From Bacteroidales bacterium (lineage in GTDB: Bacteria > Bacteroidota > Bacteroidia > Bacteroidales > Bacteroidaceae), in the NCBI GenBank assembly GCA_018064685.1, contig JAGHUS010000014.1, positions 1-64,000 on the forward strand: DNA of 64,000 bases, read 5' to 3'. The notes below the pieces were generated by a model. The model did not search any database and was not told where the DNA came from. It saw nothing but the letters and a program-made list of their open reading frames with translations. Each line of letters starts with the position of its first letter. Position 1 is the first letter of the stretch. The translations under genes were made by a program, and so were the position numbers. Positions 1-64,000 of the stretch are shown one piece after another.

Positions 1-131
1 TATTGATATTTAAAAAGTTAATATGATTTATTTTACGACGTTTTGAAGATGCAAAAGACTGTTGTTTTTTGTCAACTTTTAGACTTTACAGACTACTAGT
101 CGTTTAGGATACATTTAGCTAACGAACAAAA

Positions 132-168
132 AAATTACACAAAGGTGTCAGACACCTTTGTGTAATTT
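132..168. repeat. Solitary RAYT-type palindrome
   Basis: Perfect inverted repeat with 18-base arms around one central base. The core of the left arm is TTACACAAAGGTGTC. The same palindrome occurs six times in and around the transposase gene at 41.1-42.5 kb. Here it stands alone, just past the stop of the minus-strand peptide gene, where it could also end transcription of that operon. Confidence 0.85.
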
Positions 169-216
169 ATATTTAGATTCTTCCGGGTTGGAGTGAAAAC
201 TCTCAAGGTTTGTTCT

Positions 217-405
217 TTACCATTCCTCATCCCAAAGGTTTTCGCCTTTCACCAACTGACCGTCACCACCCTCAGTGGGATCGGTGCTGATGTCGATACC
301 ACTGATATCTGTATCTTCGCCATCGGTGTACGACACATTCAGCAACGCATCTGCTTCCGTCAGTTCCACACACTTGGAAGCGGGAGTCATATATGTCTTC
401 TTCAT
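217..405 (-). CDS. 62-residue acidic peptide, copy 1
   Basis: Short protein of unknown function. It starts MKKTYMTPASKCVELTEAD, has an Asp/Gly-rich middle and ends WDEEW. No signal peptide or membrane segment is seen. It begins nine bases after the stop of the giant sialidase, so the two are almost certainly co-transcribed. A second copy at 7547-7735 differs at only a few residues and is nearly identical in DNA, so this is a real, recently duplicated coding unit. The start with KxYxxPxxxxxxL resembles small Bacteroidota proteins of unknown role often seen near secreted proteins (recollection of the group, not a search). Confidence 0.75.
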   Translation of the reverse strand: MKKTYMTPASKCVELTEADALLNVSYTDGEDTDISGIDISTDPTEGGDGQLVKGENLWDEEW

Positions 406-414
406 AATACTTTT

Positions 415-3400
415 TTACTTTACGAATTTCTTACCATTCAGTATGTAAACGCCCTTCTGAGCCTTCAAGATGCGGCGGCCGCTCATGTCGTACATGGCAG
501 CGCTCTTCTCCTCAGCCTCCTGGATGCCACGGATGGCGGTCTCCATGTCGAAGTCGAACGTGAAGCTCTTAACCTCGGACGTATTGGTGTCGAGATAAGC
601 CTTGAAACCCTTCAGCGTGGTGCCTGTGAAGTTGTAGAATCCCAGGCTGTTATTGATGCTCTGCATGGTGCAGATACCTTCGAAGCTAGCCTTGGTGACA
701 ACCGTACCACTCAGGATGCTTGTCTCGCCGTTAGCCTGTCCGCCTACGGTCAGTTCGGCATCGGTGGCAGCCTCCTTCGAGTAGAGCACCACGCCCGTGT
801 TGGCGGGGATGACGCTCACCTCCTGCATCACAGCCTTGGTGCCGTCCTGCTCTGCTACGTATGCCTTGACGCCTTCGGGCATGGTGATTGCCACTGGGCT
901 GTAAAGGGTAGCGTAGCTGTGGCTACCGATAGTGGAGAGACCGACGGGCAGTGCCGTCACCTCCTCGATGCTCCAGTCGGTTTGGTAGCTGCCGCTGGTC
1001 ACGGGTGAGCCATTTCGGTCCACTTTGGTGCCGCTGGCGGTGTTGTCATAGAGATAGGTACCCACACCTGTGGCATCTGACTTGATGTAGTATTTGTCCG
1101 CACGACCGCTCGACATGACAGTGAACTTGCTCAGGCCCGTCGTGTTAGCGATACTGGTGCTGGTCAGACCATAGCCTGTGCCGTAGCTGATGAATTCTCC
1201 TTCAGGCGAGAGGTAGAGGATGGTCGAATTGTCCGTGGCACTACTCATCTTGCCGTTCGTGCCAGTGGTGGGCAGACTCACGTAGTTGTTAGAGTAACCC
1301 TTAAGGCGCACAAAGCAACCCTTCTTGCACTTCTGCACGATGTTGACGGCCTGCAAGGCTGCAGTGATGCCCTGCAGCGTCTTGATGCTGACGGGTGCGT
1401 TGTACAGTTCGATAGCGCTCTGCTCCATGTAGGGCTCTGCAGCCTCCATGGCCTGCTGCATGGCTGCGGGATCGCTGGCAACATAGTCCAGCCAACCCTC
1501 GCCCAGTTCCACGCCTGCTTTCTCGGAGTAGGCGCTCTTCATGCCTCCCACAGCCTCGATGTATTCGGCTGTGGGCAGACTAACCTCGATGCCCTTGTAG
1601 GCATTGTTGGTGATCTTCTCGACGGTGAGGGGAACGTATACCATGCAATAGGTGGCGGGACCCTCCTCGTAGAGGAAACCGATGCGACCGTCCTGCTGCA
1701 CCGTCATGGTGCTGTAGGCACTGAAGGACTCGGGACTCTGCGGACTGACGCGCAAGCCGCGTGTCCAGTTGCTGGCGAAGGTGGTCACGTTGCTGTAGCT
1801 GCTGGCATCGGTCACATCCTTGTACCAGATCTCCACACCGCTGCGGTCGTTGCCGCTGGGCAGTGACTGCAGCATCAGGATGGCATCGCTGTCGTCAGCC
1901 TTCTTGCACTTGACGAAGAGAATCTCGCCGTTGCAGCTGTTGCCACCCACCTTGATACCGGTACCGATGGTGTTGCTGTCCACAACGCTGCCCCACTGGC
2001 CGGCGCCAAGTTTGTTCTCCTTCGTGGGCAGTGTGTTCCACTTCCAGATGTTGAAGTAACGTCCGTTATACTTACGGCAAGAGAGTACGATGTCGCCGTT
2101 GGGAAGCTCTTCCACCTTGGGCTCATCACTACCCTCAGCAGCCTTGATAGTATTGTTGCCACCCAGCAACTGCCAGGTGTGACCCATATCGTCAGAATAT
2201 ACTACGTATGCACCCTTTACGTTCTTTCCACGGCAGAGCATGGCGGCATAGATGCGGTAGTAGTCGCCCACCTTGGTGACGCGGCTCTGCAGAATCTTGC
2301 CGCTTCCGAAGAAGCCGCTGTAGGCGAAGGTCGTAGAGGCTGCCTCGGTGTCGGCATCGGCCAACATACCGCTGGCAGCACCCCAGAACTGGCTGGTGAT
2401 ATTCTGCGGTTCGCTCCATGTCATACCATTGTCCTCGCTGAACTGAACCGACACAAGATTGTGGTCGGTGGCAGTGGCATTCGGATATGCTGTTGTACCA
2501 CTCACGGTGATGAGCGTCATCTTGCTGCTCTCGCGGTCGGCCACGAGTGCGGGGTCGCCAAAGGCTGCACCAAACACCTTGCCGCCGCCGTTACCATCGG
2601 CAATGACCTTCTCTGCAGACCATGTCTGACCGAAGTCCGTGCTGCGACGCATCACCTGGTCTACCTCGCCGAAGCCCACGTCGTTGTGGCATACACGCCA
2701 GTCGTAGATAGACACGATGTCGCCATTCTTGGCACTGACGATGGCGGGGATGCGATACCACTGTGCGTCGGGACGGAAGCCCAAGTACTGGTACTCGGTC
2801 TCCTGGTCGGCGGTGTAGGTCACATAGTGCTCGCCGTTACGCTCCTCGCAAGAGAAGCTCCATCCATGCAGGTTGAAGTTAGACAGAACAACCTCTGCGC
2901 TGCTCTTGGGCAGATAGGCATTGAAGGTCGTACCATTGACATCCTCGCCAATGAGCGTCTCGCTAGTGAAATTACCCTTCTGAATCTTCAGTTTGCCCAC
3001 CCACTGGTTGGCGTCGCTGTACTTCTTCGTGCCGGTTATCGTGTAATGGATGATAGTAGGATTGTTGTCTACGGCAGAGATGGTCCAGTGCGTACCACCG
3101 TCGCTGGCTGCCCAGTACTTCAGGTCGCCGCCGGCACCGCCGTACATGTTCACACCTTGGTTGCTGGCCTTGTTGGTGGTGATGACATAACCAGGCTTCT
3201 CCGCAGCGTTGAGGTAGGTATCCACCAGATACCACTTGGTGGGCTGTGCAGCATTCTGCTGCCACGTTGCAGCAGTGCCGTTGGTCGTGTTGGCAGAGGT
3301 CAGCGTGTAACTTGCACCCAATACCTTATTATATATATAGAAGCCGTCGGTCAGCGTACCTACGAAGGCAAAGAGCTGATCGGCACTGCTGGCATCGGCC

Positions 3401-6400
3401 TGAGCCGTACCGCCGTTGGCCGTCGCACCCTTGTTGGTCCATACGTATGACGTATTGTTGGCATTGGTCAGGCGCAGCCACTTGGCATCGGCCAAACTCT
3501 CGCTCATGAAGGCACTGCTTGGGTCGTATTCCTCGAGGACGAAGTCCGTAGTCCAGTTGCTCGCACCGGCAGTATTGCACTTGCGCTTGTCGCTATAGCG
3601 ACCGCCAGCCACAGTACCGTCGTACTTCACGCAGTATGAGTAGGACCCATCCATCAGGGTCAGCGTGCCCTCAGCCAGACCGTCGGCCAGCGTGAATGCG
3701 GCACCCGTGGTATTGACGGACAGACCATTCTGGCCAGAGTTGGCAGCCAGGAGGCGCGTGGGGGTCTTGAAGTTCTTGAACTTGCCGTCGGCCGTGTACA
3801 TCCAGTAGCCGCTCAGGTCTTCGGGAACAGTCTGCGAGGCAGCAGCCGTCGTGCCATTGTCATAGACATAGAACGACTTGCCGTCAGCGAAGCGAGCCTT
3901 GATGGTGTACACCTTGCCGGCTATGGCACGGCCCTTGTATTCATCAATGCGCTGCAGCAGTGCGTCGTATTCATCCTGCGAGATGCTTCCCACAGGCTCG
4001 ATGGCGTATTCGTTGCCATCATCCAATGTAGACTTGCCGAAGATGTAGCCCACGCCGTTGTTGTTCCAGTCGGTTACGTTCAGCATATTGCTGCTCGCAT
4101 TGGCACCGTCGCCGATGGTCCAGGGGAAGCCCTGCTTGCTGTTGCTTGCCCAGCGATAGTAGGTCGTTGTAGGATTGGTGGACATCGTCAGCTTGGACGC
4201 ATCGGAAGTGCTGGGCGCACCGATGAACTTGTCGGTGAAGACATTGTAGAAATAGAAGGTACCCTCGACCGAACCGGGGATGAGCACCCACTGGGCGTTC
4301 TGCTTGTTGATGAGCGTCGTGTTGTTACGACCGCAGCTGTTAAGTAGCAGTTCGCTCTCAGCGGTGGCGAAGAAGTCACCGCGTGAAGACTTGATGGTGT
4401 AGGTACGAGCGCCCACCTTCTCCTGCACGAGAACGCGGAAGTTGGTGAACTTGGCAGCCTTGTTGGCACCTGTCTGCGTGAAGCCGAAAGAAGTGACAGG
4501 CTCGGCGAAGGTGTGGCTCTCACTCTTCTTTGTGGTGGTGAGCGTCATGCTGCCCTTCGGTGTCGTGAGCGAAACATTGGTATTGGCCTCGTAGAGCACA
4601 GCGTCGAACGAATAACCAATAATCTCGTAGCCATTGGAAACGCTGACGACAATGTTGGACGAGTAGTTGCCGTTGCTCAGGTTGCGGTTGCCGGTATAGT
4701 TGATAAAGGCATCAGCAGCACTGGCCAGAGGATACATGTTGTTGACAAGTTCTTCGCTAGCCTTAGCGTTGACCGTAATCTGTGGCTCGGTCGAGGTAGA
4801 CTTCCAAGTGTTGCGGTAGTTGCCGCTGCCGGCAAAGCTGCCAGTATTGTAGGCGATGGTGACGCTGGTGGTGCCGTCGGGCAGATCTGCCACCTCACCA
4901 TCGTTGCCGTCAGTCACGTCGCCAAAGGTGTAGAGGTTACTGTATGTGGCCGTCACGCCCACTGAGGCAGCACCCCAGGCATTCCAGGTGCCGTTGGCAT
5001 TCTGAATGAACGTGCCCGCGTTGTTGTTGGCGCGCTTGCCGGTGATGAGCTTGCCGTTGGTGATATTACTGACAGAGGTAATCGTCATGTCACAGTAAGT
5101 AGCATTGTACTCGTCGGTCACACCCTTGTTGCTGTTGTAGCCGCCCGAGCCACCTATCCACACCAGATACTGATCCGTCAGCACGCTCTGGAAGGCCCAC
5201 TTGCCGCCCGCCTTGGCAATGGCGCGGAACTGTGCACGGTTGCCGTAGCTCTTGGCAGCCAGGGCATTTGCCTCGCCCACCTTGAGTCCGTCGGTGACGT
5301 AGAGGGGGTAGCATGTACCGTCCTGCTGGTGGTTGGTGATGGTATAGATGTGTCCGTCGACGAGTGTGGCAGCACCCTCCTGAGCCGTGCCCTTCACCAC
5401 GTTGATAGGATCGGGATTAGGCACGACAGGAACGTCCGTCACATCCTCGATGAGCCACTGGCAACCCGTATCGCTACGGTTGGTGGCGTTGCTGGTGTTG
5501 TGCCAGTTGTAGATGGGGTTGCCGGCCTTGTCGGTAGAGTTGAGCTCGCAGGTTGTTCCGTTCTTGATGATGTAGAGACCCAAGGCATCGCTGTAGTCCA
5601 TCGTCCAGCCAGTGGCAGGCGCGGTGGCCGTCATCTGAATCTGCGTGTTGTGAGCCGCAGTGGGACTCATATAGACGTTCTTGTCTGCATTCTTGATGTT
5701 AAAGGTGCCATCTCCACGCGACTCGAATATCCAGCGATACTTCTTGTAGCCGGGGTTGCTGCTCGTGCTATTGAGGGTAGCACCGTCGGTATAAGCATAA
5801 AGGGTGGCACGGTTAGGGGTAGAGATAGCAAACTGCTTGCCGCTCACGGCAGCCTCATTGACGGGATTCAAGCTCTGCTGGAGCGTTGCCTTGGCGGCAG
5901 CAAAGTCAGTGCCGGTGGTAGGATTGAGGCTCTGTAGTGCGGTGAAGGCAGGCTCAATGGCTGACTTGTAGGTGTTTACGGCAGTTTCGGGATATTGACC
6001 GATGCCTGTGCCTGCGTAGTTGTCGATGGTTGCATACAGGTTGGTAGCGTCACCGATGGCCTTGCGACTGTTGAAGCGAGCGAGGTTGCTCTGTGCCTGC
6101 TCCATGGTAATGCAGGAATAGCTGGTTCCAAGCGTACTGTTGACGCTTGTCTTGATGGCGTTGGCAAAGGCAATGTAACCGAGGCCTGAGATGTAGGCGT
6201 TGCTGGTGCCCATGAAGTAGGTCTCCTGACGTGCACCTCCACTCGTTGCAACGCTGTACAGATCGATGAGGTGGAGATTGACGTCGGCAGATGCCAGCGA
6301 CTGCATGTAGGCATTGAGCGTCTTGGCACGCTCGTTGTTGGCTGCAGTGGGATGGGGTGCCAGTGTCATCAGGAAGATGGGGGTGGTGGCGCTCACCTTG

Positions 6401-7452
6401 GCGCGGATGCCATCGACGAGAGCCTTGTATGCAGCCTTGACGTTGGCTTCGTTGTAGTTTTCGTCGTTGCAGTCGGCTACGCCAGCGTAGAGGCAGACAG
6501 CCTTGGGGGTCTGCTTGGTCACCTTGCCCTCGTTGCCACCGAAGATGGCGTTCAGCTCAGCGGTCATGTTGGCAATGTTCACACCGGGGTAGCCCCAGCC
6601 GATACCACGGTCCTTGAAGTCGGCACCGAGCACTTCGTGCCACTCGAAGCCGTGTATCATCTCATCGCCAATCATCAGGATGTCGCTCGACTTGACGGGC
6701 AGTGCTCCGAAATACGTGGAGCGCATACCAGCACTACCGCCCAGTCCGCTGCCCAGCGTCTGGATGCCTTCGGGTATCTGGCAGCGGCAGTCTTCGGGCA
6801 GATAGGGCTCGATAGCCTTTAGCCACTTCTGGTAGCCAAGAGCAGTGAGATGGAGGTTGTCGTAGGAGTTGGCAGCCGTACCATTATTGGATGTGCTCGC
6901 AATCTGTCCGTTACCATCGTCGAGCAAAGGATAGAGATTGACGTATGTCACCTTTGCGTCGGCCTGACTTGTGATCCATGCCGAGACAAGTTCGTTGGTC
7001 TTCCTAATCTTCGCTGCATCGCGAAGGCCCGAAGGCAGGATGCTCTGGCAGTAGACCATTGTTGCGGGACTCTCCTTGCGAATGCGCGTAATGATCGTCT
7101 CAATCTGACGTGCCACATAGTTGGGATCGTCGATACCAGCGGTGCCGAGGTCGTTGGTACCTATCATCAGGAACACCTTTGCGGGCTGACCAGCTATCAT
7201 GCTCTCCAGGTTGTCGAGCACCTCCTGCGTCACGGCACCGCTGTTGCCGCGTCCTTTGATCTTCTGGTTCGAACCGAGTGCCTCCCACCAGTTCATCATG
7301 TTGGTTATCGAGTTGCCGATAAACACGATGTCTTCGCTGCCAGCCTGCGGAAGGGTTTTGAAACTGTCGTAGCGATGATTGCGGAAGGGGCCGTCGGCCC
7401 ATGCCGTCACCGCAAAGAGGCACATAAGTGCCCATAGCATAAATTTCTTCAT
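415..7452 (-). CDS. Giant secreted SGNH-esterase/sialidase
   Basis: 2345-residue exported enzyme. The start is set at the internal ATG (7452) that opens a clear signal peptide, MKKFMLWALMCLFAVTAWA; the upstream in-frame extension is not signal-like. Residues about 40-210 form an SGNH hydrolase (GNSITN, GTND, and DNLH for the Asp/His pair). A second SGNH-like domain follows (about 250-440) but has GDEM in place of GDS and lacks the DxxH block, so it is probably inactive. Residues about 460-1550 are beta-trefoil-like and other binding modules. A sialidase propeller spans about 1550-1950, with YRIPAI and Asp boxes STDFGQTW, SEDNGMTW and SDDMGHTW. The C-terminus has a sorting tail. The likely job is removal of O-acetyl groups from sialic acid and release of the sugar from host glycans. 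The esterase substrate is inferred from the fusion. Confidence 0.9.
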   Translation of the reverse strand: MKKFMLWALMCLFAVTAWADGPFRNHRYDSFKTLPQAGSEDIVFIGNSITNMMNWWEALGSNQKIKGRGNSGAVTQEVLDNLESMIAGQPAKVFLMIGTNDLGTAGIDDPNYVARQIETIITRIRKESPATMVYCQSILPSGLRDAAKIRKTNELVSAWITSQADAKVTYVNLYPLLDDGNGQIASTSNNGTAANSYDNLHLTALGYQKWLKAIEPYLPEDCRCQIPEGIQTLGSGLGGSAGMRSTYFGALPVKSSDILMIGDEMIHGFEWHEVLGADFKDRGIGWGYPGVNIANMTAELNAIFGGNEGKVTKQTPKAVCLYAGVADCNDENYNEANVKAAYKALVDGIRAKVSATTPIFLMTLAPHPTAANNERAKTLNAYMQSLASADVNLHLIDLYSVATSGGARQETYFMGTSNAYISGLGYIAFANAIKTSVNSTLGTSYSCITMEQAQSNLARFNSRKAIGDATNLYATIDNYAGTGIGQYPETAVNTYKSAIEPAFTALQSLNPTTGTDFAAAKATLQQSLNPVNEAAVSGKQFAISTPNRATLYAYTDGATLNSTSSNPGYKKYRWIFESRGDGTFNIKNADKNVYMSPTAAHNTQIQMTATAPATGWTMDYSDALGLYIIKNGTTCELNSTDKAGNPIYNWHNTSNATNRSDTGCQWLIEDVTDVPVVPNPDPINVVKGTAQEGAATLVDGHIYTITNHQQDGTCYPLYVTDGLKVGEANALAAKSYGNRAQFRAIAKAGGKWAFQSVLTDQYLVWIGGSGGYNSNKGVTDEYNATYCDMTITSVSNITNGKLITGKRANNNAGTFIQNANGTWNAWGAASVGVTATYSNLYTFGDVTDGNDGEVADLPDGTTSVTIAYNTGSFAGSGNYRNTWKSTSTEPQITVNAKASEELVNNMYPLASAADAFINYTGNRNLSNGNYSSNIVVSVSNGYEIIGYSFDAVLYEANTNVSLTTPKGSMTLTTTKKSESHTFAEPVTSFGFTQTGANKAAKFTNFRVLVQEKVGARTYTIKSSRGDFFATAESELLLNSCGRNNTTLINKQNAQWVLIPGSVEGTFYFYNVFTDKFIGAPSTSDASKLTMSTNPTTTYYRWASNSKQGFPWTIGDGANASSNMLNVTDWNNNGVGYIFGKSTLDDGNEYAIEPVGSISQDEYDALLQRIDEYKGRAIAGKVYTIKARFADGKSFYVYDNGTTAAASQTVPEDLSGYWMYTADGKFKNFKTPTRLLAANSGQNGLSVNTTGAAFTLADGLAEGTLTLMDGSYSYCVKYDGTVAGGRYSDKRKCNTAGASNWTTDFVLEEYDPSSAFMSESLADAKWLRLTNANNTSYVWTNKGATANGGTAQADASSADQLFAFVGTLTDGFYIYNKVLGASYTLTSANTTNGTAATWQQNAAQPTKWYLVDTYLNAAEKPGYVITTNKASNQGVNMYGGAGGDLKYWAASDGGTHWTISAVDNNPTIIHYTITGTKKYSDANQWVGKLKIQKGNFTSETLIGEDVNGTTFNAYLPKSSAEVVLSNFNLHGWSFSCEERNGEHYVTYTADQETEYQYLGFRPDAQWYRIPAIVSAKNGDIVSIYDWRVCHNDVGFGEVDQVMRRSTDFGQTWSAEKVIADGNGGGKVFGAAFGDPALVADRESSKMTLITVSGTTAYPNATATDHNLVSVQFSEDNGMTWSEPQNITSQFWGAASGMLADADTEAASTTFAYSGFFGSGKILQSRVTKVGDYYRIYAAMLCRGKNVKGAYVVYSDDMGHTWQLLGGNNTIKAAEGSDEPKVEELPNGDIVLSCRKYNGRYFNIWKWNTLPTKENKLGAGQWGSVVDSNTIGTGIKVGGNSCNGEILFVKCKKADDSDAILMLQSLPSGNDRSGVEIWYKDVTDASSYSNVTTFASNWTRGLRVSPQSPESFSAYSTMTVQQDGRIGFLYEEGPATYCMVYVPLTVEKITNNAYKGIEVSLPTAEYIEAVGGMKSAYSEKAGVELGEGWLDYVASDPAAMQQAMEAAEPYMEQSAIELYNAPVSIKTLQGITAALQAVNIVQKCKKGCFVRLKGYSNNYVSLPTTGTNGKMSSATDNSTILYLSPEGEFISYGTGYGLTSTSIANTTGLSKFTVMSSGRADKYYIKSDATGVGTYLYDNTASGTKVDRNGSPVTSGSYQTDWSIEEVTALPVGLSTIGSHSYATLYSPVAITMPEGVKAYVAEQDGTKAVMQEVSVIPANTGVVLYSKEAATDAELTVGGQANGETSILSGTVVTKASFEGICTMQSINNSLGFYNFTGTTLKGFKAYLDTNTSEVKSFTFDFDMETAIRGIQEAEEKSAAMYDMSGRRILKAQKGVYILNGKKFVK

Positions 7453-7511
7453 GGTTATTCTGTTGCTATAGAGATGAGTATGCCGATGCATCCCATACAT
7501 TATCAATAATA

Positions 7512-7539
7512 ACGTGCACGCGTGTGTACACGCGCGCGC
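7512..7539. other. 28-bp alternating purine-pyrimidine tract
   Basis: Every base alternates purine and pyrimidine for 28 positions (CG, TG, CA and TA steps). The tract can form a GC-rich hairpin (CGCGTGT/ACACGCG). It lies between the acidic peptide gene and the sialidase start, in the 5' leader of the sialidase message. It could be Z-DNA-prone or act as an RNA hairpin controlling read-through; neither role is proven. Confidence 0.6.
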
Positions 7540-7546
7540 TTAATGA

Positions 7547-7735
7547 TTACCACTCCTCGTCCCAAAGGCTTTCGCCTTTCACCAACTGACCGTCACCACC
7601 CTCAGCGGGATCGGTGTTGATGTCGATGCCACTGATATCTGTATCATCGCTATCCGTGTATGACACAACCAGCAGTGAGTCTGCTTCCGTCAGTTCCACA
7701 CACTTGGAAGCGGGAGTCATATATATTTTCTTCAT
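7547..7735 (-). CDS. 62-residue acidic peptide, copy 2
   Basis: Near-identical paralogue of the peptide at 217-405, with the same start MKKIYMTPASKCVELTEAD and the same WDEEW end. It lies between the 1091-residue secreted protein gene and the sialidase gene on the same strand, so each large gene is followed by one peptide gene. The function is unknown. Conservation of reading frame between the two copies is the main evidence that it is translated. Confidence 0.75.
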   Translation of the reverse strand: MKKIYMTPASKCVELTEADSLLVVSYTDSDDTDISGIDINTDPAEGGDGQLVKGESLWDEEW

Positions 7736-7890
7736 AATATTCGGACCCTCTCCGCCCTATGAGCACCTCTCCATGGGGAGGGCTCTGTATAGGGAACGGA
7801 TTGTTAGGGATTTCTATTTAGTTGTTTCTAATTTACTTGTTCTATCACTCTCTCCCCTCTTCGCATCCAGTCATTAGCGGAACTGGAGCT

Positions 7891-7908
7891 CCTCCCCTTT
7901 GGGGGAGG
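7891..7908 (-). terminator. GC-rich hairpin after the 1091-residue gene
   Basis: CCTCCCC and GGGGAGG pair across a four-base loop, directly downstream of the stop at 7924. There is no U tract, so it is at best a weak terminator or processing site. The surrounding 7736-7923 spacer holds nothing else that I recognise. Confidence 0.3.
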
Positions 7909-7923
7909 CGGGGGAGGGGCTTT

Positions 7924-10900
7924 TTACTTCACGTACTTCTTACCATTCTGGATGTAAACACCCTTCTGAGCCTTCAGGATGCGGCGACCGCTCATGTCGT
8001 ACATGGCAGCACCCTTCTCCTCAGCCTCCTGGATGCCACGGATGGCGGTCTCCATGTCGAAGTCGAGCGTGAAGCTCTTCACGCTGTGCTCACTTGCATT
8101 GAGATAAGCCTTGAAGCCCTTCAGTGTAGCACCATTGTAGCTGTAGAAGCCGAGGCCCTTCTCTGCGTTGTTCTGCAGGGTGCAAGCACCTGAAACGGTT
8201 GCGATGGTAGCAACCTGACCCTCGAGGATGTTGCCTGTGGTGCTAGCGTTTGCCTCACCGATGGTGAAGTTAGCACTGGTCTTGTCTGCATCCTTAGCGT
8301 AGAGCACTACAGCAGTGTTAGCGGGGATGGTCTCGATCTCAGACATCTTAGCCTTGCCGTTCTCCTCGGTAGCGATGTAAGCCTTCACACCGTCCAGGTC
8401 GCTGATGCCAACGGGAGTATAGAAGGTACCGTAGTTGTGACCGTCGATGGTAGAGAGGGTGACGGGGAGGGTTTCAACCTCCTCGAGTGTGAACTCATAA
8501 CCTGCGTTGTTGACGGTGCTGGGGCCACCAGTGTAGTTGCCTGCATCAGCATTCTTGTACATGAAGCGGGTGTCACCACCGAATGATACGAGGTACTTGC
8601 CCTTGTTCAATGGAGAAGCGTGGATGTGGTAGAGTGTGCCTGCGCCCTCGGTTGTGGCTGCACTCATACCGCAAGGCTTGTTGCTATAACGACTTGCATA
8701 GAAACCATTGGTGTAAGCTACCAGTGCGCTACCAGTGTAGCAGTAGATACCCTTGTCGTTCTTCTCTTCGCTGAACACGGTCTTATTGTTGGCGTTCTCG
8801 CAAGTCATATATTTGCCATCAGCATCCTTGATGCGGAGCATGGTGCCAGCCTTGGGCATGTTGAGCTGCATCCTCTCTAGCATGTCTTGCATAGCGTCCA
8901 TTGCGTATTCGTAGTCAAAAGGAGCTACGTTATCCTTATCATCAAGATATGCTGCGAAGTCTTCAATAATATCTGATACAAAAGCATCTATAATAGGATC
9001 ATCAAAGAAGTATTCACCAAGACCAGTGCCAAAGCTAACAGCCTGAAGCTGGTTAATATAATTCTCGAATGCAGCCCAGTCGTATTCAATGAGCAGTTTC
9101 TTGGCAAGTTCATCATCAACGGGTTCGAAGGTGAGGGTTGAACCGCCGTCGGTAGCCGAGTTGGTGTGGGTCCAAATACCCAGTTCGCCGTTCACGTCGT
9201 TGAGATGACCCGAACGCTTTTGATCATCACCGGTCATACAGACAAACACGAGATGTCCGTCGTTGTTTTCAAGTTGGAAGGACATTAAATTTTCGTCTGT
9301 AATATCTACAATCTCGAGTTTGTTGCCGTCGCCATAGGAGCAGCCCAACATATCATTGTACTTTGCACCGTTTGCAATCACAAAGCTCCAAGGCGTACCG
9401 TGGAAGGCGAAGATATCGTTCTTGGTAAGTTCGGTGGGCTTGGTTGTCTTATTGTCGAAATGATTTGTTGTAGCGTTGTAGGTGGGATACTTATTGCCAC
9501 GGATGGTGAGCGTATACCACTTGGCAGGACCGGTGTAAGAATACTGGAAGGGGTAATCATCTGCCAGTGTGCAGTCAATCTGGATTTCCTCGTCGCCAGT
9601 CACTGTGCCTTCGGGAACGGGTGCAACGACACCATAAGGCACATGTGCGGCGGGATAAGCCTCGCCCTTGACGGCCTCAATGGTTTCAGTAGATCTCTCG
9701 ACGTTTTCAAAGTAGTATTTATAGGTGATGAGTGCAGTATTACTCTTGAGTTCATTATATTTGCCCTTGTCACCTGCTACGAATACCCAGCTTGAAGCCG
9801 TACCACCTACGCCACTCCAGTTCACGAGGTTGCCGCTGACGCCAGCACCGTTGGCATGACCCTCGGTGTGGACGGTTCCGTTATGGCAGTTAATGTTGTA
9901 GGTACCATCTGCATACTTGACGAGTGTGATCGTGCTGGCCGTAGCCTTAGCCCCCATCGTACCGTCTACGCCCTGCAGATACTTGCCATCGTGCGCGGCA
10001 ATGTTGAGTTTGCCATTGTCCAGCACAGTGATAGTGTAATATTCATTGAGGTTGTTTGCATCGAATGTTGCCCAAGTGGTCTTTCCGCCAGGATTATACA
10101 CGAAGGACTTCTCTACGCCCTGCGTGTTGAAGTAGCCGGGGTAACCGCTCTTGATGTGCCATACCTTGCCTGCCACCTCAGTCTGATAGTCAGGGAATGT
10201 TGCCTCGATGACAGCATCAATCTCCTCTTTGGTGGTGGCGGCATCAATGCTGTTGTTGGCGTTGTTGATGAGGGTTGATGAAGCCAGATAGTAACTTGCA
10301 ACAATATTCTTGGCAGCTACCTTTGCGTCATCAAGACTGGTCAGCTTCTCGGCAATGAGATCCATGTCGACATCACTAATGGCAGCAATCGTCATCTTAT
10401 TACCGCCGTCGGCAGCATCCCACCAGTCCATCACGATGTTGGTGTTGTTGTCGTTGATGTTTTTGTTTGCCTCGTCGGTGAAGTAGAAGCGGAAGGTGCC
10501 GTCCGACTGTGCGTCGTAGGCAATTGGGCTGGCCTCGAATACAGTAGCAGCCTTACCATTGTTCTTCAGGAATCCCTCTGCCGACTGGTTCCACAGATAC
10601 TTCTGACCTTCATATGTTACCAAGGCGAACTTCTCTGCATCTGTCTCAGCATCCTTGCTGGCAGCACGCTTCAGTCCGTCGTTGTACGACCAGCGGCTGC
10701 GGTCGCAGGTAGCAGTGAAGAGTTGGGGTATCTCGTACTCGGTCAATACCCAGTGAGAACAGTCACCAGTTCCAGCAGCAGTCTTGATGCCGTCGCCAGT
10801 GGTCTTGTTGTTGTTCAGATACACACCATTCTGACCGTTGGCCAGCAGGTATGTCCAACCCTCGCCACGGTTAAAGGTCCAATAAGTGCTGGGAGTTTCT

Positions 10901-11199
10901 GTGAAGGTGATGTTGCCACCATTGGCTGTAACATAGCCGAGTTCCAAACTCTTCAGATAGTACTGTCCATCTGCAGGGCCATTCTCAAACACGAACCTCG
11001 TAGCATATTCCTCGGCCAGACGACCATTGAATGCTCCGTCCTTTATACCAAGATAGGAACTGTGGTCAGTAGCCTTGCAATGCAACGTGTACTGATACTT
11101 GGCAAAGACCGTCGATGTCTTAGGCGATGTCACCACCGTCTGTGCCCAAGCTCCCACCGAACATATCAGTGCGAGCAGGAATAAGTAAATTTTTCTCAT
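7924..11199 (-). CDS. Large secreted protein with sialidase-like tail
   Basis: 1091-residue exported protein with signal peptide MRKIYLFLLALICSVGAWAQ. No catalytic domain is recognisable. The body consists of repeated lectin-like (beta-trefoil-type) segments, for example GQYYLKSLELGYVTANGG and GTMLRIKDADGKYMTCEN. The last 190 or so residues are homologous to those of the giant sialidase; the final 43 residues are almost identical, including the sorting tail RGIQEAEEKGAAMYDMSGRR. It has its own promoter at 11321-11351 and heads the run of minus-strand genes to 217. It is probably a surface glycan-binding partner of the sialidase. A degraded or unrecognised enzyme is the alternative. Confidence 0.8.
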   Translation of the reverse strand: MRKIYLFLLALICSVGAWAQTVVTSPKTSTVFAKYQYTLHCKATDHSSYLGIKDGAFNGRLAEEYATRFVFENGPADGQYYLKSLELGYVTANGGNITFTETPSTYWTFNRGEGWTYLLANGQNGVYLNNNKTTGDGIKTAAGTGDCSHWVLTEYEIPQLFTATCDRSRWSYNDGLKRAASKDAETDAEKFALVTYEGQKYLWNQSAEGFLKNNGKAATVFEASPIAYDAQSDGTFRFYFTDEANKNINDNNTNIVMDWWDAADGGNKMTIAAISDVDMDLIAEKLTSLDDAKVAAKNIVASYYLASSTLINNANNSIDAATTKEEIDAVIEATFPDYQTEVAGKVWHIKSGYPGYFNTQGVEKSFVYNPGGKTTWATFDANNLNEYYTITVLDNGKLNIAAHDGKYLQGVDGTMGAKATASTITLVKYADGTYNINCHNGTVHTEGHANGAGVSGNLVNWSGVGGTASSWVFVAGDKGKYNELKSNTALITYKYYFENVERSTETIEAVKGEAYPAAHVPYGVVAPVPEGTVTGDEEIQIDCTLADDYPFQYSYTGPAKWYTLTIRGNKYPTYNATTNHFDNKTTKPTELTKNDIFAFHGTPWSFVIANGAKYNDMLGCSYGDGNKLEIVDITDENLMSFQLENNDGHLVFVCMTGDDQKRSGHLNDVNGELGIWTHTNSATDGGSTLTFEPVDDELAKKLLIEYDWAAFENYINQLQAVSFGTGLGEYFFDDPIIDAFVSDIIEDFAAYLDDKDNVAPFDYEYAMDAMQDMLERMQLNMPKAGTMLRIKDADGKYMTCENANNKTVFSEEKNDKGIYCYTGSALVAYTNGFYASRYSNKPCGMSAATTEGAGTLYHIHASPLNKGKYLVSFGGDTRFMYKNADAGNYTGGPSTVNNAGYEFTLEEVETLPVTLSTIDGHNYGTFYTPVGISDLDGVKAYIATEENGKAKMSEIETIPANTAVVLYAKDADKTSANFTIGEANASTTGNILEGQVATIATVSGACTLQNNAEKGLGFYSYNGATLKGFKAYLNASEHSVKSFTLDFDMETAIRGIQEAEEKGAAMYDMSGRRILKAQKGVYIQNGKKYVK

Positions 11200-11320
11200 A
11201 CTATTTTTGATTTTATATTAGTTTCTTGGTATCTGCATTTGAACGAATGCCTGCATCTGGAACATAGGATGGCTATCTGCCTCTCCCCCTTCACGCACGC
11301 AAACATTATTTATAATTTTG

Positions 11321-11351
11321 CAAAAATACAATGAAAAGATGAAAGTGCCAA
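11321..11351 (-). promoter_or_regulatory. Promoter of the 1091-residue gene
   Basis: On the minus strand TTG (11349-11351), 20 bases, then TATTTTTG (11321-11328). This matches the Bacteroidota -33/-7 pattern and leaves a leader of about 110 bases. Confidence 0.6.
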
Positions 11352-11474
11352 ACATTCAATCGAAAAAAAAGACTTTACGCACACAAATATCCCGCCACGG
11401 AAACAAAAGGGAACTCCGTAGCGGCTAAAAATAGGTTGCCGTGGCACATATCAATCAATTACGTGTGGGAATCG

Positions 11475-11722
11475 TAAAAAAACCGTAGCGAGAATTAGAT
11501 AAAATCGTAGCGATAAATAGGTCAAAACCGTAGCGATAAATAGGTGAAAACCGCAGCGATTTTTCATTGCACGGCAGCTGTTAAACACACGTTTAGCAAC
11601 TGTTAAACGCACATTTAGCAGCTGTTAAACACACATTTAGCAGCTGTTAAACACACGTTTAGCAACTGTTAAACGCATGTTTAGCAACTGCTAAACGCAC
11701 GTACGGCAGCTGCTAAACGTGG
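11475..11722. repeat. Composite tandem repeat, locus 1
   Basis: This 659-bp gene-free stretch (11200-11858) contains a two-part repeat. The first part (11475-11570) has about four 23-bp units built on AACCGTAGCGATAAATAGGT. The second (11573-11722) has seven 22-bp units built on AGCAGCTGTTAAACACACG. The same composite, with four units in the second part, recurs at 25441-25614. The rest of the stretch shows only the promoter at 11321-11351. Confidence 0.85.
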
Positions 11723-11858
11723 GAAATACACGAAACACTGTGTTGTTCTGGGTGTAAAGCCAACGAAAACCGCCCCTAACGACTCACTCGTCTTGTCGTG
11801 TTTTTTTGGTGAATCAGGGGGTCTGACGCCATGATTCACGAGAAGAAAGGACAAAGGA

Positions 11859-12161
11859 CTACTGGGCAGACGAGATGGTTACGGGCTCGAGATATTCCTC
11901 GCCGGCAAACATCCGCTCGTAGAACATAGGGTAGCCGAGCGAGCCTGGCGCCGTGGTGGTGTCGATGCTGCGTAGGCGCGAGAACTCGGGTGCTCCGAAG
12001 TCGTAGCTGCGACCCGAGAGGATGATGCAGCCACGGTGGTTGTCTACACGCCAAAAGCCTCCGCCATAGCAGGTGTCGTCGCCATAGGGAATGAGGTCGC
12101 GATGCAACTGAACATCGCCAAAACGCATGGTGCCATCGGTGGTTATGATAAATTTCTGCAT
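11859..12161 (-). CDS. Conserved hypothetical protein, 100 aa
   Basis: Small cytoplasmic-looking protein starting MQKFIITTDGTMRFGDVQLH. This ATG is preferred because the upstream extension is not conserved-looking. The motif CYGGGFWRVD...ILSGRSYDFG matches, from memory, an uncharacterised Bacteroides/Prevotella family. No signal peptide is seen. It is divergent from the acetyltransferase gene. The function is unknown. Confidence 0.6.
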   Translation of the reverse strand: MQKFIITTDGTMRFGDVQLHRDLIPYGDDTCYGGGFWRVDNHRGCIILSGRSYDFGAPEFSRLRSIDTTTAPGSLGYPMFYERMFAGEEYLEPVTISSAQ

Positions 12162-12294
12162 TGCAATATGTGTTGTTTTTTCGTATTCAAAAAGCAAAGG
12201 ACAAAGCGCACTCTACGGAGCATCGGATGCACCACCGCGAACGAGCGCGTTGAAAAGAATCAAGCGATTTTTTCGACATGACGTTTTTTATTCG

Positions 12295-12302
12295 TATCTT
12301 TG
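12295..12302 (+). promoter_or_regulatory. -7 box of the GNAT gene
   Basis: TATCTTTG 19 bases upstream of the ATG at 12322. This is the Bacteroidota -7 consensus; no good TTG partner is seen. Confidence 0.5.
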
Positions 12303-12321
12303 CAGCGCAAACATTTACGCC

Positions 12322-12813
12322 ATGCATATTTTCGAGACGCAAGACATCAGTCTTATACAGCAACTGGCGGGAGCGTGCTACATGGAGGCCTACCGCGAGA
12401 TACACACCGAGGAGCAGAACCGCTTCTCGTTCCACGAGATGTACAGCACCGAGAGCCTGACACATCAGCTGAACGAGCAGCACAGCCGCTTCTTCGTGCT
12501 CAGCGACCACGACATGCCGCAAGCCTATATGGCGCTTTGTCCGCTGGGCAAAGGTCATTGGTTGCTGGACAAGCTGTACGTCGTGCCGCAGAAGAAAGGC
12601 TACGGATATGGGCGCACACTGGTGGAACATGCCCTGGAGTGGCTGCGAGAGGCGGGCGAGACGCCGTGCCGACTGTCGCTGAAGGTGAACCGCCGAAATG
12701 CTGCCGTGGCCTTCTACCAGCACCTGGGTTTCAGGGTAACGGACCAGTGGGACATCGTCATTGCCGACGGACGCTGGACGATGGACGGCTACGACATGGA
12801 GAGGGAGGTGTAG
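12322..12813 (+). CDS. GNAT-family N-acetyltransferase
   Basis: 163-residue acetyl-CoA-dependent transferase; the substrate is unknown. The ATG at 12322 (MHIFETQDISLIQQL) is chosen because a -7 promoter box lies just upstream. The acetyl-CoA loop is seen as LDKLYVVPQKKGYGYGRTLVEHAL (motif A), followed by NRRNAAVAFYQHLGFR (motif B). No membrane segment. It stands alone, with a short tandem repeat following its stop. Confidence 0.85.
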   Translation: MHIFETQDISLIQQLAGACYMEAYREIHTEEQNRFSFHEMYSTESLTHQLNEQHSRFFVLSDHDMPQAYMALCPLGKGHWLLDKLYVVPQKKGYGYGRTLVEHALEWLREAGETPCRLSLKVNRRNAAVAFYQHLGFRVTDQWDIVIADGRWTMDGYDMEREV

Positions 12814-12814
12814 A

Positions 12815-12930
12815 CGGGAAGTCAACGGGTCAACAAGTCAACGAGTCAACGAGGCGGGAAGTCAACAAGTCAACGAGGCGGGAAGTCAACGAGTCAACGA
12901 GACGGGAAGTCAACGAGGCTAAGAGTAAAT
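12815..12930. repeat. Minisatellite after the GNAT gene
   Basis: Degenerate tandem array built from GGAAGTCAACGAGTCAACGA-like units between two converging genes. It resembles the simple repeats found next to several other genes here. Confidence 0.7.
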
Positions 12931-12979
12931 GAGCTGACAGGAGGACGCAGCGAGGAAGAATCGGTTGGGAGAAACAAAG

Positions 12980-15202
12980 CTACTCGCTGAGGGCCAGTCG
13001 CAGACCTATGTTAGCATCCTTAAAGTCTGATGGACCCCAATTGCGGAAAGACACGCGACAGTCCAATGGAAAGCTAAAGGCTCCGCCACCACGCAGGATG
13101 CGCATTTGGGCGGTTGCTTCGTCGGCAGGATACTGGCCATCATAGTCTCTATAGAGACTCTCGCACCACTCATACACGTTTCCCGACATGTCGTAGATGC
13201 CCAGTTCGTTGGCCGCCTTGGTGCCAACCTCCGACAGGCCACCCACATTATCATAACCATACCATGCCACTTCTTGTATAAGGTCGCTGCCACTGTAGGC
13301 AGCGTGGCGAGTGTTCTTACCGCCACGCGCAGCAAACTCCCATTCGGCCTCGGTGGGCAGGCGGAAGTTCTGGCCTGTCAGCTGGTTGAGCTTCTTGATG
13401 AACGTCTGGCATTCATCCCAGCTTACATTATCCACAGGCTTCTGGTCGCCCTTGTCGCTCGACGGGTTGTTGCCCATGACTGCCTTCCACAACTGCTGCG
13501 TCACCTCGGTCTGACCGATGTAGTAGTTGTGTGGGATAACGACGGTGTGTGCGGGCAGTTCGTCGAGGGGGACAGCATCGTACTCGCCATCCTGCAGCAC
13601 TACCGAGTCGGCGTGTTGCGATATGGCACTCGTCATCTCATCGGTACCGCCCATGACGAACTCACCAGCCTCTACCTTCATCATCTGGAAGCCCACGACA
13701 TCCTTCACCAGGAAGAAGCGTGAGCTGACCTCCTGTTCCTGACCATCGTAGAAAGACGGATCGGCCATTCGTTCTGCCAGTTCGGCTTCGTAGTCCTCCT
13801 GCCATCGGTCTTCTTCCTCCTTGATGGAGTTGAGTGCCATAACAAACAGTATGACGACAATAATAATCGTTGTGGCCACAGCGCCGAGCAATATCCACAG
13901 CCACAGCAGGCTGCGACGTTTCTTGGCGGGTGCTTCTGCCGTCTGACCGTCGGAGGGCGTATCGTTATGCTGGGCTTCTGCAGCGGCAGCACCTGCGGCT
14001 TTCTCGGCCGTGAGGCGCTCCCTCTCAGCCTTTTCGGCAGCCTTCTTATCAGCTGCCCTTCTCTCTTCGGCCTTGCGCTGCTCCTCAGCCTTGCGCTTTT
14101 CTTCTTCTGCCTTACGTTTTGCCTCTTCAGCCTTACGCTGCTCTTCCTTGGATTTCAGCCAGTTGTCGTACTGCGGTGAACCGGGCTTCAACCTCGTTTC
14201 GTCGTCATCATCGGCGGCATGGGAACTGCCCGAAACAGACGCTTCGGGAGCGGTAGCTGAAGCCGTGGAGACGGGAGTGGCAGAAGCCGAGGAAGAGGTA
14301 GCAGAGCCTGGAGTAGCGGGAGTGGAAGAAGCAGACGGCAGACCACCGACAAACTCAGCGATACTCTTGGTACGGTCCTTCTTTCGGCCCTCCATGGCGT
14401 GGCTGATGACTCCGATTGCAGCCTGACTGATGCCCTTGGCACGCAGTTCGTCGAGGGGAAGTCCGTCCTCGTTGACGTCGGATGCGCTGGGAGGCGTCTT
14501 GCCCGTCAGCAGTTTGTAGAACGTGGCTCCCAAGGCGTAGATGTCCGTCTCGGGCGAGAACTCCTGCACCCCACCCTGCTTGTACTGCTCCATGGGTGCG
14601 TATCCCTCGCTGATGCCCACCGGCGTGGTGCTGGTCTGCGCACCGGTCACCGTGTCGTATTGCTTGGACAGTCCGAAGTCTATCAGTACGGACTCGTCCT
14701 TCTCGTTCAGCATGATATTGGCAGGCTTGATGTCAAGATGATTCATGCGCTGCTGGTGGATGTAGTCCAAGGCCGAGGCCACCTGCAGGATGTAGCGTGT
14801 GGCAACGGGCTCGGGCAGGTGGTTCTGGTCCTTCACCTTGTCGGCCAGCGAACCGTTCTCGGCATACTCCATGACGTAGTATGCCGTACCGTTCTCCTCG
14901 AAGACATCGATGATGCGCACGATGTTGGGATGGTTGAAGCGGGCTATGTTGCGAGCCTCCTTCAAAAACTTCTCGCGGAATCGCGACACCGTCTGGCGCG
15001 AGCCCTGCGTGCCCAACGTCACGTGACTGGTAGTCTTGTCGCGCTCGCACAGCTCCTTCATAAAGAACTCCTTGACGGCCACCTTGCGGTCCAGTCCGCT
15101 CTGTATGGCCAGATAGGTGATGCCGAAGCCACCCTGGCCCAGCGTCTCCACAATCTTGTATCTGCCCCCTTGCAGCAGGGCATCAGCGTGTAAAGTCTGC
15201 AT
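12980..15202 (-). CDS. Membrane Ser/Thr kinase fused to FGE-sulfatase domain
   Basis: 740 residues. Residues about 14-275 form a Hanks-type protein kinase: glycine loop LGQGGFG, Lys in VAVKEF, catalytic HLDIKPAN and DFGLSK. The usual Arg before the catalytic Asp is Leu, so it is a non-RD kinase. A charged Ala/Glu/Lys-rich linker is followed by one membrane span at about 429-452. An extracytoplasmic formylglycine-generating-enzyme-like domain fills about 505-738 (NFRLPTEAEWEFAARGG, YDMSGNVYEWCE, RILRGGGAF). In such fusions the outer domain is usually taken as a sensor rather than a sulfatase activator. It is transcribed divergently from the sialidase gene at 15389. Confidence 0.9.
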   Translation of the reverse strand: MQTLHADALLQGGRYKIVETLGQGGFGITYLAIQSGLDRKVAVKEFFMKELCERDKTTSHVTLGTQGSRQTVSRFREKFLKEARNIARFNHPNIVRIIDVFEENGTAYYVMEYAENGSLADKVKDQNHLPEPVATRYILQVASALDYIHQQRMNHLDIKPANIMLNEKDESVLIDFGLSKQYDTVTGAQTSTTPVGISEGYAPMEQYKQGGVQEFSPETDIYALGATFYKLLTGKTPPSASDVNEDGLPLDELRAKGISQAAIGVISHAMEGRKKDRTKSIAEFVGGLPSASSTPATPGSATSSSASATPVSTASATAPEASVSGSSHAADDDDETRLKPGSPQYDNWLKSKEEQRKAEEAKRKAEEEKRKAEEQRKAEERRAADKKAAEKAERERLTAEKAAGAAAAEAQHNDTPSDGQTAEAPAKKRRSLLWLWILLGAVATTIIIVVILFVMALNSIKEEEDRWQEDYEAELAERMADPSFYDGQEQEVSSRFFLVKDVVGFQMMKVEAGEFVMGGTDEMTSAISQHADSVVLQDGEYDAVPLDELPAHTVVIPHNYYIGQTEVTQQLWKAVMGNNPSSDKGDQKPVDNVSWDECQTFIKKLNQLTGQNFRLPTEAEWEFAARGGKNTRHAAYSGSDLIQEVAWYGYDNVGGLSEVGTKAANELGIYDMSGNVYEWCESLYRDYDGQYPADEATAQMRILRGGGAFSFPLDCRVSFRNWGPSDFKDANIGLRLALSE

Positions 15203-15229
15203 ATCTCAGAAATGTACGTTATTCAGACG

Positions 15230-15260
15230 CAAAGTTAAGAAATTCTGCCGAAAGCACCAA
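15230..15260 (-). promoter_or_regulatory. Promoter of the kinase gene
   Basis: Minus-strand TTG (15258-15260), 20 bases, then TAACTTTG (15230-15237), about 30 bases from the kinase start. Confidence 0.6.
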
Positions 15261-15339
15261 ATAATGGCGCACTTTCGGGCTGAAACGTTAAAAATTGTAG
15301 GAAAAAACGTATTATCGCACAAAATGAACAAAGAAATGC

Positions 15340-15368
15340 TTGAGTGTGCGAAATTTATTTTATCTTTG
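15340..15368 (+). promoter_or_regulatory. Promoter of the second sialidase
   Basis: TTG (15340-15342), 18 bases, then TATCTTTG (15361-15368), 20 bases before the ATG. It lies back to back with the kinase promoter. Confidence 0.6.
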
Positions 15369-15388
15369 CACACAACAAATATTTAATC

Positions 15389-17650
15389 ATGAAGAAGTAC
15401 TCCTTTCTGCTGCTGGCACTGGTGCTGAGCCTGATGCAAAGCGTACGTGCCGACGCCTTTGGCAACGACCAGCGAGTGGTGAACCTGATGGACGCGACCG
15501 ATGGCAATAATGGCGAAAGCACGGGCACGCTCATCAGCGAGTTCTGCGTCAGTGTGCGCGCCAAGGGAGCACAGACCGAGACAGGCATTACCTTCTCGAC
15601 CAACGATGAGCAGCACTGGTACTACATTTACAGCACCTCGACACAGGACTATGCCAAGGGAAAGGTGTGGTATTACGATGCGTCGACCGACCGAATGATG
15701 TTCGGCGACAAGGCCTTCATGGCCGACCGCATCTGGAGTTTCTGGAAGAACGCCCAGGGCAAGATTGCCATCAAGAACTACGAGGGCGTATACGTTGGCA
15801 CGGCTGGTGCCGGAACGGGTGGCAGCACCCAGTTCGGCAAGGCTTCGTCGGCCAACTATATCTACCAGATTGACAACATTGCCAACGGACAGTTTGCCAT
15901 CAGCGACGGCGGTACTCCCCTCCATGCTCAGCAGGCTGGCAGCGTGCTGGTGCGCTGGGCTGCCGAGGCCAACAACGCTTCGACCTGGAACTTCCAGAAG
16001 GTGAACACAGAGTATGCTGCGGCAGACATCGCTGCCACCAAGGTGGAGCAGGGCAAGGTGACGACGGGCATCGGCAACAAGGACGTGGCCATACTGCGCA
16101 GCACCGTCACCGTGTCGGGTCTGACGGGTGCAATAGACATGCAGGGCATCAAGGGTAGGATTGTGGCTACCGACGTGAAGGACGTCAAGGCCGTTCGAGC
16201 TTACTTCGCTACCAATGCACAGGAACTCTTTGTCGATGCCGACAAGCAGATGACATGGCGCAAGCCCAACGCCGAACTCTTTGCCGAGGGCACTCTAGCG
16301 GCCGACGGCACATACACCATCAAGGGCAGCAAGGCACTCAAGCCCGGAACGCACTATCTGTGGGTAGCGCTCGACATAGCCGACGACGCCAAGGAGGGTA
16401 ACACCGTCGATGCCACCATCACAGCCTATACGGTGAACGGCGAGGAAAAGGCGGAAAAGGCCGGCAATCCCGCCCACGCTGCCACCATCTTCCTGAGCGA
16501 GGGCAGCGTATTGATGCCCATGGACAAGGGCAGCCTCTACTACCGCATTCCAGCCATCGCCACATCGGCCGACGGCAAGCGCCTTGTCACCCTCACCGAC
16601 GACCGCAAGAACCATAATGCTGACCTGCCCAGCCACTGCTACGTCGTGGCTCAGTATTCGGAGGACAACGGTCGCACGTGGAGCGATCCTGTCACCGTGG
16701 CTGGAACGGCCGATCGTGGTGGCGACTACGGTCATGGCGATGCCTCACTCATCACCAACCGCATCAACGGTGACATCATCGGCATCATGACAACCTCGGC
16801 CAACGGAGCCGGTTACTTCGCCTCGACGCCCGAGAAGCCACAGACGTGGAAGACCATCGTCAGCCACGACGGAGGTCTGACGTGGGAGGCTCCCGTCGAC
16901 CACACCAAGGAGCTCTATGCCAAGGGCAGTCCCCATCCCAACTGGTTGGGCGGCTTCACGGGTTCGGGTGCTGGCTTGCAGAAGCGCGACGGCACGCTCG
17001 TTTCGCCCTTCGTGAATCGTGAGTCGCCCGACGGCACGAACAACAACGTCACGCAAAACTACTATAACTTCATGTCGAAGGACGGTGGCAATACGTGGTA
17101 TGTGAGCGGCACAAGCGGCACACTCGCTGCCGACGAACCTAAGGTGCTGGAGCGCAACAACGGCGACCTGGCCATCAGTGTTCGTGCCAGCGGATACAAC
17201 TATCACAACGTGACGAGCGATGACGGACAGACATGGAAACTGCCTTCGCAGACTCGCTTCACATCGGGATTCAACGGCAATGCCTGCGACGGAGAATATA
17301 TGTACTGGTGCTCTACGCTCGACGGAAATCTCTGGAACATCGTTCTGCAGACCATGCCCAACAGCGGCAGTCGCGAGAACGTCAGCATCGCACTCTCCAC
17401 CGACGAGGGTGATACCTTCTCGGCCCCGAAGACCATCTGTCCTCGCGGTTCGGCCTACAGCGCCGCTACGGTACTGCCCGACGGAACAGTGGGTGTGTAC
17501 TACGAGGAGAACGGACTCTTCGGCGGTTACACCATGCGCTTCGTACGTTTCTCGCTGGATTGGGCCAGCTCGGGCAAGTACAAGTTCACCACTGATGCTC
17601 CCTTCCGCCCCATACAGAGTCGCATGGAGCGTACTAAAGAAAGAAAGTAA
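15389..17650 (+). CDS. nanH: Secreted exo-alpha-sialidase (GH33 type)
   Basis: 753 residues. The start at 15389 gives the signal peptide MKKYSFLLLALVLSLMQSVRA. Residues about 30-200 are a lectin-like module, about 210-370 a sialidase-type beta-sandwich insert, and about 385-745 the catalytic propeller. The propeller has YRIPAI with its catalytic Arg and Asp boxes SEDNGRTW, SHDGGLTW, SKDGGNTW and STDEGDTF. It would release terminal sialic acid from host or mucin glycans. Unlike the 2345-residue enzyme it has no sorting tail, so it is probably periplasmic or lipid-free soluble. No sialic-acid uptake or catabolism genes adjoin it. Confidence 0.93.
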   Translation: MKKYSFLLLALVLSLMQSVRADAFGNDQRVVNLMDATDGNNGESTGTLISEFCVSVRAKGAQTETGITFSTNDEQHWYYIYSTSTQDYAKGKVWYYDASTDRMMFGDKAFMADRIWSFWKNAQGKIAIKNYEGVYVGTAGAGTGGSTQFGKASSANYIYQIDNIANGQFAISDGGTPLHAQQAGSVLVRWAAEANNASTWNFQKVNTEYAAADIAATKVEQGKVTTGIGNKDVAILRSTVTVSGLTGAIDMQGIKGRIVATDVKDVKAVRAYFATNAQELFVDADKQMTWRKPNAELFAEGTLAADGTYTIKGSKALKPGTHYLWVALDIADDAKEGNTVDATITAYTVNGEEKAEKAGNPAHAATIFLSEGSVLMPMDKGSLYYRIPAIATSADGKRLVTLTDDRKNHNADLPSHCYVVAQYSEDNGRTWSDPVTVAGTADRGGDYGHGDASLITNRINGDIIGIMTTSANGAGYFASTPEKPQTWKTIVSHDGGLTWEAPVDHTKELYAKGSPHPNWLGGFTGSGAGLQKRDGTLVSPFVNRESPDGTNNNVTQNYYNFMSKDGGNTWYVSGTSGTLAADEPKVLERNNGDLAISVRASGYNYHNVTSDDGQTWKLPSQTRFTSGFNGNACDGEYMYWCSTLDGNLWNIVLQTMPNSGSRENVSIALSTDEGDTFSAPKTICPRGSAYSAATVLPDGTVGVYYEENGLFGGYTMRFVRFSLDWASSGKYKFTTDAPFRPIQSRMERTKERK

Positions 17651-17673
17651 ACAGATAACAAAACGAATATATT

Positions 17674-17874
17674 ATGTTTTCATTTTTAACCAAACTTTTC
17701 GGAAAAAAGAAGAGGCGTCCATCGACCCACCAGAAAGACTACGAAGAAATTGCACGCAAATATGGCGTCTCGCCCAACTACGTGCGCAATCTGGCTCACA
17801 CGTGTAAGAAGAAGAAATCGTTAGATGGCGACATACTGCACGAACTCTCGGCCCGAAAGATCGTGTCGAGATAA
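17674..17874 (+). CDS. Small basic HTH-like protein, 66 aa
   Basis: Basic 66-residue protein (MFSFLTKLFGKKKRRPSTHQ). The segment DYEEIARKYGVSPNYVRNLAH looks like a helix-turn-helix. It lies 23 bases after the sialidase stop, so it is probably co-transcribed, and it is followed by a strong terminator. The function is unknown; a small DNA-binding protein is an inference from composition only. Confidence 0.6.
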   Translation: MFSFLTKLFGKKKRRPSTHQKDYEEIARKYGVSPNYVRNLAHTCKKKKSLDGDILHELSARKIVSR

Positions 17875-17909
17875 GAACTTTCTCCCGAAAGGAGATTGGA
17901 GAATACCCA

Positions 17910-17951
17910 AAAAACGACCACTTGCATCCTGAGTTGCAAGTGGTCGTTTTT
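17910..17951. terminator. Bidirectional terminator
   Basis: A 17-base inverted repeat, AAAAACGACCACTTGCA with TGCAAGTGGTCGTTTTT, encloses an eight-base loop and has A and T runs on its two sides. It serves both converging genes; the stop codon of the CapA gene (17950-17952) overlaps its edge. Confidence 0.9.
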
Positions 17952-18852
17952 ACTTTGGCAGACAGTTATCGATGCAGACGGGCAAGGATTCATAGCCGAC
18001 GAGACCATCGCGAGTGAAGCGAAGACGTGCCGTAACGGCCTGGCGGCAAAGGGGCTGCTGCTGGTCGAAGATGTAGTTGCCCACGCTGTAGAAGACAGGA
18101 GCGTCGCCCACAAGTTGCATGGGTTGTACTACATGAGGATGCTGCCCGACAACGGCCTCTGCACCAGCCGTCACAAGCTTCGTGGCATCAATGCGCTGGC
18201 GCATGGTGGGAATTGTCTTGAATTCGGTCCCCCAGTGCAGGAAAACCACAATGTGCTGACTGGGATGCAGGGTGCGATACCTGCGAATGGCTGACGCCAG
18301 ACTGTCCACCGAGAAATTGGCGATGCCGGGACGCTGCCCTATGCCACCGCTCATCCAGTTCTCGATAGGGAACGTCACATCGTTGAATATCGCTACCTCT
18401 GCCCCACCCTTGCGTATGACGGCTGGAGCCATGCGCGATGCAGCATCGAGTCCGTATCCTAGGGGCGTGATGCCTACACGCCGCAGTTGCTGTACGGTGT
18501 GCTGCAATCCTTTCTGACCATGATCGATGCTGTGGTTGTTAGCCAGTGCAGCATGAGTGATGCCCATGTGCTGCATGATGTCGGCACAAAGCGTATCAGC
18601 ACGAAACACTATCTGCTTGCTCACCGCCGAACGATGGGTGGTGAGTGGGCACTCAAGATTGACAATCAGCGCATCATCTCCCTCATGTCTCAGTCGCACA
18701 CTGTCCGGCCACCCGACCATCGCCCTACGCACACCACGGTCGAAAAGCACGTCGCCCGCAAAGACAATGCTCAGCGTGTCATCCTGCGCCTTCAAACCCA
18801 CGGGACTGAGAACAAAGAGCAGGAAGAGACAGGAAAGAAGAGATTTTAGCAT
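17950..18852 (-). CDS. CapA-family exported metallophosphatase-like protein
   Basis: 300 residues. The start at the ATG at 18852 gives the signal peptide MLKSLLSCLFLLFVLSPVGLKA. The PGA_cap (CapA) signature blocks are all present: FAGDVLFDRG, NLECPLT, LANNHSIDHG, HWGTEF, GQHPHVVQP and YSVGNYIFDQ. Members have a calcineurin-like fold and take part in poly-gamma-glutamate capsule export or related envelope work. No capBC genes adjoin, so a polyglutamate role is not supported here. It follows the DUF3160 gene by 49 bases and may share its transcript. Confidence 0.88.
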   Translation of the reverse strand: MLKSLLSCLFLLFVLSPVGLKAQDDTLSIVFAGDVLFDRGVRRAMVGWPDSVRLRHEGDDALIVNLECPLTTHRSAVSKQIVFRADTLCADIMQHMGITHAALANNHSIDHGQKGLQHTVQQLRRVGITPLGYGLDAASRMAPAVIRKGGAEVAIFNDVTFPIENWMSGGIGQRPGIANFSVDSLASAIRRYRTLHPSQHIVVFLHWGTEFKTIPTMRQRIDATKLVTAGAEAVVGQHPHVVQPMQLVGDAPVFYSVGNYIFDQQQPLCRQAVTARLRFTRDGLVGYESLPVCIDNCLPK

Positions 18853-18901
18853 CCTGTACAATAGAGAAAGAAGAGAAGCAGGAAGAGACGGGAAAGAAAT
18901 C

Positions 18902-21283
18902 CTAGCATCCTGTACTATAGAACTCGCGCTCGTTGATCTTGGCAGGCTTATTCATATAGAAAGGCAACAGCCAGTCGGGCAGTGAGGGAGCGGTGCCGTC
19001 CTCGAGCATCTTCTGCCACTCCTCGTCGGTGAGGCGGGGCGTGTCGAGGGGAAGCACGAACTCATGATATCCGTATGTGGCACCACGGGTCAGGTACACC
19101 TTGCCGTTGATGCGTACAAGCACATACATGGCGTTGGCGTTGCCCAGCGCAGCATACTTGATTCCATTCTTCTGGCATCCTCCTACGCCACGCGTAAAGA
19201 TATCAGCCACCTGAGCTATCTGGCGGTCAGCTCCCTGCACGGCGCTCCACGTGTCGGGCGAAAGTTCGGGATCGAGGAAGCCCAGTGTGAGCCATTCCAC
19301 CGAACTGCCGATGCGCGACAGCGTGCTGCGCTCCTCTAGGTCGGGAGCCTGTCCCATCACTTCTTTGCGTGCCACCTTCTGACACAGCTCGACACTCTGC
19401 AACAGTTCGTCGGTCTTGCTGTCCAACTTCTCATCGAGATAACCCAACTGCTTCATCCAGTTGCGCGTATCGGTGATGATGCTTGCCAGTTCGTCCCAGA
19501 ACAACACGTTGGGTTCGACGAACGCCATCGGAATGGGCAGAGGCAGGTCGTTGCCATCGCCACACTCGGCCATCATAGGCTGCTCGGCATAAAGTATGGC
19601 GTCGTGCTTCAGTGTAGCCCACGAAGCCAGCGTGGTATTAAGATCCTTGACCAGCCACGCATCTGTGTTGTAGAAAGCATAGGGCGTAGACTGTCGCCTG
19701 GAAGCCAGGTCGACAAGTATCTTGAGTCGCTTGTCGTAGATAGTCTTGATGCCCTCGCCCCACTGACCGTACTTCTGCTTCATCTCGGCCGACGTCTTGG
19801 TGAAGGCGCCCCACGCCTTGTCGTCGTGGAAGAAGTTAAGCTGCAGGTCTTCGGCCTTCTGACTGCCAAAGGCGGCAAAGACATCAATGCCACGGGGGAA
19901 GGCACGCTCGGCATTGGCCTTCTTGTCGGCCATATTCTGCAGCACATCGTTGTCCACCATAAAGCGCTGTGGCATCATATTCACATTATAGCCCGTTAAG
20001 TTCTCTTTGTCCGTGCTGAGCTGGTTGGCAGCTTCGTTCATGCGATCCATCTCGGCCTTCACCTTGCCGTACTTCGATTTGTTCAGCACGTCGCCAGCAC
20101 CGTTCAGCTTCTGCCCACGCATGAAGGCAGCCACCTTCAGTATCGACACATTGTCCGACGTGCCCATCATCTGCTCTATCATCTTGTCCATTCCCTCGAA
20201 GGTGTCGCGTTGCTTCTGCGTCAGGTTGTTGTAAACCACAGCCAGCATCATGGCACGCTTCATGGCCACCTCGTCATTGCTGCTGAAGCTGGCCGTCTGC
20301 ATCCACATCATACCGTGGAAATAACGTTTTGCTGCGTCATTGCGAGTGTAGTGACCACGCGGACGGAACAGGCTATATGGGAAACTGAAGACCTCGCAAC
20401 GCATGAATTCCGACGGAGCATCCTGATAGTTGCGGCAAGCCTTCGTCTCCTTGGCATAATAGTTCTGCATGGCCGAAGGCACATTCTGCGCGGGCTTGTC
20501 GGTACTGAGGTTCAAGCCGATGGCAGCGTAGGCCTGCACCCACTCCAGCAAAGCCTTAGCCTCGCCCTTCTCCTTGGCTGCCATCGTGGCTGCCTGCTGC
20601 TGCAGGTTGGCAAACGACTGTTGCAAGGCTGCCGAGAGGAAGTTCTGCTCCACATACTTCTGAACGTAGGCCAGATACATGTGAGCCAGCTGCAGATACG
20701 TGTCGCTCGTCACGAAGTTAGGCATCTGCGTGTATTCATTCTCCTCGTAGATGTTGAAGAGCTGTTCGCACTCGGTGGTCTGGAAAGCTATGTTGTGCGT
20801 ATTGAGCAACTTAAGCATCTCTGCCGAAGGCGAAGCAATCTGGTTCATGTTGATGCACAGTTCGGCAGGCTCCACGCTCTTGTCCTTTCTGGCCTTTGCC
20901 TCCAGCGCCTGCATTCGCTTGTCTATCTTTTGCACGAAAGCCTTCTCGGCACTGGTCAGTGTCACCTTCTCGTAGTCGAAACCCTCGTCCGATCCGTCGT
21001 GCGCCTTCATATACTTCTCCGCACGTTTCAGACAAGTCTCTACATACCAGTCGCACTTGTTCAGCAACGTGGCATTGACCTCCGCATCCTCATACCAACA
21101 GCCATGCGTAGCATTGACCAGAGCCTTGAGGTAGAAGAGCTCAGCGTAGTTCAACTTCGAAATGTCCTGTGACGTGTTAACCGTCTTCGACCAACGTTTC
21201 TGCTTCAGACTGAACGTCTGAGCCTGAACACCGCCTGCCACCATCATGATGGTCAGCAGGATGGAGAATAATCTTGTTTTCAT
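18902..21283 (-). CDS. Secreted DUF3160-family protein
   Basis: 793 residues with signal peptide MKTRLFSILLTIMMVAGGVQA. The segment MPNFVTSDTYLQLAHMYLAYVQKYVEQ and the following helical body match DUF3160 proteins as I know them; their biochemical role is unknown. It is largely alpha-helical, with no membrane segment after the signal. The C-terminus REFYSTGC lacks the sorting tail of the glycosidases, so a periplasmic location is likely. It is first in a run with the CapA gene. Confidence 0.8.
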   Translation of the reverse strand: MKTRLFSILLTIMMVAGGVQAQTFSLKQKRWSKTVNTSQDISKLNYAELFYLKALVNATHGCWYEDAEVNATLLNKCDWYVETCLKRAEKYMKAHDGSDEGFDYEKVTLTSAEKAFVQKIDKRMQALEAKARKDKSVEPAELCINMNQIASPSAEMLKLLNTHNIAFQTTECEQLFNIYEENEYTQMPNFVTSDTYLQLAHMYLAYVQKYVEQNFLSAALQQSFANLQQQAATMAAKEKGEAKALLEWVQAYAAIGLNLSTDKPAQNVPSAMQNYYAKETKACRNYQDAPSEFMRCEVFSFPYSLFRPRGHYTRNDAAKRYFHGMMWMQTASFSSNDEVAMKRAMMLAVVYNNLTQKQRDTFEGMDKMIEQMMGTSDNVSILKVAAFMRGQKLNGAGDVLNKSKYGKVKAEMDRMNEAANQLSTDKENLTGYNVNMMPQRFMVDNDVLQNMADKKANAERAFPRGIDVFAAFGSQKAEDLQLNFFHDDKAWGAFTKTSAEMKQKYGQWGEGIKTIYDKRLKILVDLASRRQSTPYAFYNTDAWLVKDLNTTLASWATLKHDAILYAEQPMMAECGDGNDLPLPIPMAFVEPNVLFWDELASIITDTRNWMKQLGYLDEKLDSKTDELLQSVELCQKVARKEVMGQAPDLEERSTLSRIGSSVEWLTLGFLDPELSPDTWSAVQGADRQIAQVADIFTRGVGGCQKNGIKYAALGNANAMYVLVRINGKVYLTRGATYGYHEFVLPLDTPRLTDEEWQKMLEDGTAPSLPDWLLPFYMNKPAKINEREFYSTGC

Positions 21284-21358
21284 AAGTGTATAATGTACGT
21301 GATTAACAGACCACCAACCCCATAAGGGAGGGGATTACAATGCGCAACTTATTATGAA

Positions 21359-21874
21359 TTATGAATTATCAAACGCCTTCAGCCCAAACCCCTTCTGCCT
21401 GTACCACAACTCCACGGTGTCTCCCTGCTCGTTCTGTTGCCAAGTGTGTATGACGTGGGCTTTGTGCGGACGGACAGCGGTGGGAGCTTCCAGCTTGAAG
21501 TCGATGAGATTGTAGGTGAGGCGAGAGGAGAGCCAGAGCGGACGGATGACGTCCTCGTCGTAGAGTTTGAGTAGCCAGAGGCGCTTGCTCTTGTAGCGAG
21601 CATAACGGCTGCTGCGCTCCACACCCAAGGCTATCTCGGGAATGCCATCGGCCGTGAGGTCGGCACACTGAAAGCGGAACACAGGACAGTCGATGGGCCA
21701 CACCGACGAGAGCGAGTCGCCCTGCCAGTACTGCACGGCCGAAGTGCTGTCGGTGACGCTTACCAGACGAATGCACGCCTCACGACCATCAGCACGCTGA
21801 TAGCGGTATTCGCGGTCGAAGGCCGAGGCCGTGACCGTGACGAAGAGGCATAGCAGTATCGACAATAAGCGCAT
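21359..21874 (-). CDS. Small secreted hypothetical protein
   Basis: 171 residues with signal peptide MRLLSILLCLFVTVTASA. The segment CADLTADGIPEIALGVERSS resembles an FG-GAP/VCBS-type calcium-binding repeat. No enzyme motif is seen. It lies 75 bases upstream of the DUF3160 gene on the same strand. The function is unknown. The stop lies in a small AATTATGAATTAT repeat. The upstream stretch 21875-22299 holds only an imperfect inverted repeat of GTGAAAAGTGAA type and the hairpin at 22217-22255. Confidence 0.65.
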   Translation of the reverse strand: MRLLSILLCLFVTVTASAFDREYRYQRADGREACIRLVSVTDSTSAVQYWQGDSLSSVWPIDCPVFRFQCADLTADGIPEIALGVERSSRYARYKSKRLWLLKLYDEDVIRPLWLSSRLTYNLIDFKLEAPTAVRPHKAHVIHTWQQNEQGDTVELWYRQKGFGLKAFDNS

Positions 21875-22216
21875 CGGTTGTGAGGTTTTGAGGATTAGTG
21901 AAAAGTGAAAAGTGAATAATACTTAATCTTTTTAATTCTTTTATTACTGTTAATGCTTTAATTGACAATGCATGTCTCATCCAACATATTAATAAATTAT
22001 CAGTATTAGGTATTTTTCACTATTCACTACTCACTAAAACAAAGAGATTATACTAGAGATATTTGAACTATTAACTATAACATGCCTGCCCCGATTAACT
22101 GATTCCGCAAGAAAACGAGGCTATGCCTGTTGCTGCAAAGATAATACTTTTTCCTGAATAATCGTGCAAAATGCTCTTGATAGAACTGTTTTTTTGCGAT
22201 TTTTTGTACGGAAAAT

Positions 22217-22255
22217 GCCAGATTGGTATAGGGCGGGCTCCCTTACCAATCTGAC
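22217..22255 (-). terminator. Hairpin downstream of the mscS-like gene
   Basis: CAGATTGGTA (22219-22228) pairs with TACCAATCTG (22244-22253), with further partial pairing outside. It lies 45 bases past the channel gene's stop. There is no long U tract on the minus side except GATTTTTTG farther on. Confidence 0.5.
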
Positions 22256-22299
22256 ATTGATATCTAACAGTTGCAATTTCTGCTTCTTCTCTTCTTGCC

Positions 22300-23181
22300 T
22301 TACGCCTGATGCACCTTGATCTGGGGGAAGGGGAATGAGATGCCCTCCTTGTTGAAGGTGTTGTAGATGGTCTCGTTCAGAGAGAAGTAGACATCCCAAT
22401 AGTTCTCGCCCTTGACCCAAACACGCACGGTGAGGTCGACGCTACTGGCCTCGAGAGAGACAAGACCCACGAAGGGAGCGGGATCATTGAGAATGCGCTC
22501 GTCGGCAGCAAAGATCTTGTTCAGCACACGACGCGCATTCTCGACATCCTGTCCGTACTCGATGCCGATGGTGAGGTCGACGCGACGCAGAGGCTCCTTG
22601 CTGTAGTTTGTCATGTTGCCACTCGAGAGTGCTCCGTTGGGCAGAATCACCTCACGATTGTCGACGGTAAGGATGATGGTGTGCAGAATCTGAATCTCCT
22701 TGACAACACCCATCTCGCCTTGTGCCTCGATGAAGTCGCCAACGCGGAAGGGACGGAACAAGAGCAGCATGATGCCGCCGGCCAGATTCTGAAGGTTGCC
22801 CGAGAGTGCCATACCAGCAGCCAAACCGACACTGGCCAGCAGGGCAGCAAAGCTAGTGGTGTCGACGCCAAGCGCGTTGATGACGGCCACGATGAGCAAC
22901 GTGGTGAGGAGGACGCTTACCAGACTCTTGGCAAAGCCCTGGATGGTAGCATCGACCTTGCGGCGCTCAAGCACCTTGGCCACCAGTTTGTTTATCATCT
23001 TGATGACCATACGTCCCACCACGTAGATGAGGATGGCTATCAGTACGCTTCTTCCGGCTTCGAGAGCGTAATCCAGAGCATGATCGGTAAGCTTTGAGAA
23101 ATCGACATTGGCTGCTTCCTTCACCAAGTTAGAGGTTTGTTCGGCTGCCTCTTCAGCCTCTAATGCAATAAAGTTGAACAT
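22300..23181 (-). CDS. mscS: Small-conductance mechanosensitive channel (MscS)
   Basis: 293 residues, the usual length for short MscS channels. Three membrane spans lie in residues about 45-150. The pore helix is recognisable in LLASVGLAAGMALSGNLQNLAGGIMLL, with its Gly/Ala packing. It is followed by the beta domain GDFIEAQGEMGVVKEIQ and NGALSSGNMTNYS, and a cytoplasmic alpha/beta end. It opens on membrane tension to release solutes on osmotic downshock. It stands alone between hairpins. Confidence 0.93.
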   Translation of the reverse strand: MFNFIALEAEEAAEQTSNLVKEAANVDFSKLTDHALDYALEAGRSVLIAILIYVVGRMVIKMINKLVAKVLERRKVDATIQGFAKSLVSVLLTTLLIVAVINALGVDTTSFAALLASVGLAAGMALSGNLQNLAGGIMLLLFRPFRVGDFIEAQGEMGVVKEIQILHTIILTVDNREVILPNGALSSGNMTNYSKEPLRRVDLTIGIEYGQDVENARRVLNKIFAADERILNDPAPFVGLVSLEASSVDLTVRVWVKGENYWDVYFSLNETIYNTFNKEGISFPFPQIKVHQA

Positions 23182-23298
23182 AGTTGTGAATATTGTTTTT
23201 ATTATTTATTTTTCTTTTCAGAATGTAGGGATGCCCGACGGCGGTTCGTATCACCAGCCAAGCAAGCCTGCTCTTTTTGTGATACTAATGGAGCCCGC

Positions 23299-25266
23299 TT
23301 ACTTCTTCATCACCTTCCTGCCGTCCTTGATGTAGAGGCCGTTGACCGGACTCGTCACCTTGCGACCCGAGAGGTCGTAGTACTGTCCGTTGCCCAGGTT
23401 TATCATCTCGCCACCGGGGAAGAGGGGAATGTCGACGATGCCGTCCTCCTCGTCGTGCATCACGAGTCGAACGTTGCCCAGCAGACACTCGTTTAATCCG
23501 CTTGCAATGCTGGGTATGCTCCAAGTCAGAATGCAGTTGCCCGTGGCAGTGACCTCGAAGTCGATGCTCTTGTCAGTGCTCTGGGTGATGCGCGATGCCG
23601 AACCGTTGGCCGACACGCTGTATTCGGGTTTTGCGGTGAGCTTGCCCACACTCTTCGAGCCGACCTTGACGGTAGCGGTTATCGAGGGCTTTGTCTTCCA
23701 GCCCACGAGCGAATAGTACAGGGTATACTTGCCGGGCTCAAGCACGAGGCGGTTCTTCGTGTCATTGCCATAGTTGACGTTGCCCGTGCTGGTGCCAGTG
23801 CGGAAGTAGAAGGCGTAGGGCATGAGGCCTTCGGCCGAGAAACTCATGATGCGTGGACCGCTGTCGTAGTTGCCTGCGCCGCGAGTTCCACCCTCGTATA
23901 CAGCCTTCCAACCGGCAGGCACGCAGCCACCGCCGCTGAAGTCGAACTGATCCGAGAAGATGCTCTCCTGCTCTTCCTCGCCCTCGGGCATATCCTCGCG
24001 CGCGCTACACCTTTTAAATATATAGGTGTTCACGCTCCAGGGCTCCACATTCAGTTCGGGGTTGCAGGTCTCGGCCTCCAGTGTCAAGGTGGTCTTCTTG
24101 GCGTTCTTCGAAGTACTCTCGGTGGTCACGACCGTGGCTCCGCCCTGTGTGTTGAAGGGAAGGTCGAAGGTGGTGGTGACGGTGTTGTCGGATGGGTTGA
24201 GCAGCATCACCACGATGCTGTCGCCCGTCTGGCTGAGGTAGGCCGACGAGGTGAGCTTGCCTGTGGCATCGCTCAGGACGTGACGCACACGAGTGGTGCC
24301 AGACACGTACTTGGCATAGTGCGACAGGATCCATCCACGCTTGGTGATGGCATTTTCGGTGGTGCCGTAGGTGCCGTCGCCATACACGCCGTAGTAGCGT
24401 TTCAGCGAGTAGTGAACCCACGCACTCATATTGGCCAGCATGGCATCGTTGACGCTACGGGCAAAGAGGAAGCCGTCGTCTTTCCAGTTGATGTTGATTT
24501 TGTTGTTCTGCTGACGCTCGTTGATGAGGTACTCTGTCATCCACACCTCCTTGCCCTTCTGGGCTGCAAGGGGATAGGACGAACCGTTCCAACCGTAGAA
24601 GTGTCCGCCCATGATGTCGAGCTCGGCACACGCAGCGGGGTCGTTCAGAATGGGTTCGTGCATGCTCTTGGCGAAGTGTATGGCCTCGGGAGCAATGATC
24701 TTGCATTCAATCTTGCTGCCCTGCTCCTTCAGGAACTTGGCCATCTGCTCGCCCGTCCAGATGCAGCTCTCGTAATCGGCCTTCCAGTCGGGCTCGTTCT
24801 GTATGGACACGGCGTCGATGGTCACGCCCTGTTGCTTCATGTATTTGTAATAGTCGTTCAGATAGTTAGCCCAGTCGGCATAGCGATCGACGAGCAGACT
24901 TCCGCCGTTGGCCGACTCACCGTTCGACTTCCACTCCTTGGGTGGTGTCCAGGGCGAAGCGAAGATAAACGCGCCATACTTCTTGGCCCTCTTGGCATTG
25001 GCCACACCGGCACCCCACGCACCCTTGTTCGACGAGATGTACAGGCGCACGATGTTCAGTCCCAACTGCGTCGAACCCTTGCCGAACAGCTTGTCCATGT
25101 CGCCGTCGTTCAGCCAATACTGCCACGTGGGGCTGGGCGAGAAACCACCGAATCCCGTCACATGCTGGTACTTCACTCTGCTATCCACGCTGATGGTGGC
25201 CTTACTGGTCTGTGCCGAGGCATTCAGGCCCAAAGCCATAGCCAACAATACGAATATCTTCTTCAT
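23299..25266 (-). CDS. Secreted GH30-type endo-glycanase
   Basis: 655 residues with signal peptide MKKIFVLLAMALGLNASA. The GH30 fold opens with VTGFGGFSPSPTWQYW. The acid/base Glu is in QNEPDW (about E158) and the nucleophile Glu in WMTEY (about E245). A beta side domain (to about 420) and a second beta-sandwich (about 440-600, carbohydrate-binding-like) follow, then a sorting tail YYDLSGRKVTSPVNGLYIKDG. GH30 covers xylanases, beta-1,6-glucanases and others. The aromatic-rich opening resembles endo-xylanase/galactanase members, but the substrate cannot be fixed from sequence. A -7 box (TATCTTTG, 25295-25302) lies upstream. Confidence 0.88.
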   Translation of the reverse strand: MKKIFVLLAMALGLNASAQTSKATISVDSRVKYQHVTGFGGFSPSPTWQYWLNDGDMDKLFGKGSTQLGLNIVRLYISSNKGAWGAGVANAKRAKKYGAFIFASPWTPPKEWKSNGESANGGSLLVDRYADWANYLNDYYKYMKQQGVTIDAVSIQNEPDWKADYESCIWTGEQMAKFLKEQGSKIECKIIAPEAIHFAKSMHEPILNDPAACAELDIMGGHFYGWNGSSYPLAAQKGKEVWMTEYLINERQQNNKININWKDDGFLFARSVNDAMLANMSAWVHYSLKRYYGVYGDGTYGTTENAITKRGWILSHYAKYVSGTTRVRHVLSDATGKLTSSAYLSQTGDSIVVMLLNPSDNTVTTTFDLPFNTQGGATVVTTESTSKNAKKTTLTLEAETCNPELNVEPWSVNTYIFKRCSAREDMPEGEEEQESIFSDQFDFSGGGCVPAGWKAVYEGGTRGAGNYDSGPRIMSFSAEGLMPYAFYFRTGTSTGNVNYGNDTKNRLVLEPGKYTLYYSLVGWKTKPSITATVKVGSKSVGKLTAKPEYSVSANGSASRITQSTDKSIDFEVTATGNCILTWSIPSIASGLNECLLGNVRLVMHDEEDGIVDIPLFPGGEMINLGNGQYYDLSGRKVTSPVNGLYIKDGRKVMKK

Positions 25267-25440
25267 CTTAAACTAGTTTTGGCATTAGTCGATGCAAAGA
25301 TAATAAAAAACTTGCAATAAGTGTGTGTTTTTCATAGAAAAAAATGCAAGACGGGGCAAATAGTGAATACATGAACGAGTGGGAGGTGGCCAGCACTCGT
25401 GCAGGTTTTTTGCTGATGGCGTGGCGGAAAGCAGTAGATA

Positions 25441-25614
25441 GCGCTGCGATAATAAAATGAAACCGCTGCGATAATTAGATAAAACCCTAGCGATAAATAG
25501 GTGAAAACCGTAGCGTGTTTTCATTGCACGGCAGCTGTTAAACACGTGTTTAGCAGCTGTTAAACGCACGTTTAGCAACTGCTAAACGCATGTACGGCAG
25601 CTGCTAAACGTGAG
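25441..25614. repeat. Composite tandem repeat, locus 2
   Basis: Second copy of the two-part repeat of 11475-11722. Four 23-bp CGTAGCGATAAATAGG-type units (25441-25528) are followed by four 22-bp CAGCTGTTAAACACG-type units (25530-25614). Both loci finish with the same variant unit (ends GTAC) and GGCAGCTGCTAAACGTG. Otherwise the gap 25267-25727 shows only the GH30 promoter box. Confidence 0.85.
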
Positions 25615-25727
25615 AAATATACGACTGATAATGACGAGACCTAGGACACAAAACCATTTACCAACTCATTATGAGCACGTTACAGAGAAATAACGATACT
25701 GGATAAATAGAGTTCTCAAACACAATG

Positions 25728-27086
25728 TTACCGGTGCACCATCTTTCGTCCCTGACGTACGATGATCTCATTGCTCTTGGGGCGGGAAGGCTGTCCGCTG
25801 AGGTTGTAGGTATTGAGTGAGGTCGAACGGGGCGTAACAGACTGTATGCCATCGACATATCCGCCAGCACCGTAGTAACCCTTGATGATGGCGTCGACCA
25901 CCTCGGGCTGTGTCCATTGCGGCACGGAGCGGTCTTTTCCATCAGATAGTCCCATCCAGTAGAAGCAAGCCATGTTGCGCGCCTTGGCTCGCTGCATGAA
26001 ATAGGTGGCAAAGTCGGTGAGCTTCTTGCGCTGGGCGTCGTCGCTATAGTCAAAACCTTCGGCATCCGATCCCCACTCGCCCACGATGACCGGTGCGTCG
26101 TGCTTCTTGGCCAGATAGGTGTAGAGGTTGGTGAACATGGTGGTGATGTCGCTCTTCATCGTCGAGTTGTAGTTCAGCACGTTCCAGTAGCTGTGCACCT
26201 GGAAGATGAGATGTCCCTCGGCATCGTCCAAGGGCTTGGCCATCTGCTTCAGCGGGTCCTGCAGATGCATGTTCCAACTGCCTGCACCACTGCACGCTGC
26301 ATAGGTATTGACGACGAGGTTGCGCTGCTCGTTGTTGCCTCCCGTGGCACGCACCGCTGCCACAAAATCCTGGGCATAGCTGTTCACTGCCTTATAGGCA
26401 TCGGCTGCGTCAGCGGCATTGTATTTGGCATCGGAGGCAAAGGATGCGAAGCACCACGAACCGTACTTGTCGGTCATCTCGTTATAGCCCTCGAAGAGGA
26501 GGTGGTCGTCATAGTCCTTGAACTGCGTGGCGATGGCCGTCCAGAGGCGCGTGTAGCGGTCCTCGTACTGCTCGTAGTTGTCCATGCTGGCACGGATCCA
26601 TGCCGCAGTGCCGTTGCCCGTGTCGTGATGCACGTTCAGTATGCAGTACATCCCCTCGTCGATGACGTAGTCCACTACCTGCTTCACGCGTTTCAGCCAT
26701 GCACTGTTCAGCGTATAGCCGCTCCACTTGGATTGGTCCCACGTCTTTCCGACGTTGTTCAGCGTGCCGTAGTGCGGATACCATGTCACGGGCACTCGTA
26801 TGGCATTGAAGCCGGCCTCCTTGAACATGTGTATCAGTGCCTTCGTGGCCTGAGGCTGTCCCCATGCCGTCTCGTAGTCCTTTGGCGTGCGGCTGCTGTA
26901 GGCCTCGATCCACATATTCGTAGCCTCGCCGCTGTTCGAATCGAGCGTATTGCCCAGATTCCACCCCACTCGCATATTTGCCACCGCCGTCTTGGCATCC
27001 TCCATCTGTGCCATGGCGTACAACGAGCTCATCATCCACACAGCCAGCAGGGCGCAGCCACACAACAATCGTCTCATCATATTCAT
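25728..27086 (-). CDS. Secreted GH5 endoglucanase-type enzyme
   Basis: 452 residues from the ATG at 27086 (MNMMRRLLCG...), which follows a good promoter and opens a signal peptide. Upstream in-frame codons are not signal-like. GH5 blocks: GWNLGNTLD, FNAIRVPVTWYPH, NVHHD, acid/base Glu in FEGYNEM (about E203) and nucleophile Glu in VIVGEWGSD (about E337). The opening is typical of GH5 cellulases and related beta-glucanases or xyloglucanases. The C-terminus (YNLSGQPSRPKSNEIIVRQG) is a sorting-tail variant. It is divergent from the esterase at 27338. Confidence 0.9.
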   Translation of the reverse strand: MNMMRRLLCGCALLAVWMMSSLYAMAQMEDAKTAVANMRVGWNLGNTLDSNSGEATNMWIEAYSSRTPKDYETAWGQPQATKALIHMFKEAGFNAIRVPVTWYPHYGTLNNVGKTWDQSKWSGYTLNSAWLKRVKQVVDYVIDEGMYCILNVHHDTGNGTAAWIRASMDNYEQYEDRYTRLWTAIATQFKDYDDHLLFEGYNEMTDKYGSWCFASFASDAKYNAADAADAYKAVNSYAQDFVAAVRATGGNNEQRNLVVNTYAACSGAGSWNMHLQDPLKQMAKPLDDAEGHLIFQVHSYWNVLNYNSTMKSDITTMFTNLYTYLAKKHDAPVIVGEWGSDAEGFDYSDDAQRKKLTDFATYFMQRAKARNMACFYWMGLSDGKDRSVPQWTQPEVVDAIIKGYYGAGGYVDGIQSVTPRSTSLNTYNLSGQPSRPKSNEIIVRQGRKMVHR

Positions 27087-27107
27087 TCGGTTTGTATTCT
27101 TTCTGCG

Positions 27108-27138
27108 CAAAGTTAAGGGTTTTTCGACAATCATGCAA
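27108..27138 (-). promoter_or_regulatory. Promoter of the GH5 gene
   Basis: Minus-strand TTG (27136-27138), 20 bases, then TAACTTTG (27108-27115), 22 bases before the chosen ATG. Confidence 0.6.
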
Positions 27139-27218
27139 TATCTTCCGCATTTTTCTTTCGCACAATGGCACTTTTGATGCAAAAAACACGTCGCATCGAA
27201 AGTTTGCAAGAGAGAAAT

Positions 27219-27249
27219 TTGCACCTTATTTATATATTATATATATTTG
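27219..27249 (+). promoter_or_regulatory. Promoter of the esterase gene
   Basis: TTG (27219-27221), 20 bases, then TATATTTG (27242-27249). The leader of about 85 bases has no evident structure. Confidence 0.6.
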
Positions 27250-27337
27250 CATCTCTTTTGGCATGCTGCATACCTACGCCACGTAGGCCGAAGCCTCAGA
27301 ACCGTACATTTCATAACCACAAAAACATACTAAACCG

Positions 27338-28804
27338 ATGCGAAGACTCATCCTACCCCTTCTGTGCTGCACAATGGCCGTCAGTGCCTGGGCACAGAGT
27401 ACCGCCAGAAAGTTCACTCTGTCCAATTCGTCCGACGGCGAATCGACCCTGACCGTGTATCTGCCCAGCCAAGACAAAGCCAACGGCATGGCCGTGCTGG
27501 ACTGTCCCGGAGGCGGCTACTCGCATCTGGCCATGGACCACGAGGGGCATGACTGGGCCGAATACTACAACCAGCAGGGCATAGCGCTGGCGGTGCTGAA
27601 ATACCGTATGCCGAAGGGCGACAGAAACATCCCGCTGAGCGATGCCTACCATGCCATGAAAGTGCTTCGCGACAGCGCCGTGGTGTGGAACCTCAACCCG
27701 CATGCCATCGGCATTCAGGGCTTCTCGGCTGGCGGACATCTGGCGTCGTCGGTGTCTACCCACGCAGCTTTCGAGGTGCGTCCTGACTTCTCCATCCTGT
27801 TCTATCCCGTCGTGTCGATGGACCAGCGCGAGTCGCACCGTGGCTCGTGTACCAACTTCCTGGGCGAGGGCGTGAACGACAAGAAGCTCATCGACGAATG
27901 GAGCAACCATAAGGCTGTACGCCGTCACCTCACCCCACCGGCAATCATCATCACGGCCAACGACGACCGCACCGTGCCTCCCGTCACCAATGGCATCGCC
28001 TACTACTCGGCCATGCGACGCAACGGCAACGACTGTGCGCTGTATGTCTACCCCACAGGCGGACACGGCTTCGGCATCCGCTCGACATGGAAGCATCACA
28101 AGCAGATGCTGACCGACCTGAGCACATGGCTCAGCGAACTCAATCTGCCACAGCCTGACGACAAGAAGATAGCGTGCATCGGCAACTCGATAACCGACGG
28201 ACATGGCATCGACATGTGCGACCTGTACGGCTATCCCGCCCTGCTCGAACAGCGTCTGGGCAAGGGCTATGACGTGCGTAACTTCGGCGTGAGCGCCCGC
28301 ACGATGCTCAACAAGGGCGACCACCCCTACATGAACGAGCTGGCTTGGCGCGACTGCCTGGCTTGGCAGCCCGATGTGGCCATCATCAAGCTGGGCACGA
28401 ACGACTCGAAGGTGGATCATCGTCCGTTCCTCGACACCGACTTCCGCAAGGACATGCAGCAGATGCTCGACTCACTGCACGCTCTTCCCACCCATCCCCG
28501 CATCTTCCTCTGCTCGCCCATTCCCGCCTACAAGGACTCATGGACCATCAGCGACTCGGTCATCGTCGGCAAGATCATACCTATGGTGAAGGAGATGGCC
28601 GAGCAGAATGGTTGCGACTTCATCGACCTGCATTCGCTCTTCAGCAACACCGACGGTTCGATGATGCAGAGCGACGGCATACATCCCTCGCAGAAGGGCG
28701 TGGAGCAAATGGCCCAGATCATCGACAATGCCCTGCGTAACGCTCCCGCAGCAAAGCCCACTGCCAAAACGACCAAGAAGACAAAGAAGAAAGGAAAAAA
28801 CTAA
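27338..28804 (+). CDS. Two-domain secreted carbohydrate esterase
   Basis: 488 residues with signal peptide MRRLILPLLCCTMAVSAWA. Residues about 25-275 are an alpha/beta hydrolase of the acetyl-xylan-esterase type, with oxyanion-hole CPGGGY, nucleophile Ser in GFSAGG (S130), Asp in NDDRTVP and His in GGHGFG. Residues about 278-470 are an SGNH esterase with GNSITDG (S284), GTNDS and DGIHPS. Both catalytic sets look complete, so it should remove two kinds of ester (acetyl or others) from one polysaccharide. A Lys-rich end (KKTKKKGKN) closes it. The cyclophilin gene follows by 11 bases. Confidence 0.88.
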   Translation: MRRLILPLLCCTMAVSAWAQSTARKFTLSNSSDGESTLTVYLPSQDKANGMAVLDCPGGGYSHLAMDHEGHDWAEYYNQQGIALAVLKYRMPKGDRNIPLSDAYHAMKVLRDSAVVWNLNPHAIGIQGFSAGGHLASSVSTHAAFEVRPDFSILFYPVVSMDQRESHRGSCTNFLGEGVNDKKLIDEWSNHKAVRRHLTPPAIIITANDDRTVPPVTNGIAYYSAMRRNGNDCALYVYPTGGHGFGIRSTWKHHKQMLTDLSTWLSELNLPQPDDKKIACIGNSITDGHGIDMCDLYGYPALLEQRLGKGYDVRNFGVSARTMLNKGDHPYMNELAWRDCLAWQPDVAIIKLGTNDSKVDHRPFLDTDFRKDMQQMLDSLHALPTHPRIFLCSPIPAYKDSWTISDSVIVGKIIPMVKEMAEQNGCDFIDLHSLFSNTDGSMMQSDGIHPSQKGVEQMAQIIDNALRNAPAAKPTAKTTKKTKKKGKN

Positions 28805-28815
28805 AAACAAGGATA

Positions 28816-29550
28816 ATGAACGTAAAGATCAAAACTACACTGGGCGACATCACCGTTCGCCTCTACGACGAGACTCCCAAGCATCGTGATAACTTCCTCA
28901 AGCTCGCCAAGGAGGGCTACTACGACGGTACGCTCTTCCACCGCGTCATCAAGGACTTCATGATTCAGGGCGGCGACCCCGACTCGAAGGGTGCTCCTGC
29001 CGGCAAGGCACTGGGCATGGGTGGTCCTGACTACACCATCGAGGCTGAGATCAAGCCCGAACTGATACACAAGCGTGGCGCACTGGCAGCAGCACGTCAG
29101 GGCGACGAGGTGAACCCCGAGCGTCGCAGCAGCGGCAGCCAGTTCTACATCGTGTGGGGACAGAAATACAACGAGGGTCAGATGCGACAGCTGGCCAAGC
29201 AACTGGAGTTGCAGGAGATGCAGAACATCTTCAACCGTCTGGCAGGCGAGCGACGCACTCAGATAATGGAGATGCGACGCAAACGAGACCGTGCAGGACT
29301 GCAGGAATTGCAGGACGAACTGGCAGCACTGGCCGAAGCCGAGGCAAGAACAAAAGGCTGCGGACTGAGCGAGGCACAGAAGCAGGCCTACACCACCGTG
29401 GGCGGCACACCCCACCTGGACGGACAGTACACCGTGTTTGGTGAGGTGACCGAAGGACTGGACATCGTAGAGATGATACAGAATGCCGCTACAGGCCGCA
29501 ACGACCGTCCCATCGACGACATCAGCATGAAGCTCGAGGTAATTGAATAA
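28816..29550 (+). CDS. Cyclophilin-type peptidyl-prolyl isomerase
   Basis: 244 residues without a signal peptide, hence cytoplasmic. The cyclophilin core is clear: YDGTLFHRVIKDFMIQGGDP, SSGSQFYIVWG, and LDGQYTVFGEVTEGLDIVE. Between about residues 115 and 185 it carries an insertion of charged coiled-coil character (QLELQEMQNIFNRLAGERR...), absent from small cyclophilins but seen in Bacteroidota versions. It catalyses proline isomerisation. It is probably co-transcribed with the esterase. Confidence 0.9.
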   Translation: MNVKIKTTLGDITVRLYDETPKHRDNFLKLAKEGYYDGTLFHRVIKDFMIQGGDPDSKGAPAGKALGMGGPDYTIEAEIKPELIHKRGALAAARQGDEVNPERRSSGSQFYIVWGQKYNEGQMRQLAKQLELQEMQNIFNRLAGERRTQIMEMRRKRDRAGLQELQDELAALAEAEARTKGCGLSEAQKQAYTTVGGTPHLDGQYTVFGEVTEGLDIVEMIQNAATGRNDRPIDDISMKLEVIE

Positions 29551-29640
29551 CAGGCTTATCAAGCATCGGCCAGCCTAGCCACCAGCTTATCAAGCACCGG
29601 CCAGCCCACAACAGGGCATCAAGCACCGGCCAGCTTTCAT
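29551..29640. repeat. Imperfect triple repeat
   Basis: Three copies of TCAAGCACCGGCCAGC-type sequence directly after the cyclophilin stop. The role is unknown. Confidence 0.6.
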
Positions 29641-29675
29641 CCAGTTATTTTACCAATAGAAAATATTTAAAAACA

Positions 29676-29698
29676 ATTTGGGATATTTGGTTCGGATT
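29676..29698 (+). promoter_or_regulatory. Shared 23-base upstream element, copy 1
   Basis: A 23-base string containing TTTGGGATATTTGGTTCGG is identical to one at 34424-34446, upstream of the yqeY-like gene. It includes GATATTTG, one base off the -7 consensus, so it may be a promoter or leader element. Confidence 0.4.
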
Positions 29699-29757
29699 TT
29701 CAAGTTCACTCTCCGCGAGCACTTCCCCCTCCGCCAACATCCTTATTCACCCCATAA

Positions 29758-33411
<3,654 letters not shown>

Positions 33412-33640
33412 GGAGGAAGGAAGGAGGAGGATATATTGAAGTTAGAAGAAATGAGGAAACGACATAGAAGTTAGAAGAAATGAGGAAACTATATAGAAGT
33501 TAGAAGGAAAGCTTTTGACTCAGGTTAAAATGCAGAAGTAATAAGGACGAATGAACTAGGTTGGCGTATCTGGCAGATTATTCCACCAATCTACAGCCGT
33601 CCACCCATCGTCCTTATTACTACCCTCTCCTTCCCATCAC

Positions 33641-33847
33641 CTCCCTATCGTCCCTTTTACTACTCTTTTAATACTTTTTTTACTACCCTTTTACTACCCT
33701 TTTATTCCCTTTTTACTACCCTTTTATTCCCTTTTACTACTCTTTTACTACCCTTTTACCATCACCTCCCCATCGTCCCTTTTACTACCCTTTTACTACT
33801 CTTTTATTCCCTTTTACTACTCTTTTATTCCCTTTTACTACCCTTTC
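33641..33847. repeat. CTTTTACTACC minisatellite
   Basis: About 200 bases of 11-bp units alternating CTTTTACTACC and CTTTTATTCCC, ending seven bases before the next start codon. The preceding part of this 441-bp gap (33412-33640) holds a GAAGTTAGAAGAAATGAGGA repeat and a further CATCGTCCC-type repeat, and no gene. Confidence 0.85.
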
Positions 33848-33853
33848 AAAACA

Positions 33854-34300
33854 ATGTCCGAAGAATTCCGATCCATGACCTCGACCGAAGCAGAAGAGAG
33901 CGGCATCACGCTGACCCCCTTCTACGACGAACTGCCCGTAACAGCAGGACAGACCGAGACGCCAGGCTACAACGAGCACTCCACCGGTCTCTACATCCCC
34001 GGTGTGCGTGCCGAGGCATTCTTTCCCGTTATGGGCCATTCCATGGAGCCCTACATCTATCCAGGCGACATCGTAGGCGTACGCACTGTCAACTCGTTCG
34101 ACGGCATCAACCCCGATGCCACCTATATGGTTGTCACCCGCAGCAACGAGCGTATGATAAAGCACATCGTGCCCCCCACAGCAGACGACGACAGCATCAC
34201 GCTCACCAGCGACAACCCCGCCTATCCACCCTTCCGCATCCTAAGGAACGACGTAGTGAGGGTTATGAAAGTGGTGTATAGTGGCAGAACGTACAAATAG
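33854..34300 (+). CDS. S24-family (LexA/UmuD-like) peptidase, no HTH
   Basis: 148 residues. The C-terminal S24 domain has the Ser-Lys dyad: Ser in MGHSMEPYIYPGD (S63) and Lys in RMIKHIVPP (K103). The usual N-terminal helix-turn-helix of LexA or phage repressors is absent; the first 50 residues look like the cleavable arm of UmuD-type proteins. No umuC polymerase gene adjoins. It may be an accessory self-cleaving SOS-type protein or a repressor remnant. The start is immediately preceded by the 11-bp repeat array. Confidence 0.75.
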   Translation: MSEEFRSMTSTEAEESGITLTPFYDELPVTAGQTETPGYNEHSTGLYIPGVRAEAFFPVMGHSMEPYIYPGDIVGVRTVNSFDGINPDATYMVVTRSNERMIKHIVPPTADDDSITLTSDNPAYPPFRILRNDVVRVMKVVYSGRTYK

Positions 34301-34317
34301 AGAAATCACGCCCCCCC

Positions 34318-34390
34318 TTGCGCCAACATCCCCTATCGCAAAAACATCTCACCCTCGCACCAACATCCCCCCATCGCAAAAACATCTCCC
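34318..34390. repeat. Two-unit direct repeat
   Basis: GCACCAACATCCCC-type and ATCGCAAAAACATCTC-type segments occur twice in tandem between the S24 and yqeY genes. Confidence 0.6.
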
Positions 34391-34423
34391 ATCTTCCCCC
34401 CCCACATTATTAATTTAATAAAG

Positions 34424-34446
34424 ATTTGGGATATTTGGTTCGGATT
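34424..34446 (+). promoter_or_regulatory. Shared 23-base upstream element, copy 2
   Basis: Identical over 23 bases to 29676-29698. It lies 52 bases before the yqeY-like start. Confidence 0.4.
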
Positions 34447-34498
34447 CACCCCACTACCCCTCAAAACAAGATTTTTTAAATAAAAAACTAAAAACAAT

Positions 34499-34948
34499 AT
34501 GATCAACGAAGAACTGAACAAAATGATTATGGCCGCCATGAAGGGCGGCGAGAAGACCAAGGCCGAAGTGTATCGTGCCATCAAGAGCGAGTTCCTGAAA
34601 TTCAAGACCGCCAAGGACGCTAAGCCCTTTGACGATGCCGCAGAGATAAGCATCCTGCGCAAGATGCACAAGGAGCGCGAGGATGATGCCAAGCTGTTTG
34701 AAGCCAACGGACGTGCCGATCTGGCCGATCAGAACAAGTACGAGGCCGCTGTACTAGCCGACCTTCTGCCCCAGGCTGCCAGCGAAGACGACATCCGCAA
34801 GCAGATCGATGCCTTCATTGCCACCACCGGCGAACCCAAGCTCGAAAAGAAGAACATGGGCGCATGCGTCAAGTTCGTCAAGGCGGCTCTGCCCACAGCC
34901 GATGGCAAGACCGTCAGCACCATCGTGATGCAGGTTATCAACAGTTAG
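34499..34948 (+). CDS. yqeY: GatB/YqeY-domain protein
   Basis: 149 residues, the usual length. The YqeY helices are clear: MKGGEKTKAEVYRAIKSEFLKF, ISILRKMHKEREDDAKLFEANGRADLADQ, and the tail GACVKFVKAALPTADGKTVSTIVMQ. The domain also forms the C-terminal tRNA-binding end of GatB. Stand-alone members are thought to act in tRNA-dependent amidation or another tRNA-linked step; the exact role is open. The GH97 gene starts 28 bases later. Confidence 0.92.
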   Translation: MINEELNKMIMAAMKGGEKTKAEVYRAIKSEFLKFKTAKDAKPFDDAAEISILRKMHKEREDDAKLFEANGRADLADQNKYEAAVLADLLPQAASEDDIRKQIDAFIATTGEPKLEKKNMGACVKFVKAALPTADGKTVSTIVMQVINS

Positions 34949-34976
34949 TAATCAAGGCTATAAGCATTCAGAAAAC

Positions 34977-37247
34977 ATGAAAAAAATCCTTTCCCTCATA
35001 CTCCTCTCTTGCGCCTTAGGCGGTTCTGCTTTCGCGCAAGACGCCACAGTGAGCAGTCCCGATGGCCGTATGAAGGTCGACTTCAACCTTCGCGACGGGC
35101 GTCCCACCTACAGCATCACCTACGACGGACAGCCCGCCATCCTCGAGTCTCCCCTCGGCTTTGTGGCCAATACGGGCGACTTCAGCCAGAACCTCACCCT
35201 CACCTCGTCAAAGACAAGCGACAAGCCTCTTGCCATCAGCTACACGCTCGACCGCTCCAAGCAGTCGAAGGTGCAGAAGGAGGCCAACCAACTGGTCATC
35301 AATCTCGAGGGCGGACTTGCCTATCGCGGTGGTTTCCGCCGCATCACCAATGGTGCAGCCAACGACCCCGGTTCGTTCGAGGCCAACTCGGGTCAGGCTG
35401 TCGACCCCAGCATCAAGCTGACTTATGCCATCGAGTTCCGTGTCGAGAACAACGATGTGGCCATCCGCTATAACATTGGCAACCAAAAGAGTCGCGCTAA
35501 CGAGAAGACCTTCTCCATCCGCATCATGGACGATAAGACTGGCTTCCGTCTGCCCAATGGCACCACCACCTTCCTCACTCCCCAAAGCCATGCCATGATT
35601 GGTTGGAAAGGCACGAAGCCCAGCTACGAGGAAGGTTACGGATACGACGAACCGATGGGCAAGAAGAGCCAGTACGGACACGGCTACACCTTCCCCTGCC
35701 TTTTCAAAGTTAAAAGTGAGAAATCAATAGTCAACACTCCCAAGGCAAAGGCTAGCAAACAGAGCATCAAGGGCAACGAAGAGTCTATGTGGGTGCTCAT
35801 CTCCGAAATCGATGTCGACTCTCGCTACTGCGGTTCGCGTCTTGGCGATGCTGCCATGAATGCCGATGGTTCAGGATTCTACAAACTTGAGTTCCCCATG
35901 CCCGAGGAGAATGCAGGCAACGGAACCATCGAGCCTTCGATGTCGCTACCCAACAGCACTCCCTGGCGCACCATCACCGTCGGCAATTCGCTCAAGCCTA
36001 TTGTCGAGACCACCATTCCCTGGGATTTCGTTGCTTCACGCTACACTACAAGCAACAAATACCAGTTGGGCAAGGGCACATGGAGCTGGATCGTTTGGCA
36101 GGACAACAGCATCAATGTCGACGACCAGAAGAAGTACATCGCCCTCTCCAAGGCCATGGGCTTCAAGTACGTGCTCATCGACAACTGGTGGGACAACAAT
36201 ATCGGTCGCCAGAAGATGGAGGAGCTCATCAAGTACGCTCATTCTCAGGGCGTCGACGTCTTCCTGTGGTATTCGTCCAGCGGTTACTGGAACGACATCG
36301 AGCAGGGTCCCATCAACATCATGTCCAGCACCATCAAGCGTAAGGCCGAGATGCGCTGGATGAAGCAGCAGGGCGTGAAGGGCATCAAGGTGGACTTCTT
36401 CGGAGGCGACAAGCAAGAGACGATGCGCCACTACGAGAACATCCTCTCCGATGCCGACGACTGCGGCTTGATGGTCATCTTCCACGGCTGTACCATTCCC
36501 CGCGGCTGGGAGCGCATGTACCCCAACTATGTGGGTAGCGAGGCCGTACTGGCCAGCGAGAACATCTACTTCGGTCAGGGTGCTGCCGACAAGGAGGCCA
36601 AGGATGCTGCCACACATCCCTTTATCCGCAACGCCATCGGTTCGATGGAATTCGGCGGATGCTTCATGAACCGTCACATCCACAAGGGCAACAAGGGTGG
36701 CAACACACGTCGCACCACCGATGCACACGAGTTGGCCACCTGCATCCTCTTCCAGAATCCCATACAGAACTTTGCCATCGCTCCCGAGAACCTCTGGGGT
36801 AAGCAAGCATCGGATGCCAAGATCGAGCAGTTCGCAGACATGCTCAGCCAGCAAGGCAACGGTTCGTTCGAAGCATCTTCCTCCGCCACAGCTCCTGCCA
36901 CCACCGACTATAATGCCGATGGCGCAGTAGCTCCCGCCCTCTCAATGGACTTCCTTCGTCACGTCCCCACCACATGGGATGAGACACGCTTCATCGATGG
37001 CTACCCAGGCAAATACGCAGTACTGGCACGCCGAAGCGGTTCCACCTGGTACATCTGCGGCAACAACGCCACAGGCGCTCCTCTCACCCTCACACTCAAC
37101 CTCGACATGCTGCAGAAGGGCGACACAGCCACACTCTACAGCGACGACCTGAAGACGCGCGAGCCACAGAAGAGCGATGTAAAGTACAACGGAAAATCAC
37201 TCAACATCACGATGGCCGATCAGGGCGGCTTCGTGTTGGTGAAGTAA
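34977..37247 (+). CDS. Secreted GH97 glycosidase, retaining type
   Basis: 756 residues with signal peptide MKKILSLILLSCALGGSAFA. GH97 layout: N-terminal beta-sandwich (about 25-290), barrel (about 330-620, YVLIDNWWDNNIGRQKMEEL, VDVFLWYSS) and C-terminal beta domain. The Asp in GIKVDFFGGDKQ (about D473) corresponds to the nucleophile of the retaining alpha-galactosidase branch; the inverting SusB branch uses Glu bases instead. Alpha-galactosidase-type activity is therefore more likely than alpha-glucosidase. A Lys/Ser-rich insertion of about 25 residues at 245-270 (KVKSEKSIVNTPKAKASKQS) looks foreign to the fold. It is probably co-transcribed with yqeY. Confidence 0.88.
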   Translation: MKKILSLILLSCALGGSAFAQDATVSSPDGRMKVDFNLRDGRPTYSITYDGQPAILESPLGFVANTGDFSQNLTLTSSKTSDKPLAISYTLDRSKQSKVQKEANQLVINLEGGLAYRGGFRRITNGAANDPGSFEANSGQAVDPSIKLTYAIEFRVENNDVAIRYNIGNQKSRANEKTFSIRIMDDKTGFRLPNGTTTFLTPQSHAMIGWKGTKPSYEEGYGYDEPMGKKSQYGHGYTFPCLFKVKSEKSIVNTPKAKASKQSIKGNEESMWVLISEIDVDSRYCGSRLGDAAMNADGSGFYKLEFPMPEENAGNGTIEPSMSLPNSTPWRTITVGNSLKPIVETTIPWDFVASRYTTSNKYQLGKGTWSWIVWQDNSINVDDQKKYIALSKAMGFKYVLIDNWWDNNIGRQKMEELIKYAHSQGVDVFLWYSSSGYWNDIEQGPINIMSSTIKRKAEMRWMKQQGVKGIKVDFFGGDKQETMRHYENILSDADDCGLMVIFHGCTIPRGWERMYPNYVGSEAVLASENIYFGQGAADKEAKDAATHPFIRNAIGSMEFGGCFMNRHIHKGNKGGNTRRTTDAHELATCILFQNPIQNFAIAPENLWGKQASDAKIEQFADMLSQQGNGSFEASSSATAPATTDYNADGAVAPALSMDFLRHVPTTWDETRFIDGYPGKYAVLARRSGSTWYICGNNATGAPLTLTLNLDMLQKGDTATLYSDDLKTREPQKSDVKYNGKSLNITMADQGGFVLVK

Positions 37248-37256
37248 AAACAGCGT

Positions 37257-37500
37257 AGAGTGTACAGTTTAGAATATAGAGTGTACAGTTTAGTGTGTAG
37301 AGTTTAGAGCAGTTTAGAAAGTTATTCGACATGCGTCTCATCAAGCTTCGCAGTCATAGTTGTTGAGTTGAAAAAGTAAACTTACTAACTTCACACTCTA
37401 AACTCCCCAACTTCTCTGAACTCTACACCCTAAACTCTGAACTAAAAATTACTCTAAACTTAACAACTACTCTGAACTCTACACCCTAAACTCTAAACTA
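37257..37500. repeat. TTTAGAGTGTA repeats in opposite orientations
   Basis: Left half has AGTGTACAGTTTAG and GTGTAGAGTTTAGAG units. Right half has their complements (CTCTAAACT, CTACACCCTAAACTCTGAAC). The array ends eight bases before the GTG start of the next gene. Confidence 0.75.
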
Positions 37501-37508
37501 GAAAAAAC

Positions 37509-38441
37509 GTGTTAGAACTAACAAACAAATACCGCACCCTCACCCTACGCATCGACACCGAGCATGCCGAACCCATAGCGCTCATCGATGCTAGCGGCGA
37601 GAACCGCCTGTGGAAAGGCGACAGCGAATACTGGTCGAAGCACGATCCCATCCTCTTCCCTACCATCGGCAAATGCTTCGACAACCGCATCATTGTCGAT
37701 GGCAAACCCTATCCCATGCCCAAGCACGGCTTTGCCAGCAAGGGTCCATGGCAGATAGTGGAACACGCCACCAACGATATGGGCGAAGACCATCTCATTC
37801 TCGAGTTTCACGACAATGCCGACACCTTCACCCACTACCCCTTCCACTTCCGTGTGCAGCAAACCTTCGAGGTGCAGAATGACAACACACTGCAGGTCAG
37901 CTGGCGTGTGAGCAGCGATGTCGATCTGCCCTTTATGATGGGTGCCCATCCCGCTTTCACTCTGCCCCATTTCGATCCTAACGACAAGGTGCACGGCTAT
38001 CTGCAGTTCGACATCCCCACCATCGAGAGTCATGTCGTGCAGCCCGATGGCTATCTGCACGAGGAGACCGTGACGGTAGACCTGCAAGAGGACACAACGG
38101 CATCAACGCCACTCCATCCCAAGTATCTGCTGCCCCTCACCAACACCACTTTCCAGTGCGACACACTGCTCGACACCCGAGGCTTCAACCGCGAGGTCAC
38201 CCTCCTCGACAAGCAGCACCGTCCCCTCGTCACCCTTCGTCACGTCATGCCCGTCCTGGCCCTCTGGGCCCCCAAGCACGGCTGCTGTCCATTTGTGTGC
38301 ATCGAACCCTGGTGTGGAGCCAACGATGCCCCCGGCTACGATGGAGAGTTCAAGGACCGTCCATTCCTCCAACATGCTGCTCCCGGCTATGACTGGACCG
38401 ACTCCTACACCATCCACGTCCACACACTCCCAGAGGCATAA
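37509..38441 (+). CDS. Aldose 1-epimerase-family protein
   Basis: 310 residues with a GTG start directly after the repeat array. No signal peptide. The galactose-mutarotase fold is recognisable from FPTIGKCFDNRI, PKHGFASKGPWQIVE, LPFMMGAHPAFTLP and CIEPWCGANDAPGYDGEF. The subgroup resembles LacX-like cytoplasmic members. It would interconvert sugar anomers freed by the neighbouring glycosidases (inference). The C-terminus is immediately followed by the group II intron fragment. Confidence 0.85.
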   Translation: MLELTNKYRTLTLRIDTEHAEPIALIDASGENRLWKGDSEYWSKHDPILFPTIGKCFDNRIIVDGKPYPMPKHGFASKGPWQIVEHATNDMGEDHLILEFHDNADTFTHYPFHFRVQQTFEVQNDNTLQVSWRVSSDVDLPFMMGAHPAFTLPHFDPNDKVHGYLQFDIPTIESHVVQPDGYLHEETVTVDLQEDTTASTPLHPKYLLPLTNTTFQCDTLLDTRGFNREVTLLDKQHRPLVTLRHVMPVLALWAPKHGCCPFVCIEPWCGANDAPGYDGEFKDRPFLQHAAPGYDWTDSYTIHVHTLPEA

Positions 38442-38449
38442 CCCACATT

Positions 38450-38729
38450 ATGCCGACATCATTTACACCAACCGTTCCGAATAGCTACCGGGCTTTGGTT
38501 TGTTTGGCAACCTTACCCGCTTTTGGAGACGTCCAAAATGCAGTCATATGCCTTATATGAAGTTTCTGTTCGTTAGGCCAGATGTTTGCCGACGGCTTCC
38601 TTCAGATTCCACCTCGCGACTTTTGGCGACGGCAAAAATGTAGACACCCTTGCCTTGGGCTATGTGATTTCCGCTATTAGGGCTCACTCGGGACTTGCAC
38701 CCGTTAGACAATGCTCATGCCGAGCGTAC
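38450..38729 (-). mobile_element. Group II intron 5' fragment (domain I)
   Basis: Read on the minus strand, this gene-free stretch carries domain I landmarks of Bacteroidota group II introns in order: GTACGCTCGGCATGAGC (start), AACGGGTGCAAGTCCCG, ATAGCCCAAGGCAAGGG, GGTGGAATCTGAAGGAAGC, CGGCAAACATCTGGCC, AACGAACAGAAACTTCATAT and GGTTGGTGTAAAT. There is no reverse transcriptase and no domain V or VI before the epimerase gene, so the 3' part is lost. The match is from memory of intron sequences. Confidence 0.7.
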
Positions 38730-38818
38730 CAAAAAAAAACACAAGCAGATTGTTTCAGATCCGCCTGTGGGCTAAATTCAAAAAAAATCACAGAATAGGG
38801 TAAGGTAAAAACGCAAAA

Positions 38819-38856
38819 AAGCCGTATCCGAGTCTGTTACGACCCAGATACGGCTT
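38819..38856 (-). terminator. Terminator of the small minus-strand genes
   Basis: AAGCCGTATC and GATACGGCTT pair around an 18-base loop. On the minus strand the hairpin is followed by TTTTTTGCGTTTTT. Confidence 0.75.
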
Positions 38857-38927
38857 ACATACGTTCTCTAAATATGATGTTTATAAGTCCATCTCCGGAA
38901 CTTGTGGTGAGTGAGCTTGCCCTGAGT

Positions 38928-39149
38928 CTATCGAAGGGAACTCATACACTTCTCAACATCTTCCAGAGGAACATTGAGTACACGAGATACATAGAGTGGG
39001 GTGATAGGTTCGAGGTTACCTTCTGCACGTTCCTTGCCAATGAGGTAGGTGATGTCCTTTTTCAGCAATTCCATTTTGCGTTTTTGCTTTCCCATTTGAG
39101 GAACGAAGAGGTAAACACAAAATTGCCATAATGCTTTCAGATATTTCAT
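38928..39149 (-). CDS. Hypothetical protein, 73 aa
   Basis: Basic small protein (MKYLKALWQFCVYLFVPQMG). The second half, LKKDITYLIGKERAEGNLEP...VSRVLNVPLEDVEKCMSSL, looks helical and perhaps winged-helix-like. Its last codons run into a CTTCGATAGACTCAGGGCAA-type dispersed repeat, so the end may be altered. It belongs to a run of minus-strand small genes ending at the terminator at 38819. Not recognised. Confidence 0.45.
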   Translation of the reverse strand: MKYLKALWQFCVYLFVPQMGKQKRKMELLKKDITYLIGKERAEGNLEPITPLYVSRVLNVPLEDVEKCMSSLR

Positions 39150-39161
39150 GAGTCGGTGGAT

Positions 39162-39341
39162 TTAGATTGCAAAGTTAAGTAACACTTCCTCTGGAATCGA
39201 AGTTCCGAGGAACGCATTGAGCCTTTCAAGGGGATTCTCTCCCTTTTCATGCGCTTCAAGTATTGTTTGTTGTGCTTTGAATGTGAGAATCATAGAAGAG
39301 TCACTACAACCAGTACATTGATTGGCTGTATATTGTGCCAT
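39162..39341 (-). CDS. Hypothetical protein, 59 aa
   Basis: Starts MAQYTANQCTGCSDSSMILT at 39341. It has one CxxC pair and the helical segment AQQTILEAHEKGENPLERLNAFLG. It lies 12 bases upstream of the 73-residue gene. The function is unknown; it may be part of the same small operon. Confidence 0.45.
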   Translation of the reverse strand: MAQYTANQCTGCSDSSMILTFKAQQTILEAHEKGENPLERLNAFLGTSIPEEVLLNFAI

Positions 39342-39362
39342 TTTCAAATAGAAAATCTTATT

Positions 39363-39656
39363 TTATCTTTTGTAAAGATGAAAAATCTTTAATCTCCATG
39401 AACCAAAAGAATAAGTTATGTCAATTGAATTATACTGTACAATTGCTTTTTCCAGTATCATTAATGCTCTTTGAATATCCTCTTTACAAAGCACATACGC
39501 CAGTCGTACTTGATTCTTACCCAAGTCAGGAGTCGTATAGAAACCAGTTGCAGGAGCCATCATGATAGTCTCACCAGTAACAGGCAAGTCTTTAGCATCA
39601 GAGGACTTCAAAGTTCCAGTCCTCTCATCCTTGTATCCAAAAAGCCTCACTTGCAA
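39363..39656 (-). pseudogene. Aspartate aminotransferase C-terminal remnant
   Basis: Only the last 75 or so residues of a PLP-dependent fold-type I aminotransferase remain. The block GETIMMAPATGFYTTPDLGK, then NQVRLAYVLCKEDIQRAL and MILEKAIVQYN, is the typical end of AspC-like enzymes, which are about 400 residues long. The PLP lysine region is absent and the frame reads on into unrelated residues (FGSWRLKIFHLYKR). It marks a deletion or insertion boundary in the accessory region. Confidence 0.75.
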
Positions 39657-39698
39657 TCGAATACAAATGAGGCGTATTCATTTATCGAATTAACCCAA

Positions 39699-40157
39699 TC
39701 AATTGCTTGTTTCACGCCTTGTCAGCCAGAAACGATGATCCTTGTCAAAGAAAACAATAAAAAACGTATTCCCAACAACATGACCAATGATAACAGGCTT
39801 TCCCTTCACATGAATTCTCGCCCAATGAGCATCATCAGGCACATTCTGAGGAAAAGTGAAATCAGTCTTATCCTTTGACGGGAAACCCTCATACAAAGCA
39901 AACTTATCATCATCAATCTGCTCACGCTACGAACGTTGGCAATACCCTTTGAGCACATCCAACGCATCTGCAAGCAAACCCTCGTTTTGCCAAGTCAGAA
40001 GCGTATGCTCCGAAGGCTGATCATCATTATAATACTGAAGGCTGATCTGAAAATTACCCAATCGCTCAGGGTCATTCACACTCCTTTCCTTCTTCTCCTT
40101 CAGTACCTTTTGAATGAACGACTCCTGCTTATGCTTCTGGAATCCACCCTTACCCAT
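39699..40157 (-). pseudogene. Putative toxin gene with in-frame amber codon
   Basis: One open frame of 152 sense codons interrupted only by TAG at 39927-39929. The first half ends ADALDVLKGYCQRS. The second, in the same frame, continues REQIDDDKFALYEGFPSKD...WARIHVKGKPVIIGHVVGNTFF and FDKDHRFW. The start overlaps the Panacea gene by eight bases (ATGGGTAA), the usual arrangement for a Panacea antitoxin with its toxin. The family is not one I can name. The toxin may be inactive, or made as two pieces or by read-through. Confidence 0.65.
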
Positions 40158-40641
40158 TCAGCTCCTGCTTATAATAAGTTCTGGTCAGCTCCTTCGACAT
40201 AGGCACGCTACACTTATCACCAGCAGCATAACCAACTCTTGCCATCTTCCAAGGATCCTCACTATGAGTAGCAGTCTCCAAGTCTAAATCAGTCCATTTT
40301 GTCAATGTGTCAAGAACCTCAACGACAAACTGTTTCTGCGAACTTGCCAACATATCAAAAGCAGTATCAGGATCCTCAACATTCAAATCAGAGAACGACA
40401 AATCCGCAAAGAGCACAGACTTATCCTTGAAGCTATCATAAACCCTTCGGCTAACAGGTCCATGCATCCAAGCCTCAAACTCATCCTCCACCAATTCCGT
40501 GTCAAAATAAGCAAGATGATAAGCATCGCAATAGAACAGCAATTTCTGCAATTTCAAATGCGACATAGGACCATAATGCTTGATAATATAGTTACCGAGC
40601 ACTACCGAGTCAATTTTTCTCAATGTATTTTGAATATCCAT
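40150..40641 (-). CDS. Panacea-domain antitoxin (SocA/DUF4065-like)
   Basis: 163 residues. The Panacea core is seen as MSHLKLQKLLFYCDAYHLAYF, then EDEFEAWMHGPVSRRVYDSF and the helical end SQKQFVVEVLDTLTKW...ATHSEDPWKMAR. Panacea antitoxins neutralise many unrelated toxins encoded next to them. The adjoining downstream gene, overlapping by eight bases, is the presumed toxin and has an in-frame stop. A -7 box, TAGTTTTG (40680-40687, minus), lies upstream. Confidence 0.88.
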   Translation of the reverse strand: MDIQNTLRKIDSVVLGNYIIKHYGPMSHLKLQKLLFYCDAYHLAYFDTELVEDEFEAWMHGPVSRRVYDSFKDKSVLFADLSFSDLNVEDPDTAFDMLASSQKQFVVEVLDTLTKWTDLDLETATHSEDPWKMARVGYAAGDKCSVPMSKELTRTYYKQELNG

Positions 40642-40815
40642 AATGGCTATTGGTTATATCTACAAAATAGTTTGCAATGCAAAACTACACATTTTCCGCC
40701 ATTTAATCACCAACCCAACTGTTAAATCTTATCAACAGACATCATTTTCTTAATGTTTGGTTCATCAGATACTTTTTTCCTGCCCAATGGCAGGCTTTTT
40801 TCTGAGGCACGAGCC

Positions 40816-40991
40816 TTTTTCTGATTTGATGGATGGCTTTTGCAGACGTGCAAAATGCAGAGCTCTTGGCACAAGGGTTGATGATATGAGTGGCTTCAGC
40901 TGTCGGGAAGCTTTCTTACCAGCAGATGAAGGTGCTCATAGCATCAAGGGCTTTGCAGAAGCCCCTCATCCTTCAAATCCTTTTTTATCTC
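40816..40991 (+). ncRNA. Structured element A (four-helix junction)
   Basis: One of five full copies of a divergent element. Flank CTTTTTCT (40816-40823) and TTTTTTATCT (40982-40991). Basal helix GATTTGATGGATG with CATCCTTCAAATC (40824-40836/40968-40980). First hairpin TTTTGCA/TGCAAAA (40839-40856). Central arm TGATG-A-TATGAG with CTCATA-G-CATCA (40880-40891/40936-40947). Last hairpin GGGCTT/AAGCCC (40949-40965). This fills most of the 486-bp gap between the antitoxin gene and the transposase. Confidence 0.6.
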
Positions 40992-41093
40992 ATCTTCTCA
41001 GAGGAAATGTTTTTCTTGTTTTTTGCGAGTGAAGCGAGCGGTTTTTGCCGCAGGCGTGTTTTTGTCTAAAAGAAAGTCATCGTCATCGTTACA

Positions 41094-41128
41094 AATTACA
41101 CAAAGGTGTCAGACACCTTTGTGTAATT
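41094..41128. repeat. RAYT palindrome abutting the transposase stop
   Basis: Perfect palindrome with 17-base arms. Its last base touches the TAG stop of the transposase at 41129. Confidence 0.9.
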
Positions 41129-42211
41129 CTACGCCATCTCTATCTTTTTGCCAGAAGGCAAAATCAATTCTGGGTTCTTGCACCCTCTGATGATGCCCTC
41201 TGAAATACCAGTCATACGACTAAGATGTCTGATGCTGATGCCAGCATCCCTCACCACAGCCAATGCCGAACGCATCCGTGTCTTGTCAAGTCGCTGAAAT
41301 TCCGTAATCGAATCCGTGCAGGTCAACCCCAACAACGTATCCAAAATCAATCTATCCAACGAATCCGCATCCACCTTATCCTTCTTCGCTTGTTGCAAAT
41401 TACACAAAAGTGTCTGACACCATTGTGTAAATCTGTCAATCAAAGAAGTATCTTCAACCACCTCCGAGGCATCATCTTCAATCGTTCGTATATCATCATC
41501 CGTCAGTTCTGTTTTCGCAATCTGCTTTCTATCAACCATTTTCGAAAGCATCTCATATTCGCGCTTGATTATTTCGCGAGCATCCGAACCTGGAGCAAAC
41601 TCTTCTTCCTCCACCTCTCTATTCACCATCAGCACCCATTCCCTGATTTCTTCAGGCGACATGCCGAATGCCCCTTTATCCAATGTACAAATCAAAGCTT
41701 TATCAGCATCCGAAGATGGATTTTTACACAAAGGTGTCTGACACCTTTGTGTAATTTCTCGATAGGAGGAATACTGATACTGCCCAGGCAATTCGCATAC
41801 ACCCGACTTCACAGGGTTACGATGGATGTACTTCAGTAATGTGCGAAAATAATCTGGATCGTCCACCGGTTCGCTCTTAAACCTATCCTGATACAAGTGT
41901 CCTACCCTTTGGTAGCGCATATTGAAAAATCGCGCATAAGCTGAACCGATGCGCTTCACCACATCTGCCAGCGGTACCTTATGCGTACCCAAAAGCAGGT
42001 GCACGTGATTGTCCATCAAACAATACGCATACACATCAAAGTTCGGCTCATCCACAGTTTTTCCTTCCGTATTGGTCACTTTCGACTGATACATAATCCG
42101 CAGAAAACCCTGATAGTCCTCCGAAAACTCAAAGATTCTTTGTTTATTCACGCCCCTGAGCATCACATGATAGATGCCCGAGACACTCACTTCGCGTTGC
42201 TTTCGTCCCAT
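41129..42211 (-). CDS. REP-associated tyrosine transposase (Y1/RAYT)
   Basis: 360 residues from the ATG at 42211 (MGRKQREVSVSGIYHVMLRG). The Y1 transposase domain has the HUH pair in CLMDNHVHLLL and the conserved GSAYARFFN, VGHLYQDRF and LLKYIHRNP blocks, with the catalytic Tyr expected in the last region. The C-terminal part ends in an HTH-like segment (IRHLSRMTGISEGIIRGCKN). Such enzymes nick at REP palindromes and spread them. Two palindromes lie inside this gene in frame, read as REITQRCQTPLCKN and RFTQWCQTLLCNL. Further copies touch its stop and lie upstream. Confidence 0.9.
   Translation of the reverse strand: MGRKQREVSVSGIYHVMLRGVNKQRIFEFSEDYQGFLRIMYQSKVTNTEGKTVDEPNFDVYAYCLMDNHVHLLLGTHKVPLADVVKRIGSAYARFFNMRYQRVGHLYQDRFKSEPVDDPDYFRTLLKYIHRNPVKSGVCELPGQYQYSSYREITQRCQTPLCKNPSSDADKALICTLDKGAFGMSPEEIREWVLMVNREVEEEEFAPGSDAREIIKREYEMLSKMVDRKQIAKTELTDDDIRTIEDDASEVVEDTSLIDRFTQWCQTLLCNLQQAKKDKVDADSLDRLILDTLLGLTCTDSITEFQRLDKTRMRSALAVVRDAGISIRHLSRMTGISEGIIRGCKNPELILPSGKKIEMA
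41397..41432. repeat. Degenerate palindrome inside the transposase gene
   Basis: Two or three changes from the perfect palindrome. In frame it encodes TQWCQTLLCNL. Confidence 0.8.
41724..41757. repeat. Intact palindrome inside the transposase gene
   Basis: Arms TTACACAAAGGTGTC and GACACCTTTGTGTAA around one base. In frame it encodes ITQRCQTPLCK. Confidence 0.9.
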
Positions 42212-42233
42212 AGTTGATATCTTTTTGGCTGAC

Positions 42234-42269
42234 AAATTACACAATGGTGTCAGACACCTTTGTGTAAAT
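42234..42269. repeat. Palindrome upstream of the transposase
   Basis: One mismatch in the arms (CAATGG against CCTTTG). It lies 22 bases upstream of the ATG, in the leader. Confidence 0.85.
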
Positions 42270-42323
42270 CCTCATCTTTTATAACGCAGAATCCGTTTAT
42301 TTATTGTGTTAAAGGAGAAGAAA

Positions 42324-42357
42324 ATTACACAAAGGTGTCTGACACCTTTGTGTAAAA
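42324..42357. repeat. RAYT palindrome
   Basis: Arms of 15 or more bases, central T. It is one of three copies in the 405-bp gap 42212-42617, which otherwise holds only the CGTCATCGT repeat array. Confidence 0.9.
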
Positions 42358-42417
42358 TCTGGTCTGGAAATGTACCAATCCAAAAGAATGATAGCGTTTT
42401 ATGAAAATTCGCGAGCA

Positions 42418-42456
42418 AAAATTACACAAAGGTGTCTGACACCTTTGTGTAATTTT
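42418..42456. repeat. RAYT palindrome, longest arms
   Basis: Perfect 19-base arms around a central T. Confidence 0.9.
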
Positions 42457-42526
42457 ACCCGAAAAGAAAAAGTCATCGTTCTCGTTTTCGTATAGATAAT
42501 CATAATGAAAATGCATCGTTTACTTT

Positions 42527-42630
42527 ATCGTTATCGTAATGAGTGTATCGTCATCGTAACGAGTGCATCGTCATCGTAGCCAAGTGTATCGTCATCGTAA
42601 CGAGTGCATCGTCATCGTTATCGTGCCGAA
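42527..42630. repeat. CGTCATCGT repeat array
   Basis: Units of GTGTATCGTCATCGTAACGA type, about five in a row. The array overlaps the stop codon and last codons of the WbuC-like gene. Related sequence occurs at 41078-41090 and 63409-63508, and inside two coding regions (58743-58772, 60419-60454). Confidence 0.75.
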
Positions 42631-43061
42631 GGCGTAAGGAACTCCTCTGTCTCTACGGGGTCGTATGCTCCATCCTTGGCCTCAAATATCGTGGTGCCGT
42701 CCTCCAGTGCCACGAAGGTATGCCATGCGGCTCGGGGCACTACGACACCCGAACACTCACTGCCGGCCTCCATCATCACACGCTCCAGCTCCTGACCCTT
42801 GCTGTCGTACATCGCCTCATAGCCTCTGCCCTTCATCACTATCACCACCTCGTTCGTGTCGCGGTGGCGGTGTATGGGGATGACCGTGTCCGTCATCAGC
42901 ACGTTCAGCATCTTCATCGAGGTGTCGTGCCATGATGGGTTCCCATCGGCATCCTTCGGCTCGAAAGCCTCCGTCCTCAGGTCATAGTGTATACGTCTGC
43001 GGGGTGAAGCCTCTGCCCGAGACTCCACCTCGCCAAACAATTCAAAATCTAGTCTCTTCAT
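42618..43061 (-). CDS. WbuC-family cupin metalloprotein
   Basis: 147 residues from the ATG at 43061 (MKRLDFELFGEVESRAE). Single cupin fold with metal ligands in PIHRHRDTNEVVIVMKGRG and a later His in RAAWHTFVALEDG. WbuC proteins sit in O-antigen and capsule clusters; their reaction is not known. The gene follows the WecA-like transferase. Its first 29 bases plus leader are duplicated 46 bases upstream, and its end lies in a repeat array. Confidence 0.85.
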   Translation of the reverse strand: MKRLDFELFGEVESRAEASPRRRIHYDLRTEAFEPKDADGNPSWHDTSMKMLNVLMTDTVIPIHRHRDTNEVVIVMKGRGYEAMYDSKGQELERVMMEAGSECSGVVVPRAAWHTFVALEDGTTIFEAKDGAYDPVETEEFLTPSAR

Positions 43062-43115
43062 CACAGCAATGCAATTCGCAAAAAGGTTCAAAATCCAGTC
43101 GTTTCATCACAGCAA
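43041..43115. repeat. Direct repeat of the wbuC 5' end
   Basis: Two 29-base copies (43041-43069 and 43087-43115) differ at two positions. The first holds the WbuC start codon; the second overlaps the stop of the upstream transferase gene. Confidence 0.85.
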
Positions 43116-44591
43116 CAGTTTCACTACTCTTGCTGCACCCAATGGCTCTCTCTTCACCACCTCCAGCACATGGTCCTGCTCCATCTCAAACAGGATGGGA
43201 TACACACGCATGGGGTCAGCACCACTCTCCTTCACGATGTCCTCTACATTCACACTCTCCTTGCCCGTCAGGTACTTCACTATGGCAAGCTGATCTTTCT
43301 CTTTGTTGTTCATATCTTCTGGTTTTTTGTTAAGTTTCTCTTTGTAAGTAATGAAATAATCCTCATACGCACCCTTGTCCAGCCACATCTGCAAAGCCTT
43401 CCACCATCGCTTGTCGCCCAGGTGCGTCACTCTCGACATCTCGTTGAACTTCCTGAACGCCTTCGTGTTGTGCTTCTGCTGATAATGCAGGAACACATAC
43501 GTGCCCCACACCAGCAATACGGCAGCACCGATGGTCACGTACAGCTGGCACTCCTGACAGCATCCAGCCCTGTACACAGCATACCACACTGCCACGACCA
43601 GCAGGTTCAGCAGCAGCTCGCTCAGTCCCGTTATCAGATGACTCACGCCCGAGGCAATGAACGCATGGTGCAGATGCGTCTTGTCCGCACTGAACGGACT
43701 CACACCCCTCATCACGCGGGCCGTCATCACCCTCAGCGTGTCAAACACCGGCACGCTCGCCACCGCCAGCATCATAGCCACCACACACAGCACCCTGCCC
43801 TCGCCGGCCAAGGCCGTCACCGTCTCGGCGTTCTTGCTCGACAGCATGCGTATGATGAACCAGCTCACCAGCAGTCCCATCACCATCGTTCCGGCATCGC
43901 CGATGAACATTTTGCTTCTCGAACCAAACACATTATGCACATAGAACGGCACCAGTGCACCCGCAAAGCAGAAGGCCAGGGCCGCATTGCTCACATCCCC
44001 TCGTTTCACGAATATCACACCGAATATCACCGAGCAAGCCATGCACAGTCCGCTCGACAGTCCGTTCACGCCGTCCACCATGTTATAGGCATTGATGATG
44101 CCTACGCCCGCGAACACCGTCAGTGGCACACCTATCCACCACGAGAACTTACCCACGCCCCACAATCCGTGAAACGAGTCCACACACATGCCCGAGCCAT
44201 ATATCACGCCCAGCATCACCAGCATCTCTATCACCAGTCGTGCCCGTGGCGTCAGTCCCATGATGTCGTCCAGCGCACCCACATACAGCATGATGCTCGC
44301 GCCCATCAGCACCGGTCCGATGCCTATCAGCTGCGATCCCTGTGTCAGTACATCTACGTCCCATCCACGCGACACTATTGCCGTGCTTGCGAACGTCAAT
44401 ATTCCGAACAGCAGTCCGAAGAACACCGCTATGCCACCCAACACCGGCACCGGTGTCTTCTGCAGTTTTCTGGCATCCGGGTTGTCCACCAGTCCCTTAA
44501 CTTTCGCTACCTTCAGGATCTTCAGGAAGATCCAGTGTACGGCATAGACTGACATCAGCCAGCTCAATGCCAATTGCAAATAAATATTCAT
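43107..44591 (-). CDS. WecA/MraY-family glycan lipid-carrier transferase
   Basis: 494 residues from the ATG at 44591 (MNIYLQLALSWLMSVYAVHW). About ten membrane spans fill residues 1-355. Signature blocks are DNPDARKLQKTPVPVLGG, the Asp-rich YVGALDDIMGL, NAYNMVDGVNGLSSG and FIGDAGTMVMGLL, and the loop DKTHLHHAF. It would transfer a sugar-1-phosphate to undecaprenyl phosphate to begin a surface glycan. The cytoplasmic tail of about 130 residues (EDMNNKEKDQLAIVKYLTGK..., winged-helix-like) is longer than in WecA and may be regulatory. Confidence 0.92.
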   Translation of the reverse strand: MNIYLQLALSWLMSVYAVHWIFLKILKVAKVKGLVDNPDARKLQKTPVPVLGGIAVFFGLLFGILTFASTAIVSRGWDVDVLTQGSQLIGIGPVLMGASIMLYVGALDDIMGLTPRARLVIEMLVMLGVIYGSGMCVDSFHGLWGVGKFSWWIGVPLTVFAGVGIINAYNMVDGVNGLSSGLCMACSVIFGVIFVKRGDVSNAALAFCFAGALVPFYVHNVFGSRSKMFIGDAGTMVMGLLVSWFIIRMLSSKNAETVTALAGEGRVLCVVAMMLAVASVPVFDTLRVMTARVMRGVSPFSADKTHLHHAFIASGVSHLITGLSELLLNLLVVAVWYAVYRAGCCQECQLYVTIGAAVLLVWGTYVFLHYQQKHNTKAFRKFNEMSRVTHLGDKRWWKALQMWLDKGAYEDYFITYKEKLNKKPEDMNNKEKDQLAIVKYLTGKESVNVEDIVKESGADPMRVYPILFEMEQDHVLEVVKREPLGAARVVKLLL

Positions 44592-44631
44592 TGTTTCTTG
44601 TGTTTTGATTTCGTCAACATACAACTAACCG

Positions 44632-44675
44632 CACGGATTGTGTGAGTGGGTAATGACCTACTCACACAATCCGTG
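44632..44675 (-). terminator. Long hairpin between GT2 and transferase genes
   Basis: A perfect 16-bp stem, CACGGATTGTGTGAGT with ACTCACACAATCCGTG, around a 12-base loop, 41 bases before the transferase start. It could be a terminator for the upstream glycan genes or an attenuator for the transferase. Confidence 0.6.
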
Positions 44676-44762
44676 TAGTTAGCATATAAATAGAAGAAAT
44701 ACTATTTCAAATGGAAGATGGTATATCGTAAGTCAATAAACCCTCCACCAAATAAAAAAAAA

Positions 44763-44781
44763 TATTCACGATTCGTGAATA
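44763..44781. promoter_or_regulatory. 19-bp palindrome, operator-like
   Basis: TATTCACGA and TCGTGAATA around one base, in the spacer between the GT2 and transferase genes. It is a possible regulator site. Confidence 0.35.
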
Positions 44782-44870
44782 AAGTTATAATGCTTTGAGG
44801 GCATTTCCCAACTATACTACAAAACGAAAAATGTATATAAGGAAACGTCTTTTTTAGTTATCGCATGAAG

Positions 44871-45713
44871 TTACTTCTTTGTCAAGAACTTCTGTCTCAT
44901 TTTACTACCATAAATCCACGCAATCATCTTCACAGGCATCAAGCGGAATACTAGGCGGCTGATCGGATAAACATACCTCCATGTCAGCACACCACGCAAG
45001 TCCTTGATTCCTCTCATATACACCTTGAACTCTGGCCATGCTTTCTGACGACTCCTGCGTTCAAACATACCACCCGAACACTCGAAGTAGTACACTACAT
45101 CCTGCAGATTACTGATGCTGTATCCCTGCCTCAAGATGTCATACCACAGTGCAATATCTTCGTTCAGCGGATAGCGGTCATCATAGCGTACGCCACCCTC
45201 TCGGAAGATATGCATCCTCATCACAACCGTAGGGTGTGCACATGGCGAAGCCTTGCAGATATACTTCTCCAGGTGATGAGTCGGGTATCTACGAATGCAG
45301 AGACACAGATGCTCTTCATCAAATTCCTGCATTGCACCCCCCAACACATCTACATCTCCATGCTCCTCGAGGTACTTCACTTGCAATTCGAAGCGTCTAG
45401 GAGCCGAATAATCGTCCGAGTCATTTCTTGCTACAAGGTCACTCGTCACATGCTCCAAACCCTTATTCAGGGCAGCCGTCAATCCCATGTTCGTCTCGTT
45501 CTTTGGCGAGCACAGTTTGTCGCCAAGCACCCCACGCCATTTCTCTATAACGGCATACAGCTCATCCGTCAGCGGACCGTCCTCCACCAACACTATCTGA
45601 TCCGGTTTCCGCGTCTGGTCATCCCACACGCTCTTCAGACTTCTGTCCAAATGTGCGCCAGTCTCTTTCCTATAGACCGACATCAGTACTGATAATGTCA
45701 ACATATTTTGCAT
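44871..45713 (-). CDS. Glycosyltransferase family 2
   Basis: 280 residues, GT-A fold. The opening LSVLMSVYRKETGAHLDRSL and VLVEDGPLTDELY, then NMGLTAALNKGLEHVTSDLVARNDSDDYSAPRR with the metal-binding DSDD, are diagnostic. No membrane span; cytoplasmic. It adds a sugar to the growing lipid-linked glycan. It follows the fucosyltransferase gene by 16 bases. Confidence 0.92.
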   Translation of the reverse strand: MQNMLTLSVLMSVYRKETGAHLDRSLKSVWDDQTRKPDQIVLVEDGPLTDELYAVIEKWRGVLGDKLCSPKNETNMGLTAALNKGLEHVTSDLVARNDSDDYSAPRRFELQVKYLEEHGDVDVLGGAMQEFDEEHLCLCIRRYPTHHLEKYICKASPCAHPTVVMRMHIFREGGVRYDDRYPLNEDIALWYDILRQGYSISNLQDVVYYFECSGGMFERRSRQKAWPEFKVYMRGIKDLRGVLTWRYVYPISRLVFRLMPVKMIAWIYGSKMRQKFLTKK

Positions 45714-45729
45714 AGTATGTTCTATGGGG

Positions 45730-46731
45730 TTATTTACTCAGTTTATATTGCAATGTGCTCCATATGCGACCCAGCACAATGAAGTACTTCTTCAGGTCAA
45801 AGAACTTCATGTCGCTCTTTATCGTCACCTGTCGCTTCTCTGCCTTGGGATTCATGTCCTGCAGGTGCTTTATAACCATCGGGAAGATGTTATACTCATC
45901 CAGCACCTGTTGTTTGGCCGTCTCCACATCCTCGGCATAGCGTCCTGCAAAGTCTCCTGACAAAGCTTCGTCTATGATGCGTATTGCACCCTCTGGGTCG
46001 TGTATATCAATGGCACGATAAGCGTTCTCGCTGAAATACTTGCCCACGTTCGGACAACCATAGTAGAACGTGAAGGCATTACCCAGAAACGAGTCTGCCA
46101 GCTTCTCTGTCCAGTAATAAGGTTCCGAACTGTTCTCCAGCGCAATGTGGTATTTGTATGGAGCCACCACATCCCACTTGTCGTCAAAGCCATTGAAACC
46201 CTTGCCGAATATCTCCAGCTTATCGCCATAGTGCTCCTTCAGTTTCTGCACAAAGGCAATGCGGTCTCTGTGTCCCTTGGTGAAGCACTTGTTGCTCGAT
46301 ATCACCGATATCAGCTTTGTCTTCTCCGGACGTTCCGTCTTGAACTCGTCATATCCACGGCTGTAGGTCACCTCACTATCGTGCTGACCCACACGACCGC
46401 AATACCATCCCAGGCAAGGCTGATCCATCACCACGTTCTTGTGCTTGATGTCACTTCTGCACGACACGATCTTGCCAAACTGATCCGTAAACTTCCGTGC
46501 ATAGTGATACACCGATTCCGGCTCCGTAGGGAAGAACATAGTATTCTCCGGAGCCACACAGCAAGTCTCCTCACCTCCGTCCATATCCTTGCAGAATACA
46601 GCCCAGAAGTCAGCCTCCTCCACCTTGTCGTTGATGTAGAATTTATAGTCTCCCCACACAAAACTGCCCTTGGGAGCCTGTCTGTTTATACCCTTATAGT
46701 TAGGGTACACCGTAAGTTTCACTTTATACAT
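45730..46731 (-). CDS. GT10 alpha-1,3-fucosyltransferase-like
   Basis: 333 residues. The GT10 donor-binding region is clear: YKYHIALENSSEPYYWTEKL and ADSFLGNAFTFYYGCPNV. It would move fucose from GDP-fucose to GlcNAc or galactose acceptors, as in Lewis-type host-mimicking glycans (known for GT10 of Helicobacter and Bacteroides; the acceptor here is inferred). The basic C-terminal region may bind membrane. It sits within a tightly spaced glycan operon. Confidence 0.9.
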   Translation of the reverse strand: MYKVKLTVYPNYKGINRQAPKGSFVWGDYKFYINDKVEEADFWAVFCKDMDGGEETCCVAPENTMFFPTEPESVYHYARKFTDQFGKIVSCRSDIKHKNVVMDQPCLGWYCGRVGQHDSEVTYSRGYDEFKTERPEKTKLISVISSNKCFTKGHRDRIAFVQKLKEHYGDKLEIFGKGFNGFDDKWDVVAPYKYHIALENSSEPYYWTEKLADSFLGNAFTFYYGCPNVGKYFSENAYRAIDIHDPEGAIRIIDEALSGDFAGRYAEDVETAKQQVLDEYNIFPMVIKHLQDMNPKAEKRQVTIKSDMKFFDLKKYFIVLGRIWSTLQYKLSK

Positions 46732-46747
46732 AAATATATTGGTATTT

Positions 46748-47710
46748 TTATTTCGTTAATTTTATACTCGTGACCTTATTCAAGGCATAGCCTCCGGCTA
46801 CACTTATCGTCATCAAAAGCAAGAAGCCTAACAGCCATGAGTCAGTCAGATTCATTACTGAGAACCGTCCGAATGCAAACACATGATGCACCAAATAGAT
46901 CTCGAAACTGATATTAGCCACAAAGCTAACCACCTTGCTCTCCTTTACACTTCTGAAAATCACCATAGCAATGCAAAGGCATGCCATTGCAGCTGCTATT
47001 CCAAGAAGTTTTGCTATTACATCATTTCCCTCATGCCAGTCACAATAATAGCAAATCAACGTACATGCTATTACCGCTACACCCAACAACACGCCTATAG
47101 TCTGTCGTTTGCCACACCATTCCACAATCCCTGGCGCTTTGTCAAACATTATCACAAACAAAGCGAGGTAAGTAAACATATAGCCCGGAAGCCCCTTTGA
47201 TGACACAACTACTTGAAGCAAAATTGCGACAGCGATCAACAATCCATATTTCCACGAATTGCCCCCCCTAATCAGTTTTTTAAGTCTGCTCACCGGCACT
47301 ACTGCCAAGTAGCAGAACGCTATCATTGACATAAACCATAGATGTCCAAAACCATCCAACTTGTCAAACCATGGCAGATAAGCAAAGTGCATCACAACGT
47401 CCTTTATCCCAATATGATAGCCACCTACCGCAAGACAGAACGCAAACATCAAAACAAGGAATGGATAATATACCCAACTCAGTCTTCCAAAGCGATGTTT
47501 CAAAAAGTCAAAACCATACGATGGTCTTCCTTTTTTGTTCCATGCCATACCAAGCAGCAATCCCGACATCGTAAGGAACAAAGCGTTAAAGGTGCCACCA
47601 CACCAACCGCCTAACCAATTTGTTTCGCTAAAGTTATAGCAGAAGTGGCACAAAACTATACCCACGATAGCGATTGCACGTAGGTAATCAAAAGCAATAA
47701 TTCTATTCAT
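46748..47710 (-). CDS. Acyltransferase family 3 (membrane)
   Basis: 320 residues with about ten membrane spans. The opening RIIAFDYLRAIAIVGIVLCHF (His of the active site in LCHF) and the MSGLLLG segment are typical of O-acetyltransferases that modify surface polysaccharide. It starts three bases after the nucleotidyltransferase stop, so the two are co-translated neighbours. Confidence 0.9.
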   Translation of the reverse strand: MNRIIAFDYLRAIAIVGIVLCHFCYNFSETNWLGGWCGGTFNALFLTMSGLLLGMAWNKKGRPSYGFDFLKHRFGRLSWVYYPFLVLMFAFCLAVGGYHIGIKDVVMHFAYLPWFDKLDGFGHLWFMSMIAFCYLAVVPVSRLKKLIRGGNSWKYGLLIAVAILLQVVVSSKGLPGYMFTYLALFVIMFDKAPGIVEWCGKRQTIGVLLGVAVIACTLICYYCDWHEGNDVIAKLLGIAAAMACLCIAMVIFRSVKESKVVSFVANISFEIYLVHHVFAFGRFSVMNLTDSWLLGFLLLMTISVAGGYALNKVTSIKLTK

Positions 47711-47713
47711 TTC

Positions 47714-48844
47714 TTATCTATATCCGTTACTCTTCATCCAGCAGAAATGCCACAATCGCCAAATGGGCGACCAAGCAATCTCCCAGAATCCGTATTTCAA
47801 AAATCTTCTGTTTCTCTTAATTCCATTCCACACTCGGTGTATGGGATTGCTTTCATTATCGAAAGCAACCTTGTTACTCTCATCATAATGCCCGAAATTT
47901 CCTCCTGTCATAATCTCGCTTAGCAACTCGGCTCCCGCCTCAGGATCAGGCTCACAAAGCAACAACTCTTCTGGCATCCCAAACACATTGTGCAGAATAT
48001 CCATCAATCCTGCAGCAAATCTTTTCATACCGAGCTTGTCAATCCGGTCAACGATGGTTTTAATGTTTTTTGCGGAGCCTTTTTTATCTAATTTTGAAAC
48101 CTGCTGAAAATTTCGCAAGACGAAATAATAATCAATGAATTGCCGTAAACCAATCCCTTCTCTCAGCAAATGCTGATACATGTGAACCATAAGGAACACG
48201 AGATTAAACTCAGTTGTAGGAACACAAATCCCAGTGTTATCGTTATCGTACAAACATACCTTGTTTGTCATACACTCCTTTTCATGTTCCTTGCAGAACT
48301 TCTTCCACCTCCTATTCGTTAGCGGATTCCTGAATATTGCAGGTATAGGATGAACTTCAACTTCAGTATCTGCAAACAAATCCCACACAATATGGTTAGC
48401 CACCACGCTACACTCTGGTTGAGATAGGCGCACATAATCTATTGTCTTCTTATAGTCACCCGGAACCCAAAGGTCTATATCTCCACTCTGTCTAAGCAAT
48501 TTCATATCGCCATATAGAGTAGCTACTCCCTGTCCCTTCAGTACGCACGAACGCAATCCATCGGATGAAAGTTTCTCTTGCACCTCAACACATTGTCTAT
48601 TCACCACCTCATTCCGTTGTTGGATTTTTGCCGCCATTCCCATCCAAGTGAGGTATAGCAACTCTGGCGGCTCCTGCCGTTGTGCTTGTAATTTTTGCAC
48701 TCCGGCAAAACATACCCCCACAAGGCTCTGCTTCTTCGCCATCGCATACAATTCGCCCCACTCATCCGCACTTGGCGTATGAGAGAGGCAACTCCGCGTG
48801 CCAATGGCAACTTGTATTAGTTCGAAAAATGTTTGTTCTATCAT
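47714..48844 (-). CDS. Nucleotidyltransferase-family protein (PF14907-like)
   Basis: 376 residues. The motif VLKGQGVATLYGDMKLLRQSGDIDLWV carries the DxD of a pol-beta-fold nucleotidyltransferase, with a third acidic residue likely in EVEVHPIPA. This family is common in Bacteroidota polysaccharide loci; its substrate is unknown. Its ATG overlaps the stop of the KAP NTPase gene (TAATG at 48842-48846), so translation is coupled to that gene. Confidence 0.85.
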   Translation of the reverse strand: MIEQTFFELIQVAIGTRSCLSHTPSADEWGELYAMAKKQSLVGVCFAGVQKLQAQRQEPPELLYLTWMGMAAKIQQRNEVVNRQCVEVQEKLSSDGLRSCVLKGQGVATLYGDMKLLRQSGDIDLWVPGDYKKTIDYVRLSQPECSVVANHIVWDLFADTEVEVHPIPAIFRNPLTNRRWKKFCKEHEKECMTNKVCLYDNDNTGICVPTTEFNLVFLMVHMYQHLLREGIGLRQFIDYYFVLRNFQQVSKLDKKGSAKNIKTIVDRIDKLGMKRFAAGLMDILHNVFGMPEELLLCEPDPEAGAELLSEIMTGGNFGHYDESNKVAFDNESNPIHRVWNGIKRNRRFLKYGFWEIAWSPIWRLWHFCWMKSNGYR

Positions 48845-51800
48845 TAAACTCGATTGAAATTTATCTGATGATTGATTTTCAAATCGCTACCACCCAATTC
48901 TTCTTTCATATAGTGCTGTGCTTCATGCACATACTGGCAGTTGGCGGCATTGACCAATTCCACATAGGTCTTATCCTTGTATGTGCAACGTTTAAAGCGA
49001 TCCATGAAATACGAATAGTCGGTGTGATGTTCAGGTACAGGCTGACCAGGAGCGACATAAGAAGCCATGATAACAGGGTCGTAATAGATGTCCTTATCGT
49101 GAACACCATCAATCGGAATAGCAACTACTTCATCATGCTCATACCAGTTGTCAATACCGTCCAATTTATATTTGGCGGTTATGCCTGTTTCATCAATCTC
49201 CAGAATTCTAAAGACATTATTTGTATAAATCAGAGAATCTGCCACTTTTTGATATTTCTCTTTCACGAGCATAACAAAATCTCCTACCTCAAAAGGTTCC
49301 ATCTTGTCCTTCATAGATACTAATCTGCTTTCTATCAAACCTCGGTCAGCAAGTCTCTTTATCGAGGAGCGTATTGCATCTTTATCCTGTTCCAAGGCAA
49401 AAACTATAGTTTCCAAATCTGTACTGATGTTCTCTTTCAAAAAATCCAATACCTCTTTGTCGAGTTTGTTGGCATCATATTCTCGGATAGCCGTTGCAAA
49501 CATGCCAAATCCTTCTATATTGTCTTTACCACTCATATTTGGTATTGACAGGTATTGGCCATCCTTGCATTCACCATATAATCTGTTAAGGACAAACCTT
49601 GTATCTTCGTCATCAATGCTATCATTAACCCAATCTTTAAATTCAAACCCATCAACAGGGAAGAAATGATATGGATTGAACTTTTCAATAAAGCCAAATG
49701 TAATTGTTCTTGGAGCTGGTTTGCGACTTACATTAGCAAAGACTATCATCTGGGCAAAGTATTCTGCATGCAATTCCATGAATGCTTTCAACTCTATTTT
49801 GGCTTCGTCAACAACAATAAATTTGTTGCCCTTGCCTATCTTGATGTCAGAAAGTTCAAGAGCATAATTCAGATTCCAATCTTCTTCGCCAAATTTCGTG
49901 AAATAGGTTCGTTGGCACCAGCTTGCCAATTCAACGTATTGATTTCTGCTTAACAACAATTCGGAAGCACCTCTTTGTTGGTATTCCTCAAGATGGAGCA
50001 ATAGCAATCCACCAATTTCTATCGCATAGTCGCTAATAAGTTCTTTGAGAAGGTCTTGAATGATATTCTGGTATTCTTCTTTTTCATTCACAACTCCGTG
50101 CTCTACCGCCTCTTTTGCAGCCTCATTATTCATCAGCCACACCAGAGAGGATTGGTTATTGATATTCCTTCTCAATTTATAAAGTTCCACCAACAAGTGA
50201 AACTCTCTGATAAGAGCATTTTGAGTAGCCAATCGTCTCATGCTTCGACTTCTCAGATACTCCTCCACGCTCTTCTCGTCCCGGGCAACCATTTCCCTCA
50301 ACTTCCCTATAGCAACCTGCTCGTCATCCTCCACAAAAAGTCTTGATAAGTCCTTATGGTAAAGTTTGCCTACCATCTCATCATAGAAATACAGGTCAAA
50401 CGAGTTAACCATCATTATCTTTTTGTAGTCCTTGTCAAGATCGTATGTTTCCTTTGACTCTTGCTTGGGGAACAATTTATTCATCAAGTCTATTGTACCA
50501 TCCCATGCATTTTGCCTATTTGCCAGAAGCGTTTCCATATCCTTCTTCTGATAAACCACAGACTCGCTACTTGACGTAATAAAGTTCCCACGAACCACAA
50601 GATCAGCTTCCGAAAGCATATAATAAGCTTCAATATCCTTATATCTCAACAAAGTCAGACGAAGGAAATCTTTGACATCCACATCGTTTTTGACTTTAGG
50701 GAATCTTGACATGAAGATATTTATGAAACGCTTTACATGTCGCATAACGCCCAATGCACTTATCACTTCATACCCCAAATTATCCCAAGCATCCAAGAGT
50801 TCCGACTTTGTAATTGCGTCCTGCTCTTCGAATGCAATCTGCTGTGTCAGGTAATTACGCACATAGTTCCTTTCGGTGTAAATGCTATGAGCTGGCAAAG
50901 CAATCTCATAATTGAAGTATTTATCCGTAAACACCTGTTCTTTGTCAAAGCCCAGATAATGCCTCAACACGCTGTTCGTATAGTCTTTATCGTAAGCAGT
51001 AATGAAGAACGTATTCTTGAAATTACCATTTCGGTCTGTCAGCTTCAGAACCTCAAGAATCTCCTTCGCTGTCAAGCGATCAAGGTCTTCAATAATGATA
51101 AATATCTTTCGCCCTATTTCCTCAATGGCGGCTTCAACACGCGCCTTATCGTCATCACCCACCAGATTCTCTATGGCATCAAGAGATCTGTATATCCAAC
51201 CTTCACCATCGAGCGAACGAATGGAGCGTGCATACTTGCCCATCATCTTTATAACCCCTGTATGGTATTGGCTCAACTCCACAGAAAGGACGGAAAAGAA
51301 ATCGGCACTAATTTGTTTATAACTTACAGATGATCTTGGATAAAATCTCACCACAATACCATCCGAATCTTTAATCTGCTTCTCCAAAAGGTTTAGGAAA
51401 GAACTTTTGCCAATTCCCCACTTGCCGGTAATACCTACTGTAAAACCACGTTTGCTGACATCAGTCGCCTTAAGGTCTGCCAGCAAAGCACTAGCCATTC
51501 TGTGGTAACCGAAGTAATCCTCATGCTCATCTTCGATGGGCATATCAAGGAGCATAGTTCTACTAGCAGATTCCTCTTCATCTCTCCTTTTGTAAGCCTT
51601 ACGCCTAACTATCAACCAGAGGTAGAGAAGGAACACCGTATCAGCGTATGCTAACACACAATGCCCATCGTGCATCAATCCCCAAAACACAAAAGTACCA
51701 TCAATGATTCGATAATAAGCGTAGAATAGCACCACGAACGAAGCCAAAGCTACATACTGGTGTTGAATGTACAAATCAGTCCTTCGTGTTTTTGCATACA

Positions 51801-52005
51801 AGTAGCAACCTGCACACAGAGAGACAATTATTATTGCTCCGCCCAACCAAGCCTCAGAGAGTTCTGCGATAGCATGTTCTTGCAGAAATTGCAGCAGTCT
51901 TGTAATATATGTGTTTGCTGCCAAGCATAATATGCAGCAGAAAAGCATAATGCCATAAACAGCAAGCGTTGACCTATGCTCTAACATTAGTTTGTATAGT
52001 CTCAT
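48844..52005 (-). CDS. Membrane-anchored KAP P-loop NTPase
   Basis: 1053 residues from the ATG at 52005 (MRLYKLMLEHRSTLAVYGIM). Four likely membrane spans lie in residues about 12-140. The KAP domain follows: Walker A GITGKWGIGKSSFLN (about 200) and Walker B FIIIEDLDRLTAKE (about 305), then a long helical region and a C-terminal SH3-like part (VGDFVMLVKEKYQKVADSL...WYEHDEVVAIP). KAP NTPases occur in phage-exclusion proteins such as PifA and in other membrane-linked defence contexts. It lies 82 bases after the PIN gene and is fused by a TAATG overlap to the next gene. Confidence 0.88.
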   Translation of the reverse strand: MRLYKLMLEHRSTLAVYGIMLFCCILCLAANTYITRLLQFLQEHAIAELSEAWLGGAIIIVSLCAGCYLYAKTRRTDLYIQHQYVALASFVVLFYAYYRIIDGTFVFWGLMHDGHCVLAYADTVFLLYLWLIVRRKAYKRRDEEESASRTMLLDMPIEDEHEDYFGYHRMASALLADLKATDVSKRGFTVGITGKWGIGKSSFLNLLEKQIKDSDGIVVRFYPRSSVSYKQISADFFSVLSVELSQYHTGVIKMMGKYARSIRSLDGEGWIYRSLDAIENLVGDDDKARVEAAIEEIGRKIFIIIEDLDRLTAKEILEVLKLTDRNGNFKNTFFITAYDKDYTNSVLRHYLGFDKEQVFTDKYFNYEIALPAHSIYTERNYVRNYLTQQIAFEEQDAITKSELLDAWDNLGYEVISALGVMRHVKRFINIFMSRFPKVKNDVDVKDFLRLTLLRYKDIEAYYMLSEADLVVRGNFITSSSESVVYQKKDMETLLANRQNAWDGTIDLMNKLFPKQESKETYDLDKDYKKIMMVNSFDLYFYDEMVGKLYHKDLSRLFVEDDEQVAIGKLREMVARDEKSVEEYLRSRSMRRLATQNALIREFHLLVELYKLRRNINNQSSLVWLMNNEAAKEAVEHGVVNEKEEYQNIIQDLLKELISDYAIEIGGLLLLHLEEYQQRGASELLLSRNQYVELASWCQRTYFTKFGEEDWNLNYALELSDIKIGKGNKFIVVDEAKIELKAFMELHAEYFAQMIVFANVSRKPAPRTITFGFIEKFNPYHFFPVDGFEFKDWVNDSIDDEDTRFVLNRLYGECKDGQYLSIPNMSGKDNIEGFGMFATAIREYDANKLDKEVLDFLKENISTDLETIVFALEQDKDAIRSSIKRLADRGLIESRLVSMKDKMEPFEVGDFVMLVKEKYQKVADSLIYTNNVFRILEIDETGITAKYKLDGIDNWYEHDEVVAIPIDGVHDKDIYYDPVIMASYVAPGQPVPEHHTDYSYFMDRFKRCTYKDKTYVELVNAANCQYVHEAQHYMKEELGGSDLKINHQINFNRV

Positions 52006-52020
52006 ATTGAAGATAATATT

Positions 52021-52048
52021 GTTCCGTTCGCGGAATCGAACCGCCACT
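52021..52048 (-). other. tRNA T-arm-like remnant
   Basis: On the minus strand GGCGGTTCGATTCCGCG followed by AACGGAACA looks like a T arm plus acceptor strand. No D arm or anticodon arm precedes it, so it is not a tRNA gene. It may be an old integration-site copy or chance. Confidence 0.25.
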
Positions 52049-52087
52049 AATTTCATTATTAGATAGAAATCTCAACAGCTTCCAATG

Positions 52088-53167
52088 TCATTCATATTCC
52101 CAAGATCTACCATCATCAATCGAATTGATGAGTTCAGATTGTGAAAGAAGCTTGCCTTGATTTATCGAGTCCAATTCAGGAAATTCGCCATTCAAATCAA
52201 TTTCAAAATCAACAGGGAACTCTAATGTACACTCTAGTTTTGAAACAATGTCATCATCAAAGAAGTACCATTGTTTATCTTCTCCATCATAATACCCTGT
52301 ATCATAATCTGGGTGTGACACGGATATGTTAGCAGTTACCAAAGCATTTGCGCGAACAACATACACCTCCTCATATTGACCGATTATCTCAAAGTCTTCA
52401 AAATCAATATCTATTCCGGGATCAATGCTATAGTCGTTAATTTCCTCTATCTGGAGAGCCGCACCATACAAGATGTCATTATCCAACTGATCATAGACCC
52501 ATTTGTAGATGCGATTCTTTATCTGCCCATCCATTGTGATGGACAGCTTTGCTTGATATAACAATTTATTAAGAGCTTCTTCTTCTTCCCTACGACGTAT
52601 TAGTTCGTTTACATATTCTTTATCATCCCTGTAGATTAAGAATTCCGATTTGTAATCTCTCATATCGCCATCTTTCGATAGTACAAAGCAAGTCGTATTA
52701 CGCTCTTTGCACCAAAGTTCTAGAGACTTCAAAACAAAGGCATCTGGAAACTCCGACTTCTTTTTCTCCGAGAACGGGGCTCTCCGTTCAAAGTATGAAT
52801 CCAAGATTGATTGTAAATCAATATCCTGCTGCAATGGTATTCGAACCGTTCTTGACTTTGTGACATTGTCTAAGAATCGCTTCTCTATCTCTGGTTCGGC
52901 ATCCTTCACCAATTTACGTAGTTCTTCGATTTTGCTTTTCACACTTGGAATCTCTTTCAAAACGGATTGCAAGAGTTTCTCCACGAGACGCGTCTTATCT
53001 TCACTTACCCTCTTCCGGATATGACGCAGCACCTCTCTTTCCGTAATCTCAGGCAATAGAATACGAATTCGACCATCGGAGGCTTCGTTTATAAGAGTCT
53101 TCAGTATGCCAGATGCAACAAACTGACCTTCCTCATATACACTCGTATCTATAAATACATTATCCAT
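52088..53167 (-). CDS. PIN-domain RNase-like protein (DUF4935 type)
   Basis: 359 residues. The N-terminal half is a PIN fold with acidic residues in VFIDTSVYEE, EITEREVLRH and FPDAFVLKSLELW...VLSKDGDMRDY. A coiled region (REEEEALNKLL) and an acidic, beta-rich C-terminal domain (about 210-359) follow. PIN proteins are metal-dependent RNases common in toxin and defence loci. It is 12 bases after the DUF1848 gene and upstream of the KAP gene, and so part of one operon. Confidence 0.82.
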   Translation of the reverse strand: MDNVFIDTSVYEEGQFVASGILKTLINEASDGRIRILLPEITEREVLRHIRKRVSEDKTRLVEKLLQSVLKEIPSVKSKIEELRKLVKDAEPEIEKRFLDNVTKSRTVRIPLQQDIDLQSILDSYFERRAPFSEKKKSEFPDAFVLKSLELWCKERNTTCFVLSKDGDMRDYKSEFLIYRDDKEYVNELIRRREEEEALNKLLYQAKLSITMDGQIKNRIYKWVYDQLDNDILYGAALQIEEINDYSIDPGIDIDFEDFEIIGQYEEVYVVRANALVTANISVSHPDYDTGYYDGEDKQWYFFDDDIVSKLECTLEFPVDFEIDLNGEFPELDSINQGKLLSQSELINSIDDGRSWEYE

Positions 53168-53179
53168 TTGCCAAAAGTT

Positions 53180-54106
53180 TTAAAACAAACTATCAGATTT
53201 GAGTAGAGCTACTTTTCTTTCTTTTATCACATCATCAGCTGTCAATTCTCCAGTGAGCAGAGTTGAGGTTTTGATGTGTCTTGAACTCAGATTCTTTACC
53301 TTTTCGTTGTTGAAATTAGCGTAACAATATGCACAAGCATGGCAACAAGTATTGTATGCACCGATATCAATGCTCTCAACACATCCGCACTCTACTCGCT
53401 GGTTCTTATCTTTCTTGACATCGATATGGTACCCACATATTTCTTCAATCAGTTGAGGATCTATACAACACCCGTGTTCTACACCTTGCTCTTCAAGATC
53501 TATATTCTCGGCACAACTCAACACTTGCATATTATGCTTCTTTGCAATTTCCACAAGTTTTTCAGCCAAGAGTCGCATCTCGCTCTCACTTGGTTCTCTC
53601 ATATTGAGAGGTTTAGTATTTGTTACAGTCTTCTTGTATAAGTCCACGAAACTGATTACGCATCTTGAAGTAAATCCTTCGAGTCGTTTAGCAAGCTCCT
53701 CGAAATACTTAATATGATAGGCTACATCTATCTTGTCAGTTATGAGGATAGGATCGAAACGCCATATAACTTTATCAGCTCCGATTTTCAACGAAAGTTC
53801 CTTGAAGGTTTCTATGATCTCAGCCTTAACAGGAACACCCGATTCAATACGCTTGTCGTACGGATTTATAGTGAACTGAAAATAGTACTTATAATCTTTC
53901 AGTTCGTCCAACCTTGCAAGCATCTTCTTTGGATTCTTCGTCCAGAACACGATACAATCCACCACATCAGGCGTAATCCGAACACGACTCACCTGATGTA
54001 TATTCATAGGGTTTCTCACATCCACAAAACCCTCTTTTATGCGATTAAAGAACCACTCGCTATAGAATGCAGGGATGTCGGTTCTTCTTGAAACGGATAG
54101 TATCAT
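53180..54106 (-). CDS. DUF1848 (radical-SAM-like) protein
   Basis: 308 residues. Opens MILSVSRRTDIPAFYSEWFF and has WTKNPKKMLARL, WRFDPILITDK and a Cys cluster near the end: CGCVESIDIGAYNTCCHACAYCYAN. The CxxCxYC-like group and TIM-barrel-like segments suggest an Fe-S enzyme related to the spore-photoproduct-lyase group (inference). Its start overlaps the stop of the methyltransferase gene by four bases, so the two are translated together. Confidence 0.82.
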   Translation of the reverse strand: MILSVSRRTDIPAFYSEWFFNRIKEGFVDVRNPMNIHQVSRVRITPDVVDCIVFWTKNPKKMLARLDELKDYKYYFQFTINPYDKRIESGVPVKAEIIETFKELSLKIGADKVIWRFDPILITDKIDVAYHIKYFEELAKRLEGFTSRCVISFVDLYKKTVTNTKPLNMREPSESEMRLLAEKLVEIAKKHNMQVLSCAENIDLEEQGVEHGCCIDPQLIEEICGYHIDVKKDKNQRVECGCVESIDIGAYNTCCHACAYCYANFNNEKVKNLSSRHIKTSTLLTGELTADDVIKERKVALLKSDSLF

Positions 54107-55002
54107 TGTATATGAAGAAATATTTGTTTGGAACTACAACACCCTACATTTGCAGTGAATGTGTTGCCTTTAAGATTACTGAATACTAAGGCTCCGGAAT
54201 TGTATCCTTTCCAATTTTCTCCACCTCTGTATGGATCGCCCGGGAAATACGCATACGAAACACTATGTTTAACACCAGCAACGCGCAACTTGTTTATAAG
54301 TAATTTCATAAGCTGTGTACCAGAGTTCAATGAGGCATAGGATCCATAATAGTTGATGTCATTAAAGAGGATATTTCTCACTCCATTTTGAATAACAAAA
54401 TCCACAATATCATCAATAAATTGATTTTTCTGTTGAAGAGAATAGAACTTGGCTGCATGCGAAAGGAGATAATTTAAAACAAGTAAATTTATTTTACCAT
54501 CCTCAAATTTATGATAGTCTGCAAATAAGTTAGATGTATGAAAGTTTATTGCATGAGGCAATCCATTAAATGAATCTACGACCTTTCTTTGAATGGGTTC
54601 CCACACATCAATTAGATCATGACCTTCATAATGAATAGTTACATTCATATTCATCATTTTGAATGCCTTGATAATTCCAAAAACCTCAGAACCTGGGCCA
54701 CATCCTAATGAAACTACATTTAGACGTGGTAGTGGTTTGCTGTAATTATATGAAAGCATTGCATAGCATATCTCCGATGCAAAACGATTAAAGAAACGTA
54801 GTGTATATTGATATGTAATCTTATAACAACTATAAGAAAAATTGGGTTGCCCCCATTGTATATGATTAAGGCATCTACTGCAATCACAATCTGTTGCTCC
54901 ACACTGTGTGCAATAATGACCTATGGGACAATTGTTACCACAAGATGGAGCTGTATTTAGTGAGTCAAGACACCATTGTTGTAAATTCAAAAGTTCTTGC
55001 AT
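54103..55002 (-). CDS. Cys-rich SAM-dependent methyltransferase-like protein
   Basis: 299 residues from the ATG at 55002 (MQELLNLQQWCLDSLNTAPS). The N-terminus has about eight Cys (CGNNCPIGHYCTQCGATDCD), suggesting bound zinc or an Fe-S cluster. A Rossmann methyltransferase core follows, with VVSLGCGPGSEVFGIIKAF and YEGHDLIDVW. The target is unknown. It is first of four tightly packed genes (methyltransferase, DUF1848, PIN, KAP), which suggests one nucleic-acid- or RNA-directed system. Confidence 0.78.
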   Translation of the reverse strand: MQELLNLQQWCLDSLNTAPSCGNNCPIGHYCTQCGATDCDCSRCLNHIQWGQPNFSYSCYKITYQYTLRFFNRFASEICYAMLSYNYSKPLPRLNVVSLGCGPGSEVFGIIKAFKMMNMNVTIHYEGHDLIDVWEPIQRKVVDSFNGLPHAINFHTSNLFADYHKFEDGKINLLVLNYLLSHAAKFYSLQQKNQFIDDIVDFVIQNGVRNILFNDINYYGSYASLNSGTQLMKLLINKLRVAGVKHSVSYAYFPGDPYRGGENWKGYNSGALVFSNLKGNTFTANVGCCSSKQIFLHIQ

Positions 55003-55076
55003 AGCGATTATTTTTTTTGCTCCCCACCGCAGTATCGATCTGCGCTTTGCCGTCACTCGGGTGGGGATGTCCTTGT

Positions 55077-55442
55077 TTACTTCTGTTGCTCAATCACCTC
55101 GTTCAGTACAAGTATCTGTACAATGGCTTTGTGCAGTTTACGCTTCCATGCAAATCGAGCTTCGATGATTCCTGTGCCAGGATAGTGACTCTTGCGAGTA
55201 CGCTCCAGATGGATGTCGTAACCACGGTCGATGGACTCGCAGATCTGGATGAGCTTGTTGAGTTTGAGTACGTCCGAGTCCTCCAGCGTTTGCTTTTAGG
55301 CGCGATAGAAAATTCCATTTCTCAATTGGAACTCTTTCTCCATGGCGCGACGGCTGTCTGGATATACCATATCAGCCTGTTTGAGCACCATGATGGTGAG
55401 GCGTTTTGCTGCCTCCATCGGGTCTAAAAACTTTTGATTCAT
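55077..55442 (-). pseudogene. Disrupted 122-codon gene (in-frame TAA)
   Basis: The minus-strand frame opens MNQKFLDPMEAAKRLTIMVL and reads through 48 codons to TAA at 55296-55298. It then continues in the same frame (KQTLEDSDVLKLNKLIQICE...) to a proper stop at 55077. Both halves look like one helical protein, so a single nonsense change is likely. The second half has the basic segment ARFAWKRKLHKAI. Not recognised. It sits at the edge of the replication-like module. Confidence 0.6.
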
Positions 55443-55624
55443 GATCAATGAATTGAATTAAAATTGTTGTGTATATGTTAAAATTATTACTCTAAAGTCC
55501 TAAAATTAATGTATTTCTAAGAAGTGTGTCCCCACTGGGGACGCATTCCGGCCAATGTCAGATAAAAGCAGTATTTTCGCAGCGAAATCTCAGTAAGAGG
55601 TTAATGGGTTAAAGGGTTAAAAGG

Positions 55625-55993
55625 TTAAACTTTACCCTCAAAATCCTTCCTCAACAACGAGAGAAGAGCTGCCACGTGGTTGAACTGAGGACGGAGGTTC
55701 TCAACTTCCAACTCGGTGATATAACCCAGGTCTTGGGCGTTCTGGAGCTGACTGAAAGCTTCGGTCATGCTACCGAATGCGATTTCTATGAAGTGAATCT
55801 TCTCTTTATAGGATTTGCGACCAGAGCCCTCAGCAATGTTACTTGTGACAGAAGTAATCGACCTCCTAATCTGATCGCCGAGAGCAAAGCGCTCCTCCAT
55901 AGGGAACTTGTTCTGCAACAGGTACACATCTCTGACGAGCAAACGTGCAACCTTATATGCTTCAAGATCCTCAAAACTGAATTTTCGTATCAT
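55625..55993 (-). CDS. Four-helix-bundle (S23/bAvd-like) protein
   Basis: 122 residues. The pattern FEDLEAYKVARLLVRDVYLL, FALGDQIRRSITSVTSNIAEG and SYKEKIHFIEIAFGSMTEAF is the four-helix-bundle family, found alone, in 23S rRNA insertions, and as the Avd accessory of diversity-generating retroelements. No reverse transcriptase or template repeat is present here, so a retroelement role is not supported. It is probably a nucleic-acid-binding pentamer. GGTTAAAGGGTTAA simple repeats flank it on both sides. Confidence 0.85.
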   Translation of the reverse strand: MIRKFSFEDLEAYKVARLLVRDVYLLQNKFPMEERFALGDQIRRSITSVTSNIAEGSGRKSYKEKIHFIEIAFGSMTEAFSQLQNAQDLGYITELEVENLRPQFNHVAALLSLLRKDFEGKV

Positions 55994-56070
55994 AATATTA
56001 ACTTGAATTTATACTTTTAACCATTTAACCCCTTAACCATTTAACCCCTTAACCATAAACTTTCAAAACA

Positions 56071-56465
56071 ATGGAACTATTCGGTTATCTATCTTTCGTG
56101 GGTGATGTGCAAGAGATTCCCACACAGAACCCTCAGTATGGCAATGAGCCTTTCATCGTGCGCGAGATCTGCGTACATTCGTTCGTAACCGGCACAAGTA
56201 ACGGTGAGTGTGTGCCTTTCCTTCGTGGCATGACCTTACGCCTCACTGGTCGCCAAGCCCAGACCTTCAATGCTGCTGTCGGCAGTCAGTTGACGGTGGA
56301 GTATGGCAGCACCTGCAACCTTATTTCGATGAGCGTGACCATAAGCTCCGCGCCAACGGCAACCTCACCGTCAACCGTATCTGCATCATCCAACAAGCCG
56401 ACTTGGATCAACTGCAGCGCATCATGGAAGGCTACGCTCGGATCAATAATCCACAACCTATGTAA
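56071..56465 (+). pseudogene. Frameshifted small gene of the replication module
   Basis: The first frame reads MELFGYLSFVGDVQEIPTQN...LTGRQAQTFNAAVGSQLTVE. After about 56322 the sensible continuation is in the next frame (PYFDERDHKLRANGNLTVNR, then IICQ-like helix ADLDQLQRIMEGYARINNPQ) to a stop at 56463. No canonical slippery heptamer is seen, so an indel is likelier than programmed frameshifting. The protein may be an OB-like single-strand-binding protein (weak inference). It is preceded by TTAACCCC simple repeats. Confidence 0.55.
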
Positions 56466-56481
56466 TTGTCCAACAAAAACC

Positions 56482-56515
56482 GATATCCACCCCTCACAGT
56501 CGTGAGGCAATAAAC
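56482..56515 (-). ncRNA. Minimal structured element F
   Basis: Minus strand: GTTTATTGCC, stem CCTCAC/GTGAGG, then GGGGTGGATATC. It has the flanks of elements C and E but only the basal stem. It lies 17 bases after the stop of the disrupted gene. Confidence 0.4.
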
Positions 56516-56543
56516 TGGATATAAACCGTTCTTTGAAATGATT

Positions 56544-56721
56544 AGATAAAAAAGGTCATCTTCCTCTTTTAGCCTATCGGCTTGGGTATATGACGAGCAG
56601 TAAAATCCTTGAGTGTTCTCCTAAAGTCGAAGGCATACGCCCAAGCACTCAGACATTTTCCTGTTCATCACATCCCCATTTGAGCACACTCAACTAAAAG
56701 ATGAAGTCGACAGAAAAAGCC
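56544..56721 (-). ncRNA. Structured element D (four-helix junction)
   Basis: Minus strand, in order: flank CTTTTTCT; basal helix CTTCATCTTTTAG with CTAAAAGAGGAAG (56694-56706/56560-56572, one mismatch); hairpin TTGAG/CTCAA (56680-56693); TGATG, then arm CAGGAAAAT with ATTTTACTG (56655-56663/56598-56606); hairpin AGCC/GGCT (56571-56582); flank TTTTTTATCT. The sequences differ from the other copies but the helices are kept. Confidence 0.55.
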
Positions 56722-56842
56722 CTTCGGGAGAAAAAGCCTCCTATCGTCGGAAATAAGTTTTTACTGATATCAGTCTCTTGATAAACGATTTAAATTACGA
56801 TTTTTTTTCGAGCTTTGCTCGCTTTTTTTTCGAAGAATGAGC

Positions 56843-56996
56843 CTTTTTCTCTTTTGGTGGATGGGGTTGCCTTCCAAGGGAAGGTGATGATGTAGTTGGC
56901 AAATTTATCTGGAAGCTTGCTTGCAAGGAAATTTGACGGCTACAGCATCATGGCTGATGCAATCAGACACCCCATCCATCAAAAGCTTTTTTATCT
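56843..56996 (+). ncRNA. Structured element B (four-helix junction)
   Basis: Flank CTTTTTCT. Basal helix CTTTTGGTGGATGGGGT with ACCCCATCCATCAAAAG (56851-56867/56969-56985). Hairpin CCTTC/GAAGG (56870-56884). Central arm TGATG-AT-GTAG...CTAC-AG-CATCA with inner helix CAAATTT/AAATTTG. Flank TTTTTTATCT. It is back to back with element D in one intergenic space (56466-57077). Confidence 0.6.
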
Positions 56997-57077
56997 TATT
57001 CTTCTCAGGGACAAGGTTTATTTCAGGTTTTTCGCCTGCCAAAGCAGGGGTTTAACTTGGTTTTCGTCTAAATATAT

Positions 57078-57239
57078 ATGCTTATGAACAACTCTTCACT
57101 CTTCTGCATCGACCGCCAAAGGGTATGCCGCATCCGGTGGTACTTCCCTCGTCGCATTGCCTGTCCACTGTGCCAGAGGGTTTATGGTTTAAGGTTTATA
57201 GTTTATGGAGCCATGCGGTTCAAAGTAAAACATCCCTAA
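57078..57239 (+). CDS. Possible 53-residue Cys/Arg-rich protein
   Basis: MLMNNSSLFCIDRQRVCRIR is followed by RIACPLCQR. Two Cys pairs could bind zinc. The last 15 residues derive from a GTTTATGGTTTAAGG simple repeat, so this may be a truncated remnant. Not recognised. Confidence 0.3.
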   Translation: MLMNNSSLFCIDRQRVCRIRWYFPRRIACPLCQRVYGLRFIVYGAMRFKVKHP

Positions 57240-57249
57240 ACCCTAAACC

Positions 57250-57579
57250 ATGAACCATAAACCTTCAAACGGTTACTTCTCCGAACATCCAGAACTGCTT
57301 GACGGCTTGCCGGAACACTGGAAGTCGTTCAGCGATAAGCCATGGTTCCCATACGTAGTCGGGGCGTTAGCTCGTCCCGACGAGCGTATGCGGAAGCAGT
57401 TGCTCGCGGAACTTGGTCAGCCGGACATGCCTGAACGCATCTGGCAATTCGCCATATCCTCCTTCATGCTCGTCCTCACCTACAAGTGGCCACCCGTCAC
57501 GATGTCCGGCACCGAAGATGCCTGGCGGTTGTTTCGACAACATCTAGTGGAGACGTATGAGGATGATCTCTCGCCGTAA
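57250..57579 (+). CDS. Hypothetical protein, 109 aa, replication module
   Basis: Reads MNHKPSNGYFSEHPELLDGL, PEHWKSFSDKPWFPYVVGAL and a helical end with an acidic tail. The first codons fall inside a CCTAAACCATGAACC simple repeat, so the true start is uncertain. The PWFPYV segment recalls PWYPYIREL in the DUF4373 protein downstream, which suggests a related replication-module protein. The function is unknown. Confidence 0.5.
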   Translation: MNHKPSNGYFSEHPELLDGLPEHWKSFSDKPWFPYVVGALARPDERMRKQLLAELGQPDMPERIWQFAISSFMLVLTYKWPPVTMSGTEDAWRLFRQHLVETYEDDLSP

Positions 57580-57602
57580 GGTGTGACTAAACAAAAACCA
57601 AG

Positions 57603-57750
57603 ATAAACCCCTTGGGTATGTGCAACTCTCCTTCGTCGAGTTTGATGCTACTCTTGCCTGAAAATCCTTGTATGCGAGCATCCAGATATTTTCAGACAAG
57701 ACCACCATCAGGTCTGTTCCAGCCCTTGCCCATCCCCAAGGCGATAAACA
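57603..57750 (-). ncRNA. Structured element E (four-helix junction)
   Basis: Minus strand: flank GTTTATCGCC; basal helix CCTTGGGGATG with CATACCCAAGG (57732-57742/57611-57621); hairpin GGGCTG/CAGACC; TGATG, then arm TCTTGTCTGAAAAT with ATTTTCAGGCAAGA (57689-57702/57653-57666), then CATCA; hairpin AACTC/GAGTT; flank GGGGTTTATC. It lies downstream of the 109-residue gene. Confidence 0.6.
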
Positions 57751-57840
57751 GGATATAAACCTTTCTTACCGATAACAATTTTTGAACTGAACACCACTAC
57801 ATGCAAAAGGTCAGTATCAAAGGCTAAATGTTTATCTTTG

Positions 57841-57986
57841 GTTTATCGCCTTGAAGAGGATGGTCGCCCTCGCTACGAGGGTGATGGTATGCTTCTGGTT
57901 TGGGCGTTAAAAACTTGTTTTTATAAGCACAAAGCAGGAGTATAGCATCAAGGGCGGCAGCCTCCATCCTTTTCAAGGGGTTTATC
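57841..57986 (+). ncRNA. Structured element C (four-helix junction)
   Basis: Flank GTTTATCGCC. Basal helix CCTTGAAGAGGATGG with CCATCCTTTTCAAGG (57849-57863/57964-57978). Hairpin CCCTCG/CGAGGG (57867-57881). Arm TGATG-G-TATGCTTCT with AGGAGTATA-G-CATCA (57882-57896/57936-57950). Short hairpin GGC/GCC. Flank GGGGTTTATC. With E it fills the gap 57580-58052. Confidence 0.6.
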
Positions 57987-58052
57987 CAGGTTTTTATTAT
58001 AATCAACAATTTAAACTTTTAACCCTTTAAACCCTTAAACCCTTACAAAAGT

Positions 58053-58871
58053 ATGAAATGGTTCAAACACTCCACCCTTGCTTCCTACGCCGATGATCTC
58101 GTCATCATCCGCGAGGAACTGGGCTTTGCCGGACTGGGTGTCTATTGGCAGATCATGGAGATGCTCCACCTGCACGATGGGCGATACCCATTGCAGAGCA
58201 TCATGGCGTTGAAATGCAAGGCGTTCTCTGCGAAGAAGATTCAGCGCGTCATCGAACTTGCCTCGTCAATCTTCATCGACAAGCATTTCTTTGTCTGCAT
58301 AGGCGAATGTTCCGATACGGAGACTGAAAATCCTTCCGACGAAGAGCTTGGCAACGACGTTTGCTCCGACTTTCCTCCGTCAGAAATTTCCGAGCAAACC
58401 ATCTCAACGCTTGCGTGTATAGAGGAGACAAGAGAAAAGACAGAATCAGAGGAAGACGAGATGCTCGTCCGCTACAGCTCCGAACCGTGGTACCCTTACA
58501 TCCGTGAACTTCTGCCACGAAACAACTCCTGGCATGAGGTCACCTGTATGCTGTCGGGCTATGGCCGTTTGCTCAGCAAGCATTGGCATGAAGCCATCCT
58601 TCAGTTCGTGCAGCATATCATCAGCTTCGACACAGCCAGTACCATCCATTCCGTCCGTGATGCACGCTATTACTTCCGCACTTTTATCCGCCTCAGTCAT
58701 CCACCGGGACGCGAGTTGAAGGAGCATCTGGAGAGTATTTCTAACGATAACGATACGCTGCGCTACGATAACCAACCCGTCAATCAACTCATACCCGACA
58801 ATGCCCCACCACGTCCATCATCTACAGCTCAATGGAACTTTGCTACGGATGAATGGGTTGAAGTCCATTAA
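58053..58871 (+). CDS. DUF4373 (Lin1244/Lin1753-like) replication-module protein
   Basis: 272 residues. The opening MKWFKHSTLASYADDLVIIR and EELGFAGLGVYWQIMEMLHL is the DUF4373 N-terminal domain of phage and integrative-element proteins, usually next to a replicative helicase or primase. Middle and C-terminal helices (EPWYPYIRELL...YYFRTFIRL) follow. Residues SNDNDTLRYDNQP are encoded by a dispersed repeat (58743-58772) that also occurs in the next gene. The start follows a TTAAACCC simple repeat. Confidence 0.8.
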   Translation: MKWFKHSTLASYADDLVIIREELGFAGLGVYWQIMEMLHLHDGRYPLQSIMALKCKAFSAKKIQRVIELASSIFIDKHFFVCIGECSDTETENPSDEELGNDVCSDFPPSEISEQTISTLACIEETREKTESEEDEMLVRYSSEPWYPYIRELLPRNNSWHEVTCMLSGYGRLLSKHWHEAILQFVQHIISFDTASTIHSVRDARYYFRTFIRLSHPPGRELKEHLESISNDNDTLRYDNQPVNQLIPDNAPPRPSSTAQWNFATDEWVEVH

Positions 58872-59002
58872 CCATAAACACGGAAGGCCAATACAAATCT
58901 CATTTTAGTACGAACACGAATTAATCGAATCTCCCGAATTCTAAATATTCGCGTAATTAGTGGGATTCGTGTTCAAAACAAACAATAAACCTTATAAATG
59001 CA

Positions 59003-61207
59003 ATGCTAAATAACAATCCCGACAAGAAAGATCGCAACCGCGATTTCGAATCATACGGTCTCAAAGGCATCAAGACCGGTTATAGCGACAAGGCAGAGCA
59101 ACGCTGTCTCTGTCCTGAATGCGAATCAACGCGTACCCATAAAGGACACAAGGACTGTTCAGTCAATCTCGACAACGGCAAATGGCACTGCCACCATTGC
59201 GGTGCTTCGGGCTATGTTCCCACCCAGGAAGAGGAGGAGAAGCGCACCGCTAAGGAGCGTCGCATCGACCGCCTCCGCAACATGCCTCCAGCCAAAAAGC
59301 AGTTTGCTCGTCCACAGTTTCATAGCGAGTTCCTGATTGCCAACGTTGCCCAGAACCCGAACGCTGAGCAGCGCAACATCATTGACTATCTCACCCAGAC
59401 TCGTAAGCTATCCATCGAGGTGCTAACCCGTTCGCGTGTCACCATCAACTACGTCAAGCAGTGGCGCGACGATCCGTCGGGAGCCAAGGACAAGGATGGC
59501 AAACCCATCCGACAAGAATATCTCGCCCCTGTCATGGCGTTCAATTATTTCGATCGCAACATCCTCGTCAACCAGAAATGCCGTAAGCTCGACAAAACCT
59601 TCTGGATGCACAAGGGTGCGGAGGTCATTCCGTATAACATCGATGCTATCCTTCGCAAGGAGGTTTGCTACATCACCGAAGGCGAGTTTGACGCCCTCTC
59701 GCTCATCGAAGCCGGACTGCCCGAAGCCATCAGCGTACCGGCAGGTGGTAGCAACACCAACCTCACTTGGCTCGACCGATTCATGGAGACGCATTTCATG
59801 GACAAGCAGGTCATCTATTTGGCGCTTGACCTCGATCCTGTCGGTCTCAACATGATGAAGGAACTCATCCGTCGTCTTGGTTCGGGCAAGTGCCGTGTCG
59901 TTGTTTGGGACGATGGTTGCAAGGATGCCAACGAAGAGCTTTGCAAAAATGGTGTGGAGGGCATCCGTCGCTGCATCAGTCAAGCTATGGATGTACCGCT
60001 CTATGGCATTCAGACTGCCCACACACCGGAGATTGAACGTGAATTGGATGACCTCTTCCTCAATGGTCTTGGGCACGGATCAGCTGTCCGTATTCCTGGC
60101 TTCGACAATCAGGTCACGTTCGAGACAGGTCGTTACTGCGTTGTTACAGGACGTCCGGGTGATGGTAAGTCTGAGTTCGTCGATGAGGTCTGCCTCCGTC
60201 TCTGTCTTCTGCACGAGTGGCGCATTGCTTATTTCTCTCCGGAGAACGTTCCTCTGAAATATCACCTTGCCAAGCTCGTCTCAAAACTAACAGGCTACGA
60301 ATTCAAGCAAGGCGGTCGAATGACCCATCAGCTCTACTCCGTCTGCAAAGACTGGCTCGACCAAAACGTTTGCCATATCATGCCGGGAGCGAGTGAAGAA
60401 GATGACCTGATCTTTTTCAACGATAACGATGACGATACGCTACGCTACGATAACTCTTCTGAAGGCAAATCCATAAACACTAAACCAAGTTCTATAAACC
60501 TTCAGGACGCTCTGCGTCCAAAACCTTCCGACCCCGAGTCCTTCACTCTCGACGAAGTCCTTTCAGTAGCTCGCGAAGCCATTCAGCGCCGTGGTGTCCG
60601 CATCTGCGTCTTCGATCCCCTCAACAGTTTCAAGCGAGGACCTGAGCAATCAGGCATGTCCGACCTCCAATGGTATCTGCATGTCTGCAACACCATGCTC
60701 GGCTTTGCCCATCGCAACGATGTTCTTGTCATCCTCGTAGCCCATCCGCGCAAGGTGGATCGCTCCATGCTCGACAACCGCAAACGTCGTGTAGAGATGA
60801 ACGACATTTCCGGTTCCAGTGACTTCGGTAACAAATGTGATTTCTGTATCTGTATCGACCGCGATGACGATCTGCAGGTTGTCACCGCCTACGTTGACAA
60901 GGTCAAGTTCAAGCACCTCGGCACCCGTGGTCAGGTGCATCTTCATTACGACCCACTCTCCGGTCGCTACGTCCCCTGCACTCTTCAGAAACTCTCCGAA
61001 CAGGACTTCCTCTATCTCGAAAACCAGCCCCGCCGCTCAGGTGAACAACTCATCACCATCGGCACCAACCACTATCAGAAAACCACCGACTGGCGCAACT
61101 TCAACATCCGCTGGATCGACGAACAAGGCCAACCGATGCTCGCCACCCACCTCGACCGCTTCGAGTCCGCGGAAGCCAACAATGGTCAAATGGGGTTGTT
61201 TGAATAA
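59003..61207 (+). CDS. Toprim primase / DnaB-type helicase
   Basis: 734 residues, T7 gp4/Twinkle-like layout. Zinc finger at about 35-66 (CLCPECESTR...WHCHHCG), toprim domain with YITEGEFDALSLIEAG and ALDLDPVGLNMMKEL, then a RecA-like helicase with Walker A TGRPGDGKSEF (about 382), Walker B ICVFDPLNSF and the later blocks LVILVAHPRK and DISGSSDFGNKCD. The segment NDNDDDTLRYDNSSEGKSIN between Walker A and B is encoded by the dispersed repeat (60419-60454) and looks inserted. It would replicate a plasmid or phage; no integrase or capsid gene is present. Confidence 0.88.
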   Translation: MLNNNPDKKDRNRDFESYGLKGIKTGYSDKAEQRCLCPECESTRTHKGHKDCSVNLDNGKWHCHHCGASGYVPTQEEEEKRTAKERRIDRLRNMPPAKKQFARPQFHSEFLIANVAQNPNAEQRNIIDYLTQTRKLSIEVLTRSRVTINYVKQWRDDPSGAKDKDGKPIRQEYLAPVMAFNYFDRNILVNQKCRKLDKTFWMHKGAEVIPYNIDAILRKEVCYITEGEFDALSLIEAGLPEAISVPAGGSNTNLTWLDRFMETHFMDKQVIYLALDLDPVGLNMMKELIRRLGSGKCRVVVWDDGCKDANEELCKNGVEGIRRCISQAMDVPLYGIQTAHTPEIERELDDLFLNGLGHGSAVRIPGFDNQVTFETGRYCVVTGRPGDGKSEFVDEVCLRLCLLHEWRIAYFSPENVPLKYHLAKLVSKLTGYEFKQGGRMTHQLYSVCKDWLDQNVCHIMPGASEEDDLIFFNDNDDDTLRYDNSSEGKSINTKPSSINLQDALRPKPSDPESFTLDEVLSVAREAIQRRGVRICVFDPLNSFKRGPEQSGMSDLQWYLHVCNTMLGFAHRNDVLVILVAHPRKVDRSMLDNRKRRVEMNDISGSSDFGNKCDFCICIDRDDDLQVVTAYVDKVKFKHLGTRGQVHLHYDPLSGRYVPCTLQKLSEQDFLYLENQPRRSGEQLITIGTNHYQKTTDWRNFNIRWIDEQGQPMLATHLDRFESAEANNGQMGLFE

Positions 61208-61221
61208 TGTTTCTTCATTTT

Positions 61222-61265
61222 GTCAAGGTCACTCATCCGTGAGGATCAGCGGCCTTGATTTTTTT
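61222..61265 (+). terminator. Terminator of the primase-helicase gene
   Basis: TCAAGG (61223-61228) pairs with CCTTGA (61253-61258), with an inner CTCA/TGAG hairpin, followed by eight T. Confidence 0.7.
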
Positions 61266-61842
61266 ACTTCACAAGATCGCGCAACCAAAAGTAAACTCCA
61301 CCATATAGCTGGACAAAACCATTTTCATCATAGCAGACATTGTTGCCCATTTTCGTTAAATCCTTGGAAACTTGCTCTGTTATACCGATCTTACGGATTT
61401 GTGCATCAATATTTATGCCAGCATACTCTGCACGCACTTGGATAAACTTCACGAAAAACTGCATTTGTTCAAGCTGATGAATCGGCGACTCCATACCCTT
61501 CTTCAATTCGATGAGCAAAATAAACGATTCCTCGTCTCGCTCAACAAACATGACATAGTCACAGACCTTTGCCACACCAAGCCCTATACCATTCGCATCC
61601 TTCAGATTGAAATAAGGGAATGGATACAAATCGTCTTTCGGCTCGCAATCAAACTTGTATAAAACATACCTTGAACGAGCGTCACATTTGATAATACGCT
61701 TCATTTCAAAGGGTACGTTGTCCGTGTCCAGATTGACTTCCTTCAAGACAGTCTGCTCATCTGCCTTGTATTGCGGATTCAATATCAATTCTATTCTCTC
61801 CAGAAAGGACACTGGAGGTGCTGGTTTGTATAATCTTCCCAT
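61264..61842 (-). CDS. PD-(D/E)XK-nuclease-like partner protein
   Basis: 192 residues from the ATG at 61842 (MGRLYKPAPPVSFLERIELI). Asp in KVCDYVMFVERD and the Glu-x-Lys in FILLIELKKGM are spaced as in PD-(D/E)XK nucleases (inference from motif only). The ATG overlaps the stop of the ATPase gene as TAATG, so it is translated with it. ATPase-nuclease pairs of this kind are common in anti-phage loci. No known system name can be assigned from sequence alone. Confidence 0.65.
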   Translation of the reverse strand: MGRLYKPAPPVSFLERIELILNPQYKADEQTVLKEVNLDTDNVPFEMKRIIKCDARSRYVLYKFDCEPKDDLYPFPYFNLKDANGIGLGVAKVCDYVMFVERDEESFILLIELKKGMESPIHQLEQMQFFVKFIQVRAEYAGINIDAQIRKIGITEQVSKDLTKMGNNVCYDENGFVQLYGGVYFWLRDLVK

Positions 61843-63206
61843 TATTCCGTCATGCAATGATAAATCAACTGAGCAGAAGCATTCTGATGAAGAATAGCAC
61901 TGTCTATAGTTTCTACAGCAAAACCTTCGCTTGTCATTTCTATTGGTGTCATGCTCACCCTTCCACTCTCATTCTTCAGGAATAGGTATGCACTGACATC
62001 ATTATGACTTATCAGCATATCAGCCTTATACCCATACTTATCTACCTCCTCCATTACTTCTGAAGGAGATGCAGACAACATGATCAAGTTGTTCAGTTCG
62101 CGTACAATATAGTCGCTATGGGTGCTGATAAGCAAGCGCAAACCGCGTTGTATCATCTTTCCGAACATTCTTGCCAGAAGGATTTGACTGTCTGGATGAA
62201 GGTTCAACTCCGGTTCGTCAATGATAATAAGATGATTTATGTCTGCTTGGTGACGCAGGAAGAATACCAATGAGGAAAGACTCTTCACCACAGAAGCGGT
62301 CATCTGTATAGGCAAAGGTTTATTGTCCATACCATCTGCACGGAACTCTGCCTCGCCAGACTCATCGATCGAAAGCTTACCGTTGAGCAATGTCGTTTCC
62401 AGCTCGTCGGCAATATCTGCGAAGCTTCCCTTTGAATTCTGGATATTCGTCATATTATCCGCAATCTCCAGGCTGTCCTTAACAGCAATAGGATAACGAG
62501 CTGGTACAGGACGGGTCACAACAGCTATCTTCTCTGAATTATTGACCACTTCACCTATCACGTGTTCATTTTTCAGAGAGAGCTGCCTGTGGAATGTCTG
62601 TATTGACACACGTTCAACAGGGAACATGTACGATTGGGTTATTGGCAAAAGAGAAAGAAAATGATAAACTCCATCAAACATCCCGAGATTAACAAAATCA
62701 CGAACCTCATCTTTGGTCACAGATTTCACGGTATCCAGAATGAGTGTAAGTTTCTCACCATTCTTTTCCTTCTTGACATCAATAATTAGGCCATCAGAAT
62801 TAGACGTAGTGATTGTCATTTCCTCCTGATCAATGCAAACACGATGTTCCTCATCGGAAGTAACAAACTTCATTTTGAAATCATTGAAGTACTGTTCAAC
62901 TTTCGAGTCTGCCAATCCAAAAATCTTTGCAAGTTGACCAGATGCGTAGTCCATAGCCTTTGCTCTCAGACGAACAACTTCATCATAGTTGAGTGGTATA
63001 GTTAAGCTACCATTAAGAAGCAGCTCCGAAAGTTGCTCCTCTTCTATCTTAATCTCTGACCTGAGGATAGTCTTTGTCAGTACATAGATGAGATATGATA
63101 TGTAGGTTTTTCCTGTATTGTTAGGACCACAAAATACTGTCAGCCTCTTCGACAAGTCTATTGTAGCTTCCTGAACAGGGCCTATGTTGTTTATTCTGAT
63201 TTTCAT
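61842..63206 (-). CDS. SMC/OLD-like AAA ATPase (defence type)
   Basis: 454 residues from the ATG at 63206 (MKIRINNIGPVQEATIDLSK). ABC-type head: Walker A FCGPNNTGKTYIS (about 30), Walker B HLIIIDEPELNLHPDSQILL (about 327) and switch His in LLISTHSDYIVREL. The middle is a shortened coiled-coil or hinge region. This AAA_15-like layout is shared by RecF/OLD and Septu/PARIS-type defence ATPases. It is coupled by TAATG to the nuclease-like gene. A role in sensing phage DNA is an inference from family and pairing. Confidence 0.85.
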   Translation of the reverse strand: MKIRINNIGPVQEATIDLSKRLTVFCGPNNTGKTYISYLIYVLTKTILRSEIKIEEEQLSELLLNGSLTIPLNYDEVVRLRAKAMDYASGQLAKIFGLADSKVEQYFNDFKMKFVTSDEEHRVCIDQEEMTITTSNSDGLIIDVKKEKNGEKLTLILDTVKSVTKDEVRDFVNLGMFDGVYHFLSLLPITQSYMFPVERVSIQTFHRQLSLKNEHVIGEVVNNSEKIAVVTRPVPARYPIAVKDSLEIADNMTNIQNSKGSFADIADELETTLLNGKLSIDESGEAEFRADGMDNKPLPIQMTASVVKSLSSLVFFLRHQADINHLIIIDEPELNLHPDSQILLARMFGKMIQRGLRLLISTHSDYIVRELNNLIMLSASPSEVMEEVDKYGYKADMLISHNDVSAYLFLKNESGRVSMTPIEMTSEGFAVETIDSAILHQNASAQLIYHCMTE

Positions 63207-63408
63207 AATCTGATGTTGTATTATAAATACGACAAATCTGGTATGTTCAGCCCATCTTTTTTGAGCTAGACACACCTTTTGCGTATGCAAAAATAACATT
63301 TTTTCTTCAATCTTGCAAAAAAATTATGCACATAGCCTCATTTTTTGCAAGTTTTTATTAGTAAAAGCCATTTTTGCTCACTTCCAATGACTTTTTCAAC
63401 GTAGTTTG

Positions 63409-63508
63409 CCCTCGTCATCGTAGGCGAAGCCGCATCGTAGCCCTTCGACTGGCTCAGGACAGGCTGGGCGTATCGTCATCGTAGCGAAGCGTATCGTTAT
63501 CGTACGAA
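63409..63508. repeat. Dispersed CGTCATCGT/CGTTATCGT repeat
   Basis: Two blocks of CATCGTAGCGAAGC and TATCGTTATCGTACGAAG type flank CCCTTCGACTGGCTCAGGAC, a second dispersed motif also seen (inverted) at 38917-38941. This is most of the 304-bp gap between the ATPase start and the DUF4248 gene. Confidence 0.7.
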
Positions 63509-63510
63509 GT

Positions 63511-63720
63511 TTACGGCTCCCCGATATACTCAAATATCAGTTTTACCTGACGGGAGTTGAAGTAACGCTGGGTGGTGCGATAACCTGTCTGCAGGAGTTC
63601 ATCCCACAGCTGGTGGTTCGTCTTCAGCCAAAGAGCGAGACGATTCAGTGCAGCCACCATCGAGATGTTTGGAGCGTATGCTATCGCAAGCTCCTTCTTG
63701 CTATAAGTTCTTATTTCCAT
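63511..63720 (-). CDS. DUF4248 protein, 69 aa
   Basis: MEIRTYSKKELAIAYAPNIS, LNRLALWLKTNHQLWDELLQTGYR and the end FNSRQVKLIFEYIGEP match DUF4248 as I know it, a small helical Bacteroidota protein, probably DNA-binding and common in integrated elements near primase genes. A -7 box TAACTTTG (63816-63823, minus) lies upstream, with TTAAGGGGTTAATAG simple repeats in the leader. Confidence 0.8.
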   Translation of the reverse strand: MEIRTYSKKELAIAYAPNISMVAALNRLALWLKTNHQLWDELLQTGYRTTQRYFNSRQVKLIFEYIGEP

Positions 63721-63940
63721 CTTGTAAGAGTTTAACGGTTTAAGGGGTTAATAGTTTAAAGGATTACCCTTTTAACCAGCCGCAGGCGCTTAAACATTTA
63801 ACCCTTTATTAGATGCAAAGTTACACATTTTTTCGCTAATATCAGCAACTTATGCCCTTAACATTTCATATTACTTCATATTGTGTCATAAATGTTCACC
63901 GCTGCTCATCGCAACTCACAATTCCGCTGTCGCCATGTCG

Positions 63941-63948
63941 TACCTTTG
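63941..63948 (+). promoter_or_regulatory. -7 box reading out of the window
   Basis: TACCTTTG matches the Bacteroidota -7 box on the plus strand. Beyond it only a 12-base direct repeat, GTCTTCTATTAA (63966-63977, 63989-64000), is visible. Nothing else is seen in 63721-64000. Confidence 0.35.
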
Positions 63949-64000
63949 CATCGTGATTCGAATCAGTCTTCTATTAAGACCAGGCCCCGTCTTCTATTAA

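Follow-up and report, generated by a model that had tools for sequence, protein, structure and literature searches.

The structured repeats found in a 64,000-nucleotide stretch of DNA from a Bacteroidales bacterium (hereafter, the window) appear, judged from their sequences, to be the folded ends of a small mobile-DNA family from rumen and gut bacteria. In the reading that fits best, a pair of them, facing outward, forms the two ends of a mobile unit bounded by ACAAAAAC...GTTTTTGT and encloses either a short spacer, in non-autonomous units, or one gene, in longer units found elsewhere. That single enclosed gene codes for a distinct clade of GxxExxY protein. Taken as a whole, the observations are probably explained by a small unit of mobile DNA whose ends fold and which is served by this GxxExxY nuclease. 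Among the open-licence papers listed in the literature searches, no title or abstract opening names such an element.

Architecture and covariation of the elements

Each end is about 150 nt long, and its outward-reading strand is predicted to fold into a four-way junction made, in order, of a basal helix, a hairpin, a long arm with a CUUG-type apical loop and another hairpin, with T-rich stretches flanking the whole. A sequence-only reading of the window had placed five full copies, A to E, and had called for a covariance model; this model was built, and all five copies, at the places proposed, score as members of one family. Their coordinates are given here as matches of covariance model R2, which model R1 places identically within a few bases. 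Element A (40816..40993, plus strand, R2 96 bits) is a full four-way-junction end that represents the right half of a unit. To its right, sequence and motif scan reveal an outer small hairpin and terminus (41005..41065, plus strand, with GTTTTTGT at 41058-41065), and this half-unit terminates at 41065.

The other copies would form two non-autonomous units, both without a gene. Unit 1 (56473..57067, 595 bp, termini ACAAAAAC and GTTTTCGT) appears to group four elements around a spacer: the minimal hairpin end F at the left terminus (56473..56533, minus), the inner left full end D (56541..56718, minus, R1 27.2 bits, R2 41.3 bits with E 4e-8), the inner right full end B (56846..56997, plus, R2 124.6 bits) and the minimal hairpin end G at the right terminus (57013..57070, plus). 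Element F, recognized from its sequence, is matched by neither R1 nor R2; it has the repeats D3/D4 in common with the flanks of E, and its flanks are of the type seen at C and E. Element G, a second minimal hairpin that the earlier reading did not list, carries the repeats D5/D6 and gives a weak R1 match at 57028-57062 (21.6 bits), and it is absent from the R2 matches in the window. Unit 2 (57591..57997, 407 bp, termini ACAAAAAC and GTTTTTAT) consists of its left end E (57596..57748, minus, R2 127.5 bits), a spacer and its right end C (57842..57992, plus, R2 116.3 bits). All window copies are intergenic. Weaker antisense matches occur on some true copies with both models (23-51 bits with R1), as expected from the near-palindromic sequence of the elements.

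When the five full elements were folded with short flanks using RNA energies, the native sequence of each outdid all 200 of its dinucleotide shuffles (z of -4.6 for A, -4.3 for B, -8.8 for C, -3.3 for D and -3.6 for E). Element D is the weakest of the five: its own minimum-energy structure departs from the clean plan, but the R2 profile still locates it. With DNA energies, the two elements tried, B and C, adopted the same four-way plan (z of -6.8 and -8.9). A wide alignment of 128 hits (124 distinct rows, four of them from the window) has 90.2% of its pair cells paired and a covariation score of 0.836, against 0.205 after shuffling and at most 0.149 after sliding. Both sides have changed in 47 of the 52 pairs of a 15-sequence alignment, and in 24 of 48 pairs of a five-row MAFFT alignment that was not fitted to structure. 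The TGATG/CATCA motif is near-invariant in the closest copies; in the wider family its columns (79-86 and 215-223) covary with each other, in support of the proposed pairing at the base of the long arm. Likewise, the strong covariation in both 15 and 128 sequences bears out the earlier suggestion of selection on an RNA or single-strand DNA structure; hairpin-templated gene conversion could be an added source of covariation.

The view that these elements belong to no known RNA class also held, the comparison with Rfam giving no credible match. In the window, the only Rfam match was to group II D1D4-3 at 38435-38623 (minus), and a search of seven loci with E allowed up to 1 yielded six matches, all to miRNA or scaRNA families and all scoring far under the respective gathering scores. 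Nor does the plan fit an integron attC site: attC sites are built as a single imperfect hairpin, and the consensus here has covarying helices that meet in a four-way junction.

The folded molecule

The mismatches are asymmetric in the 128-hit alignment, with 285 G-U against 74 A-C (the column make-up would predict 801 and 643) and 352 G-A or A-G against 13 U-C or C-U. Using DNA energies, the sense strand folds better than the antisense strand in 56 of 64 rows (z of -8.06 versus -5.70); using RNA energies, the two fold equally well, the sense strand being better in 32 of 64. Both the mismatch asymmetry and the DNA folding energies speak for a folded molecule of single-stranded DNA. In an alternative that we regard as unlikely though deserving of attention, the molecule would be RNA: each unit would produce two outward non-coding RNAs that bind the GxxExxY protein, mobility would proceed via an RNA-protein complex, and the RNA might act as a guide, a cofactor, an antitoxin-like partner or a replication intermediate. 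The excess of G-U over A-C and the strong RNA-energy z values agree with such RNAs, as does the apical loop G[CUUG]C, present in 49 of the 128 hits (CUCG and UUUA being the next commonest), since CUUG-type loops are stable RNA tetraloops. However, the preference for the sense strand seen with DNA energies (56/64) vanishes with RNA energies (32/64), and in the group of genome G127 T-runs after the small hairpins, upstream of the element, might end transcription.

Association with a clade of GxxExxY nucleases

GxxExxY proteins are abundant in bacteria, their NCBIfam name reflects only a motif, and they are mentioned in passing in a passage of PMC8934634. The clade protein is, by prediction, a PD-(D/E)XK nuclease of the Cas4/RecB/lambda-exonuclease type, with the corresponding fold and an intact catalytic D and ExK, and its active-site residues are invariant in 56 proteins. 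Two proteins tried against TIGR04256 scored 98.3 and 98.2 bits (cut-off 35) and seven scored 91.8-138.9 bits against PF13366 (cut-off 22); comparison with solved structures gave no sequence match. To our knowledge, no GxxExxY nuclease is known as a transposase. A second gene common to the units was not seen in them.

Among the best 80 genome loci recovered by a protein-only search, 74 have an element at most 700 bp away, none being detected within that distance at six. The nearest left element is on the minus strand at 54 loci and on the plus strand at 6, the nearest right element on the plus strand at 53 and on the minus strand at 6, and a minus left and a plus right element occur together at only 45. 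The minus/plus pairing remarked in the window recurs across the wider family, and each such pair seems to mark the two ends of a mobile unit whose longer form carries the GxxExxY nuclease. Within the genus, matches occur at 9 of 10 clade loci versus 2 of 20 non-clade GxxExxY loci, and R2 detected no element at 28 further non-clade PF13366 loci. Elements are present in every one of the ten genus genomes that have the clade gene, and the gene was not found in 42 of the 52 element-bearing genus genomes, which are drafts and include the source genome. A comparison made without a model found strong structure in both outward flanks at 11 of 20 clade loci picked from the 80 versus 2 of 44 non-clade loci, which led us to reject the idea that all GxxExxY genes are alike as partners. 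One of the two structured non-clade loci (L078) contains unrelated tandem palindromes. The association is not strictly confined to one clade, since elements also adjoin GxxExxY genes outside it (L138, L194). By inference, the ends are the substrate of the nuclease.

One PF05635 gene lies near unit 1 in the window (55625-55993). Its four-helix protein was rejected as a partner, R2 having found no element at 30 PF05635 loci (L083-L112).

Proposed mobility and mechanism, and related systems

The ends usually close at GTTTTTGT or a near variant; this end motif is present in 119 of 128 hits, and beyond it there is no common word. Like MITEs, the window units of 407 and 595 bp are short, gene-less and bounded by terminal inverted repeats (ACAAAAAC/GTTTT-type termini). 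With the outermost end motif as boundary, which could be set for 69 of 76 pairs, direct repeats of 1-10 bp at 65 distinct units were not above a re-paired control, giving no sign of target duplication. Longer inverted repeats lie outside the termini in 8 of 64 units, above the 99% control, a count in which some boundaries were set at an end motif lying further in. The two ends of one unit are 52.5% identical, against 45.4% when re-paired, and 6 of 34 exceed the 95% control.

In Xylanibacter brevis, units at two sites are 94% alike with dissimilar flanks (inside the units 412 of 437 aligned bases agree; in the flanks the counts are 27 of 45 and 24 of 49), and G127:C51 and G127:C67 share 94% over 473 bp between unlike flanks. 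Such comparisons suggest that the units move. No clean empty site was found in the comparisons made: the fetched loci gave no spanning match save inside a tandem array, and none of the other 138 genus genomes matched, at the DNA level, the window genes around the units. The left gene of locus L158 has orthologues in G124, G057, G064 and G079 without an R2 element, the far flank differing too; at X. brevis site 1, the surrounding stretch differs in the relative RUI122, where no element was found. We find it highly improbable that the elements are ordinary intergenic terminators or regulatory hairpins; a hairpin with a T-run at each end and the intergenic position of the window copies would fit, but the four-helix plan and apical motif are conserved beyond what a terminator needs, copies occur at different sites, and the nuclease association points elsewhere.

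If the elements are indeed the ends of mobile DNA, the outward strand would fold wherever DNA becomes locally single-stranded, during replication or repair. The GxxExxY nuclease would recognize the folded junction and cut the T-rich flank at the terminus, so that the unit is released or copied, and the unit would then join a new site without target duplication; for gene-less units, the enzyme would be supplied in trans. It is quite conceivable, although we stop short of calling it probable, that they represent a new class of transposon, in which a lone Cas4/RecB-like PD-(D/E)XK nuclease of the GxxExxY clade recognizes inverted ends, folded on their outward single strands into conserved four-way junctions, and so mobilizes DNA, which integrates without target duplication. 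Movement of this kind would possibly be new for DNA: transposition would rest on a nuclease resembling repair and CRISPR-adaptation enzymes, and the fold of the substrate would define it more than its sequence does. With a structured DNA end on either side, GxxExxY, a family named after a motif, also gains a testable job and a testable substrate.

TnsA of Tn7 is also a PD-(D/E)XK nuclease at work in transposition, and the likeness lies in the use of this superfamily for DNA mobility; TnsA, however, works with a DDE partner, and no comparable second gene was seen in common among the present units. In IS200/IS605 and REP/REPIN-RAYT elements, the ends are recognized as folded single strands by a Y1 HUH transposase, and REPs are palindromes of 20-40 bp. 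The present family resembles them in its folded single-strand ends (their recognition being proposed here) and in its many short non-autonomous copies, some in inverted pairs, but differs in its PD-(D/E)XK nuclease, its 150-nt four-way junctions on opposite strands and its lack of Y1 association (papers on these elements include PMC6006769, PMC3116915 and PMC3733652). We give hardly any credence to the idea that the elements are REPIN- or IS200-like units moved in trans by a Y1 transposase. A Y1_Tnp gene does adjoin element A (41129-42244, minus), and subterminal single-strand structures are described as typical of the IS200 family in PMC6006769. Nevertheless, the palindromic repeats around this Y1 gene are of another kind, and the ends are inverted and therefore fold on opposite strands. 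Y1_Tnp occurs in 23 of 52 element-bearing versus 39 of 87 other genus genomes (Fisher p = 1.0; draft genomes, counting even weak matches, to an E of 0.001), being absent from the matches of the element-bearing G006, G057 and G067, and Y1/RAYT mobilization was rejected for this lack of association.

BrickBuilt MITEs of Porphyromonas gingivalis, described in PMC4596501 with IS5-like termini and putative target duplications, are similarly short, intergenic, multi-copy elements with terminal inverted repeats in a Bacteroidota host, whereas the units studied here show no target duplication and have a nuclease as partner gene. The 23S rRNA intervening sequences with S23 protein (PMC4990558) are likewise small selfish elements with one small ORF, but the present units are intergenic and carry GxxExxY, and the 30 PF05635 loci, which come from relatives, gave no match to them.

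Phages gave no element match, and seven plasmid records gave distant ones at <60% identity. The mobility proposed for the units could be tested in cultured strains, as X. brevis ATCC 19188 has 16 element matches and Hallella mizrahii LKV-178-WT-2A has 11.

Fold and covariation of the elements

The five full four-helix elements of the window (A, B and C on the plus strand, D and E on the minus strand) all passed a dinucleotide-shuffling test, none of 200 shuffles folding as well as the native sequence in any of them. A covariance model of the copies, a check proposed in the sequence-only reading, was first seeded with C, E and B together with two copies located elsewhere in the same draft genome. 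This first model (R1) recovered A and D in the window with match scores of 74.7 and 27.2 bits, both being absent from its seed. On the antisense strand of four copies (E, C, B and A) it also produced weaker matches, from 51 down to 23 bits. R2, a second model seeded with 15 sequences including A, B, C and E and excluding D, gave 96 bits for A, 124.6 for B, 116.3 for C, 41.3 for D and 127.5 for E. The presence of the five elements, claimed in the sequence-only reading, is confirmed. In agreement with the claim that they match no known RNA class, comparison with Rfam gave no credible match for the elements. R1 also produced a weak match at 25472-25652 (18.9 bits), where R2 gave none; a palindrome-rich repeat of the GTTTAGCAGCTGCTAAAC type occurs at 25446-25652 and 11475-11733, the two being up to 93% alike in parts.

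In a MAFFT alignment of five copies, which was not fitted to any structure, 24 of 48 predicted pairs had changed on both sides. Two further alignments are biased towards structure by construction: in 15 model-aligned sequences, 90.8% of cells were paired, 47 of 52 pairs had changed on both sides and the covariation score was 0.715 (0.229 shuffled, at most 0.214 slid), and in 128 matches (124 distinct rows) 90.2% of cells were paired and the score reached 0.836 (0.205 shuffled, at most 0.149 slid). In the larger alignment 51 pairs show a two-sided change, which does not exceed shuffles (49.4; 70 of 500 reached 51), and the other four measures were higher than in all 500. Conservation of the helices despite sequence turnover, as initially proposed, is supported against shuffled and slid controls with both 15 and 128 sequences.

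The mismatches suggest that one strand of the element folds. If selection acted on both strands of a cruciform, strand-complementary mismatch classes should be similar in number; the 128-row alignment contains 285 G-U and 74 A-C pairs, where column composition predicts 801 and 643, and 352 G-A/A-G mismatches versus 13 U-C/C-U (counts that omit one doubtful terminal pair). The main rival to folded single-stranded DNA is folded RNA. When 64 of the 128 rows were folded with RNA energies, the strands were not separated (mean z -6.56 sense and -6.82 antisense; sense better in 32 of 64), whereas DNA energies did separate them (-8.06 versus -5.70, the sense strand folding better in 56 of 64 rows). 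On these findings, single-stranded DNA is moderately favoured as the molecule that folds.

Probable paired ends and their termini

R1 found copies in 7 of 41 relatives, window genome counted, all in its own genus, a count that missed through strict filters one genome (G017) later found to carry them. R2 matched 52 of 139 genomes of the genus, with up to 20 matches per genome when antisense overlaps were kept. The pairing noticed in the window, minus copy first and plus copy next, recurs in the family, with gaps of 39 to 332 bp in 26 selected short pairs. Outward, 119 of the 128 matches close with GTTTTTGT or a near variant; the usual form of the terminus is GGGGTTTTnnnGGTTTTTGT, beyond which no widely common word was found in these matches. 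Termini could be placed in 69 of 76 minus/plus pairs (65 distinct), and the units so delimited measure either 329-624 bp or 759-1223 bp.

The elements look like the ends of a unit, two outward-facing ends (minus left, plus right) around a short spacer or one gene. In the window, unit 1 (56473-57067) would have the full elements D and B inside and the minimal hairpins F and G outside, unit 2 (57591-57997) would end in E and C, and A would be the right half of a unit that terminates at 41065. Within a unit, the two ends resemble each other scarcely more than random ends do (52.5% versus 45.4%), which argues that fold is kept more than sequence. Units seem to accumulate side by side, as in a seven-element array of Prevotella sp. 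P3-122 (L282, G155:C87) that has the GxxExxY nuclease gene described below inside it. Near unit 1, a gene at 55625-55993 (-) codes for a PF05635 four-helix (23S rRNA IVP/bAvd-like) protein, a family present in 32 of 41 relatives with up to 15 matches per genome.

Association with a GxxExxY gene

In one genome (G006), a minus and a plus element enclose a PF13366 protein of 147 aa at each of two loci; the loci are 96% identical over 802 bp, with identity ending at GGTTTTTGT. Ten ORFs were scanned, from eight of 40 regions fetched for element matches, and a gene for GxxExxY (PF13366/TIGR04256, a predicted PD-(D/E)XK nuclease) lay beside or between elements in five of the eight (L138, L140, L141, L156 and L173); a CBM9 gene, a GNAT gene and a weak NusG match were also found between elements of neighbouring units. 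Seven bracketed proteins (alignment A8) form one clade, represented in the genus by 11 loci at 216-276 bits, one with stops, the next loci scoring at most 112 bits; G124 has two adjacent pieces of the clade gene (170 and 67 bits). Scanning GTDB genomes with the clade protein alignment yielded 129 relatives, and the best 80, which partly overlap genomes already known from the element, include Xylanibacter brevis, Hallella mizrahii, Prevotella sp. P3-122, Sodaliphilus, Muribaculaceae, Paludibacteraceae and many rumen MAGs. An element lies within 700 bp at 74 of these 80 loci; the closest left-hand element is on the minus strand at 54 loci and on the plus strand at 6, the closest right-hand one on the plus strand at 53 and on the minus strand at 6, and 45 combine minus left with plus right. 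No element was found within 700 bp at L213, L233, L237, L244, L253 and L268, of which L244 and L268 are near contig ends.

Within the genus, 9 of 10 clade loci were matched, the tenth (L187) being the copy with stops, versus 2 of 20 non-clade GxxExxY loci (L194, 50.5 bits; L195, 19.5 bits). R2 left all 28 non-clade PF13366 loci and all 30 PF05635 loci unmatched, in a scan where clade locus L069 was matched and clade locus L068 was not among the sources. A model-free test found both outward flanks strongly structured in 11 of 20 picked clade loci versus 2 of 44 non-clade loci. Against a clean rule, the elements of L138 bracket a GxxExxY gene of another clade (1555-1926 of that locus), which, with L194, suggests either capture of other GxxExxY genes by these ends or a wider family. 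Elements occur in every one of the 10 genus genomes that have the clade gene; the gene was not found in 42 of the 52 element-bearing ones, mostly drafts and including the window genome. Around a further non-clade GxxExxY gene (L078, G037:C3), both flanks hold very stable tandem palindromes (CACATGAGGCACATAAGA type), a structure different from the element family around the same protein family.

Probable movement between sites and a putative mechanism

Xylanibacter brevis ATCC 19188 has units at two sites. From terminus to terminus they agree at 412 of 437 aligned bases, and the spacer of one holds an insertion; beyond the termini, forcing an alignment gives agreement at only 27 of 45 and 24 of 49 positions. 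In its relative RUI122, site 2 is also filled and site 1 is unfilled, but the neighbourhood differs there. Two contigs of another genome (G127:C51 and G127:C67) have 473 bp in common (94%) with unlike flanks, a third copy of this unit type occurs in G098:C12, and G067 holds two copies, 87% alike across 404 bp. The 69 pairs with placed termini (65 distinct) showed no target duplication, and candidate empty loci scanned with R2 included no clean empty site.

In the best supported mechanism, outward single strands would fold into a four-way junction, GxxExxY would recognise this junction and make its cut at the terminus, within the T-rich flank, and joining of the unit at another place would follow without target duplication. 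Gene-less units would borrow the enzyme. The sequences themselves show the fold, the termini, the gene association, the copies at several sites and the intact active site; the steps of recognition, cutting and joining are inferred. That the unit is new is our judgement, not a proof, from a literature search confined to open-licence papers. A Y1 transposase as partner was rejected by co-occurrence, since 23 of 52 element-bearing genomes and 39 of 87 others have one.

Two other features of the window were observed. A Y1_Tnp (IS200-like) gene of 371 aa at 41129-42244 (-) adjoins element A; the palindrome AAAGGTGTCAGACACCTTT lies by it at 41102 and again at 141, with similar repeats up to 42.5 kb, and the gene resembles a RAYT accompanied by repeats of its own. 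An Rfam group-II-D1D4-3 match (68.1 bits) at 38435-38623 (-) may mark a group II intron that is degraded or lacks an ORF.
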